Shown: in pieces, positions 1 through 64,000 of the stretch
How positions within the stretch are numbered: position 1 is the first letter of the stretch
Layout of the letters: each line of letters begins with the position of its first letter
Source of the DNA: Nymphaea colorata
Taxonomy: Eukaryota > Streptophyta > Magnoliopsida > Nymphaeales > Nymphaeaceae
Reading direction: 5' to 3'
Length of the DNA: 64,000 bases
Assembly (NCBI RefSeq): GCF_008831285.2
Contig: NC_045149.1
Coordinates: 21,343,035-21,407,034, forward strand
Translations under genes and position numbers: made by a program
The notes under the pieces: generated by a model
Seen by the model: only the letters and a program-made list of their open reading frames with translations
The model's database searches: none
Told to the model about the DNA's origin: nothing

Positions 1-91
1 ACCCTGAAGACAATACAAATTCTTCAATGGCCTTTTGACACGAGTCAGCATCAACAAACTCTTGGCCAATATTTAACTGAGTGAGGTCCAT
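1..91 (-). CDS. Partial N-terminus of a Mutator-like transposase-family protein (runs off the left edge)
   Basis: Reading leftward from an ATG at 91-89 there is an open frame of 30 codons to the window edge. It begins MDLTQLNIGQEF and continues with VDADSCQKAIEEF. This GQEF-x-D-x-x-x-C-x-x-A pattern resembles the first conserved block of MuDR-type transposase domains, found in mobile Mutator-like elements and in domesticated MUSTANG/FAR1-like plant genes. The bases just upstream on the minus strand are a CT-rich stretch ending in AAAG, so the ATG may lie at the start of an exon. No catalytic region is visible. Whether this is a mobile or domesticated gene cannot be told from 91 bases. The family call is inferred from one short motif. 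Confidence 0.4.
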   Translation of the reverse strand, partial: MDLTQLNIGQEFVDADSCQKAIEEFVLSSG

Positions 92-2287
92 CCTTTACAG
101 AGAGAGATGATCTTAGTTGTTACGACTTCACAACCTGCACATGGTTGACCTCAGAATAGTAAGGGATTTTCCACCCATTTCACCATAATCAATAATTGGC
201 AATATCGCCAGTCAAGTATTAAATGAACAGACAATTTGACAGAGATTATTAAAAAAACAGAAGTTAAATCAGCCAATCATTCTTCACAATGAACTTCAAA
301 AGGACCAGATATGTAATGCCAGACAGCTCAACCTGGTATATCCGTATATGCTATTATATATAGACCAAAGATCTAAAACGAGCTATAGTTTTAACCATCT
401 GCTAGTGCAAAGTTAAAGGCCTATACTTGTCCAAAATCTTCAACCAAAGCTGAATCCTCTTATGCGATTCAGAGATTGCATATCATGTCCCCATTCAACA
501 TTTATTACGTGCAAACTGAAGTCAAATTATTTGCATCAATAAGCCTCTTCAACAATTAATACAGTTTGGATGACCTAAAATTGGGTTGGACAGCCAGAAT
601 TAAAGTAGTTGGATCTCCACTTGTGTGCATTGATTTCATTGTCTGTTGGTTTTATACCTGTGCACCAAAACTGCAAAAAATGCAAGCTATATGGAAAGAA
701 TAAACACTTTAATTGATTATCTCTTGTCATTGTTCATTCTATTTTTGAAGATTAATGTAATGAAGCAGTGGGTGTGATAAAGTTCTTAAGGGCCTAGGAT
801 GCCACCAGAACAACGACAGGTTCTGGGTCTTAGTATCAACCCAATCGGTTATAAATTTAAATTTATCTATTAAGTTTTCCGGTATCTAACTTTATTTGAA
901 GCCAAACTTGAACCAACTAGTCATACTTCAATCTAGGCATCAAGTCACTGTTGCCAATTGACTAACCCAATGAAGTAATGTTCATGATGTTATTAAATCT
1001 CAATCCATAATGTAATGAACTCTCCAGTATGTAAGTACATAACCTCCAAATAATCTACTGAATAGCGATATGAACATAAGAACGAGTGAGTCGTTCATGT
1101 TCAGTCTAGGCCGTCTCTTTTGCCATTTGCGAAGCCCCAAGTGATTAAATGGCCACTGTTCCCTTCTAACAAATTGCAGATAAACTCATTGGGTTCCAGT
1201 GATGTTTTAGTGGCTTCTCAAAATTTACATGTCTTTGCAGAGCTCAAACATCAAATATCACATAATAAATCTATTCATATTTCATGCCAACATTCGGATG
1301 AAATATGAAGAGTACACCGTTTTCACATTATATCAACAGTTGCTTCCTTTGGAGACTTATTATGTCTTCTGCAGGCATTTTAACGAAAAAGTTCCCCCAG
1401 TTGAAACATGATAAGGACTAAGATTGTATCATTTTCACGTTGCAATCCTTTTGAAGAATTATTTTGTTTTGCATGCACTTCAACTGAAAGGTAACTTTGC
1501 ACTTCCTTCGAAATGGTTTTCTTTCAAAACCTCAGAAGAATTTCTAACGGTCAGCTAAAGACGCTGCAGTTAGAAAACTGAAAAGTAGAAATATCTATGC
1601 CCACATAATCCATAGCAGACTTCGGATACAACGCATGCAGAACAAGCGAAAACAATCACCATAGGTCCATAGAAGATTGTAGAACATGAGATAAAACAGT
1701 TACAAGCGTACAAAACCATAGAAGCACTAGGAACTGATTAAAGCTCTCCTAGCAAGGGATGCAAAAGTGGGAAGACCGTGGAGTTTAGAATACAACTGGA
1801 TTGGGTAGACTCAGATGCCCACTAATGGAAAACGTCTCAAATATCAAGCTTTTCTCTTTGTGGAGCCAACAAGAACGTGGAGGAGATACAAAAAGATCAA
1901 GGAACCTCCGGCCTCTAGCAGAAACCAAACAATAGAAGGGAAAAAAGGGAAGCATGTGAGGCAGCAGAAATGAAGAAAGCACAACCAAGTAGAGCGCACG
2001 AACTCAGATAGCAAGGCTATGCCCGGGAGAGAGAGAGGTCGATACTCCTGCTGCATTGCAGTTTCTGAGAGGGAGGAGGCCAAGGAGAGCGGGAGGCTTA
2101 GAAAATATGTAGCAGGGCCTCGAATCAACGTCAAAACTCAAAAGTGGACCGCAGGGGGGGGTTTCCATACCTGCCGGACGTAGCGACGATGCCACAAGGT
2201 CCGTCCACGGAGCGGCTGGGCAGAAGATCGCTCTGAAGACTTCTTGAATAGATCATCAGTTAAAGTCTTCCTCGAATGTTCAGATGA
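92..2287. other. Intergenic DNA, no gene recognised
   Basis: AT-rich sequence with many stops in all frames. The short ORFs here (longest about 96 codons, minus strand near 1844-2134) show no recognisable domain. It could include promoter or leader of the partial minus-strand gene at 1-91. Nothing else is supportable. Confidence 0.5.
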
Positions 2288-2360
2288 GCCCGTCTAGCTC
2301 AGTTGGTAGAGCGCAAGGCTCTTAACCTTGTGGTCGTGGGTTCGAGCCCCACGGTGGGCG
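2288..2360 (+). tRNA. trnK-CUU: tRNA-Lys, anticodon CUU
   Basis: A 73-nt cloverleaf can be read directly. The acceptor stem GCCCGTC pairs with the 3' end GGTGGGC followed by discriminator G. The D-arm contains AGCTCAGTTGGTAGAGC, the anticodon loop reads CTCTTAA with anticodon CTT, and the T-arm contains GGTTCGAGCCCC. The A-box (TAGCTCAGTTGG) and B-box (GGTTCGAGCCC) match nuclear pol III internal promoters. There is no encoded CCA and no intron. A T5 tract four bases after the gene would end transcription. It supplies lysine at AAG codons in cytosolic translation. The surroundings are intergenic. Confidence 0.97.
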
Positions 2361-2363
2361 TCC

Positions 2364-2368
2364 TTTTT
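2364..2368 (+). terminator. RNA polymerase III T-tract terminator of tRNA-Lys
   Basis: A run of five T begins four bases after the tRNA discriminator base and is followed by C and further T-rich sequence. This is the normal pol III stop signal. Confidence 0.85.
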
Positions 2369-5300
2369 CTTTTATCCTTCTTTCCAAGTTCCGTTTGTGG
2401 ACCCTACCACAGCAATTTTCCGATTATATCCCTATCTTAGGTAGGCTTTACCAAGTGCCCGCTACCTCAAAATAATTTTCTCAATTCTTCAACGGAAGCA
2501 CATAAAGCCTTCTTACAAGGACAAAGTGAGGAAAGAAATATCGTTTAGCCATTTTCTCCTATCGAGGGGCAGCCTCGTCATGGAGTCGAACACCTGTGGG
2601 TGTGTTCGGAACCTGACCACGCACTACGGACTGCCCTAAGTTAATTAGGGTTTGCATAACTAGCAAGGGTTAACTACCAATAGCTGGAATCTAACATTTT
2701 TCTAGGATTATACCGCGTCTGGAAAATAGATGGTACTCAAAATAGATGCCCTAAGTTATTTTTTCGAACCAATCACATGACATGGATCACATTTTCGCTT
2801 TCAGAATTTGTCAAAATGACATAAAATCTCGACATTTAAAGAGAACCCACCTGTACACGGTCTTTCTCTCCATCAAACTATATGCATGTGATAGCAATAA
2901 TCACCACTTAAATTACAAAATATGTCATCAAGAAGAATCTCGTTCAATTATTATCTGCCTTTCAGATCAATTCCCCCACTGATCGTCCCCCACTCAGATT
3001 TTTAAAAATTCAATATTTTACATTCCAGTACCCTCTGTCAAACATTATGTTCTTATTTACTCCTTATCGATCTTGAAGAACAGAAAGCACACAAAAGAAA
3101 AACCCTTCATACCTATCTTCTTCCTTGGTCCGGTGCCCTCTTTTACCTGCATTTCTCGTATTCATCTCTCTCTCTCTCTCTCTCTCTCATGGAGAAATCC
3201 CTCTTTTATAGAGGAATTGTTAGAACTCTGAGCTCTCGATGAAGCGCAGAATCGACGGTTGGCTTTACCCCTGCCATGATCAGCAGTGGCCTTCCCCGAT
3301 TCCATACATTTTTGTATTCCTTCTTCTTCTCAGTCAGCACGACGTCCAATTTCTTTTGGCTCTCTATCATTCTCTACCTTCTCTTTTTCCCTTCTCTTTC
3401 TCTGACACATCGATTCATATCGGTTTCGCAAAAAGAAACTGACGTTGATTATATGTTGGCAGTGTCAACTGTGTCATACGTTATGCAGCACCCCTGCATG
3501 TTCGAGTCAGACATTCATTTGTAGTCATCCATCACTACGGTACTCTACTGGTTGGGAAGACGCCACCACTCACTAACTAGGTTGCTTTAGAAGATACAGT
3601 TCAATTTACGCAAAGTAATGCGTTTTCATGGTCAAAAGCAGCACTGCGAATAGCAATAAATTTACCATAAATGAATCGTTAAGCTTAATAAAGTTGAATG
3701 GAACTGTCTTTTTTCTCGAAAGTGAAGGGGACAGAACTTTTTGGAAAACAATATGACCAAAGATATTAATCTTTTCAAAGGCAGGAGGTGCACGATTACC
3801 ATGTTTGCTTTCAATTGTCTTCTAGCGTAAACCCTTTGTCGTCTGGTTCTTACAGTAAAGAATCAGAACAAGAACCCGCTCAATATCCAAGCCATTTGCA
3901 ATTATAGCACCAAATGATAGAGACATGTTTATGGCAAAGAACAGGACTCCAGAAGAAGCACTGAAGCAAAGAGATATAACTGTATATTTTCTTTGAACTG
4001 CAAGTAGAGCAGAAAACATCCGGGTTTGCGCCAGGTCTAGCCTGACTGAACCTGGACCGACCTTGAGAGGGCCAGACTCTGAGCTCAAGCCGGTCCTAAA
4101 AGAACAGCTGACGTGGGGATCGGCTCATTAAGGAGCATGATGGTCACCGGACTTGACCCTGCCTGGCCAGGTTGATGACTGTTATCTAATCTGGTAATAC
4201 AGTATTATCATTATATTATCTACTGAAAAAATTGGATAAGTTTACGCTAATCAGGCTTAATGGGACATGATCGAGAAAATAAGATCGAAGTAAAGAACAC
4301 ACCTGACCTGTTAGCTTAGGTTGGGTCCTGGATCTTATCTATTGAGTTCAGGTCGAATCATACCGAGTTGCTTCTGACTCGGAACCTAAGCTTCAACCAG
4401 GAAATACACAGCCCTAACTGCAAGAGGAAGTCAAGAGTAGCATTATCAATATCCTTGCAGATGCCGCCATCATATCGCCTGTAAAAAGAAAGAGAAAAGA
4501 AATTGACCCCTTACAAATATCTACAGACATGCATCTGCCAACCCCTCTCCATATCAGTTGATACATTAATAAAACAATATGAAAATAAATGCGTTTTGTT
4601 AATTGATTATTAATAATCATAATTGTGAAGCTAAACGGGTTGACTTTGCAATGAGGAACAAAAGAATATAGAAGGCACTGATGCCACATCTACTGCTGCT
4701 GGCCTCATCGTGGGGGGTATTGGTGTTGCGGCTAGGGCTTTGGCTGTCATGAAAGCAGTCCCCGCACAAAATCCACTGGAGCCATTTCCTGCATAATCCA
4801 AAAACATCCACAGACCATTGGGGCAAGGTACTACTATCCTTTGGATTTTATGCTACTGGATGGTACCACCCCACAGCAGAGAGCACCTTTCCCCAAATTA
4901 TTTTAGAACAGACCAAGAAACTAGAGAACTGCAGAACACTATGACCAGTTGTAATTTCAAAAATTTCACTGGCTACTACAACTCTCTCTTTAGGAACAAT
5001 AAGTACCATTGGAGGAGGAATCAACTGGCAATTCAAGTTATTACACCACTTTGCAATTTGTACAAATTAGAACAGGAAGCCTAAAAAATGCAGAGCCAGA
5101 CATAAACAATTGGAAGGAAGATGGACATGGCGTCTCAACGAGAAAAATGCCTTGCAACTATGCAGAGTATCAACTATCAAGTAAATCCATATAGCTGCTT
5201 GCCACGATCGGAGTGGCTTGCCTGATTCTAATTCTAAATGGTTCCATAGTATACACTCTCCAAAACGTGACAACTGCTTATGCAACCAACAATTACAGAT

Positions 5301-6238
5301 GTCAATCAGTTGTAGAAGTTGAACCCAACAAAGTTGCTAAAAAAAGTATGAGCAATCAAACGAACTTCTCAACCAAGACATCTCACTGCTTTAACATGGT
5401 CGGCTTCCAAATATTTGTATTTTGATGAAGAGCACGTGAATTACAGCATAATGAAAAATAAGCTTTTATTTTCGTGTCACAATAATCTTCCCATGAAAGC
5501 CCCTAAGCTGAATGAAACTAAAGGCCTCAACTTTTACGTGAACAGAATAGATCACAATGAAACAGGAAGTGGATATCATGATGCCATCTTATTAGTTGAA
5601 TCTGTTTGACAAAACAGGATACCAATACTAGACAAACACAGGTTTGTTTGCAATAATACTCCATAAAATCAGAACACTGCAACAGTTTGAGTCAATGTCA
5701 CAACAAAATAGAGAAGCACATAACCAAAATTTCAACTATTTAAACTAAATGAATTAACTAATCTGAAAAATGCAGAAGTACAGCAGTAAGGTAGAAAATA
5801 CTAAAGATTATGATGTTACTTTCCCCGTTAGCAATATGATAACATGCTAGAGAATCAGCACCAGAGGCTATTAATTAGTCACGGGCAACTCGAACAAACT
5901 TCAACTGTTCAAAACAAATGAAATAAGTGATCTGCACAATGGGAACTAACACATATCTTTGTACACCCTTATAGCACTGCCCCTCCCTTCCTAGCAAGAT
6001 GAACTAGTAAAGCAAGCAGTTGGGTGCACTCTGGTCATTTATACCTAGCAAAGCTGCTTGCAGACTTTTGACACTCTTAACTAGAAAGAAGCCGCAAATA
6101 TGAGAGCATGGTGTCTTTAATGACCACTGGCAGTAATTTCCAGAAAAATCTATTAGCACTTTGCCACTTTTCGAGAGGGATACTACATCAAGGGATGTTA
6201 TATCTTGAGAACCCACAAAATTCATATACTCAAAAGAT
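2369..6238. other. Intergenic DNA, including probable 3' UTR of the heat shock factor gene
   Basis: No complete gene is recognised. The part nearest 6238, roughly 5900-6238, is likely the 3' UTR of the minus-strand heat shock factor gene. A (CT)n microsatellite lies at about 3167-3189. An isolated exon-like plus-strand stretch at about 4653-4796 is described among the findings. Other ORFs are short and lack recognisable motifs. Confidence 0.5.
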
Positions 6239-8315
6239 TCACCCATTTGTTTCTGATGAGAGAAGTTCCATCTGTTGAGTAAGCTGCTCCATGTTGGAAT
6301 TGTCCCATTTATTTTCCTTCGGTATTGATCCAGGGCCATTTGTGCTGGCAGCAGCATCCTGGGTGCTTGAATCGACCTCAATTTCATCTGGGATAGGTGA
6401 TCCTTGAAGTAACTGATCCCAAGAAAAATCACTTATGTCTGGCAGCATAGACATTCCATCAAACAAAATATCAGCATCAACATCTGGAGAGAATTTATCT
6501 GCTGCTATAGGCATGGAACCGTCAATTGGAATATGATCAATATATCCTGCTTCAGTAGTTGGAGCCACATATGTTCCACTTGCAATATCAACTGCCCCCC
6601 CTGCTGGAATCAATCCAGACACCTGAGGGAATTCTGGAACACTAACCATTGTCTCTCCTGGGGTCAGAGATTCAGACATCCCAGAAACTACATTTGAGTC
6701 ATGTAGCTCACTCAAGCTTGCAACTATGTCAGACACACAAGCTGACGTTTCGATCTCTGGGAGCACAATAGATGATGAAACCTCTGGAAGTCCTGTTGTG
6801 GCAGGCCCATGTTCAAGCCCAGAAGTTGGTTTCAACTCTGCAAGGGTTACGCCAGATGATTGACTTGAAGTTCCATTCTCAAATCCTTCAGAAGTTGATG
6901 GAACACCATCAATCAAGAAACTATCAGGGGGGTTTGAAGATGGCTCAATTCGAGGAGATGACCCCATGGTAAGTATCTGCATGAGCATTGCTTTTGTAGC
7001 CTCATTAACAGGTTGATATCTAATTATTTGTCCATCATTTGGAGTGTGGTCACCATCTGAATCACCTTCCTGCTTTGGCAATCGGCGCTTTTTGTTTACT
7101 GCAGCTATGCGCCTATTAGTGTCATTCTTCTGCACCAACTGAGCCAAGAAACCAGGACTCTGCATTGCCTTTGCGAGGAATGACATCATCTGCTGCTGTC
7201 TTTGCTCCATCCCTTGGAGGCGCTGACTTAATGTCTGTAACTGGTGATCAGTGGTCTGCTGCTGCTGTCTCAGTCGAACCAGCTCTTGCATAAGGACATT
7301 CTTATCCCTTTTAAGCCTCTCAATTTCTTCCTCGAGCCCAAATTTTCCAACCTCAACACATGCACCAACAGATGCACTCTGTCCTTGTGGCTGCTGTGGC
7401 TGAGCATTGGCATGTATGGGCTTACGCCTGGAAATAGTCTTTAACAAATTCTTTTGACCTCTTATAAACCCTTCATTTGCAAATTCCCATCTATCAGGAT
7501 CAACTTTCCTAAAACCCTGCTTGTAGGAAAAAGATACTTAGGAGTCAAGCACAAATCAACCAAAGGATAACTCGTCTGAGTTTAGAACTTGATATGTCAT
7601 ATAGATGGTTACCATAGGGGATGGAAGATTGCCAGACTAATGAGTCAAATAAAACACCTTTTTTGAGTCATGACCATCCTTTTAATCAATATAAAAATAA
7701 ATAGCATGATAAACAAACGGGTGCATCTCAATAACAACAAATTATTCTTCATAAGCCCATCCCGTCAAGCCTTTCTGAAGGCAGTAAAATTTTGCCAAGA
7801 TGACATATTGAGTCTTCACATTCCTTGGACATGCTGGGTTACATTTACAAGCTAGTCGTTGTAGATCCAAAAGCCCAAGAGGAACACTCTTCCTAAGATC
7901 GACACCTAGGATATTAACCAAAATATTCCAAAATCCACTTAATTGAAGAAAGTAGCCGTCACACAGACTTGTACATGTTACATATCTAGACACAGATGCA
8001 AGTTTAGACTCGCCCTCAAGATGGTCAACCCCATATTACATGTGATCCATGAATCCAGGTCTCATTTTGTCCAACTTTGGACTTGGACATAGTTGAATGA
8101 GTTATTTTTTTCTTTTTCTAGGTTAAATTAATAATATATTTTAATGGATACGAGGAAAGAGGGTTGAGTTTAAAAATTTCCTCTTCATTGATCAGCCTCG
8201 GCATCAATGCTCTTCGTCCCTGAGATAGGGCAGCAAGTTTATCAGCACGTTGCTGGTGAGGTGGGCCAGTGACACACATGCACACACAGGTGTGTGTGTG
8301 CGTGTATATATATAC

Positions 8316-8346
<31 letters not shown>

Positions 8347-9197
8347 CCAGCACCATTTTTTTTTTTTTTTTGAAATTGGCCTTAGACTCCATACTCAATG
8401 TGGCCTGCACCCTATGAAATAGAAGCAGCATATTTGGATACCACATTCACGCACACATCCCCTCCTCTGTTGCTCAGCTTTGCAGATTCAGCAGCAAAAC
8501 CCCCCAGCCTTGAGGTTGGAAGCCTCAGACCGTCCATGGAAACTGCACAGCCCATAATGGAGATCCTTCCCGTTTGAACTCTTCCCTGAGGGTTCCCAAT
8601 TTGATTGTTGGCTTCCTACTGTCCCTTGACAGTCCCAGTAATTTTTTTTTTCTTTTTTTTCTCTTTATCCGTTTATGAATATCTCTGGGATGATTGCCAC
8701 AGTTTTTTCCTGGAACTCCTCGAAGGCCAAATTACATCTTACAATGAACTTCTTATATGCAGGCATACTAGTTTCAAGTTTCAACCAGAATGATGTACTA
8801 AGGTTTAGGCTTGACCAGATTGGTTTTGCATTGAGGAACCATCATAAAGAATTTATCAAAAGGCTGCTGGGCTGGTGAGGCAATGAGATGATGGAGGATG
8901 AGAGTGAGGACTTGTAGTGAACCCTCAATGACAATGATATTATTTGGAAACTTCACGTGATAATCCTAAAAGGCAAGTAAGTCAGGCTCGTCGCTGGTCA
9001 GCCAACCAGTCCCTCCCATCAGAGCTCGAAAGGCCTACTTGCTGCTGATCAACTACTCACTGGTTTCGTCCCCTTAGTTATCCAGGATTTGGTACATCCG
9101 ATGCTCATCTTTTTATTTTTTGTTGGACATGGTAATTCCTCAAAAGTTAAAATTCTAGTGTGAAAAGTAAGGATATAGCTCTTTCTACACTTTCTTG

Positions 9198-9293
<96 letters not shown>

Positions 9294-12200
9294 ACAAAAA
9301 ACGCCGTTTTTAAAAAAAAAAACGCGTATTTAATGCCAAAAACAGTTGTGCCGTATAATACCCGTATTATTCCCGTTTTTTTTTTTAAAAGGTCAAAAAA
9401 CAAAAAACGCGTATAATACCCTTTTAATACCCGTATTATACGTTATTTTCCCTTTTTTGCCGTTATTTTCCCCTTTTTTGCCGTTTTTTTATTAATTATT
9501 ATTTTTTATAATTTTTAAGATGTATTAAATGTTTAATTTTTAAAAAAAAATTGCCGAACTTTTCCCGTTTTATTCCCGATATATAAAACTTTGTCGTATT
9601 ATACCCGTTTTTTTCCTCGCCGTTTAATACCCGTCCCCGTTTTTTGTGACAAATTATATATACTGCTAACAAAGAACTCACTCTCGCCTCCTTCTTATGC
9701 ACACACTCCAAAGCCCAGCTTCTAAACGGGTGCCTTCATTCCTGATTAGGTTAGTCCCCTGACTCAGTATATATCACTTACTGAGGCAGGTTTACCACAA
9801 ACCTCCTAACTAATCCACCAGACCCAAACATTGCTAAAATTGAGTAAGATGCAAACACTCAGTAAAGAAACAAGAGACCCATTTAATTGGATCTGGTCTA
9901 ACAATGTGTGTGTGTGTGTGTGTGTGTGTTAAGTTGTCAAAATCAGAAGTCAGAATAGGTCATCCAAGACCTTAAGACTATTCAGGACTAGTCCAAAGGA
10001 CTGACCAGTCTGACATGGTCCGTGTTGTTTGACTATAAATATATATAATGTATGTACATGTGTGTGAATACATAATTACATACATATCATAGTCATAAAT
10101 AACGTCTCAGAGTTTCAAACGACGACGTTTTTTTCAGGTACAATACGGCGAGCTTGAAAAAAACGGAAAAAATACGGTAAATTTTTTAAAAGTTTTAAAA
10201 AACTAAAACTGGGAGAAAAATAAAATAAGTGAGAAACTAATAACACAAACATCACAAGATAAGTAGATCTGCAACAAATAAAAAATAAAAAAAAAACTGT
10301 TTGGCATTAAAAAAACTGAAAAAAAAATGAAAAAAGTGAAAAAAACACGTTTCTTTCGTTTTTGACATTTAAAAAAAACATGTTTTTTTAAGTTTTAAAC
10401 AGCCATTTAATTTATCGCAAAAAAAACGTGTTTTTTGTGTGTATATATATATATATATACACACACACAAATAAATAGGAAACCATATGAAAATATACAA
10501 AGAAGCATGTATCAATATGCATAGCAATTGTGTGTGAAGGATTAGTCAGCTGACCAACGACTAGCCCGATGAATTGAACAGTCAACATTCAACAACTCGT
10601 TGCTGGTTTGAAGCACAGCTTGATATAACCCACTCAACCCTGGATCAGGTGGCATTTTGACAACTGAGAGCAATAAAAACACAAATTCAATCTATAAGCT
10701 ATTGAGTTTGTGTGTCAATTCTTTAGTTAGGAAGAGAAGATTCTAGATCTTGCTTGTTTGCACATTGCATGACATATGTATGTAAATATCCTCATAGGTA
10801 ATGGCAGTGCTTGCAACAGAAAGGAACAGATGAGGATAGGGAGCTGTGGACCCTGTCAGCTATTGATCTCCTATGTGCAGTCCCACCTGACACGGTCAGT
10901 AACATCCCCCAGATGGCTAGTATTTGGCACCAAGGCATGCACAGGCCAAACATTCCAGTATGTGCACCTAGGCAATCCTTTTCGTTTTTTTTTGGCTGCC
11001 AAAGGTTTCAATATTGTTGCTTATAAGTTATAACTCATTTCATTGCATGGTCTGGGTGTAACTCAAGTGGGAGAGTCGTGTTATGGGTGACCTTATTCCA
11101 CAGTTCAAAGAGCACGTGTGTATGTGATGCAAGTGAACATGTACCAAAAAGTATGATGGCCCAAAAACACGCTCGTTTTTCAGCCATAGAGACACATTTG
11201 AATTGCGAGGTACCCTTACGAGCTCAATATATACGAGTGTTGTTATCTTCATGTGTTCTTGTCCAAGAAACATTTCTATGATTTGAATTTTGATCTTCAT
11301 TTGTGGGACTTGGCTGCTTGAAATCCTGTTGAAAATTTGATTTCCTTCAACTGGGCTTATTGTTTCAGGGTTTACTCATTAGACCAGAATCCTTGTCTGT
11401 GAATTAACTGTATACTAGGTTTCCGCAATGGAGGAGGAAGAAGATTTTGGTGTATAGATTCATTCTACATTATGGCATTTTTGTTGTGTCTTAAACATGG
11501 AGTTGAGTTGAATGACAGTGAAACTTTTAGAGACATCGGCAATTGCTAATCTTTTAGGCAAACCTATGACAAGTTGACAACTCATATACTTTCATACAGT
11601 GTCCCTTATTGCATGTTATTTTAGATTCCTGAACCCACCACCGGTTTTAGGCAAACATATAGATTTCTGATTCAATTCGATTTCACTTTCTTTCCAGTTT
11701 AATCTCGAAGAAAAATGTTACGAGTAAGATGCCTGCTCAAGCGACTTATGCCAGCGACATGATTTACCCTTCACATGCAACATCCTCCACCCAACCAAAA
11801 GCCCCTGTTCCAGTCAAGCAGAACAGCCTTGATTTCTGAAGAGAATAAAAGGCCTCCAAGAAATCGGTAGAAGGTATCTTATCCCTATTCAAAGAAATGG
11901 AGATGAAAGCTGGTTTCCTTATGAACAAAGAGAAGACTGCTGCAGTTTTGTTAAATGTCAGTGATATGAAAAAACAGAGGCTGATTGTAGTGACTGGCTG
12001 GAAAGAAGGATCGCTGCCTATGTCCTATTTAGCTGTACCCTTGTTCATGGGAAAGATGGAGGAGAGCATGTGTACAGGCCTCATCAATAAGTTTGAAAGG
12101 AAACTGGCAATCTGGAAGGCCAGATTGCTGTCTTACGTGGGAAGATTGTGTTTAATCAAACACAACCTGTTCTCAATTGCAATATATTGAATGATGGTGT

Positions 12201-14821
12201 TTCGTATTCCCAAAAAAGTGATTCTCATCCTAGAAAGAAGCATGGCTCTCTTCCTTTGGGGTACCTGCAATGCCCAAAGAGGTCTCCACCTGATTTCTTG
12301 GAAGAACATAACCAAACCAAGGGAAGAAGGAGAGGCAGGTATAAAACCTCTAAAAGAGTCCAATCGGGCTCTATAAAACCTCTAAAAGAGTCCAATCGGG
12401 CTCTCCTGGCTAGTAGAGTGTGCGATATTTTTAACAAAGAATCTCACATCCGCACAAGGCTGAACCAAAGGTACCTGGCCCCTCATAAAAGCCTATGGAT
12501 AGCTAAATACTCGTCGAAAGGATCATGGGTGTGGCATAGTCTTGGGCGGGGATGAGATTGGATAGAAGCAAAAGTTCAGTCGAAGATCGGTGACGGAACT
12601 TTTATTAAGTTCTGGACAGATCGTTGGGATAACCATATATTGATGGAAGAGAATAATGTAGAGGAGTTTAGTAGATGGAGACAGGACCGAGGCCTATCTA
12701 TTTCACAAGCAAGGTCCTATTATGAGTCCATGTGCAATGCTAGGGTGCAAAGCATCCTTGAGAGGCTGCAATTGAACAGCAATAAAGATCAGTTAGAGTG
12801 GATGGTGGAAGATAAGGATGGTGGAAGATAAGGCTACAATCAAAGGGAAAGATGTTTGGAAGAAGCTAAGACTTAAGAACTCGAGACGAGAATCAATCTT
12901 GGAAGAAAATGATATGGAACCATGATGCCCCTTCAAAAGCAGCTGGTTCTCCTTCATTGCACGCCATATCCGCCTGCCCACAATGGATAGAATCCAAAGA
13001 TGGGGCTGCCAGTTCGCGAAGTGCACTCTATGCGAGAGAGCTGAGGAATCGAATTATCATGTCATCATCAGCTGTCCATGTGCCAAACAGGTGTGGAGCT
13101 AGGTGATTGGTAAATTTGATAGTAAAAGAATTCCATGGTCTAACATTTATAAAGAATTTCAGCTATGGATGAAGACGCCCTTGAAATTACCATGGCTTCA
13201 AAAGTGCTGGGCTATAACCTTTCAATTGGTAGTGTGGCAATTATGGGTATCCAGAAATTGGGGTATCATGAGAATGAAGAAACGCTTCTTCTCAATAACA
13301 TCAAACATAAAGTTTGGACCATGTGCTGTGAGTCTGTGACAGCTATAAAAGTGTGAATTGGGAGGTGAATGATAGGATTCTTATGAATGTCTGGGTAAAC
13401 TCAGGTGCTATCTGTTGTAGAAATGAGGAGATAGAAATGGACCCCAGTGAAATTCAAATTTTGATACCTAATGTAGAGGCAGGGCCAGGGAGGTTTTCTC
13501 GATCTGGTTCAGCACTAGAGAAAGTCAGCTGAAGTGGAAGTCGGTATGGGCTAGTGAAAGGAATGATACAGCGGAATTGGAGCTTCTGAACTCTGCTACA
13601 AGAAGGTGGGGGCAGAGTTGGGAGAACAGTTATTATGCAAAACAGAAATGCAAAGAAGAGACTTAAAAGCATGAAGAGTGGAAAGCACCGAGTGCCAGAG
13701 AGATGGCAGGATCTTGCTAAGGAGATACAGAATTTGACTTTTTTGGATGGCTTTCCCACCTTGAAGGCTGGCACCATTTTGAACAGACATGGCTACCGAG
13801 ATTACAGGGATGATGGGGGGGGATACATCATTGTTATGGTTTGCGCTGTTGCCTATTTTGGGTGAGAGTAGCAGTGTAGTTCCTACTGTCTTGTTTTAGT
13901 TTTTGAGCTACTCGGCTTGATAGTTGGGGCATGCTACTGCTGATGCGTGTTTTGCATCCCCATTTTTTTGGTGGTGCTCCTTGTATATATATCATATCTT
14001 TTTTAATAAAATTAGGGAGGCCATCTCCCAGCAATCCTTTGTTGGAACCTCACAGCTTACCACCTGCCTTTCTGGATACTACTAAACCATCAGGTCTGCT
14101 TCCGAGTAGAGGTAATAACTACATTTCTGTACAGCATACACCGCTAATCCTACTCGCAACTAGTATTGATCTGCTGTATAGCCCCCTCTGTCTATCACGA
14201 AAAAATAAAATAAAGTAAAATGGTGAAATTCCTTTTTCTATCTTACAGCTAAGCCCTATAACCCCCTATAGATATGCGCCTCATTCCGCAAAAGGAGGAG
14301 CAAGAATCCCTTCTCAAGGCCACACGTCGTAATCCAAGCAACTTTTAACAAACAAAAAGGATTGTCCCGAATCATCGTTTCCAGTCAAGCACAAGCAACC
14401 CAACGTCAAAATCTACAAAGACGGCCGACAACACCGGGACCACATTGAAACGAATCAAACCATCGTAATTTAAACCATTACCAGAGGCACAGCAGAAGGA
14501 CCTCGCGAATAGAACCACAGTAATCAAGCACCGGAACCGACACCGTCAAAATAAATGGAACAAGAAATGAAAGCATGCGGCGGAGTCAGAACTCACATAT
14601 GTGTTAAGCTGGCGGACGAAGCTAGAGAAGTTGTTGTGCTTGAAGTACTTGGGGAGGAGATCGCGGGCGAACTCGGGCGGGTTCCACACGACGAAGCTGT
14701 TGTTCCCCTGGCTCCACGACACGATCGAGTCGGTGGAGGGGTCCTCCACCATGTCGTACGTCTTGCTCAGAAATGGCGGCGGCGCGCCGGCGCCAAGTCC
14801 GGCGTGCCCTCCCGACTCCAT
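6239..14821 (-). CDS. HSFA1: Class A1 heat shock transcription factor (two exons, 500 aa)
   Basis: Master activator of the plant heat-stress response; trimers bind heat shock elements in the nucleus. Exons are 14821-14597 and 7516-6239. The donor GTGAGT follows LNTY and the acceptor AG precedes GFRKV, the conserved intron position inside the HSF DNA-binding domain. Visible domains: DNA-binding domain (about 15-107); HR-A/B coiled coil (about 136-205) with the class A insert and heptad Q/L/M residues; nuclear localisation signal NKKRRLPK (216-223); an AHA-type activation motif with [12 protein letters not shown] (about 438-449); and a leucine-rich C-terminal export-like motif, [11 protein letters not shown] (484-494). 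The ATG at 14821 is chosen because the frame upstream offers only a GTG. Length and motif order fit HSFA1. The 7.1-kb intron is unusually long. A 3-codon upstream ORF (ATG at 14871) lies 38 bases before the start codon. Assignment to A1 rather than another class A clade rests on remembered family motifs. Confidence 0.95.
9200..9290. repeat. Compound (CT)n-(TA)n microsatellite
   Basis: About 38 bases of CT dinucleotides run directly into about 52 bases of TA dinucleotides. The TA block abuts an inverted-repeat element that starts at 9291. Confidence 0.95.
9291..9650. mobile_element. 360-bp non-autonomous inverted-repeat element, TIR GTCACAAAAAACG
   Basis: The left end GTCACAAAAAACG is the exact reverse complement of the right end CGTTTTTTGTGAC (13/13). 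The interior repeats short motifs such as CCCGTATTATA and CCGTTTTTT and has no coding capacity. It sits directly against a (TA)n block. No clean target-site duplication is visible, perhaps because it inserted in TA repeats that later changed length. The superfamily is unassigned. Confidence 0.65.
10092..10440. mobile_element. Second, diverged member of the GTCACAAAAAACG inverted-repeat family
   Basis: The left end GTCATAAATAACG matches the family TIR at 11 of 13 positions. The right end reads out as a degenerate complement (ACACAAAAAACACG on the minus strand). The interior has the same style of A/T runs broken by ACGG and ACG motifs as the element at 9291-9650. Like that copy it lies next to TATATA sequence. 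The left boundary is approximate. Confidence 0.42.
12341..12404 (+). repeat. Perfect 32-bp tandem duplication inside the LINE remnant
   Basis: Two identical 32-bp units lie at 12341-12372 and 12373-12404. As 32 is not a multiple of three, the duplication shifts the ORF2 frame. Confidence 0.95.
12801..12832 (+). repeat. Perfect 16-bp tandem duplication inside the LINE remnant
   Basis: GATGGTGGAAGATAAG occurs twice head to tail at 12801-12816 and 12817-12832. The unit is not a multiple of three, so it also breaks the reading frame. Confidence 0.95.
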
Positions 14822-16173
14822 CCTTCCCCCACACCCCACCAGTTCTCCTCCCCCAAACCCTAACACCTCATCTCCAACGCGGCCGCTATTCCCCCTGTCA
14901 AAGCGTCAATTCACGTGCAAGAAAGAATTAGGGTTTTCCCGTTACTCTGAAACTCCGGTTTTCTGAGGAAGACGAGAGCGGGAGTACAGTTACGGCGGGA
15001 AGCAGGGGATCGTGCTCTGGGGAGAAGATACAGGGGAGGCGGAGATAAAAGGGGAAGAGGATTTAGTTAGCTACGGGTATAAAAGTAATTGCGGAAGGTG
15101 GAACACCAGATGACCGGGGAGGGGAAGGCCGGACCTAACACTGCGGTGCCGCGTACAAACTGACGGAATCCCGGTCTTACCCTTTGAGTTGGAAAATTAG
15201 ACGGCCTTGTGGCCCGGGCCGGACGACCGGTTGGGTGCGGAGTCAGCACCCACAGATCTCCTGCACCGGGAAAACCTTGTGATATTTATTATGCAAATTT
15301 AAAGATAAAAAAAAATCTTCCCAAATAAAAATCTGCCGTCTTCAGACCGGTAAAAACTAAAAAAGTAATAATTAATAATCACATTAATTACTTCGAAATT
15401 TCCGAATACGGGATATGGTTTCAGGGCATAAATATATTAAAATATTGAATTAACATATAAGGCGATATTTTAAAGGAAAATAAAAGCTCCATTAATTAAC
15501 CGGACAAACCAAACGGCCCCTTAAAAACTTCACCCACATTATGTTGCATTTAAGGATTATGCTGTACAAGATACTGCTTCTTACTTAATTGTTGAGTCTG
15601 ATACTTCTTTCATCATTGAATTCTTTGCGGTTCACATTAAATAAACTTGTCCGTATGAGTTAACCAATAATAATTTCTTCGTTGTGACGTCTGAATATGT
15701 TAGATCTGGTTATAGAAGGAGGCGTGTTTTGAATGATTTTCATTGCATCAATGAATGTGACCAGCTTCAGTATGTCATAACATTTAAATTTTTAGAATTA
15801 GATCATAAAAGACCAACCGGTTTGATAATTAGCATATATGAAACTGACATAAACATAATCAAGGAATGATATAAAACTTCAGGTTGCTGAATTTGAATGT
15901 ACTTGACAGTGGGAGTTACTAAAAACGATAGAACAAATTGCTTGTCCTCTTGAAGGTTAGACATTCATCTAATATCATAAACATTATGAAGGAAAGATTT
16001 AGGCCAGTTTTGATCAAAATTATCTTATTTTTTTCCTTTAACAATTTCTAAAACGATCATGCGTATGCCAAAAATTTCAAGGCCATTTATACATTTGTTA
16101 TACAACTTCTAGATAAAGTTTATGTTTACTTGCTTGTCAGCAAATCTTGTAAATGATTTTCCTGTCATTTCGT
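14822..16173. other. 5' leader and promoter region of the heat shock factor gene, then AT-rich intergenic DNA
   Basis: Roughly 14822-15250 is relatively GC-rich and would hold the leader and promoter of the minus-strand gene. No unambiguous TATA box or consensus heat shock element array was found by eye. Beyond about 15250 the sequence is AT-rich with no recognised gene. Confidence 0.5.
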
Positions 16174-16176
16174 TTA

Positions 16177-16369
16177 GGCAGCGTTTGCTAGCCCGGTGAT
16201 TTAAGATCCCAGGATTTGAGATCCTGGCATCTTGAAAACCGAAGGTTTGAAAGCCCGCCCGTTCTGTAATACGAAGACATTCTCTCTCTCTCTCTCGCTC
16301 CCTCTCACTCTCATCCCGACCTCAACGGGAAGCTCGAAGGCAGGCTGCAGGCATGGCCATGGCGGTGCA

Positions 16370-16409
<40 letters not shown>

Positions 16410-16628
16410 GGCGCGCGCGCTGTCTGGCCAGACCCTCGTCGAGGGTTCTGATTTTTTTTCAGAACCTTCATCGAGGGTTCTTTCAGATCATGCAGAACCC
16501 TCGGCGAGGGATTTTTACATACCCTCGTCGAGGGTTTTAGTGGATCGAAGGTTTCAAACTTCGATCGAAGAAACCCTAGACCAAATGGAGTGTTTCAACA
16601 TTTTTTTCTTGGACTCTTCCTCTGTCGT

Positions 16629-16675
<47 letters not shown>

Positions 16676-16858
16676 TCTTCTCTCCCTCTCTGTGTCTGTT
16701 TTCTTCCTGCACGCTGTTGAAATGGTCCTTCTGCTTCTTCTGCTTCCCGCGAGAATTTCCCGCGCTTCATCTCAGATTTTTTCATCTCAGATTTGAGATC
16801 CGTTGTTTGCTAAAAGCGTAGATCTCACCTTGAAATCCGGCCACTACCAAACACGGCC
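16177..16858. mobile_element. 682-bp Tourist/PIF-Harbinger-like non-autonomous element
   Basis: The ends GGCAGCGTTTGCTAG and (reverse complement of the right end) GGCCGTGTTTGGTAG match at 12 of 15 bases and resemble Tourist termini. Both sides carry TTA (16174-16176 and 16859-16861), the Harbinger-type 3-bp target duplication. Inside are (CT)n tracts at about 16373-16405 and 16631-16671, and four copies of a CCCTCGTCGAGGG-like palindrome between about 16430 and 16535. No transposase is encoded. Confidence 0.72.
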
Positions 16859-16861
16859 TTA

Positions 16862-18016
16862 GGATTTCTAGGATTCATGTGGAAAGCTGAATATGGCAGA
16901 TCCGGGTCTGACACAGTCCAATACCCGACCCAATTCCGATTGGACAAATGGTTGCTTGGTCCTACTTAGCAGCCAACTCTATCTGAAACGGGTGGTTCCA
17001 ATGATTGGAAGGCTAATTACCTAACTGCACATGACTTTTAGTCACAGACAATGGCACATATGCATAGCTTTCTATAGCTTATATTTTGATCAAAATTATG
17101 ACTTTCTTACATAATCTTTGCCCCGAATTATCATCGCTTAAATATTTGTTGATTACCCAATGACATTGAAACTTTCATATAAAGTTCATGTTTCATTTGT
17201 TTCACACCTTAGAAACGTGCTCAACAATTTGTGCAACAGTTGCTTCGGTGAGAGTTACTCATTTGAAACTTAGATATGCTTCAAGCATAATCAAAGGCAC
17301 TCAAATATGTGACATCTTATGTACATGTTATTGAATTTGATGTAGAATCCACCATACAAAACTGGTATGCATAATTTTTTGTTTCTAACACCAGCAATCT
17401 TGTTCTTCCTGTCTTAATAGAAGAAATCTGCACATGAAAAAATGGGACTTGGTTGTCTTTGCCATTGACTTAAAATTTGGTGTCGTCTCTCCTAAAACTT
17501 ATGATTGCTTAACTCGTGGAAAGGATGGTACTTGTAGCGTGAAATCTATACTTTTGACAACCATTTTTTTACAGTTCTTCATTAAAATCATGCATCTAAA
17601 GCCATGATAATCAAAGCTCACACAGTCTTTACCTTCTAAATGATAAGTTCATTGTTAACGCGTAAGATTCTGAGAGATTACTTGATCATCATCAATAATA
17701 GTATCATTATAAAGTTGGGTGGTCGGGACTCACCGATTCTTCTGTCCACTTGAATGGTTTCTTGCCATCTAAAAATAGAAAATATCACTGGCAATGATGA
17801 AGTGAATTAACAATAATGATAGATAAGATGGGAAATTCCAAGCGGACTTTACATGTGCAGGATTATTCCTAAAACTGTACCGTGGCCAAGACTGAGACCT
17901 ATGTAGGTAATTTTTTCTTTCGCTTCTGAAAAATCATCGCTACTCCCAGGGCTCTCTCACTCTCTTGTGTGCCTCCGCTCTCTCCAAAACACTCTGATAT
18001 CTTATTGTAGAAAGTG
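16862..18016. other. Intergenic DNA and probable promoter/leader of the fibrillin-11-like gene
   Basis: AT-rich sequence without a recognised gene. The last few hundred bases before 18017 should hold the promoter and 5' leader of the plus-strand gene. I could not pick a single clear TATA box. Confidence 0.45.
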
Positions 18017-21000
18017 ATGGCCGTAAACAGCAATGGCGTCCTCGGTTCCCCGAGTCCAGAGTGGTTACGTTCACTCAGAAAAACAAAATATTCTTCGCTG
18101 CCGAGTTCTGTGATGCTACTCGTTAATCCATCGGAAAGGAGGAGCTTTCTGTGGAAAAGTGACTTTGCCCATAAGGGAAGAAAACACTGGGGAGTATTTG
18201 CAGGTTTAATGACCAATCCAAATGATTTTGAAGTCGGAAGATTCATTGGGGATTATGGGTTTATGAATATCACCAGGTAAAGCTTTATGGTTTTTCCTGT
18301 ACTTTGTCCAATCCTTGTAATTTTTTTAGTACATGGCGTTCTTAAGGTGTATTTTTTTTATGTTGTACGTTGTTGGCTGCATAAGTTCGGAAATTTTTGT
18401 TCTCATTTTTAATTTTTCAGCCATTTTCGTCTGCTTGAAAGTTCACGCAATTCCACGGGATGGAATAAAAAATGGATCTAACCCGTGGGCCTTCTTTTGG
18501 TTGTCCACTGCCACAAAGTAATGGCACTCGGCTGACTTGCAGCGAAGAAGGCGTTCTTTTGCAGATTACTGAAGTAGAAAATTGGAACATGTCCAATAGT
18601 GGTTTTTTCTTTTTGGCAGCTACTCTTCGTTTCAATCAGGGAGCTTCCTTGATGGCGGAAGACTTGAAGACGTGGATAGTCGAAAGTATCAGAGTGATAT
18701 CGAGAGCTTACAAGTTCAAGACGTCAGAGAGGGGCCTGTCAAGATCAGGTACAGCTCTTATAGATCAATGGATGTTGTTATTTTTATCTATTTAAGTCCA
18801 TCGTGTAATTAAAACTATACTTGACAGCTTCAATGCAGGCTTTATGATGGTCGAGTAACTCAGGGTCCTAAGAAGGGAACTCGAGTTATGTTTAAGGTAT
18901 GGCTCCCTTCCTAATACAAAATCAAGCCTGTCTTTTGCTTTCAAGGGAGTTCCACTCATCTTTACTATGTCGTGGCCACAATTATAAGGTTATTTATTAT
19001 CTGTATTCCAGCATCTTGATTCCTGTGTGTTTTGGCGGGCTGAGTTGCTATCTATAACTGCATACAAAATGTCATGTCATGAAATTTTGTTGCTAGGAGA
19101 AGATGAATTTCTAATGTACGAATTTATGCATTAGTGCTTTCTTTAAAGTATGCAAAAGGCAGAAGTTTATGTCCAGATCAATATTGACCATATTGCCTTG
19201 CAACAGTTTATGACACTATTCACTCTTGAAAATGATCGTAAATGTGCATCAAAGAGAGCCAAGATAAGTGCGGAAGCTTCTTTGAGGTCTATTTTCTATA
19301 AAAACAAAAAAAAAGATGATACCTGTTATGCTGTTAAAATAGCCATGCTTCAGTGCATTTCATGGAGTTCTGGAAGGAAATAATCAACTCAATTGCTAAA
19401 GTTTGAATTGTCCCTTATATGAGAACATGAAAGAGGTGAATTACAGACCACTATAACAAGGTAGTTTCTTTGGTATGATCTGATTTTTATATTCCTGACA
19501 GGACCAGTTACCTTCTCATCCATTGATGGCCTACTCTCTATTTAAAACAATTTTATTAGCAATAATTGAAACTAAGGCATACGAATTTGACCTCTAGAGA
19601 CTTGTTATTCAATCGGAGGGTGGAATAGGCATGAAGCAAAAGCAAGCACTAGACGAGATTAGCACAACATAAGTACCAGCTATAACTTGAAACCTGCTTT
19701 ACCTTCAAACGGATATGCTTATTTCCAAAATGATCTTCTTTAAAGCCCTTGTAAATTGTTATGCATCCCTTATGCCTTCTTAAAAGTATTATCCTCACGT
19801 GGTTGGGAACACATGTATATTATAAGCCTATTTCCACTTTTAGATCCTCATAAACAAGAACATGAAGGTCTAGGTCTGTCACATTCACCATGAAGAGAGT
19901 GCATGTTCAAACTTTTTATTATTATTATTTCTAAATAAATGGGAAGATTCATGTAACAGGTTATGGGAATCACCAAGTTAACAACGTTTGAGATGGAGAA
20001 TGCACTAGAAGAGACAGTAAAGACCAATGTTATCCGTATCGTACGATACGGACGCGTATCGTACGATACGTATCGTATAGGTCAAGAAAACCTATACGAT
20101 ACGATGTTTAAAGACGATACGCGTCTGTATCGTACACGTATCGCACGATACGTGCGATACGGGCGATACACCCCCGTATCGTACGATACGGGTTAAAACA
20201 CAAAATTTTTTATTTTTTAAAGTTTAAACACTCCTCCCTCTCTCTCTTCTTGTATTTAAATACTCCAAGAGACGTAGGAGGGAGAGATTTTGCACATTTT
20301 CATCAAAAATAACCAAGGATTCATCGATTTGGAAAATATTATCGTTAAATCATGAAAGATGATAAGTTGATAACTATATGTTTTGAACTTATAAAATTGT
20401 GATGTAATATAAGTCCTAAAACTCAAAGTCCTAAGACTCTAAGTCTTAAGATTCTATAAAATTTTCAAGTTTAAAATTGTGATGGATGCTTATTATGTTA
20501 TTTTGAATATCTAATTTCTAATTTTTGCATGCGTTGTTGACACACATGAATGTTCCTTATGTATGATGATCTTTTTTATATTTGAATATATTTTTCTTGA
20601 TTTCTTATTTTTTGTTTATTTTTTCAGATTTTTAATAAATTTTCTCTATTTTTTCTGATTTTTAAATATTTTTTAAAATTAAAAAATTAATTTTACGATA
20701 TGCTACGCTACGTTTACGATACGTTACGATACAGCGTATAGGTCAGCCCGACCGATACGCGATACGCTACGCCTTTTATAACATTGGTAAAGACACTAGT
20801 GGGTCCACAGGATACAGAAGACAAATGAACACTAGAGTGGATATGATGAGAAATGGCTGCTTCAACAACCTTTCTCTTCAAATAAGCAGCCATTCGTCAC
20901 CTGCCATAATCAACAGCATGGATGTTCGCTAGAATTTGTTCCAACTGGCAGAGATCACCTCAAAAAGCTGTTGGAATAGCAACTGGAACATGGACTGTCA

Positions 21001-24000
21001 GTGGATATTGGTGCACTACATTGACCAAGCTTTTTCGAAAGGCCTCTATTACTTGTTGTATAACTAGAAGAAAAGTTCTTCACTCTCTTAAGCAGTTTGG
21101 CATGTCACAGATCAATATGAGAAGCTACACCCAGTCCATTGGATATGATTCACTACATTGAGGTGTTGCAATAGCAGGAGACGTCAAAAAGCTTGCTCTT
21201 GTTGATGGCCCTTTATAGCCATGAGGCAGTGCATTGGAATGTCCTTGAATTAGTTTTCAATATGGATAAGATTTAATCTGATCCTGCTCTACTCAATATA
21301 ACAAGTTGTAGTTGCTGCTCCTGAGCATCAAACCAGTGGCGGAGCTAGGAATTTAAGTGGGGGTTGGGGGGTTTAGTATATAAATTTTTAGTTGCGGAAG
21401 GACACATGCATGTAAATCTCTATAATCATAATGATAAAGGAGTTCTCTGCTTGTTCTTTCTTCAACTTTTGTGCGCTTGCCTGCTAGGTCACCAACAAAA
21501 GTTACACCAATGTGACTACTTATGTCTGGCCTATGTTAATTTATGCAGGATCTAATAATAGTTAATGTGCTCTGAGAGTCTTCTTTAGTCCTTCCACGGT
21601 TCCACCATTATGCCTGAAATTTCATGCAGTTCAGTTGGATGCAAGATCTTACGCAGAGGCCTACCAAGAATATCTGGCACGATTCCTGGGTTCATCCTTA
21701 ATCCAGGATCGTGGTTCATCTTGAAGATAAATATTATGCACTCCAAAGTAAAGGAAAAGAGAAACAAGCAAAACTCTTGAAAAGTTTCTGAAGTTAAATT
21801 TCTCTCTCGAACTTTGCAAAGTATAGTTTTTTCATACTTAAAGCTATAAACGTATGGTGTTATGTAGGCATTCATGCATCTGCACATGTACAAAAAATTT
21901 GGTTGGGCATTTTCTTCAACAATCAGAAAGATGGATACGTATATACATACATATCTAAATATGCTTTCTTCATGTGTATGTGTGTTTATGCATATGATTT
22001 GTGCATGTCCATCATGAACATCCAGAATTATTTATTCCTTTAACAATTTGGAATAATATTATTAGTATTGCTATTTGCTATTTTACACCCTTAGTACCAC
22101 AAGCTTCAATTTCCTTTAGTTCTAAGTATTTTTTTTCAATGTCTCCAAGGTTTATCCTGGAAAATGGAATGGTGGCATAGAAGCTGAAACGATGGCTGCA
22201 AACGAGCTTAGAGCTCATGCTTCCCTCCAAGTAAGGATCTCTGGTATTTTTGAGTGCCTCCTAAAAACCTTTTTATCTGAGTAGTCCTCTAGAAAAAAGT
22301 GAAATTTGATGTGTTTCATGTAGGATGTTGCGGAAGATGTCTGTCAAAATCTTCAGATACTGTTAGGTGGTTTTGAAACAAGCACAGGTGAACAGGTGTT
22401 GCTCAATGCTCATGAATGCAGAATTCTTTTATTAAATTATTCACTTGTGACTTGTAATTTATTTTATGATACTGGGCTAAAAATTCACCTCTTCGCTCTC
22501 CAGTGGCTTGCATTCCAGAATGATGGAACATATAGCGCAGCAGACTATGCCAAGGTTATGAGCGAATCAGTATCAAATTCTCAAGCCCAAAGAGAGTGGA
22601 AATTATGGAATCCTTTTGAATGGAAAGAGTCCATCAAACGCAGGCAAATTTTTGTGATTAAGATACTTCGGGGTGCTATACATGGACTTGCCTTCATGCA
22701 TGACCATGATAGGCTACATCAAAGTCTTGGACCAGCTTCTGTAGTTCTCAAGTATTGCAAATTTTTTTTCAGCATTATGGTTATTTTCTTTAAAATATGT
22801 CTTACAATTATGATGTTGTCTTTATCTTGCAGCACAATTAGAGAGAAGGATGTTGCCTATTTGGTGCCACAAGTTCGTGATTTAGCATTTTCTGTTGATA
22901 TAAGGTAACGTTCTGCTTAATTTCTAAGACACTGAAAAGCTGGTTGTCTCGTAGGCTGCAAGATGGTGGTTTTACATGTAGTGTCTTGGCTCTTACGAGT
23001 GAAAAAATGCTTAGGTGTTTCTCTTGAAAAATGCTATTCGAACCTTCAGGTGCTCATCTCTAGAGTCAGGCCCAAGCCTTCTCTCAGATGCATTATGGCA
23101 CAGGGCAGCTAGGGCAGGTGCTTTTAACTCCTTGGAGAAGCGAACCTTTGGTATAGCAGATGACATGTAAGGAACTTTAGGTCTTCTTCCCTCTTTTGCT
23201 TTTCAACAGCTCCTTACTTTTTGCTTGACAGATGAAATTTAAGATTTGACTTTCATCTTTCTCCTTGTTGAGAGCAGCTTTGAAGCTGGACTTCTCCTGG
23301 CATACTTGGCCTTTGTCCCATTCTGCGAAGCAGGCATAATGGATGGGCCCTCACTACAGGTAATTGACTGCTCCTGCTCCTGCTCCTGTCATTGTCTTTC
23401 CTTTGTCCCTGGATTTATTAAGCTAGAATCCCCATTCAGTTGCAATGTTTTTTTTGCCTTAAATGATTATGGTTATCATATTATGCTTGCAGAAGCTGTT
23501 GGAGAGCACTTTCCAACTGAACATGGAAGCAGTAAGAGAGTATGTCTCCCTTCTTGCTTTTTTGCCATGAATGATGTGGCTTTCCTTAGCTCTTGCCTAG
23601 TAATATTTTATTTGAAAGTATGCATCCGTTTTTGGGCCCGAAAGTAGAATTATCATGACATATCCGTGGCGTTTTTGGCAGAATAATCATAGTGTGAGTA
23701 ATTGGTGTGTTTATTTTAAGCCATGTTTCCAGCTCCAAGTCTGGAAACTGGTTGGCTGGGTCTTGAAGGCAGGTAACACATGAAATATCTTGCTTAGTAT
23801 ACTACTAAGAATGGGGCATAAGAGTAAAATATCCCCACTGAACTCCGTAACTTGTGTGAAAATTTTCATGTGGAGGATGAATAGATTCTCATATGGTTCT
23901 TTGCTACACCTTATAGTTGGGAAAAGTGCGTAGGCTTAGGCACTGGGAAGTGACCTAAAGGCCTGGGCTAAGGCACCTTGGTTGTCCAAACCAAAAAAAT

Positions 24001-25036
24001 ATTTTTCTCTTGTCTCTTAACCCTAAAAGAATAATTCTTTGTTTGTTTTGTCTTCTAGTTTTTGATTTAGGTGGAGTTTTCTTGAACCCACTTTGATCCT
24101 TTTTCCTCTTTTTATCTTTCCCTCAATCTTTTTTCCCATTTTGTCGAGCAGGACCTCCTAGTTCCTGCCTGGAGGACCTCCCACTTTGATCATTGTGGGG
24201 TTCACCATCTATTCCTGCCTAGTGCTCTCAACTAAATAGCTGCTACATAATTTCCTTGCGGAGATCGGGCTCTGTGCCCCATAGATTGTATGGTGGTAGG
24301 AATATGTCCGGTACCATAAATTTACCAAGAAGGAAAAAAGGATTGGGTGTACAGAACCACATGTAGATATAAATATTTTTTGCAGTTCCTTAAAAGGTTT
24401 GTTTAATTTATTGCAGATATTGTCAAGCGGATGAATGCCTCTCTGAGGCTGTCAACTTTTTAGACCTTGGTGGTTGTGCTGGTTGGGAGCTTCTGCAGGT
24501 TGGATTCTGGCCTGCATTTGGAAAGTTTTCTGTTCTCACTACCATCATTTAATACGCTTATCTATTTTTGAACTTCAACTACTGGTCATCGAGCTTAAAG
24601 AAGAAGATTTCTTTCCATTATGAGTTGCATTTGAACTCACTACAACTTTGACATAGTCGGTTCTATCTGCTACATCACTCCCTCTCCTGAACAAGTTGGA
24701 CTTTAGTAGAGATTGATGCTCAACATGATTGTTGTGGAGCTTTTCAAGTTGCCATTTCAGATATCCTTGTACAAGCAACAAGCCACTGAAACGATCATAC
24801 AGCCAGTCATTGAAATGAACATGTGGATATTCCTAGCTACCCACTTGTTCATGTTACCTGTTAATGTTTCTGTCCATTTAGATAAACTGGCTTTGCCTCT
24901 ATGTTTTTCAATTCTGCAAGAACCTAATCGTTCTATTTCCTGTTGTTCATAGGCGATGCTGAATCCAGACTATCGCAAAAGGCCGATGGCAACGACTGTT
25001 CTAAAGCATCGGTTTATGACCGGTGATGTTCTTTAG
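18017..25036 (+). CDS. FBN11: Fibrillin-11/PAP14-type kinase-like protein, ending before the fibrillin domain (12 exons, 443 aa)
   Basis: Exons: 18017-18276, 18620-18748, 18839-18896, 22150-22230, 22324-22395, 22504-22751, 22833-22904, 23050-23166, 23278-23359, 23493-23539, 24417-24498, 24953-25036. All junctions follow GT-AG and the 1332-nt sum stays in frame. The product resembles plastid-lipid-associated protein 14 (ORG1), a plastid protein with a kinase-like region followed by a PAP/fibrillin domain. Residues 1-80 are rich in S/R, as in a transit peptide. FKVYPG (148-153) supplies a beta3-type lysine. The catalytic-loop position reads LHQSLGPASV (271-280) instead of HRDLKP, and RDLAFS (298-303) stands near the DFG position, so activity is doubtful. 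A TAG at 25034 follows FMTGDVL, where family members continue into the lipid-binding fibrillin domain. I found no fibrillin exons downstream. The ATG at 18017 is preceded by a GTG. The start is plausible but not proven. The gene is either truncated or a kinase-only form. Confidence 0.8.
18897..22149 (+). other. 3.25-kb intron 3 of the fibrillin-11-like gene
   Basis: The intron runs from a GTATGG donor after FK to an acceptor before VYPG. It contains a 762-bp hAT-type element (20025-20786) and, near 21336-21410, a GGCGGAGCTAGGAATTT stretch resembling the end of the small hAT-like family seen elsewhere in the window. No other gene is seen. Confidence 0.8.
20025..20786. mobile_element. 762-bp hAT-type non-autonomous element with CGTATCGTACGATACG palindromes
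   Basis: Terminal inverted repeats are CAATGTTAT and ATAACATTG. The flanks are an exact 8-bp duplication, GTAAAGAC (20017-20024 and 20787-20794), as expected of hAT transposition. Subterminal regions are packed with GTATCG/CGATAC motifs in both orientations, forming self-complementary blocks at both ends. The interior (about 20210-20690) is AT-rich without a transposase. Confidence 0.9.
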
Positions 25037-27046
25037 AGACCTTTACCTGACTCAGGAGAGGAGAGGGAAAACACGCATTTCTTTGTACTCAAACATATAG
25101 ACACCAGAGTTTTATTAATTTTGATATTGTTGGGAATTCATCAGTGACAAGAAGCACTTATCAACTAGTTGTAAGTCCAACCAGCGACCTCTCTTCTGAC
25201 AAATAAGTCAGAGCTTTCAAGATCAAATAGTCGGATCCTCATTCAGGCTTGGTCTAGAAACTCTGGTTCATGATTTGGCATCTGATTTCTACGGCATCTC
25301 AGACCTTTTCATTAATCGATTGGTTCTAGTTAGTCCAACCTTTAAAAATCCAACAGCAACCAGCAAGGATGACAACATTATGACCATGATTACGGCGGCT
25401 AGCTCATTCACACATCGGGCGGTTGGAACTTTGGTGGCTCTGAGATTTCAAGATATCTATGTCAAAGTTTCTGTCACTTTCGTTTCTAACATTTAACCAG
25501 GCTTGGATAGCATGAATGCATTATAATAAATAAGTTTATTGTGTAGAAGCTCAAAAATAGAGTGACAGAACTCTAAAAATACATGTAACTTTTAGTCCAA
25601 ACTTTTCTCTCACCATAATCGTTCTTTTGTTGGAGATTTATAGAAGCTTCATGATGGAGGATGGTATCTTAGCCTTGAGAAGGTCCACGCATTCGAGTGT
25701 TTGTTTGCACATCCTACTTGCAAACAGAATGTTTTCCAGTTGAAACCTATCACAAGTTAAAACCCCGTAAATATGGACTTTACAGGATCCTTCTATGCTC
25801 AGGTAAAAATGTGTACCGTTTAGTCCTTCCCGATGATTGAAATATCTCCCCAGTCTTCAAAGTTGCCGACCTACACCCCCACCATGACACAATTGAATCT
25901 TCAACTAATATTTAGACAGAGGAGACTAGTCATATGCATAGAGATTCTTCAGACGCATCAGACCCACAACGAGATGTATCAGTCGTTGATGTGTCCAACA
26001 AGCTGGGTCCCGAACTTGTGATCCATTTTGGGTCTTAGAATAGATATTATCTATTTTGTTTTTGAGTTTGGATCTTTTGTTTTGAGATCCGAGATTCATT
26101 TCGGATTTAGGTTTTAGCCTCTTTAAAAAGAGCTCTTAATTCTGTTTTAGAGCTAATTACTGACGAAGAGAAACCCAATTTGTCTTTGCTTTTGAATTCC
26201 TTTGTGTCTCCTGCATTTTCCTGCTTTGTTTGCATTCTTTGGTGCCCTTTCTGCATTACACACACATGCATGCATGCATGGCATAACTTTTTGAGAACTA
26301 TGGAACATCAATTTTGCTCTTTCTAATTAACTTGATTGGTAGTTTAAAAGATGTCGCAGATAAAGTTTTTTCTTGTCATGTTAATATCCATAGCCTCTTT
26401 CTCTTGAAATAAAGGTAGTTTATATCTTGAACGATGAGTCTACTTTACAAAGTTCGCTGCCTTAGCTTTAATAAAAATTCTTTCATTTTCAGTTTGTACT
26501 TTCCGCCTGCCTTTATTTTTTTGTTCCTTCAAAGTCCACCATAATTAATCACTCTTACCGAACATATGACAAACACTAAAAGTGCGTTGACAATCCGAGT
26601 GGGACTTAGCAACAAGCACTTATGATGTAAGGTGACATTTTTATGGTGCATTTTCGATGCCATCACTTGTATGTTTCAATTCTTTTATATATGAACTATT
26701 TAATGCGATTAATGACAAGGATACCTTAACGTGGTATAGACATTTTCCTACCTGTCTAAACCATTTCTCAGCCCTTTCACCTCAAGAAGCTTCAGCATTC
26801 CCTTTTCAAAAAGAGAATTCAAACTTTCCTTTTATCTTTAAATGGGATATTTCGTCTAAACTTAATGAAACAAGAAAAACCAAACATTTTCATTTACCTG
26901 CCTGTTTTGCTTTCAAACATGTAATTCCTTCAATAGTTTAAACATTTCTTTGTGAAATATTCTGTTTAAATGGCTTAGATCTTGATTTCTCTTTGCAGAG
27001 AAAATCTACCATGGCCCTATTCTTCCTTGTTCTAAAAGCAAAGGTA
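25037..27046. other. Gene-free part of duplication copy A
   Basis: Downstream of the kinase-like gene's stop codon. The first ~100 bases remain open past the TAG. No fibrillin-domain exon was recognised. The block at about 25858-26385 is essentially identical to 35881-36408 in copy B. Sequence at about 26020-26270 has an LTR-like look, but no boundaries could be fixed. Confidence 0.5.
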
Positions 27047-27054
27047 GACTTGAA

Positions 27055-27232
27055 CAAGGGCAGAGCTAGGGCTCGTTTGGGCCCTCAACCCACCTAAAAA
27101 AAATGACATGTAAATTTTAAAAAAATTCACTTGCTTTATATAAAAATTTTGAAAAATGATATTTCGGCCCTAGTAAAAATTTAGAAACTTTAATTCGGTC
27201 CTTTTCATGAAAAATTTCTAGCTCTGTCCCTG
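27055..27232. mobile_element. 178-bp hAT-like MITE, TIR CARGGRCAGAGCTAG, in copy A
   Basis: The left end CAAGGGCAGAGCTAG and the reverse complement of the right end, CAGGGACAGAGCTAG, match at 13 of 15 bases. The flanks are an exact 8-bp duplication, GACTTGAA (27047-27054 and 27233-27240). The interior is AT-rich and non-coding. Confidence 0.85.
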
Positions 27233-28560
27233 GACTTGAATATGTAATGAACCTCATATACCTATAACCCACCCCTAGCTACCCATTCCCACACTGAGCT
27301 CAGGCTTCTAATTTGACAAATTGAAACCTAGATCTCGGTATATTTTTTGTTGTTGCCAAAAATAATAAGAATGCTTAGGACAACTAATCATGTAGTCAGC
27401 CCTTTTTTAAACCTTGGAAAACTTCCAAGAATCTTTGATATGAGATTAAACATCCTCGCAATAAGATTTTACACTTCAACATGCCATGTGACAACTTAAA
27501 AAACGTTTAGAACAAGGGAATTCAGTTTTTTTTCAGAGATATCTGCCAGATAAACATGACACTAAGTGCAAAATTACAAAATTTATTAAATCTTTGGTCA
27601 TATAGACACAGCAGATGATCTTTATCATATTTTAGCACCTAAGTTGGCAAGATTTTCAAAAGGTGCTATGTTTTTGTATGTATCAGTAGAGGCTGGAAAG
27701 TTGGAAAGGTGTAAAGATAGTGACTCCTAGCCAGATGACAACTTTGTAGCCACTATAACCTATGTGGAATTTTCACTGTACAATAGATTCAATATAGCTC
27801 ATACTTGCTAATTAAATTGTTTGATTCACCACATATTCGAAATTTGTCACATAGCTATGGTTTGATCTTGAGAAATTGGATACCATTCTTCGTTTTTTTT
27901 TTTCATTGTTAATTTGAGAATCTCTTTTGAACAACTTTTTTCTTTAGTCAATCTCACAATCATAAAGAAGAAACCAACAGTGATGAGTATTTTTGTTGCT
28001 ATTAAAGCAACATCTAGATAGTGGTAGCTCAAGATTAATTAGCTCTTGCGTTGCTCACTAGGGGGCTTTTCATGCACTATAAACATCACCAACAAAAGGT
28101 GGGCACTTTATTTCCATGACTGCAAATAGTTCGGTTTTGGACTGGATAAATAAATGCAAATCAGATTTTTGGACAAGATTTGATATAGATTTGGATCAGT
28201 TCTGATATATATATAGCTGATAAAAAAAAAAGAAAAACTCATAATTGAGCAAGGAAAAATAAAGGAACATACTAAGAGGCTTGCAAAAAGTGTCTCCTCG
28301 AGGTCGTGTTTGATGGCCTTGATTATAGGTTGCACGATAATGCGAACTGGGTATGAGCAAGATCGACGCAAGTTTAGCTTCAACTCCACTAATTTATTAA
28401 ACAAGTTGAGTTCAATGAATTCACTTAATTAAAGAAGCCGAACTTGAGTTCGATAGGCCATGCTTATTTAAGCTTGATTATGCTTGTTGAATGTGCATGT
28501 AGAAACATATTTTTCTAGTGGTCATAGAAAATGCCTTGGCCACACTTTTTAAAGCTTGAG

Positions 28561-28720
28561 CTAAGGGCAGAGTCAGAAATTTTTAACTAAAGGGCACTAT
28601 TAATAAATTTTAAATTTTTGAGAAGCATCAACATGTAAATGAGAAAAATTGCCCTAAGGTATCAATACAGAAATAACTATTTTGTTTTGGTCCATATTGC
28701 CCACAACTGCTTCGCCCCGG
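28561..28720. mobile_element. 160-bp member of the small hAT-like family, in copy A
   Basis: The left end CTAAGGGCAGAGTCA and the right end ending GCTTCGCCCCGG are degenerate inverted repeats related to the 178-bp element. The flanks share GCTTGA (28554 onward and 28721 onward), a partly eroded duplication. Boundaries are less certain than for the other members. Confidence 0.5.
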
Positions 28721-29395
28721 GCTTGAACTCAACCAAACTCAAGCTGGGCTTGCTAAGACTTGAACCCATATAGCTCAGCATCAGCTAATTAGCTCAAACA
28801 TGGCTCATGAACTGACCAAGGGCGTGTTCTTGGTGGTAAATCTTCTCTCTTATTTTTAAGCAAAAAAAAAAAAGATTGGTACTTCCAGGGTAACTTCATC
28901 AACGTTCGAATGGGTCTTGTACTTTTAATGACTGGAGAGAATGTCCGGCCCATTAAACACGCCCCAAGTGAAAATAAAGTCACCGAGTAGAACTTCCTTT
29001 TCCTTATTTTCATTTCCATGTACACACTGTGCCTTCACTTACTAATACGAGATTCGCATCATCAATTTAATACCAAAGGTATGAGGAGAAACACATCCCA
29101 ACATAAACGAAACAAAAATGAGCTGCCAAACATTTAATTGAAAAGAGAAATATTGTCACCATTAGAGCAAACTTCTTGCATACAAAATCCTTCTTGATTC
29201 ACCAATCTATAGCACAAAAAAAGTGTGTATAAATCTACTTACAAATTCGATGGAACACCCCCTAAAAGTTTCATTAATGTGAGACACCCATCCTATATAT
29301 CAAACACGACCCTATATTTCTTTGGACTTTTAATCTCTTAATATTGAACACAATAACTATATTTCTTTGGATAATATATGTTGTTGAATCTTGGC

Positions 29396-30352
29396 TTAGA
29401 CCAGGGTGGTACAGGAAGAAGTCTCCGGATCCCACAGAGCTGGCAAGAGGTACTTCCTACCATTAAGGCCCACAGCGTTGTAGCTAGCGCCGGTTGTAGG
29501 GTCTACCAGAAGGCTTCCGGCGTAACCCGGGTACGAGCCCTTACCATACATGCCGGGGCAAGCGGAGGCTGCCTCCAGCGGTGCACCGGGGGCTCCCTGG
29601 TAGTAGCCGTTTCCGAGCGGGTTGGTGACGGCGCCGGCGAGAAGCGACGCGACGTTGATCACCATGCCGTCCATGCCGACGTCGCCGTTAGGGGCAACGA
29701 GGGGCGGGGACTGGGGCCCGTAGATGGGCTGGTGGAAGGGCCAGGCACAGGTACCGGGGCACTGAGAGGCGGAGTTGCCGGCCCAGACATAGGCGGCGGA
29801 GGGCGGGTGGGCTCCGTGGGTCCCGCAGCCGCCCATGCAGAAGCCCTCGACGGCCACGTCGGCGGAGGTGAGGACGAGGGTGAGGGACCTACCGCCGGCA
29901 GCCGACGGAGCGTGCCTGGAGGCCAACTGGGAGATTTGGGCCCTAGTGAGGGTCTTGCCCAGGGAGCAGGCGGAGTCGAGGGTCTGGCCCATCAGCACCG
30001 GCACGACGGAGGCGGCGAAGGAGCCGGAATTGGGCACCGCAGCAGGGTACTTCTCTACGGTCCTCCACCAGGTGGAGACGGTGGGGTGGCCGGCGGCGGC
30101 AGAGGTCGGCTGGTGGAGGGAGTTGATGAAGTCGACGACGATGGCGCGCTGGGAAGGGGTGAATGCACCGTACCAAACGATGCTCAGGGGGAGTTTTCCG
30201 GTGAGCAGGGGACCGTTGTGATACTTGAGAACGAGCGGCGGAGGGGTGTAGAGGGAGGCAAGCTTCCTCGACCCTCCTTCCATAGACAAGGAGAGCTCCG
30301 CCGTGCAGAGGAGCACTGCCATGGCCAGTAAGGCGCTATAGGAAGAAGCCAT
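29396..30352 (-). CDS. EXL: EXORDIUM-like secreted protein, copy A (318 aa)
   Basis: Phosphate-induced-1/EXORDIUM family: apoplastic proteins linked to brassinosteroid-promoted cell expansion and carbon/phosphate status; their biochemical activity is unknown. A single exon starts at ATG 30352 and ends with TAA; the length is normal. Residues 1-23 form a signal peptide. Conserved blocks: YHNGPLLTGKLPLSIVWYG (44-62), SLGKTLT (130-136), ADVAVEGFCMGGCGTHG (164-180), SQCPGTCAWPFHQPIYGP (196-213), APNGDVGMDGM (220-230), NPLGNGYYQG (244-253) and LNGRKYLLPALWDP (296-309). The cysteines of CMGGC, CPGTC and the C-terminal region are kept. The coding sequence is very GC-rich against AT-rich surroundings. 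A TATA motif lies ~90 bases upstream and a G-box/BRRE-like site ~640 bases upstream. It differs from copy B at only four residues (positions 4, 25, 77 and 87). Confidence 0.96.
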   Translation of the reverse strand: MASSYSALLAMAVLLCTAELSLSMEGGSRKLASLYTPPPLVLKYHNGPLLTGKLPLSIVWYGAFTPSQRAIVVDFINSLHQPTSAAAGHPTVSTWWRTVEKYPAAVPNSGSFAASVVPVLMGQTLDSACSLGKTLTRAQISQLASRHAPSAAGGRSLTLVLTSADVAVEGFCMGGCGTHGAHPPSAAYVWAGNSASQCPGTCAWPFHQPIYGPQSPPLVAPNGDVGMDGMVINVASLLAGAVTNPLGNGYYQGAPGAPLEAASACPGMYGKGSYPGYAGSLLVDPTTGASYNAVGLNGRKYLLPALWDPETSSCTTLV

Positions 30353-30440
30353 TGCTCCAGAAACAGAGAATCGGACAGGGAGGAGAGAGGAGGAATGAGG
30401 ATGATGATGATGGTGATGCGAGATGAGAGGAGGAGAGGTC

Positions 30441-30450
30441 GCTTATATAG
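30441..30450 (-). promoter_or_regulatory. TATA box of EXORDIUM-like gene A
   Basis: The minus strand reads CTATATAAGC about 90 bases before the ATG, a normal distance for a plant TATA element plus a short leader. Confidence 0.75.
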
Positions 30451-30986
30451 AGGAGGAAAGGAGGAGTCAGCCACACCTCCCCGTCCCATGAATGAAAGGG
30501 GAGAAGGGAAGGAGGCGGTAGGCTTCGCTGGTACATGGTTGGAGAAGAAGAGTCGCATTGGAGGTGCGTGAGATGGGACCCGAACCTTCTCATTTATGCC
30601 TCAAGGGGTTGCCAAGTTCTCCTTTGGTTGACCACTCGCTCATTATTGAATTCTATCTTTTTCTTTCTCCTTATGTGACAAAATCATATGACCCACATTG
30701 ACACCGTCAACTTTCTCCGACCTTCAAACAGGAAATATATAAAATCTTTGGGTTTAGACCCAAACCATATCAGATCCAAATCGTTAAATTGAGTCCATAT
30801 CAACAAATTCATCAAAGTGGTTCCCGACTGAAATTGGTTCAACCAAAGACCCGATCCAAACCTACACCACATTGCCAACTCCTTGTTTATCTCCAAAGCC
30901 CTCAATAAATGTTGGTGCTTGTTGGGTCCCAAACACAACGTCCCTCTCTTTCTCCCTCCCTCCCTTCCAAGGAAAGCAGAGACGTG

Positions 30987-30994
30987 CACGTGTG
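30987..30994. promoter_or_regulatory. G-box overlapping a BRRE-like motif upstream of EXORDIUM-like gene A
   Basis: CACGTG (30987-30992) overlaps CGTGTG (30989-30994) in the context GACGTGCACGTGTGCAG. G-box is a bHLH/bZIP and BZR site, and CGTGTG is the brassinosteroid response element consensus. It lies about 640 bases upstream of the ATG and is kept in copy B. Function is inferred. Confidence 0.45.
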
Positions 30995-32378
30995 CAGTTT
31001 AAAAAGCGGATCCACATAACTTCATATGTCGGCAGCCAAAATGCCATGCAATGAGTCATGGGCCGTAAAATTTGATCCGTTTAGTCCACACCCCAAACAC
31101 TCATGACCCATCAATTTCCTCATTTATTACTAGCAATTGATCTTTATATATATATATATAATGATTGATTGGACTATTTAGAGTCATCCAATTCATTTAC
31201 AGGGTCATTCTATCTATCACCATAGATTGTTCAAAGAAAAAGAATGAGCAAATGCATAAACTAATATTAAAATATGAAAATGTCAATCATTTTTTTTTTC
31301 TTATTTTTTTAATATATCCATCAGTCATCTTGATAGATAAGACATTTCTTATGAGTGAGCTGGATGATTTTGGATAGCTATAATCATCATTTACTCCTTT
31401 TCACTTTCTCTTTTTCTAGGTGGACAAATATACACACACATATCTTTCACTTTCTCTCGCTCGACATATATACACACACATATACATATACATGTATGTA
31501 TGTAAACAAAATAAATTATAAAAAGAACAAGTGACATTTGAATCATATAGCCCTAGTTTCCATCTTTTTGCCTTTTTTTTTTTCCTCTAAATAGCAAATT
31601 TGTATGATATATATATATATATATACACACGAATGAAGATTGCACCTATATTTAGTATTTCTTCTGACATTGACATTCTTGGTGTGGATGTTTTAAGGGG
31701 TCATATCTTTTGGTTATTGTTTTTCTTACCAAAAGTTTCGTAATTAATGTCATTTTTTATTATGGTGGTTTGCTTTGTAGGAGCTGTTCAGTTCGATCTT
31801 ACGCATCAAAACTCGCTATCGGATGGCATGGACTCGTGAAGGAAGCCACATTTCATCTTGAACAGCCACAAGGTTCAAATCAAGCTGATCCAATAGTCAA
31901 TTTAGAAAAGCAGCCACCATCTCTCTCTTTCTCTCCGGTGTCCTATGTAGCTGTGCGAAAGATGGAGGAGTTTTTGTTTTATAGCATAGCCGTGATCGAG
32001 GCCCCAAAAAGCAGGTTAGGTCTATTACTACATGAAGAAGATTTAAGGATAGTCTTCTTCTGATCAACAAAATCTGATGCAGATCACAAGATGGGTACTT
32101 AAACCATAATGGGGAGCCTTAATTTTTATGAATATCTATGTAGCTTCTTTTGTGGTCCCAAGTGGATCGGGTTCTACTCCGATTTATTTACGCACATCAC
32201 AGAGATCCAATTCAATTGAGTTCCATGCAGGTTTTTACCCATATTGGGGTTTAGAAGCCGATTTCGAGTCCGATATTTCATTACTGGATCATGTTTTGAT
32301 TGGCGAACTAAAGTAATCAAAGTTTGAATTTGGTTGGTTTTCACGTAAATTCGATCGGTTGACATTCCTACCTACTAG

Positions 32379-32848
32379 TAGGGGTGAACAACGAGTCAAG
32401 CTACTCGAGCTCGACTCATTAAAGCTTAACTTATGAATGAGGTCGAGCCATGTCATTTGCTTAACGAGTCGAGCTCGAGTTCATGCCTCGACTCTTTCAA
32501 ATAATTGAGTTGAGTTCGAGCTCAACACGTAACTGCATAGTCGAATCGAGCTCGAACCTTAATCGAGCTTGTCGAGCCTTAATCAAGTCGATATATTCAA
32601 ACGAGTTTATGAGTTTGTCGAACCTTAATCGAGTCGAGCTCAAGCTCAACACGTAACAATGATATCAATTCTATTCAAATGAGTTGTGTCGAGCTCGAGC
32701 TCAACAGATAACGACGAATATCAATTCTATTCAAACGAGTTTTTTGAGCCTTAATTGAGTCGAGTTCAACACATAACGATGAATATCAACTCTATTTAAA
32801 TGAGTTTGTCGAGCCTTAATCGAGTTGAACTCGAGCTCAACACGTAAC
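32379..32848. mobile_element. Left part of a GAGCTCGA-rich hAT-like element, cut off at the copia junction (copy A)
   Basis: It begins TAGGGGTGAACAACGAG, like the intact element at 42467-42982 in copy B. CCTACTAG stands immediately before it, corresponding to CCTACTAT in copy B. It is filled with degenerate repeats of TCGAGCTCAACACGTAAC. At 32848 it is replaced by copia sequence, so the right ~140 bases and the right TIR are missing. Confidence 0.85.
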
Positions 32849-33532
32849 GCGGTTTTGTTGGGGCACTTCAATATCTTACATTTCCTAGACCAGATATTAT
32901 ATATGTTGTGCATCAAGTATCTCAATTTATGCATGCACCTAGAGATACTCACATGGATGCTGTCAAAAGAATATTTAAGATATCTTAAAGGGACAATAAG
33001 AGATGACTTAGTTTATGGTAAGAGTGAAAATATAAATGCTGGACATCAACTTATGACATTCACAGATGCAGATTGGACTAGAGATCCCGATCAAAGAAAG
33101 TCTATTTCTGGTTTATGTATTTTCATTGGACGTAATCTTGTGTCTTGGAGTTGTCGAAAGCAAAAGGCAGTAGCAAAATCCAGCACTGAAGCTGAATACA
33201 GATGCATGGCTGCAGGTGCTGTTGAAGTTACATGGGTTAGACATTTGCTAGAAGACATTAGAGAAAAGATTAACACATCAATATTAATGTGCGATAATCA
33301 AAATGTTATTAACATTGCCTTTAATCCCATACAACATGGTCGAACAAAATACATTGAGATTGATCAACACTTTGTTAGACAAAAGGTGGAAGACAAGAAG
33401 ATTCAACCTATTTATGTTCATACAAGTGAACAAGTTGCAGACTTATTTACAAAAGGCTTAACAAAGCAACAATTATGGTTTCTCAAAGGCAAGTTGTACA
33501 TGGTGCAAAACCATGCACAACTTGAAGGAGGG

Positions 33533-33968
33533 TGTTAAACTATAAATCCTTCACCAGCACGTTAAAGAGGAGTCTCTTAGGATTTTACATCCTTGTAAAA
33601 TGTGTTAAGATATTTAATGTTCTTGTAACATATGAAGAGTTTCCTAAGATTCTATCTTATAGTTAATATCCTTGTAATATGTGAAGTCTCATAGGATTCT
33701 ATATTGTAGTTATTATCCTTGTAATATGTGAAGTCTCCTAGGATTCTATGATGTAATTAATGTCCTTGTACCTTGTAAAATCTCATAGGATTTTAGGATT
33801 GAAGACTCTTAAAATTCTGGAAATGAGATTATAAATAGAGACAGTGCAAACCACTTTGGTCATGACTTCTTCTTCTCTTCATCTTCTTTTTGTTCACTCT
33901 TTCTCTATATATATTCATGCGTGAATGCTGATTTCAGAATTGAGATACTGGTGCTTGAATTTCTTACA
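33533..33968 (+). repeat. 436-bp 3' LTR of the copia fragment
   Basis: It starts TGTTAAAC right after the polypurine tract and ends TTCTTACA, so it has 5'-TG...CA-3' boundaries. A TATAAATAGAGA motif near 33831 fits an LTR promoter. A block of about four 47-bp tandem units fills 33603-33790. The base after the LTR is the first base of duplication copy B (GTTCT). Confidence 0.88.
33603..33790 (+). repeat. Four 47-bp tandem units inside the copia LTR
   Basis: Units begin near 33603, 33650, 33697 and 33744. They share CCTTGTAATATGTGAAGTCTC and TAGGATTCTAT-like cores. The first and last are the most diverged. Confidence 0.8.
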
Positions 33969-34477
33969 GTTCTTTGCTACAACTTATAGTTGGGAAAAGT
34001 ACGTAGTCTTAGGCACTGGGAAGTGACCTAAAGGCCTAGGCTAAGCCACCTTGGTTGTCCAAACCAAAAAAAATATTGTTCTCTTGTCTCTTAACCTTAA
34101 AAGAGTAATTCTTTGTTTGTTCTATCTTCTAGTTTTTCATTTAGGCGGAGTTTTCTTGAACCCACTTTGATCCTTTTCCTTCTTTTTATCTTTCCCTTAA
34201 TCTTTTTTCCCATTTTGTCGAGTAGGACCTCCTAGTTCCTGCTTGGTCCTCCTTGTGGGGTTCACCATCTATTCTCACCTAGTGCTCTCAACTAAATAGC
34301 TGCTACATAATTTCCTTGCAGATATCGGGCTCTGTGCCCCATAGATTGTATGGTGGTATGAATATGTCCGGTACCATCAATTTACCAAGAAGGAAAAAAG
34401 GATTTGGGTGTACAGAACCACATGTAGATATAAATAATTTTTGCAGTTCCTTAAAAGGTTTGTTTAATTTATTGCAG

Positions 34478-35096
34478 ATACTGTCAAGCAGATGAACGCC
34501 TCTCTGAGGCTGTCAACTTTTTAGACCTTGGTGATTGTGCTCATTGGGAGCTTCTGCAGGTTGGATTTTGGCCTGCATTTGGAATTTTTTTTTTCTCACT
34601 ACCATCATTTAATACGCTTATCTATTTTTGAACTTCAACTACTGGTCATCGAGCTTAAAGAAGAAGATTTCTTTCCATTATGAGTTGCATTTGAACCCAC
34701 TACAACTTTGACATAGTCGGTTCTGTCTGCTACATCACTCCCTCTCCTGAACAAGTTGGACTCTAGTAGAGATTGATGCTCAACATGATTGTTGTGGAGC
34801 TTTTCAAGTTGTCATTTCAGATATCCTTGTTCAGGCAACAAGCCACTGAAACGATCAAGTCATTGAAATGAACATGTGGATATTCCTAGCTACCCACTTG
34901 TTCATGTTACCTGTTAATGCTTCTGTTCGTTGAGATAAACTGGCTTTGCCTCTATGTTTTCCAATTCTGCAAGAACCTAATCGTTCTATTTCCTGTTGTT
35001 CATAGGCGATGCTCAATCCAGACTATCGCAAAAGGCCGATGGCAACGACTGTTCTAAAGCATCGGTTTATGACCGGTGATGTTCTTTAGAGTTCTT
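34478..35096 (+). pseudogene. Orphan copy of the last two exons of the fibrillin-11-like gene
   Basis: Exon 11 equivalent: about 34478-34559; exon 12 equivalent: about 35007-35090, ending in the same TAG after FMTGDVL. The splice acceptors and the donor after LLQ are kept and both exons are open. The preceding ten exons are absent, as the copy begins in intron 10 right after a copia LTR, so no normal protein can be made. It has DERL and LGDCAHW where the main gene has DECL and LGGCAGW. The first-named forms look closer to the remembered family consensus. Confidence 0.85.
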
Positions 35097-37142
35097 TACC
35101 TGACTCACGAGAGGAGAGGGAAAACACACATTTTTTTGCACTAAAACATATACAGACCAAAGTTTTATTAATTTTCATACTGTTGGGAATTCATCATTGA
35201 CAAGAAGCCCTTGTCAACTAGTTGTAAGTCCAACCGGCGACCTCTCTTCTGACAAATAAGTCAGAGCTTTCAAGATCAAATAGTCAGATCCTCATTCAGG
35301 CTTGATCCTGAAACTCTGGTTCATGATTTGGCATCTGATTTCTACGACATCTCAGACCTTTTCGTTACTTGATTAGTTCTAGTTAGTCAAACCTTTAAAT
35401 CTCAGAACCTGATTACGGCTGCTGGCTCATTCACACATCTGGCGGTTGGACCTTTGGTGGCTCTGAGATTTCAGGATATCTATGTCAAAGTTTCTGTCAC
35501 TTTCGTTTCTAACATTTAACCAGGCTTGGATAGCATGAATGCATTATAATAAATAAGTTTATTGTGTAGAAGCTCAAAAATAGAGTGACAGAACTCTAAA
35601 AATACATGTAACTTTTAGTCCAAACTTTTCTCTCACCATAATCGTTCTTCTGTTGGAGATTTATAGAAGCTTCATGATGGAGGATGGTATCTTAGCATTG
35701 AGAAGGTCCACGCATTCGAGTGTTTGTTTGCACATCCTACTTGCAAACATAATGTTTTTCTGTTGAAACCTATCACAAGTTAAAAGCCCGTAAATATGGA
35801 CTTTACAAGATCCTTCTATGCTCAGGTAAAAATGTGTACCTTTTAGTCCTTCCCAATGATTGGAATATATCCCCAGTCTTCAAAGTTGCCGACCTACACC
35901 CCCACCATGACACAATTGAATCTTCAACTAATATTTAGACAGAGGAGACTAGTCATATGCATAGAGATTCTTCAGACGCATCAGACCCACAACGAGATGT
36001 ATCAGTCGTTGATGTGTCCAACAAGCTGGGTCCCGAACTTGTGATCCATTTTGGGTCTTAGAATAGATATTATCTATTTTGTTTTTGAGTTTGGATCTTT
36101 TGTTTTGAGATCCGAGATTCATTTCGGATTTAGGTTTTAGCCTCTTTAAAAAGAGCTCTTAATTCTGTTTTAGAGCTAATTACTGACGAAGAGAAACCCA
36201 ATTTGTCTTTGCTTTTGAATTCCTTTGTGTCTCCTGCATTTTCCTGCTTTGTTTGCATTCTTTGGTGCCCTTTCTGCATTACACACACATGCATGCATGC
36301 ATGGCATAACTTTTTGAGAACTATGGAACATCAATTTTGCTCTTTCTAATTAACTTGATTGGTAGTTTAAAAGATGTCGCAGATAAAGTTTTTTCTTGTC
36401 ATGTTAATTTCCATAACCTCCTTCTCTTGAAATAAAGGTAGTTTATATCTTGAACGATGAGTCTATTTTACAAAGTTCGCTGCCTTAGCTTTAATAAAAA
36501 TTCTTTCATTTTCAGTTTGTACTTTCCGCCTGCCTTTATTTTTTTGTTCCTTCGAAAGTCCATCAGAATTAATACACTCTTACCGAACATATGACAAACA
36601 CTAAAAGTGCATTGACAATGCGAGTGGGACTTAGCAACAAGCACTTGTGATGTAATGTGACATTTTTATGGCGCATTTTCGATGCCATCACTTGTATGTT
36701 TCAATTCTTTTCCAAGGGTTCGTGGATCTAACAAAAAGTGAAATGGATGTATAAAAAGGAACAATGTTATATATAAACTATTTAATGCGATTAATGACAA
36801 GGATAGACATTTTCCTACCTGTCTAAACCATTTCTCAGCCGTTTCACCTCAAGAAGCTGCAGCAGTCCCTTTTCAAAAAGAGAATTCAATCTTTCCTTTG
36901 TCTTAAATGGGATATTTCACCTAAACTTACGTGCTCCAGTTTCAAACATTTCCATTATCTACCTGTTTTGCTTTCAAACATGTAATTGCTTCAATAGTTG
37001 AGCACATTTCTCTGTGAAATATTCTGTTTAGATGGCTTGGATCTTGATCTGTCTTTTGCAGAGAAAAACTACCATGGCCCTATTCTTCCTTGTTCTAAAA
37101 GCTACCATGACCCTATTCTTCCTTGTTCTAAAAGGAAAGATA
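35097..37142. other. Gene-free part of duplication copy B
   Basis: Counterpart of 25037-27046, again without a recognised fibrillin-domain exon. The block at about 35881-36408 is essentially identical to copy A. The ORF near 35856-36044 recurs in copy A but has no known domain. Confidence 0.5.
37069..37134. repeat. 33-bp tandem duplication present only in copy B
   Basis: A unit starting CTACCATGGCCC occurs at 37069-37101 and again, with one change, at 37102-37134. Copy A has a single unit near 27007. Confidence 0.9.
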
Positions 37143-37150
37143 GACTTGAG

Positions 37151-37323
37151 CAGGGCCAGAGCCAAGGTAGGGCTCGCTTGGGCCCACACCCCACCTAAAA
37201 AAAAATACATGTAAATTTTAGAAAATTTCACTTGTTCTATATAAAAATTTTGAAAAATGATATTTCGGCCTTAGTAAAAATTTAGAAACTTTAATTCGGC
37301 CCTCTTGATGAAAAATTTCTATG
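37151..37323. mobile_element. Copy B counterpart of the 178-bp hAT-like MITE, right end deleted
   Basis: The left end CAGGGCCAGAGCCAAGG is kept and preceded by GACTTGAG. The right terminal repeat (the CTAGCTCTGTCCCTG segment of copy A) is missing, leaving GACTTCAA as the right flank. Confidence 0.75.
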
Positions 37324-38639
37324 GACTTCAATATGTAATGAACCTCATATACCTGCACCCCATTCCCACACTGAGCTCAGGCTTCTAATTTGACAAATTC
37401 AAACCTAGATCTCGGTATATTTTTGTTTGTTGCAAAAAAGAAAAAGAATGCTTAGGACAACTAATCATGTAGTTAGCCGTTTTTTAAACCTTGAAAAACC
37501 TCCAAGAATCTTCGATACAAGATTAAACTTCCTCGCAATAAGATTTTACACTTCAACATGCCATGTGGCAACTAAAAAAACGTTTATAACAAGAGAATTT
37601 AGGTTTTTTTCAGAGATATCTGCCAGATAAACATGACTCTAAGTGCAAAATTACAAAATTTATTAAATCTTTAGTCATATAGATGCGGTAGATGATCTTT
37701 ATCATATTTTAGCACCTAAGTTGGCAAGATTTTCAAAAGGTCCTGGCTATGTTTTTGTATGTATCAGTAGAGGCTGGAAAGTTGGAAAGGTGTGAAGATA
37801 GTGACTCCTAGCCAGATGACAACTTTGTAGCCACTATAACCTATGTGGAATTTGCACTGTACAATAGATTCAATCTAGCTCACACTTGCTAATTATATTG
37901 TTTGATTCACCACATATTCTAAACTTGTCACATAGCTATGATTTGATCTTGAGAAATTGGTTACCATTCTTCGATTTTTTTCATTGCTAATTTGAGAATC
38001 TCTTTTGAACAACTTTTTTCTTTAGGCAATCTCACAATCATAAAGAAGAAACCAAGAGTGATGAGCATTTTTGTTGCTATTAAAGCAACATCTAGATAGT
38101 GGTAGCTCAAGATTAATTAGCTCTTGCGTTGCTCACTAGGGGGCTTTTCATGCACTATAAACATCACCAACAAAAGGTGGGCACTTTATTTCCATGACTG
38201 CAAATAGTTCGGTTTTGGACTGGATAAATAAATGCAAATCAGATTTTTGGACAAGATTTGATATAGATTTGGATCAGTTCTGATATATATATAGCTGATA
38301 AAAAAAAAAAGAAAAACTCATAATTGAGCAAGGAAAAATAAAGGAACATACTAAGAGGCTTGCAAAAAGTGTCTCCTCGAGGTCGTGTTTGATGGCCTTG
38401 ATTATAGGTTGCACGATAATGCGAACTGGGTATGAGCAAGATCGACGCAAGTTTAGCTTCAACTCCACTAATTTATTAAACAAGTTGAGTTCAATGAATT
38501 CACTTAATTAAAGAAGCCGAACTTGAGTTCGATAGGCCATGCTTATTTAAGCTTGATTATGCTTGTTGAATGTGCATGTAGAAACATATTTTTCTAGTGG
38601 TCATAGAAAATGCCTTGGCCACACTTTTTAAAGCTTGAG

Positions 38640-38799
38640 CTAAGGGCAGAGTCAGAAATTTTTAACTAAAGGGCACTATTAATAAATTTTAAATTTTTGA
38701 GAGGCATCAACATGTAAATGAGAAAAATTGCCCTAAGGTATCAATACAGAAATAACTATTTTGTTTTGGTCCATATTGCCCACAACTGCTTCGCCCCGG
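38640..38799. mobile_element. Copy B counterpart of the 160-bp hAT-like element
   Basis: Nearly identical to 28561-28720, with the same ends and flanking GCTTGA. It was inherited through the segmental duplication, not a separate insertion. Confidence 0.5.
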
Positions 38800-39472
38800 G
38801 CTTGAACTCAACCAAACTCAAGCTGGGCTTGCTAAGACTTGAACCCATATAGCTCAGCATCAGCTAATTAGCTCAAACATGGCTCATGAACTGACCAAGG
38901 GCGTGTTCTTGGTGGTAAATCTTCTCTCTTATTTTTAAGCAAAAAAAAAAGACTGGTACTTCCAGGGTAACTTCATCAACGTTCGAATGGGTCTTGTACT
39001 TTTAATGACTGGAGAGAATGTCCGGCCCATTAAACACGCCCCAAGTGAAAATAAAGTCACCGAGTAGAACTTCCTTTTCCTTATTTTCATTTCCATGTAC
39101 ACACTGTGCCTTCACTTAGTAATACGAGATTCGCATCAACAATCTAATATCAAAGGTGTGAGGAGAAACACATCCCAACATAAACGAAACAAAAATGAGC
39201 TGCCAAACATTTAATTGAAAAGAGAAATATTGTCACCATTAGAGCAAACTTCTTGCATACAAAATCCTTCTTGATACACCAATCTATAGCACAAAAAAAG
39301 TGTGTATAAATCTACTTACAAATTCGATGGAACACCCCCTAAAAGTTTCATTAATGTGAGACACCCATCCTATATATCAAACACGACCCTATATTTCTTT
39401 GGACTTTTAATCTCTTAATATTGAACACAATAACTATATTTCTTTGGATAATATATGTTGTTGAATCTTGGC

Positions 39473-40429
39473 TTAGACCAGGGTGGTACAGGAGGAAGTC
39501 TCCGGATCCCACAGAGCTGGCAAGAGGTACTTCCTACCATTAAGGCCCACAGCGTTGTAGCTAGCGCCGGTTGTAGGGTCTACCAGAAGGCTTCCGGCGT
39601 ATCCCGGGTACGAGCCCTTACCATACATGCCGGGGCAAGCGGAGGCTGCCTCCAGCGGTGCACCGGGGGCTCCCTGGTAGTAGCCGTTTCCGAGCGGGTT
39701 GGTGACGGCGCCGGCGAGAAGCGACGCGACGTTGATCACCATGCCATCCATGCCGACGTCGCCGTTAGGGGCAACCAGGGGCGGGGACTGGGGCCCGTAG
39801 ATGGGCTGGTGGAAGGGCCAGGCACAGGTACCGGGGCACTGAGAGGCGGAGTTGCCGGCCCAGACGTAGGCGGCGGAGGGCGGGTGGGCTCCGTGGGTCC
39901 CGCAGCCGCCCATGCAGAAGCCCTCGACGGCCACGTCGGCGGAGGTGAGAACGAGGGTGAGGGACCTACCGCCGGCGGCCGACGGAGCGTGCCTAGAGGC
40001 CAACTGGGAGATTTGGGCCCGAGTGAGGGTCTTGCCCAGGGAGCAGGCGGAGTCGAGGGTCTGGCCCATCAGCACCGGCACGACGGAGGCGGCGAAGGAG
40101 CCGGAATTGGGCACCGCAGCAGGGTACTTCTCTACGGTCCTCCACCAGGTGGAGACGGTGGGGTGGCCGGGGGCGGCAGAGGTCGGCTGGTGGAGGGAGC
40201 TGATGAAGTCGACGACGATGGCGCGCTGGGAAGGGGTGAAGGCACCGTACCAAACGATGCTCAGGGGGAGTTTTCCGGTGAGCAGGGGACCGTTGTGATA
40301 CTTGAGAACGAGCGGCGGAGGGGTGTAGAGGGAGGCGAGCTTCCTCGACCCTCCTCCCATAGACAAGGACAGCTCCGCCGTGCAGAGGAGCACTGCCATG
40401 GCCAGTAAGGCGCTATAGCAAGAAGCCAT
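39473..40429 (-). CDS. EXL: EXORDIUM-like secreted protein, copy B (318 aa)
   Basis: Near-identical duplicate of the gene at 29396-30352, with the same single-exon structure, length, signal peptide and conserved blocks. The only amino-acid differences are C at 4, G at 25, S at 77 and P at 87. All family cysteines and the LNGRKYLLPALWDP C-terminal block are intact and nothing suggests inactivation. The start is the ATG at 40429; the stop is TAA. Its TATA motif lies about 120 bases upstream (40551-40560). Its leader carries a 31-bp tandem duplication that copy A lacks, so the two promoters/leaders differ more than the proteins. Like copy A it is probably apoplastic and growth-related, by family knowledge. 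Confidence 0.96.
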   Translation of the reverse strand: MASCYSALLAMAVLLCTAELSLSMGGGSRKLASLYTPPPLVLKYHNGPLLTGKLPLSIVWYGAFTPSQRAIVVDFISSLHQPTSAAPGHPTVSTWWRTVEKYPAAVPNSGSFAASVVPVLMGQTLDSACSLGKTLTRAQISQLASRHAPSAAGGRSLTLVLTSADVAVEGFCMGGCGTHGAHPPSAAYVWAGNSASQCPGTCAWPFHQPIYGPQSPPLVAPNGDVGMDGMVINVASLLAGAVTNPLGNGYYQGAPGAPLEAASACPGMYGKGSYPGYAGSLLVDPTTGASYNAVGLNGRKYLLPALWDPETSSCTTLV

Positions 40430-40434
40430 TGCTC

Positions 40435-40487
40435 TAGAAACAGAGGAATCGGAGAGAAAGATAGTTAGAAACAGAGGAATCGGAGAG
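40435..40487 (-). repeat. Tandem duplication in the leader of EXORDIUM-like gene B
   Basis: A 22-base block beginning TAGAAACAGAGGAATC is found at 40435-40456 and again at 40466-40487, a 31-bp period. Copy A has a single, shortened form. It lies within ~60 bases upstream of the ATG, probably in the transcribed leader. Confidence 0.85.
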
Positions 40488-40550
40488 GTAGGAGAGAAGA
40501 GGAATGAGGATGATGATGATGGTGATGCGAGATGAGAGGGGGAGAGGTCG

Positions 40551-40560
40551 CTTATATAGT
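40551..40560 (-). promoter_or_regulatory. TATA box of EXORDIUM-like gene B
   Basis: The minus strand reads ACTATATAAG, the equivalent of the copy A element, about 120 bases before the ATG. Confidence 0.75.
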
Positions 40561-42458
40561 GGAGGAAAAGAGGAGTCAGCCGCAGTCAAGTTCTCCCCGT
40601 CCCATGATAATCATGAAAGGGGAGAGGGGAAGGAGGCGGTAGGCTTCGCAGGCATATGGTCGGAGAAGAAGAGTCGCCATTGGCGGTACGTGAGATGGGA
40701 CCCGGACCTCCTCATTTATGCCTCAAGGGGTTGCCAAGTTCTCCTTTGCTTGACCACTCATTCATTATTGGTTTCTATCTTCTTCTTTCTCCCTATATGA
40801 CAAAATCATATGACCCACATTGACAACGTCAACTTTCTCCGATCTCCAAACAGGAAATATATAAAATCTTCGGGTTCAGACCCGAACCATATCAGATCCA
40901 AATCGTTAAATCAACAAATTCAGCAAAGTGGTTCACCAAACACAACCCCGACTGAAATTGGTTCAACCAAATACCCGATCCAAACCTACACCACATTGCC
41001 AACTCCTTGTTTATCTCCAAAGCCCTCAATAAATGTTGGTGCCTTGTTGGGTACATCCCTCTCTTTCTCCCTCCCTCCCAAGGAAAAAGCAGAGACGTGC
41101 ACGTGTGCAGTTTAAAAAGCGCATCCACATAATTTCATATGTCGGCAGCCAAAATTGGCCATGCAATGAGTCATGGGCCGTAAAATTTGATCCGTTTAGT
41201 CCACACCCCAAACACTCATGACCCATCTATTTCCTCATTTATTACTAGCAATTGATCTTTTTATATATATATAATGATTGATTGGACTATTTAGAGTCAT
41301 CCAATTCATTTACAGGGTCATTCTATCTATCACCATATAGATTGTTCAAAAAAAAGAATGAGAAAATGCAGAAACTAATATTAAAATATGAAAATGTCAA
41401 TCATTTTTTTTTAGTATATCCATCAAGCATCAGGATAGATAAGACATTTCTTATGAGTGAGCTGGATGATTCTGGATAGTTATAATCATCATTTACTCCT
41501 TTTCACTTTCTCTTTTTCTAGGTGGAACACATATCTTTCACTTTCTCTCGCTTGACATATATATACACACATATACATATATATGTATGTATGTAAACAA
41601 AATAAATTATAAAAAGAACAAGTGACATTTGAATCATCTAGCCCTAGTTTCCATCTTTTTGCCTTTTTTTCTTCCTCTAAATAGCAAATTTGTATGATAT
41701 ATATATATATACACACACGAATGAAGATTGCACCTATATTTAGTATTACTCCTGACATTGACATTCTTGGTGTGGATGTTTTAAGGGGTCATATCTTTTG
41801 ATTATTGTTTTTCTTACCAAAAGTTTCGTAATTAATGTCATTTTTTATTATGGTGGTTAGCTTTGTAGGAGCTGTTCAATTCGATCTTACCCATCAAAAC
41901 TCGCTATCGGATGGCATGGACTCGTGAAGGAAGCCACATTTCCTCTTGAACAGCCACAAGGTTCAAATCAAGCTGATCCAACAGTCAATTTAGAAAAGCG
42001 GCCACCATCTCTCTCTTTCTCTCTGTTGTCCCATGTAGCTGTGCTAAAGATGGAGTTGTTTTTGTTTTATAGCACAGCCTTGATCGAGGCCCCAAAAAGC
42101 AGGTTAGCTCTATTACTACATGAAGAAGATTTAAGGACAGTCTTCTTCTGATCAACAAAATCTGATGCAGATCACAAGATGGGTACTTAAACCATAATGG
42201 GGAGCCTTAATTTTTATGAATATCTATGTAGCTTCTTCTATGGTCCCAAGTGGATCGGGTTCTACTCCGATTTATTTACACACATCACGGAGATCCGATT
42301 CAATTGAGTTCCATGCAGGTTTTTACCCATACTGGGGTTTAGAACCCGATTTCGAGTCAAATATGTCATTATTGGATCTTGTTCTGATCGCCGAACTAAA
42401 GTAATCAAAGTTGAAATGTAGTTGGTTTTCACGTAAATCCGATCGGTTGACATCTCTA
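40561..42458. other. Upstream region of EXORDIUM-like gene B
   Basis: Promoter-side DNA followed by AT-rich sequence corresponding to 30451-32370 of copy A. It has TA and CA/TA microsatellites near 41560-41590 and 41697-41716. No gene recognised. Confidence 0.5.
41100..41107. promoter_or_regulatory. G-box overlapping a BRRE-like motif upstream of EXORDIUM-like gene B
   Basis: CACGTG (41100-41105) overlaps CGTGTG (41102-41107), in the same context as in copy A. Confidence 0.45.
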
Positions 42459-42466
42459 CCTACTAT

Positions 42467-42982
42467 TAGGGGTGAACAACGAGTTGAGCTCGACTTATTA
42501 AAGCTCGGCTCGTGAACGAGTTCAAGCAAGGTCATTTGCTTAGCGAGTCGAACTCGAGTTCATGAGTCGACTCGTTCAAATAATCGAGTTGAGTTCGAGC
42601 TCAACACGTAACTGCCGAGTCGAGTTGAGCTTTAATCGAGCTTGTCGAAACTTAATCAAGTCGATATATTCAAACGAGTTTACGAGTTTGTCGAAACTTA
42701 ATCGAGTCGAGTTCGAATTCAACACGTAACGATTGATATCAATTCTATTCAAACGAGTTTGTCTAGGCTTAACGATGAATATCAATTCTATTCAAACGAG
42801 TTCGTCGAAGCTTAATCAAGTCGAACTCGTGCTGAACACGTAACTATCGAGTCGAGCTTGAGCTCGAGCTGCTTCCTTCGAGCTATTCTCAAGCTCTAGC
42901 CTAGTTGAGCTCAAGGTTTCATTAGTCAAGCCGAGGTCGAGCTGACTAAACTCGGGCTGGACTCAGCTCGTGTTCATCCCTA
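42467..42982. mobile_element. 516-bp intact GAGCTCGA-rich hAT-like non-autonomous element
   Basis: The left end TAGGGGTGAACAACGAG and the right end CTCGTGTTCATCCCTA are imperfect inverted repeats. The flanks CCTACTAT (42459-42466) and CCTACTAC (42983-42990) form a 7-of-8 target duplication, hAT-like. Internally it is a dense array of degenerate repeats around TCGAGCTC, CAAACGAG and AACACGTAAC. No transposase. Confidence 0.88.
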
Positions 42983-42990
42983 CCTACTAC

Positions 42991-44509
42991 TTGATTCTGA
43001 AGTCTGTGCAGTCACAAACCATTGCTAGGATCTAGCATTGGGACCATGCTCAATCCGACCCCGTAGACTTCAGAACTTGATCTGTTTATCTTACAAATAG
43101 CTTTCGGTTTGGTATCCGGACGACACATAAATGCGATATTGTTTAGTAGTCTACTTCCTTTTCAGGGATCCCTACATCAAAATTGATAGTCTATGTGTAT
43201 ATCTATCCTACTTTGCCTCAAAATATTTTGGCTTGTTCTTTATTGAAGCATATGCCCAAACTATGGACTTTTATACATGTGCTGTGATAGGTTTTTAGAC
43301 TAGAAACTAGGGGTGTGAATTTTTTAGGTACAGGCAGAATACAATCATTGTCAGATAAAGTGATATCTTATACTGACTAATTGAAGATGCAAGTGAAATT
43401 CAAAATATAAACATCTACATGCAATTAGGTTCGAGTTCCATCAAAATCAGATTTGATTGGAAAAAGGTAAAGTCGCTTGATTTAATATTGGGCTTGGTTT
43501 CGTTCACCCAACTTGACCAGTTCGAGTTTCATTAACTTGAATACATGATAAGATCAGCCGACTGAAATATAAAACAAAGTTTTGTCAAAGCTGGCATACG
43601 GATTTCTCCCTCGATTTCAATCTTGTGTTTATCCAGTTTTACCATCTAGATGTGATTTACATGGTTGATTTGACAAAATCGGCACAATAAATGGCTCTTG
43701 GTTTGCCTGAGGAGTCTAGCGCATTGGGCGGCAAGACGGTCCACTTCAAACGGGTCTATGTGTTATGAAACACTTGTTGATCGTCATGACCATGTGCTCT
43801 ACTCTTTTGAACAATAAAAAGGTTTCGAAGTAAACTCTTTCCGCTCACAATGGACTAATATTTTTACAACCATTGTGGTTTCTCCATCAATGAGTTTCAT
43901 TGTTTTGAACGGCTAGAAATTTCAAAGAGATTTCATTTTTTATGGTTTTTAAAATTTTCCAATAAATAAAAAAACTGAAACAATAATTAATTTTCAAAAT
44001 TCAAAATCGTTTGGGTCAACATACGACTTGGACCTGGATCCAGCTGGGAAGCCAAAGGAATGAGCTTGCAGTGGGAAAGCATGATGGTGCCTGGAGCTAC
44101 CACAGGCCAATCATGACAACAACAGCAGCCGGCCACCGCAGCGGCTGGTGGTCCAATCCCACGGCCAACAATAATTGCCAAACGGGATCTTTATAAATAC
44201 CGAAAATCGTGTTTGGCAGGGCTGGGATTGTAATTGCCGAACTCAGGTTTTCTGTGCACCCCTTTCCATATTATGGAATTTGGGGGATGTATCTCGACGA
44301 GTCCAAAGCCCTTTTCCCTTTTCTTTTACCTCTGGTTCAGGATTTATGTTACGAATTTTAGAAACTATAAAAATCTTACATATGTGAACCTTGTTCAACT
44401 GAGAGCAAGTTCATGATAACTAAGCTCTTAAAAACTTTACATATGTGAACCTTGTTCAACTAAGAGCAAGTTCATGATAACTAACCTCTTCAAGTCCACC
44501 AAAGTGATT
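42991..44509. other. Intergenic DNA
   Basis: No gene recognised. A 61-bp imperfect tandem repeat lies at about 44376-44488. Confidence 0.5.
44376..44488. repeat. 61-bp tandem repeat, about two units
   Basis: TTACATATGTGAACCTTG recurs at 44376 and 44437, followed in both by GTTCAACT-AGAGCAAGTTCATGATAACTAA-like sequence with few changes. Confidence 0.88.
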
Positions 44510-44517
44510 ATGCTAGG

Positions 44518-44706
44518 CAGGGGCGAAGCCAAAAAATTTTCATGAGGAGTGCCGAATTAGTTTTTCTAAATTTTGACAAAAGCCAAAATATCGTTTTTCA
44601 AAATTTTTGTATATGATAGATAAAATTTTCTAAAATTTACATGTATTTTTTTTTTTTTGAAAAGGAGGCACAAGGCCGGTGCGGGACCCCCTTGGCTTTG
44701 TCTTTG
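44518..44706. mobile_element. 189-bp member of the small hAT-like MITE family
   Basis: The left end CAGGGGCGAAGCCAA and the reverse complement of the right end, CAAAGACAAAGCCAA, are related inverted repeats (10/15). Flanks ATGCTAGG (44510-44517) and GTGCTAGG (44707-44714) match at 7 of 8. The interior shares AAAATTTTCTAAAATTTACATGTA-type AT blocks with the 178-bp element. Confidence 0.75.
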
Positions 44707-44714
44707 GTGCTAGG

Positions 44715-45983
44715 AACTTAATATATATGCATTTTTGACAATCTTCATATCTGCCAAGCCAAATCAATAGAGAAAATACATGTTACCAAGTTAACGATAT
44801 GTCTACACTGCGAAATGTGGGGTTCTGTAGCAACTCGGCTCATTCCTACACTAAGCTCAAGTTTTCAATTCGCCAGACTGTAACTTGTTCACAACTAGCT
44901 TTTGTTGCTATCCAAAAATGCGAAGAATCATGGCAACTAATCGTTTAACTACTTATAAATTCTCAAAAATTATCAAGAATCTTCAATACAAAACTAAACT
45001 TTCTCGTTCAATAGTTTAGGTGAGCAGCTCCCTGCACATGCCCATGCTCCCTCGCTCTACTCATCATCAAAATACCCGAGAAAAACATTAAAATTCATTA
45101 GATGTTATGTCAACTTACAATCTAGCCATAGATACATCAAATCAAACAATGTAAATGAAATTTGGAGGCCACAAACCAAAAAAAGGTGAACCACTAAATA
45201 TGCTTATATTCATTCACGTAGAGAAGCTACCACTGCGACGTTATCATTTTCAATTTGTTACACCTTTTATATGACGAACATCATAAAACATATTTGTTGG
45301 GTACCTGGGGTGTCGAGCAAAATGCTCAACCTAAAAAGTAAGTCCGCAGATTCCTTGTCACATGATTGGAACCATGTGAGCTTGGAAATCTTCTGCACTT
45401 TTGCTAAAGCGAGCCCTGTCGATTTCTTTTTGTGTTTGAGCCTCAGCAAACGACAACCTATGGAGAATGCAGGTATATATCCACATCCATTGTGAAGAAG
45501 AGTATGAAATAGCGAATATTTTTAGGTCAATTGACCTTTTAGATCTTCGTTTTGGAATTTTATTAGCTACAGGATCTGCCTCAGATTCATGCAAGATATA
45601 GTGTTGCTTTTCTGTGTAAGCAATCGTCATAAAGGAGAAGTTAGACACTGTCATAAAGGAGAACTGTGGACTTAAGATCAGATTTTCTCCCCTCAATGCA
45701 AAGAAGTAAAGTAAAGATCTTAAATGAACCTTAGGTTGACTTAAATGCTCACTTTGATAAATTATGAATTTTTACCCACATCAGCAAAAGTTAACAATTG
45801 TTAGAAATTTTCAGCGCTGATCTTTAGTTTTTTTGGATCTAGAATGGAATCTGCTAAGAGGCGAGTTGGGATCTGTCAGTTGGGTTGGATTTCAAATCTA
45901 GAGTGACCAACTACATCGCTAAATGAAGTAAGATGACGTAATTATCATATTCATAAGTTTTACGTTAATAATTGACACAAATT

Positions 45984-46046
<63 letters not shown>

Positions 46047-49000
46047 TAGGGGATAGGGTGCACTTTGAAGTTTGAAGTGATGTACCGGTCGTGCAAGGGC
46101 TACACAAGCAGAGGGGCGTATATTTTAAAGCAGGAGGTATGGGGGCTCGGCAGAAGGTGGTGAAATGCGTGGCGTGGGGATGTAAATGGAGCACAGTGGG
46201 GGTTCACGGGCAGGCCCCTACGCAGCGGAACACGTAGGGTCTGTGCGGGCGTGTTTGATGCGGAGTAGGTGCAGTCGACTTAAATGAAGAGTGGGACGCC
46301 GAGGTTGACCGGCACCGCGTCCCGCCAAACGCCCGTGTGCAGGCGGGCGCCAGCACAGCGACTCCCACAATAATGCTCCTCCCCTCGCCCATCCTCATCC
46401 AAACCTTGCCCTACCAGTACCATCCATATCACCGAAAAAGCTTCACATTTAAATATTGTATTTATTATTATTACTTTTATTAAATTTATTTGGTACATGT
46501 TAAAGATGTAGACTAGGAGTGCAGGGTATGATCTGAGAGAGGTCCCATCTCCTTCACCTCCTCACCAGATCTTCCGTCATTTGCTTACGAATCTCTATCT
46601 AACCCTATATACTGCTGGTCGAGCAAACAGGGGACTCTTTGTCCTGCCCGCCAACCACCAGACAAAGCTGAAATTCAAAATGAAAAACGAGATTGAAAGC
46701 TTCAGCCTGTAAACTTCGAGCCTCCTCCAAACAGTGGATGACCTCACTCAACAAAGCTCCACGCCGAAAGAGGATCACGAGCTCGAATTCTAACAGTCGA
46801 GGCCCGTCTGCCCACCTGAGAGTGTTTGCTTGAAGCTTCCAGACTTGGTTCTTCCTGTAAACAGAAGACTCGGAAACCTTTTCTACACGTTGAAAACACA
46901 AGACTCAGAAACTTTTTCTAACAGACTTGGAGACGACGCCGGCGAAAACTGTTCATTGCAAGTACGATTTGTGCGAACATGGCGTACCGTGTTGTACAAT
47001 ATAAGAGAACAGTAAACAAAAGAAGAGCGCCTCTCTTTTATTGTGTACGGTGCGGAGAATTAAACTCTCTGTTCTGCGGCTTTGGTGTGTGGTTCTCTCT
47101 CTCTCTTTCTCTGTCCCTGCGGAGCTGCTTGACAGCACCAAATTGCATGGCAGACTGTGATGTTTGATGTGATTGAAATTAAAGATATTGATGGGATTTG
47201 GACCACAAAATTGGCCGATCCATCGCCCCCATCTCGAACTCAGATTTGGACGTCAGAAAATATTTCGGTTTTCTCATCATTTTCCGCCATGGACTTCAAC
47301 GCCCGCTTGCAGTCATCTACGTATCTTCCGCCTTCTCCTTCACTGCCACCTTGAAGTAATATCTTTTCACGGAACATCATTAGCACCGGGCGATAAAAAT
47401 TTGAAGAGCAAGCACAAAGAAAGACCACCGAGCCAACGTAACAAATGATTTCACGGTCGGCAGCGGCGGATGGATAAGGGAGGGCGGTCGCCGGAGCGTC
47501 CCTGTCCGTCCATCTAAAAATGGGCGGTCATAAATGCCAGTCTTGGTAATGAACAGCTGTTCATCGATGAGACCCATGGCCTGTCAGATGGGGCCCGAGC
47601 GTAGCCTTCGGTCACACCTCAAGAGACTGACCAGAGGCACAGCAATCCGCCATTAAAATACATACTAAACTCTGTTCAAAGCTTTAGTTTATTAAAGACC
47701 AAGCCATCATGATGTCAAGATAGCAGAGATAAATACAGAAAGCTTCCAATAAGTGCGTCTAATTAACCGATGAACTACTTTGAGTTTGGGATTCTATGTA
47801 TTACATCACGCACTCTACATACATGTATAGTTGAATCAATAAAAATGCGTGTTCAAATAATTGGAGAGAGGAGCTCCAAGCGGCACAACATAACTGGTCA
47901 AGCTGGGGAGCCGCTGAGAGCCATTTGTCAATTCAATTTCGGTGAGCGTCATGCTCTACGAGTCAATAGGGCGTTGTACCGAATTGAATGTGCATTGTCC
48001 CTATTCCAGACTCCAACGCAGCCCTGAACCCAGAGGACAAATCAAAAAAGACGGGAACAATCAGAACTAGCTCAAGCGGTGAAATATGTTTGCCGCGCAC
48101 CCAAAATAATTGGAGAGAGAGTGTGTCAATGGGTTCTCTATAAGGTTTTTCAGTCAAACTCTACAGCTAGATATGATTGAGATGTAGTAGTCTAGGGATG
48201 TTTTGAAATAGCTTTGAAATGCAAGGTTCATGGGCCATGAGATTTTATGGTTTGAAATTATGTCGACAGAGTTTGGTAAGAACACGGGACCAGTGGGGGG
48301 GCGCATAGAGAACTTGCATGAGAAACCACAGGCCGAGAAATTTCAGCTGTAATTTTTCAGAACCTCTCTTGCTTGTAGGCCCATAACTTATGATTAACAA
48401 TCATAAGTTTAATGAGCATGGGGGATCAAAGGGTATATATAATTATCTGCCTCTAGTTAAGAAAATTTTGAGATAACAAAGGGATTTTCCAACTTAATAC
48501 ATTAAATTTGTTCTTTGATTAAACCAATATATGACTATGGCTACAAAAGTGAAAGAGGACAAGAGTTCAATACCAACAAGTATATCTTTAAGTATTATCT
48601 ACGTTGAGTATATGAGTGTCCCTTCTGATATAAAACTCCGTGAAAAATACTCTCGAAAAAAAAAATTTCTAGCTCCTCCAGTAGCGGACGAAAACGGCAA
48701 AAAGATTAACAAACTCGAAACCGCGAAATTTGTTAGAGCTTAGATCGAATCTTAGAAATCATCCAATATATTAGAACACAAGTGCTCAAACAGAAATCCT
48801 GACCACTTGCATTAAACAAAAAACAAACAAATAATAAACAAAACTAAGTATCTCAAACAATTTTAAAAGTAAGATACATACATTTCTAACATATTTTTTT
48901 TGTTTGAATTATTCGCAATCAATTCCTAATATACCAACCATCTGGACTTAATTTGTGAGGTTAGGTCGAGCAGAATAGACGGCGCACCTTCTCATCATCA

Positions 49001-49526
49001 TTCATCTCTATCCAATACAGGGCTGGCTCATGATCCATCACACAAATAAAAGCAAAGATCTGCTAAATCTTATCAAGGACGGTCTAAAAAGAAAAGGAAA
49101 AGGAAAAAGCTGCCCTTCCCGCTTGCTAACCGTGGAGACTCATGATAAGGGGCCATTAAAGCCGTGGGTCCGGACCCCAGTGGAGGGGTCCGGTTGTTTG
49201 AATGTAACTGTATCCTAATTTAATCGATTTGGAATGTCGGTCTTACCCGAATGGACCCAGTTGGGACGTCCTCACATATGCCACAAACATTAAATGTCAC
49301 ACATGCCCTTTGAAGTGGATATGCCCGGTTGAATTTGGTCTGACCCAAATAAGGTCTGACCTTGTATCCGGACCCGTTTCTGATCCGACTCGAAAAGATT
49401 TAATAGATCCAAGGAAGATTGCCTGTTTGGATCTACGTCTAAGGGTTTGGATTCGAAATACAGTGTGATGGTTGGAATAGCCACCCACATGCATATGCAT
49501 GCAGTCAATTTGCAGCTGAACTGCAC
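44715..49526. other. Intergenic DNA, no gene recognised
   Basis: A (CT)n-(TA)n microsatellite lies at about 45990-46044, followed by a GC-rich block (46070-46400). A stretch at 46600-47450 has several short ORFs without recognisable domains. A 71-codon ORF at 48531-48743 is likewise unidentified. Some could be decayed gene or retroelement fragments, but nothing can be named. Confidence 0.45.
45990..46044. repeat. Compound (CT)n-(TA)n microsatellite
   Basis: CT dinucleotides run directly into TA dinucleotides, the same arrangement as at 9200-9290 and, in reverse, at 50700-50776. Confidence 0.95.
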
Positions 49527-49534
49527 CCTTAGGC

Positions 49535-50013
49535 TGGCTGTTCAATGAGTAGAGCTTGACTCGAACTGGCTCGATAAACTTAACTGGAACTTGACTCATT
49601 TATTAAACGAGTCGAGTTCCAGTTAAAAAATGAACTCGACAACCTAAACGAGTCGAGCTCAAGTTAAGTGGGCTCGACTCGGTTAAACCCAGTTAAGCTC
49701 GAGAAAAAAAATATATAAAATAAGTCTCATAAGATTTAAAAAAAAAAATAAATTGCTCAAATGGGTATACACGTGACTTTAAAAAATAATTTTTTTAATG
49801 AAATGCTTAGCTCGACTCAAGCCAATCTTTGGCTCGAGCTTAATCGAGCTGAATCAAGCTGAGTTTGAGTTTTAAGAACTCAAGCTGAGTCGAGCTCGAG
49901 TTAATGAGATAGAACTCGAGTCAAGCTTGAGCCGAGTTCGAGTTCCTTTCAAAACAAACGAGCTGGGTTCGAGCTGGCTCAACTCTTCTCGAACTTGCTC
50001 ATGAACAGCTCTA
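49535..50013. mobile_element. ~479-bp GAGCTCGA-rich hAT-like element
   Basis: The left end TGGCTGTTCAATGAG and the reverse complement of the right end, TAGAGCTGTTCATGAGC, are degenerate inverted repeats. CTTAGGC flanks both sides (49528-49534 and 50014-50020). The interior is rich in TCGAGCTC and GAGTCGAG, with an AT-rich centre at 49700-49800. Element ends are accurate to within a few bases. Confidence 0.75.
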
Positions 50014-50695
50014 CTTAGGCATTTCTAACTCTTAATTGCGTGGATTGAAGTCGCATTCGTTTCAACTGGCTTTGTTTATTGGAAGGCATACTTTTTCTGT
50101 TGCTGGAGCCTCAAACATTATTCAAAACATACCTTAAGAAAGAATCAACCAATAATAAGCATATTTTAGCCAATGCTAATAATAGAAGGAGAAAATGACG
50201 TATTAGCGTTGAGATTTCCGATTACATTCCAAAGAGGAAGATAAGGTATCTATAAGATTTTACCTAATGGCGGCCGAGACACATGTGGACATGTATGAGC
50301 AATTGCCTGCGCGCACCTACGTACATTGATTATTTATATATTAAGACCTCAAGGTTATTTACTTATTTAAATATTAGTTGCCTCTTAAAAATTACAGTTT
50401 AAAGTATTACCTAGTGCCTATCGGTCAAAAATTTCTTACTCCACTAGTCGAGCTGACCAAACCAGCCCGAAGCTTAACAAATTTGAACTCGGACCGATTG
50501 AAAGCCTCTGACTGCAGCCCAAGCCTAACCGCCTTAGTTGTTGGGCTTGGCCAAACCTACTCAAATTTGAAACTCTTAACATTTCATTTTTTTAATAGCT
50601 TAGAAACCCAGATTGATGTATTTTAAGAGAGTCTTCACCGACACACAATAAGTTTTTAAAGGAGCCATCAATGATACACCAAAAGTTTTTACCTC

Positions 50696-50699
<4 letters not shown>

Positions 50700-50776
<77 letters not shown>
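50700..50776. repeat. Compound (TA)n-(GA)n microsatellite
   Basis: About 36 bases of TA dinucleotides run directly into about 40 bases of GA dinucleotides. Confidence 0.95.
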
Positions 50777-50779
<3 letters not shown>

Positions 50780-52996
50780 CAAAACAAAATAGAAAGTATG
50801 AAGGGATAATTGTTAAATACATAATATATAAAACTGAGCCAGTGCAGTCCAATGAGTTTTTTTTTTTATCAGGCCGACTCGAATGTCAAATAATCAACCG
50901 AAGCTCAGTCCATCCCAGCGCCATTGTCGAGGCCCGATGCCCGCCTTTCCTTATTACTTATGACACATCCTTCAAATCACAATGACTGCCATTTAAAGTT
51001 CAAAAAAATATATATATAATGTGACACTAAGACTGACTAAGAGATGCAATGCTTTAAAATTTCATATCAGACGACTCATTTGCGTGGCAACCTTTCAATC
51101 TACAATACGCATGAATGTTTATAGTTCAGTGCCATCACCAATGTTGATAAAGTGACGAGCACACAAGTGGTTGTCTTGTGTTTGGCTATAAAAGGTCACC
51201 TCATAATCAATGTTGCTTGAAAGCTGATTTTTGAACTTATTACAAAAAAAAAAAACCCAGCTCCAATTTTTAGTTTTTTCACATAGGAAAAAATTTCGGA
51301 GTATTCGAAAAAAAAAAAATAAAGGCACCATTGAAGGAGTAATTACTAAATATTTGAAGAGAAGAAGCTCACTTGAGACGGGCCTCCGAACTTTCAGGGG
51401 TGATTTGTAAAAATTGTAAAACCTTCAAAGGGGATTGTTCTCCCCATTTTACCGGGACGTCGACCGGTTTCCGGCGCCGGGAAAGACAGGGCAAAAATGG
51501 AAAAAGACGTCTCTGACCTGACGTTTCCGACTCTGGTGGGGCCCACTTAAGCGGACCTTGACCTTACAGGTGGCTCCTTTCTTGTCTTCTTCTGCTGCTG
51601 ACTGGGACGACCTCAGGCCACAGATCCCATTCGCCCAATCAGAATCCGACACGTCCAACGTGGACGCCAACGGGCCCCACGCTCAAAATATCCTTCGCGT
51701 CATCAAGTCAATGTCAACTGACTGGCAACTTTTAGGTCGCGGTTGACGATACTACCCCCGCACCGTTCGGGGCGAACTTCCCCTTCCCTTTCGAGGCCGA
51801 GGGCATCCTACGTAATTGCGACAAGCTGGACGGCCTGATGGCGGGGAAGAAAAGGCCAAGATGAATGATGATGGAGTGTGCATGGTCGTGCATGCACCAC
51901 ATTTATCTCGCCTGCCCATCTTGACGTCGCCGTCGGCGCCACGTCCCTATGCGCCCGTGTGGGCTGATCGGCCACGTCCACCAAGATGACGACGGTGAAG
52001 AGAGAGAGAGAGAGAGAGAGGAAAAAAGGAGGAAGAAAAATGTGCTCTTGATCGGCGCCATGGGTCCGTGCTGCTTTGGATTTTTTGGAGAATTTAAGTT
52101 TTGGTGGTATGCCGAAGAAGGTTGCACCTAGGGTTTTGACCGCTTGGATTTTTTTGGAGCAAAATTTATGTGGTATTCTTAGGGCACTACATGTGTCGGC
52201 ACCACTTTAGTCGGAAATAGAGCGGATTTTGTCATGTCTCCAGTCAGAATCTTGAGAAGAAGGGCGTGTTTGAGTGACACTCTCAAGTATAGTTCTGGTG
52301 CCGCTGAACTCGGGCTTAAAGTGTGTTTGAGTGAAACATAGTTTTCATAATAAAACTTTGCAAATTGGTATAAGTAATCTGATTTTGAGGTTTTAATATC
52401 ACACCACCCAAGACATTAAAAGCAAATTCGGTGTTGAAATATTTTTCCTACCCTGTAAAAGAACTGATCAAAATTTAATTTCTGCAAAACTTAGTGTTCA
52501 TAAACTATGTTTATATTTACATAAGCTCTCGTGCGAGCACAACTCAAATCTTTCTTATGAAAGAAAACATTGACTATATATGCTCGCATGTAACCATTGA
52601 AGAAGATGAGAGGAAGCTGCTAAAAGTTTCATCGGAAAGATCTGTCGGGTAAAGGTCATCTCTCTCTCTCTCTCTCCCCATCTCTCTCTCTAGATCTCTC
52701 TTGTGGGACAACACGCTGGGCCAAAAAAAGATGAAGCTCATGTTTGAAACTCAGAAAGGCAAAAGTGGTGAGGTCCGTGACGCTGGCACGGGATTAACAG
52801 TCTTCGAAATGGTGAAGGCGACTAAAAATCACTGCCCTTTCTCTCTCCACACTGTTTGCCGAAATACAGTCGCGTCTGTCATTGTCATCCTTACTGTGCC
52901 AACCCTTTGATATTCCAGGAAGGGTCAGGCGCATTTTCCCACGCCACCATTTCTCCCTCCCCCTCTCTCTCTCTCTCCTTCACGCCTCTCTCTCCC

Positions 52997-53004
52997 TATT
53001 TAAA
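52997..53004 (+). promoter_or_regulatory. TATA-like box of EXORDIUM-like gene C
   Basis: TATTTAAA lies about 95 bases before the ATG, between CT-rich stretches typical of plant core promoters and leaders. Confidence 0.6.
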
Positions 53005-53098
53005 CCCCTCTGATCCCTGCCTGCCTTGCATTGATCCACAGATATATCTCTCTCTTCCCTCTCTCTCTCTGTCCGCTTCCTTTCTATCTTCAGGAGCA

Positions 53099-54073
53099 AT
53101 GGCTTCTAGCATCAGTGCCTTGTTGGCCATGGTGGTGCTCCTCTGTACGGTGGAGCTCTGCTGGTCGATGGGTGGGGGAGGGTCGAGAAAGCTCGCCTCC
53201 CTCTACACCCCTCCGCCACTCATCCTCCAGTACCACAACGGTCCCCTGCTCACCGGAAAGCTCCCCCTGAGCGTCGTCTGGTACGGGGATTTCACCCCTT
53301 CCCAGCACGCCATCGTCGTCGACTTCCTCAACTCCCTCCACCAGCCATCCTCCTCTTCCGCCGGCCATCCGACCGTCTCCACCTGGTGGAGGACCGTCGA
53401 GAAGTACTCCGCCGCCCTGCCCAAATCGCAGCCGGCTTCTTCCTCCTTCGCCGCTGGCGTCGTCATGCCGGTGCTCGCGGGCCAGAACCTCGACTCTGCC
53501 TACTCTTTGGGGAAGACCCTCACTCGGGCCCAAATCTCCCAGTTGGCCTCCAAGCATGCTCCGTCGGCCGCCGGCGGTAGGTCCCTGACGCTCGTCCTCA
53601 CCTCCGCCGACGTCACCGTCGAGGGCTTCTGCATGGGCGGCTGCGGCACCCACGGCTCTCACCCGCCCTCCTCCGCCTACGTCTGGGTGGGCAACTCTGC
53701 CTCCCAGTGCCCCGGTACCTGCGCCTGGCCCTTCCACCAGCCCATCTACGGCCCCCAGTCTCCTCCCCTCGTCGCCCCCAACGGCGATGTCGGCGTCGAC
53801 GGCATGATCATCAACATCGCCTCTCTGCTCGCAGCCGCCGTCACGAACCCGCTCGGAAACGGCTACTACCAGGGCGCGGCCGGCGCCCCCCTGGAGGCTG
53901 CCTCCGCCTGCCCCGGCATGTACGGTACCGGCTCATACCCTGGCTACGCCGGAAACCTCCTGGTGGACCCGACGACCGGCGCCAGCTTCAACGCCGTCGG
54001 GCTGAACGGTAGGAAGTACCTGTTACCGGCATTATGGGACCCGCAGACCCGCTCCTGCTCCACTCTTGTATGA
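53099..54073 (+). CDS. EXL: EXORDIUM-like secreted protein, paralogue C (324 aa)
   Basis: A third member of the EXORDIUM/phosphate-induced-1 family, on the opposite strand to copies A and B. The ATG at 53099 is chosen because it begins the signal peptide MASSISALLAMVVLLCTVEL. The open frame extends upstream, but only through CT-rich leader, where TATTTAAA marks a core promoter. Conserved blocks are YHNGPLLTGKLPLSVVWYG, SLGKTLT, EGFCMGGCGTHG, SQCPGTCAWPFHQPIYGP, APNGDVGVDGM, NPLGNGYYQG and LNGRKYLLPALWDP. It differs from A/B across the protein, including a short insertion near residue 110 (QPASSS) and a VGNS form of the WxGNS motif. It thus predates the A/B duplication. Intronless, GC-rich and intact. 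Likely apoplastic and growth-related, by family knowledge. Confidence 0.96.
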   Translation: MASSISALLAMVVLLCTVELCWSMGGGGSRKLASLYTPPPLILQYHNGPLLTGKLPLSVVWYGDFTPSQHAIVVDFLNSLHQPSSSSAGHPTVSTWWRTVEKYSAALPKSQPASSSFAAGVVMPVLAGQNLDSAYSLGKTLTRAQISQLASKHAPSAAGGRSLTLVLTSADVTVEGFCMGGCGTHGSHPPSSAYVWVGNSASQCPGTCAWPFHQPIYGPQSPPLVAPNGDVGVDGMIINIASLLAAAVTNPLGNGYYQGAAGAPLEAASACPGMYGTGSYPGYAGNLLVDPTTGASFNAVGLNGRKYLLPALWDPQTRSCSTLV

Positions 54074-57000
54074 CCATAGCAATAGAAACAAACAATGGTT
54101 TTCCTTAGGCTTTTGTGATTCGGGTTCCGGGTCTGGATCCAAACCGTCTCTTTTGCTCTCACCAAGAGAGGCACTCATCAATGTACATAAATATGCTAAG
54201 TAGTCCATGTTTCTGCTTGTCTTCGTCACTCAAGTATGAATCACGCTTTAACTTGATTTGAATTTACAAAGCATTGCCCAACATGGATAATAAGATAATA
54301 CTATTCTTAGGACTAAGCACCAAGCAACTTGTATTAGCAAAAGAACAATAGAAAACAACAACTTGGGTGTTTCATATACTTAAAAAATATACTGTTTTGG
54401 GGAAAATATATATTATGTCCAAAGTTTGGAATGATGTATAATGCAACTTCCAATGCATCAAAAATCATTGGTAGGGGAGGAAGAGGGGGAGTAGGGTGGG
54501 TTCCTTTGGAAATGATGCCCAATGAGAGGATATACCTTATTCTAGAATCTAGGCGTTGCCTTTTCTAAATTCCTTTATGGTGTTTGTTATGGGAGGTTGC
54601 AGTTCCCGAGTTTCTGTCAGCGCTTGGAGTCGATGCCTTTATTTTTTTGTCTTCTCACTTTTAAGCAACCTTTTTTTGCTTCTTTTTTTGTGTTTCAAAC
54701 GGTGGTTCTTTGGCAGCTTTCGGATCTGGATTGCTCAAAAGCCGCCCTGTTCTTGGACGTTTAAAATTTGAACAATTTAATATTTGTAAGTATGAGAGGA
54801 CAAGAGAGGGTGTTTGATTGAAGGCTCTGGACAAAATTCTAATTCGTCATTCTTGTTGATGGGATTATCTTCTCAAGGCTTCAATCGATGAAGCTTGCTT
54901 TTGTCTTCAATAGAACAAGGAACAGCCCAAATAATGTCAAGTAAACTTAAGTTAACCCATTAACCTGCAATGGTTGATGAGAAAAAAACGACTCTCTCTC
55001 TCTCTCTCTCTTCACATGTAACCCATCTCTCGATGATAAATTTGAATTCTTGGGTGGATGGAGGAGACACACCACCCCGAAGCTTTTCGCCCAATCCTCT
55101 TAGAGGGCATAATTTTGGTGCTTCAAAGTGCTGTCCTCACACTTCAAGTTCTACATTGGTAGCTCCCGTTTGTAGCATAGATAATTTGACGACTACCAAT
55201 CCGCCCCGTCCATTGCACCAACCCTCTCTAGAATAAGATTAATTTGAAGTTATTGGTTGGAAGATAGTACATCAAACTCAATGTTTCCTTAATTGGGTTC
55301 CAAAATATTTTTATAAACTAAACTGTTTCTGTTAAAATTATGCTGGTGTCATTAGCGGATCTAATTTCCATGATAAGAAAGAAAAAGAACGTTAACCAAA
55401 CTTTACTGCAGTATGTGTTTGAATTCTTGGCACCTGCAACTTAGGCAGGCTTCAAGGAGGACAGAGCTTTTCTTGGCAATCAATCATCTAAAGTAGAAAA
55501 AATCAATGTTAGTTTTGCTGTTAAATTCTCTATTGATTCAATTTAATCTGGAACCATACTCTTCGGGATAAGTTGAGAATTGAACCACTGGAAAAGATTC
55601 AGGGAAAGAAGGAAGGATAATCTCAGCAAATCAGAATAAGTATCCCGTGTTTGGGAACAAAGAGCATTTTCTCCTATTTGATTAGCATGCCACCTGCCAG
55701 GTTCTCACAGGATTCTTGGAAGAAGAAAACAAAGGAAAAGGTTAGTAGTTTCGTAAGAGTCCATGGCAATCTTCCTAAAATTAAGCGATTACTTGTTTCA
55801 GTAGAATGAAAGTTTGTAGCATGCATTGGGAAATGCTGAAAAGGAAAACTAAGGATCATTGAAGTAAAAGCAAATTGCCTGGTAGGTGAAGGAATCAAAA
55901 GTACGTCTCCTCATCGTCATCTTCCTGAAAAATCAAAACATGGAAAAGAAAAGGATGAATATTTTCCAAGACCAGACAAGCTTTCCATGGTTACAAGTAC
56001 AGATAGTCTTTGGAAGAGGAGGGATCAGCCCTATTTCTTCACCAAGAAAAACCAAACTAAAGATTGAGGTAGCGTTGTCTCAAATCTCCTATGCTGCATT
56101 AAAAAGGTGCGCTTTGTAAGATCTTCAATTCAAAACAAACCTCTTAGCAACTCGGATCTTAAATCCCCATGACATGTAAAAAAACTATGGATTTAAGGTC
56201 CGATTGAGAGGGAGATGAGGGGTCGAACCTTAAGTCTACGGATCTGAGATCACGCGGATCTCCACAGTGAAACAAACACACCAAAGACAAAATGAGTTGC
56301 AGGAGAGGAGGCCCTAGTCATGACTTTTCTCTTGAAGCCCATAACTCACTCACTTCTTTTTTGCAGATTTTTTCCAAGTGAGTCAGATCCAGATAGCTAA
56401 ATACAAGAGAGCCCCCGTCCAAATCAGATCTGGAAGAATAGAAAAAAAAACAAGACCCAGTGACTAGATCGAACCCGCACTCAAACCCGGTTTATGTCAA
56501 TTCTATTGGAAAACTAAGGTTTCAATCACTCTATTCCCCCCACAATTCCCAACCGTCCATCCCTTTCCGTTCTAAGCAAGCTGGTCAGTGTTGTCTTTAT
56601 TGAGGGGCCGAATCTCAGGGTAGCATAGCCTAACTTTGTCTGGTAAATTAAAGGCACCGGAAAAAGCTAGAGCGCAAAAGTTAAAACATTTTGTGCACGC
56701 ACCAAAGTGTTAGGTAGTGAATGTGCCAACAAATTCTTGATCTGATTGAACTGAATGATCTCCTGAGTTGTTTGGTAGTGCCAAAGACACAGAATCTTCC
56801 TGCCCATCTATTCATCTTTCTTGCTTTTTGACTCAAAGGACAAGACTCGTGCACTCCCCACCCCTTGGATGTACATAAGCGCCCCCCTGTGACTCTTGTC
56901 GGTGTGCCCTCGAGCATGAACACTGCCCTGTCCTGAAATGAGAAGATTGCCATTGGATTCAATAACAGCCATGTGGCGTAGGGCGATGCTCGAGGAACTG

Positions 57001-58880
57001 AGACTCCCTTCCTTTTTCCTGTACAGGGCTGCTTCCACACATGGGTGAGAGATGTTGCACCTTGTTAACTAGAGTGTCATGCTGATCGCCATTTGCAGCA
57101 AAGGAAAATTGATAATCAAACTGATGACCGAACTTTTTTCGAGTTACCGGTTCGACCAGCTATCCTATGCCTCTTAAAGCCAACAGCTATGTAGTAGAGG
57201 GCAAACCATGAGTTTTACAAGGATAGTAACATATGACCTGAATTGGTACATAGCCTGATTTTTTTTTTTTTTTTGGGTTAGTGAAGGGAGGGGGTCTTGG
57301 GCAAGCAGCCTTTTTCGAGAACATATTACCTAAACCGACATTTGGACTTTCTCTCTCTCTCTCTCTCTCTTTATATATATATATATATATCTGAGATATC
57401 AACGGACCAGATTCAAATCACATGCATATTTTACCATATCCACTTTTTCAGATATCCATATATGCATATTTGAATTCAGCAAAAAAATGCTGTACCATAT
57501 CCAAGTCTCAAATCTAGTATGACGATATGAATCCGATCTGATTCCAACTTTTAAATTAACATCCAACTCCGAATCCAACTTTTAAACCAATAGACATTGA
57601 GCATATGATGATTATTAAAAAGTATATCTGATCCAAATCTGAATCCTAATCCAGTCTATATTTACTTAAATCTGAATCCAAATCTGATCCCATGTCATTT
57701 TAATCCAATCTGACTTTTTAATTGGATATCAATTTCTTGTCCAATCATTTTTTTTTAATTTTTTATTTTATGTGGTTCAGTCAGATATGGGATGTAAATC
57801 GGATATAACATTCCTACTCTCTCTCTCTCTCTCTCTCTCTCTGTTTCTGTGTGTGTGAGAGATAAAAGGAAAAACCACTGATTTTAGATGTTGCGACAGA
57901 TGCACATGGCTGGATAAGATGTAGCGGAAACTAATATCATTTTTCATGTCTACATTGCATCCTAATAAAATCGGATCTATGAACACATATACATGCATTA
58001 ACCGTGATTAGGCATATAAAAGCAGCAACCTGCATTCGGTTTTCAATTGTCTAATCTGTATTGAGATCTGACCTCCGGTTGATTCAGATCTGGCATCAGG
58101 CAAACACGTTGTAGTATATGGATTTTGACAAATCGGCCCTCACCCGGCTGGAGAGATAAGACATAGCTGGCATTTTCTCATCAGAAGTAGGCCAAATCAA
58201 AGGCACATTGTGAACAACTTCGTCTGAGAGCTTGCACGTTTCCTCCCAGTTGTGGTAGGCCTTCAAATCCACAAAATGAAGAACACGAAAAGAAACATAT
58301 ACCGTTATCTGGTAGCTTCACTTAAAAACTTCATGATTCCAATGTGGATTGGAAAACCAAGTTTCCAGAGCCCAAGGAGAGAGAGAAAGAATATAAGTTT
58401 GTGTGGAGTTGCATAGAGAAAGGCGACCTACACAAGGGAAAGAGCGCACTGTTTGAAGGCAATTTGATGTTTAGACTGGTGGTCATAATATCATTGCTGC
58501 ATGGATATTATTTCAGCTTCTAAAGTATTAGCTCTATACTTCTACCATATAAGTTTCTTTCTAATAAACTCATGTCATATGCAGGTCCATATTTTTGCCC
58601 GATCCCAAGAATGAGCTTTCAAATTTTGACTTTTTCTTTAAAACAGACCTCGGTTGTACTTGTTACTGTCAGATAGAGGCCTCATATACAAGGAACCTTC
58701 ACCAGGAGCAAGCCCAGCAGCATCAGATCCGCAATCTTAGTAACCCAATTTTAGGCCCGGTATATCTAAGATTAGATTATCACTTCAATCGAACTAGGGA
58801 CCAGCCTCTTACCAGCTGCTGGACAACCAATCACACCAAACCCCAGGAGAAACTCAAACTATGGATGAAACATGTGAAAG
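54074..58880. other. Intergenic DNA, no gene recognised
   Basis: The first ~200 bases probably form the 3' UTR of EXORDIUM-like gene C. The rest has short ORFs only. Overlapping minus-strand ORFs at 56681-57040 match no family I know. Microsatellites: (CT)n at about 54990-55012, (CT)n-(TA)n at 57350-57391, (CT)n at 57818-57843. Degenerate AATCTGATCCGA-type repeats at about 57410-57800 look like a decayed repeat element, but its ends are unclear. Confidence 0.45.
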
Positions 58881-59302
58881 TAGAGGTGCACACAAACCGA
58901 GTCCAGCTCAACTCAACTAAAAAAACTCAAGCTCGAGTTTAGCTTCAACTCGGGTCAAGCTCCATAAAACAGGCTCAAGCTCAATTCGAGCATACAACAA
59001 CCTCGAGCTTGACTCGCTTAACTTATTTAACTCGTTTCATTTCTTTTCACTCATTTAACTGAGTCAACTATGAATGACCATATAACAAAAACCCACACAA
59101 AGAATGTGCATATTCTGCATTCAAATATCCCCTAAAAAAAACTTAGCAACGAAAGATCCCTCATTTATGCAACACCTTGTTTTTTACTCATTCTTATAAT
59201 TCAACCTCGACTCATCTAACATTTAGAGAAGAGCTTTAGACGAGTTTTTATGAGCGAGTTTTGAGTCTAGCCCGAGTTGACTCAACTCGTTGTGTAGTCC
59301 TA
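58881..59302. mobile_element. ~422-bp GAGCTCGA-rich hAT-like element
   Basis: The left end TAGAGGTGCACACAAACCGAG and the reverse complement of the right end, TAGGACTACACAACGAG, are degenerate inverted repeats. Flanks TGTGAAAG and TGTAAAAA match at 6 of 8. Subterminal CTCAAGCTCGAG and ACTCGAG-like repeats match the other members of this family in the window. Confidence 0.6.
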
Positions 59303-60114
59303 TGTAAAAACCCCATGCTTTTGGGCATGTGAAAAATGTTTTCCACGTTTATACAACTGATATTTCAATGCATAAGAATTGAGACAATGATAAAAGGTAG
59401 GATGTCCTTATTGCACAGGCTTCAGCATAAATGAGGGTCAACTTTTAGGATTGTGACGTAAAAGTGGACACTTAAATGAAATGTTTCCTTTTCAATATCT
59501 TGGATTTTATTGTTCTTACGGAACAAATCATGAGATGTAATACGGAACAAACTCGTACCAGTGCTGAGAGATTTGTTCGCTGCAGAACCATGTACACATT
59601 CTGTACCCTTCTTTGCAATTTGATGAATTCCAAAAACTTCCGAGACTGTCCATATTAGTAAAGCGTAACGTTCCGGCAATCCTGTTGTTTGTTACATTAT
59701 CAAAATACTGAAGATCTGACTTGTCTGATGGATGACTACGCCGGTTCAAAGTGTGTTGCAGCACACTGTTTACCTGCAAACACACTAAGCAAGGTATGTC
59801 AGGATGGCTCATAATCTGATCTCTCCACATAACAGTAGTATAATATGAAACTGAAAAATTATAATTGGCTGCCCGTTCCCAAAGACTTCACTAAGCATTG
59901 AAATAGAATGCACCTTGGATGGCATACTTTTGAGTCCCAACTTCACAACACAGAAATGAGAAAACTGCTTGAATGAACAAATAATTGGTACTTGAATTAA
60001 GATTTATTTCCGTCCTTGAACAAACATTTCAATTTTACATAACAAGCATCATATTCCACCTGCTCTAGTGTTGTATACGTAGGAGCTGAGGTTCTCCATA
60101 TTAGCAGTTCGCTG
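59303..60114 (-). other. Downstream region and probable 3' UTR of the NAA60/MCC1-type gene
   Basis: No coding domain recognised. A minus-strand ORF (59528-59830) is unidentified and may be UTR or chance. Confidence 0.45.
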
Positions 60115-62171
60115 CTACACATGCTGGCATCCCCTGTTATTGGTACTTTTTATCATCCTATTTAAGTTGAAAAAGGAAGTAGCCTTTTTACATTTTGACC
60201 ATCCAGGAATCTTCTGTTCACGCTTCCACAGCCTCGTTGCCCACGATGTAAAAATACCCCTTAAATAAGTTGTAACTGCTACCACAAAGTCTCTGCACAT
60301 AAAAGAAAAGATGGAGAAACTGCAACCATAAAAATGTTGTCTACTGCAATCATAAAAATGCTGTCTCGGACAGAATTACAATAGTGTGTAATTGAATGGT
60401 TTAAACTTTAAACTTCATGACATATCTGTCTTTGTAGCTTCTTGAAGGCCCTCGCCAACACTAAAGTTCTACAGGGTGTTCAGAAATATGCTTTTCGTAA
60501 ATTGAACGTCCAGAAAATATGCTTTGAGTCCAGGATTTCCTCTCAGAGGTTCTGGTTTTAAAGCTTGCTACCTGTAGGAACGCATATTTGACAGGTAAAA
60601 CGATGAACATAAAATACGCTTTTTTAATAGAACCAAAGGTCTATACAACAGACTCAGACATCTATGCCGTTGTGGCTTCTTAGAAGGAAGTTTCTAATGC
60701 ATCTTTGTTATCAGTTTGACCAGGTATTTTCCTATGGAGCAAAGTGCAGTAGCAAATTTGATTTGGAGAAAAATGTATCAGGTGTATGTGTGCATGTCCA
60801 AGTCCAAACAGAGATGACAACAAGGGAGAGAAGTTCAAATGACATCCATGATTAATCTATTATGCAGTTATCCAAGAAAGTGAACATATGCAGTTTACCA
60901 TTAAACGACAACTCAATCAAGAGAGAAAAAAAAAAAAAGGGGGGGGGGGAAGAGAGAGAGAGAGAGGTCCCACCAGTTACTTTGTGGAGTACATGGCAAA
61001 TAAATTTTGATATACTGTGTGTCTTTGAGGGCTTGGATCTGGGATTTTCCCTAGACAGAGAGAACCTCTGAGAAAGAAGCCAAAGAAGAAAAAAAAAAAA
61101 AAAAGAATCTACTGCAAGATATGGGAGAACAAAAGAAAAAAAGATCATTGAAACTCATGAGATGCTCATGCTACATGTGCACATGATTGATGTATGGGCA
61201 AGCATGGAATATTCGAACACTTTCAAGTTTCAACAGTATCTATGTGATACGAGTATGTAAAATTTCATGTATTTAATCTGCATTGGTACTTACAGTGCAG
61301 ATTGAGGAGACCGCCCGCCATTTACATAATATACATACAAATAGGCATCAAAATGTTGACTATTGATATAATAAAAACTTGGCAATCTTCGCAAACATCG
61401 GAAATTCATCTTCTTGTAGAATAGGATGGCAGATTCATTATAGTCAATCACATGTAAATATACTGCTTTGCACTCGGGGAGGCTTGAAGCATACTTGATA
61501 ACCTCTTGAACAAGTGAAGAAGCTGCAGGGTATAAAAATATCAGATATACCTAAGTAATCAAAACATAATTGTCGAAGTCACACTGTGATAGCATGGGGA
61601 TTGGGGACTGACCTATTCCAAGATTCCTATATTGCTCTGCTACACCAAGTGTTAGGATATAAACTAGTGTCTGGTTTGTTCTTGAAGAACCATAACCAAG
61701 AATATCTCCTATCTGCAGAGCGTAATGTAGTTAGCCATGCAATTAGTCTAACAATAAAAATACATCCAATACAACCAAATACTAAAGACTAAATAGTACC
61801 TCGTTTTCTGTTGCTATCATAACACGTACAGTGACAAAGCCAATTATTTCATCATCATTCCCATCAGGGCGACTTCTGTCTACAGCTGCCCAAGATACGA
61901 TATCATGACCATTGACCACATTCAAGAAGAACTCTGGTTCATACCTGTAAAGAGAGTCTCATACCCACACTTTAAGCTATTGCTTCACAAAATATATCTA
62001 AGCCTACTAGTTACAAAAACAAAGTCCTCAGACATAGCAAGAATCACAACTGGGGATATTTCACCTGATAGGAAACAGCGCGGCATGCATCGCCTCAAGA
62101 GCTTCTCGATCAGATGGCCGTATAGGCCTATACACAATATTTTGACCATGTTCAGAAATGTGGATTACCAT
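60115..62171 (-). CDS. NAA60/MCC1: GNAT N-acetyltransferase of the NAA60/MCC1 type (5 exons, 252 aa)
   Basis: Exons in coding order: 62171-62065, 61944-61800, 61712-61613, 61522-61294, 60292-60115; all GT-AG, in frame over 759 nt. The protein starts MVIHISEHGQ and has YRPIRPSD (14-21), NVVNGHDIVSWAAVDRSRPDG, and TLVYILTLGV (99-108) leading into the acetyl-CoA-binding RNLGIA (113-118, R-x-x-G-x-A). Next come LHVIDYN and ILFYKKMNFR (GNAT motif B), then NGGRSPQSAL. The last exon gives a basic tail with WSKCK, ending GCQHV. Family members are either N-terminal acetyltransferases at membranes (NAA60) or histone acetyltransferases affecting meiotic crossovers (MCC1). The sequence does not separate the two. 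Length is normal and the key motif is intact. An acceptor-like site at about 62342-62344 suggests a spliced 5' leader, which contains short upstream ORFs. Confidence 0.9.
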
Positions 62172-64000
62172 TGGAGGTGCCGACTACTGTATCCCCCACC
62201 AATAATGTTTGTGTGGATAACATTTATCTAGGATATTCTTCCCATGCAAACCATATATGCCACCACCTTAAGACAGCTCTTCCTGTATCAATTGCAGCCG
62301 TCTCCATATTAGATTACTGAATGCACCATCAGTATGAACCTGCATTATTTGAAAGGAAAATGATTAATAGACATAGAAACATTTTTCTGCACTAGAAGTG
62401 AATTGGATCTGGAAACATCATTTCAGAGCCTTCAGAAGGAAGATCTGATAATCAAAGCTTAAAACAAAATCAACAAGTTGATCAGATACATCATACAATA
62501 CAAACTGAAATCTGCATGATTTAAAGCTTTATAGACAACACAACACATTAGACTGCCCAACAGCCATATACGTGGCCACATATTATGATGGAAAGAATAG
62601 AAAGAGTTCTGTTGATATTGATTTGGTTGACACGGACATATACGGCATGGAGCAAAATTACACACCATTAAAACAGAATATGTAAGGAAAATTACACACC
62701 AATGGCAAAAAATATCTTTAAACCACAATTTAACATGGTCAACTTGATTGATCTACACACAAACCAGCTAGTTGAATAATTTTACACACTCATACTTCCT
62801 ATCAAATTTGAACAGTTTGCTAATTTTAGCAAATAAACTACCACAAATATCCAGGAAAAAGCTCACCATTTCCACTCAAGCAGAATGACAATTTAAGGCT
62901 GTCAATTCAGCAACTTAAAAGATGTTCAGACCTTTGGTTATACACTGAATCAAATATCGAACTTAACAATGTTTGAAAGTTCGAAACACTTGGAGTTAGT
63001 CCTCCCGCATGAAGGTTAGAACTTAGAGGTTTAGTACCTAGTGAAAATTCCACTAGGTATGGGTAAAATATCATTCACAAGAGATAAACATTGATGATAC
63101 AATCACAACTACCCAGTCCAAAATTGCTTTGAATTTATGAGGGCAACAATATGCCAACAAAAAGATGGCTATTTCAATCTGTCAATGCATGAACTTATCA
63201 CACTTAAACATTTAGCCAACTACTAAACTAATGCCCCTTCCATTCATTGTGCCTTGCATCACACAAAGATATTGGAACCCATGAATGACAGGAAACCATA
63301 TTTTAGTCTCCTTCTAAATGAACTTCAGCAAAGCTTCACAAAACCAGTTGCTACTAAGGTGACACACGAGAATAATCTTGTCAAAAAAGGTCTAGAAATA
63401 ACATGGGGTTGGACCCTGAGAGAAGATTACCCATCAAAATCTAAGTGTCAAGAACGAACCTAACGTATTTATATTTTTTCAAGCACAAAAACATTATTGA
63501 TGATTTTTCTCAGCTCGATATTGCTAGTGAGATTCTCAAACTATCCATGTTTGAAGTTTCAAATCCACACACTGCCATATTTCTAATATATGTCCTCTCC
63601 TTTGGTTCCATGTATTGGATATGCACAAGTTACCACTTGTAACAGGCATGCCAATTCTAATGCAGGACATACACGCTACATCTTTAAAACTAAACAATGT
63701 AAAGGAGTTTTAACTCTTTGTCTTTAGATAGTACATCAGTTTCACTGATTTGGATAGCATCACTCCTAAATAGTTTCTTAAGAATATTTATAATCGCGAT
63801 CGCCTTCATCTATCCTTTTACTTCTGAAATGATAACACAGATAATGTAGTAATATTTAAACACACTTATTATCTGAATTTAACAAGGATACAACATCAAA
63901 AATGCCAGTGCAGTCATAACTATTTCAATGACGTTTTACAAAATTTCAAATAAACATGACGCCTCCATGCCAATACCAACAGGCTTTTGCTTCAATCTCA
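62172..64000 (-). other. 5' leader, probable leader intron and upstream region of the NAA60/MCC1-type gene
   Basis: About 62172-62341 looks like transcribed leader after an AG acceptor (AATAATGCAG on the minus strand). It contains at least two short upstream ORFs, one of them 27 codons beginning METAAIDTG. Beyond 62344 I see AT-rich DNA without a recognised coding exon to the window's end. Confidence 0.45.

Follow-up and report, generated by a model that had tools for sequence, protein, structure and literature searches.

Across the duplicated locus, a complete kinase-like gene with an empty copia site is followed by an EXORDIUM-like gene, a truncated hAT-like element, the 3′-terminal 1.1 kb of a Ty1/copia element, kinase exons 11 and 12, a second EXORDIUM-like gene, and a complete hAT-like element (Table 1). 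The window referred to throughout is the whole 64-kb stretch of Nymphaea colorata DNA that was analyzed. A direct tandem duplication of approximately 9 kb, which had been recognized in an earlier note on this sequence, was confirmed by self-BLAST of the window and by global alignment, with both copies retaining the ends first assigned to them and comprising blocks of 87 to 98% identity. Global alignment of the left and right copies yielded 374 substitutions across 8,707 aligned bases (4.3%) and 44 indel events. The right copy does start one base past the copia 3′ LTR, as had been claimed: among the matches scored in a genome search (39 of 3,898 candidates), it begins exactly at query base 6897, equivalent to window position 23896, and the LTR terminates at the same base in a copia relative located on the same contig as the window (L075).

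Table 1. Features of the duplicated locus (window coordinates)
Feature	Position	Strand	Description	Evidence
Divergent kinase-like gene	18017..25036	+	Hand model, 12 exons, approximate ends; exon 10 ~23493-23543, exon 11 ~24427-24498, exon 12 ~24953-25036	
Left copy	23896..32848		Empty copia site in kinase intron 10, kinase exons 11-12, EXORDIUM-like gene (minus strand) and its upstream region, truncated hAT-like element	Self-BLAST, global alignment
Identical tract	25847..26385		539 bases same as in right copy	
Near-identical tract	27989..29416		8 substitutions and 2 indels in ~1.4 kb vs right copy; no substitution in first 635 aligned bases	
EXORDIUM/PHI-1-like gene, left copy	29396..30352	-	318 aa; PF04674	E 8.6e-117
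Left hAT-like element	32379..32848		Cut at seam after 470 bp; 8-bp flank CCTACTAG	
Seam bases GCG	32849..32851		Placed in neither hAT nor copia	
5′-truncated Ty1/copia remnant	32852..33968	+	3′ end of pol (one 1-bp frameshift), purine tract, 3′ LTR	
Copia 3′ LTR	33533..33968	+	436 bp, TGTTA...TTACA	
Right copy	33969..42844		First base directly after copia LTR	Self-BLAST, global alignment, genome search
Orphan kinase exons, right copy	34488..35089	+	Exon 11 34488-34559, exon 12 35006-35089; splice acceptors and stop retained	
EXORDIUM/PHI-1-like gene, right copy	39473..40429	-	318 aa; PF04674	E 2.3e-116
Right hAT-like element	42467..42982		Complete, 516 bp; flanks CCTACTAT / CCTACTAC (42459-42466, 42983-42990)	

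The EXORDIUM/PHI-1-like gene is intact in both copies (Ka of 0.006 and Ks of 0.049 between the left and right genes), and PF04674 (Phi_1 conserved region) was covered from position 1 to 276 of 276 in all three EXORDIUM/PHI-1-like genes of the window. The left copy includes exons 11 and 12 of the complete kinase-like gene, and the right copy harbors those two exons only, in keeping with the earlier view that a gene was duplicated and an orphan exon fragment was left behind. The hand-joined exon peptide of the kinase-like gene matched Pkinase with an E value of 0.01 and 15.7 bits, which is under the curated cut-off of 31.7; otherwise, we take the 12-exon gene to be of kinase kinship. A plastid-lipid-protein (fibrillin) domain was also suspected for this gene, exon 12 being the last in the hand model. 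Placement of the copia site in intron 10, also proposed previously, agrees with the hand-made 12-exon model. The lost kinase exons, which the earlier note had suggested might be sought nearby, were not found as a second exon 4-10 region either in the window by self-BLAST or in the genome (783 contigs), where the sole match for this region was itself.

The element at the end of each copy has short terminal inverted repeats (TAGGGGTGAACAACGAG / CTCGTGTTCATCCCTA), and its target duplication in the window matches at 7 of 8 bases. Target duplications were scored by eye in 10 near-full copies among 18 fetched (the other 8 being partial and unscored), and matched at 8/8 positions in five copies, 7/8 in two, 6/8 in one, and 5/8 in one, with none in the remaining copy. 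These 8-bp target duplications and terminal inverted repeats support assignment of the 0.5-kb element to the hAT superfamily as a putative non-autonomous member, which, at 516 bp, is too small to encode a transposase. The claim that the left copy ends inside a hAT-like element holds, as the element is supported by its ends and its target duplications; gauged by the right copy, the seam lies 138 bp inside it.

The copia LTR, bounded by TG...CA, is preceded by a purine tract (GAAGGAGGG), and its ends are identical in L075. This relative is flanked on both sides by AATAT, representing a 5-bp target duplication; that of the window copia insertion is not visible because its left flank is gone. L075 encodes copia-type gag and rve (integrase) domains upstream of RVT_2, a region which is absent from the window fragment. 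The junction had been described as joining a hAT interior to the interior of a copia reverse transcriptase, of which the hAT side stands and the copia side does not: the RVT_2 profile was matched in L075 over positions 3 to 106 of 244, and extrapolation from this profile places the copia breakpoint at about the end of the reverse transcriptase, towards RNase H, rather than in its middle. The RNase H side was presumptively placed by position and motif. The window copia frame (32804-33535) matched 0 Pfam families and 0 PDB entries at E values up to 1, and the corresponding L075 frame likewise gave 0 matches at E values up to 0.01. When six pieces of one full-length relative were compared with the 64-kb window by BLASTN, three matched, all at the remnant itself, and neither additional sequence of this copia family nor the missing copia 5′ half, a further feature suggested for a nearby search, was found there. 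In the left copy, the copia target in kinase intron 10 is uninterrupted to the base. A promoter-like TATAAATA is present at about position 33830 of the 3′ LTR and is directed into the orphan kinase exons.

At the seam, the bases GCG were assigned to neither partner because the 39 other copia matches scored start at query base 4, and the hAT alignment stops at 32848. When aligned over 13 columns with a single gap, the hAT element and one close copia relative have 12 bases in common, ACGTAA(C)TATCGA. The gapped score was reached by 0.1% (hAT only) to 0.4% (right copy) of random site pairs in 20,000 draws, a test which was framed after the seam had been seen. The longest exact word in common is 6 bases, a length that is not unusual (attained in 8 to 9% of random pairs). 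Six of the seven copia relatives compared at this position read ACGCAA, with ACGTAA occurring in L002 only. Past ACGTAAC the seam continues with GCG, whereas TATCGA would be expected from either partner. On the base-level comparison, the seam thus departs from what a clean microhomology join would leave; the alignment nevertheless suggests, as a new element of the interpretation, that joining of hAT and copia may have been assisted by microhomology.

The relative ages of the insertion and the duplication were estimated from their respective divergence. Over ~680 bases, the private changes of the copia pol fragment comprise 20 nonsynonymous and 5 synonymous ones, a nonsynonymous fraction of 0.80 compared with 0.73 under neutrality, and these changes, amounting to about 0.037, resemble neutral decay. 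Within the stretches retained for dating, 273 of 4,659 positions distinguish the two copies, corresponding to a Jukes-Cantor (JC) distance of 0.061, or 0.031 per copy. Because the two values are close, the copia insertion and the duplication seem to be of comparable age, which had not been appreciated previously. The LTR part of the remnant is more diverged (tree branch of 0.093), and thus the insertion may date from earlier, or its age may be inflated by changes that preceded it.

Outside two near-identical tracts, divergence of the copies is about 6%. These tracts probably reflect subsequent gene conversion between the two copies, a process not considered before. Purifying selection is disfavored as the cause, as the tract at 27989-29416 overlaps hardly at all with the EXORDIUM-like coding sequence, shows greater similarity than the adjoining synonymous sites (Ks of 0.049), and contains a short dispersed repeat (28563-28719). 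No structured RNA was detected in the near-identical tract with Rfam at the gathering threshold, the sole match in the window being a tRNA at 2288-2360. Such tracts can make part of a duplicate appear at least 10 times younger (0.2% versus about 6%), which matters where dating relies on one gene.

The reading that we consider best, with an approximately even chance of being correct, is that an unequal illegitimate exchange, or a template switch, took place between two chromosomes, only one of which carried copia in intron 10. A full-length copia would first have entered this intron of the kinase-like gene on that chromosome, and would still have been polymorphic when misaligned joining of broken ends, or a template switch guided by microhomology, linked the hAT interior of the insertion-free chromosome to the copia pol of the chromosome carrying the insertion. 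A single event of this kind would generate the order seen across the locus. Since then, the copies have diverged by ~6% outside the near-identical tracts and would have undergone at least two gene-conversion exchanges, and purifying selection has been maintained on both EXORDIUM-like genes. Of the two histories offered in the earlier note, which included neither cDNA capture nor later gene conversion, this one fits better because one exchange is enough, the left site is uninterrupted to the base, insertion and duplication look similar in age, and the seam hints at microhomology. The other, which we regard as improbable, entails an older and larger tandem duplication, insertion of copia into the second unit, and then a deletion extending from hAT through kinase exons 1 to 10 to the 5′ part of copia. 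It would produce the same final order, and the lower Poisson limit for the age of the insertion (16 of 680, 0.024) falls below the duplication age; however, it needs three events rather than one or two, it requires an insertion younger than the duplication, which the point estimates do not give, and the absence of a second exon 4-10 region from genome and window counts against it.

Incomplete minus-strand synthesis leaves a complete 3′ LTR and a ragged 5′ end, which is what the copia fragment displays. An incomplete copia cDNA, whose 5′ part was never made, may thus have been joined between broken ends while the tandem duplication formed, with integrase or end joining attaching its LTR end to intron 10, and with its ragged end linked to hAT. 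Such a capture would explain the similar ages and would account for the empty left site without a polymorphic insertion. No base is missing from the LTR end, however, a better fit to integrase than to end joining with trimming, and a literature search directed at such capture yielded work on mitochondrial DNA pieces at breaks but no duplication of this type; we consider this one-step origin the foremost rival reading, doubtful though with an appreciable chance. It is quite unlikely that two haplotypes were placed end to end during assembly, with the seam as a misjoin between repeats. Two repeat families do meet at the seam, and the N. colorata assembly was generated with Canu 1.3 from PacBio RSII reads, according to PMC7015852, which was counted in favor of an artifact. 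The window, however, contains zero N, ~6% divergence outside the tracts was judged high for alleles (the accessible portions of PMC7015852 and PMC9601493 yielded no heterozygosity figure for N. colorata), no second exon 4-10 region was present among the 783 contigs, and the copia fragment exhibits decay of its own, such that misassembly at the seam is unlikely. Tandem duplication is well known to result from unequal exchange between repeats (PMC3744419), and such an exchange could here have involved a pair of copia elements, in intron 10 and in hAT respectively, leaving a full copia at the seam whose 5′ part was later deleted. This is very improbable, as the same repeat is not found at both outer ends and the junction (the left hAT being joined to copia), and one more deletion would be required. 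Furthermore, as BLASTN using pieces from one relative detected nothing else of this copia family in the 64-kb window, these chromosomes would have to lack both of the outer insertions. Alternative transposition of the reversed-ends type, driven by hAT, might be considered because a hAT-like element lies at the end of both copies and maize Ac elements generate tandem duplications (PMC3744419). It was rejected as scarcely credible, since the seam lies inside the element and no hAT terminus with an 8-bp target duplication is present at the junction.

A tandem duplication sealed by a retrotransposon fragment represents ordinary plant genome evolution, in this case with an unusually readable history. 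In the Bar duplication of Drosophila, a B104/roo retrotransposon is reportedly located at the junction, and exchange between two copies of that one element is thought to be responsible; a retrotransposon similarly lies between the tandem copies here, whereas the partners joined are unrelated elements. In yeast, Ty1 cDNA fragments are said to be captured at chromosome breaks, giving truncated retrotransposon DNA at a repair joint as observed here, although we know of no such joint that has created a gene duplication. If cDNA capture were true, the retrotransposon would have served to splint the gene duplication, being neither a bystander nor a homologous repeat pair. Because the junction has kept four clues (an exact LTR end, an empty site, seam microhomology, and similar ages), it provides a good natural test case of single-gene tandem duplication in plants, in which polymorphic insertions can be set against captured cDNA. 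In the reversed-ends direct duplications of maize Ac, a hAT element, one element lies between the copies and one breakpoint lacks an element, as is the case here; the junction there, however, is a hAT terminus with an 8-bp target duplication, whereas here the seam is inside hAT and the exact end is that of the copia LTR (PMC3744419). A survey of maize tandem gene duplicates likewise encountered enrichment of LTR elements and considered gene conversion, but, in its available portion, single junctions were not dissected as one has been here (PMC6118310). The duplication enlarges the EXORDIUM-like family, for which 16 near-full gene matches were identified in the genome, 10 of them in one cluster.

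Self-comparison of the window and global alignment confirm two direct copies, which differ by 374 substitutions in 8707 aligned bases and by 44 indel events. As the earlier note held, the right copy begins directly after the copia 3′ LTR, while the left copy ends within a hAT-like element. A search of the 407.8-Mb assembly (783 contigs) with 17000-28000 (39 of 3898 candidates scored) places the start of the right copy at the exact counterpart of 23896. Because this base falls between modelled exons 10 (~23493-23543) and 11 (~24427-24498) of the kinase-like gene, the copia position in intron 10 holds. The reported orphan exon fragment holds too: the right copy carries just exons 11 and 12, which retain their splice acceptors and the stop. 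The joined kinase exon peptide matched Pkinase weakly (E 0.01, below the cut-off). A dispersed repeat of ~760 bp (20023-20788; 38 other scored places, 89-98% identity) occupies a kinase intron.

Features of the duplicated segment and its surroundings (window positions)
Feature	Position	Remarks
tRNA-Lys (CTT) gene	2288-2360	
Kinase-like gene	18017-25036	12 exons; hand-made model, exon ends approximate
Left copy	23896-32848	direct
Near-identical tracts, left copy	27989-29416 and 25847-26385	copies otherwise ~6% different
hAT-like element, left copy	32379-32848	cut at seam
Copia remnant	32852-33968	between left and right copies; from genome search and LTR end
Copia LTR	33533-33968	
Right copy	33969-42844	direct
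hAT-like element, right copy	42467-42982	complete; ends TAGGGGTGAACAACGAG and CTCGTGTTCATCCCTA
Third EXORDIUM-like gene	53099-54073	inverted; Ks about 0.52 to pair

The copia remnant matches 39 places besides the window (40 of 1030 candidates scored), and since all 39 matches start at query base 4, the copia part starts at 32852, with three unassigned bases before it at the seam. The LTR of L075, a full-length relative on the same contig, ends at the same base as that of the window, and a 5-bp target duplication (AATAT) brackets that element; the LTR end sequence differs in all four other relatives in which it is shown (L003, L006, L007 and L008). L075 encodes, in order, a copia-type gag, an integrase core and RVT_2, and the window fragment corresponds to this element from about position 4280 of 5392 onward. 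The earlier note had placed the breakpoint inside the reverse transcriptase; copia pol stands, but extension of the RVT_2 profile (3-106 of 244 matched) would put the breakpoint at about the end of that domain rather than in its interior. The reading frame of the fragment contains one 1-bp shift, and searches of Pfam and the PDB with it returned no match. A further LTR-element pol remnant with a Tf2-1-like SH3 domain (25679-25837; E 8e-08) lies in the duplicated segment, downstream of the kinase-like gene.

The hAT-like element has 38 scored matches besides the two window copies (40 of 1417 candidates scored), many with the same ends. The element in the right copy is flanked by the 8-mers CCTACTAT and CCTACTAC, and among 10 near-full elements of 18 fetched, judged by eye, such flanks were identical in five, with one mismatch in two, and with two mismatches, three mismatches and no match in one each. 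These shared ends and flanks support assignment to a putative non-autonomous hAT-like family. The seam lies 138 bp before the far end of the element, with the right copy as reference. At this point the right-copy hAT has ACGTAACTATCGA and copia relative L002/L075 has ACGTAATATCGA. Local scores as high occurred in 0.4% (right copy) or 0.1% (hAT only) of 20000 random site pairs, in a test framed after the seam had been inspected. Given that the exact shared 6-base word is ordinary (8-9% of random pairs), that ACGCAA occupies the seam position in six of seven copia relatives examined, and that the window retains ACGTAAC followed by GCG, microhomology may plausibly have aided a joint that was not clean.

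Dating drew on 23896-25380, 26691-27988 and 30351-32378, with kinase exons 11-12 included; the hAT was excluded, as were 25381-26690 and 27989-30350, the latter comprising a near-identical tract plus coding sequence. These stretches differ at 273 of 4659 aligned bases (JC 0.061, ~0.031 per copy), a figure raised by their selection after the tracts had been seen (overall value 4.3%). The copia pol piece carries 25 private changes in ~680 bases, skipping columns where six other copies disagree; 20 nonsynonymous and 5 synonymous changes fit neutral decay after insertion. Its private divergence, by our own arithmetic, is ~0.037 (rough Poisson range 0.024-0.054), so within these errors insertion and duplication are of similar age. 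Across all 1062 usable columns the remnant has 47 private changes; in a separate tally of 44 such changes, 27 were C-to-T or G-to-A transitions. The LTR diverged more than the pol piece (tree branch 0.093) and the hAT differs between copies by JC 0.136, which suggests a higher rate of change for mobile-element sequence at this locus. Calibrated on N. colorata (Ks peak about 0.9 and WGD age 107 Ma) and assuming equal rates, 0.061 would be ~7 million years.

The most likely origin is a polymorphic copia insertion in kinase intron 10, after which a single illegitimate unequal exchange or template switch would have joined the hAT of the empty chromosome to the copia of the filled one; with few events, this accounts for why the LTR edge is exact, the left copy has an empty site, the hAT is truncated and the ages are similar. 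Of the two histories in the earlier note, unequal exchange is thus retained; the other, an older duplication with a later deletion, requires more events and is distinctly improbable. Capture of a 5′-truncated copia cDNA, the boldest reading, accounts for nearly all of the same features and is nonetheless doubtful. Haplotypes placed end to end in the assembly are unlikely, because the window has no gap, the dated stretches are ~6% divergent and a second exon 4-10 region (22100-23895) was not found genome-wide, the single candidate being itself. Exons 1-3 were covered solely by the repeat-crowded 17000-28000 search.

Divergence along the copies is very uneven. Substitutions are absent from 635 aligned bases at 27989-28623 (one indel) and from 539 at 25847-26385, against a longest substitution-free run of 406 in 10000 random placements. 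In scan tests with windows of 500, 1000 and 1400 aligned bases, the lowest counts were 0, 2 and 8 substitutions, respectively, matched in 0 of 2000 shuffles per window size. Substitutions are dense on both edges of the 539-base tract; the longer tract has a sharp left and a more gradual right edge. Gene conversion after duplication is the simplest, and probable, reading, which local mixing of the copies in the assembly could mimic. A short dispersed repeat (28563-28719, ~76-85% alike in many places) lies inside this longer tract.

As a result of the event, an LTR points toward two orphan kinase exons that lie downstream of it, and a second intact EXORDIUM/PHI-1-like gene (PF04674) under purifying selection was added; between the left and right genes (proteins of 318 aa), synonymous differences number 12 (Ks 0.049) and nonsynonymous ones 4 (Ka 0.0057). 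Such an event is ordinary plant genome evolution; PMC6118310 describes tandem duplicates in maize and how they are associated with LTR elements. In the region 33830-35089, a promoter-like TATAAAT box of the LTR points into exons 11-12, antisense to the right EXORDIUM-like gene, making a chimeric or antisense transcript possible. Upstream of the left gene, 30430-31000 matches an inverted pair at G000:C1:18198552-18200287 and may represent a mobile element within the promoter region; the ~3-kb contig 1 loci fetched gave no tblastn match to EXORDIUM-like coding sequence. The inverted third gene is, judging by its Ks, much older than the pair. Genome-wide, 39 scored candidates yielded 35 PF04674 stretches, 16 of them near full length by manual count, of which 10 lie within ~86 kb on contig 8, together with fragments (G000:C8:15003565-15100623).
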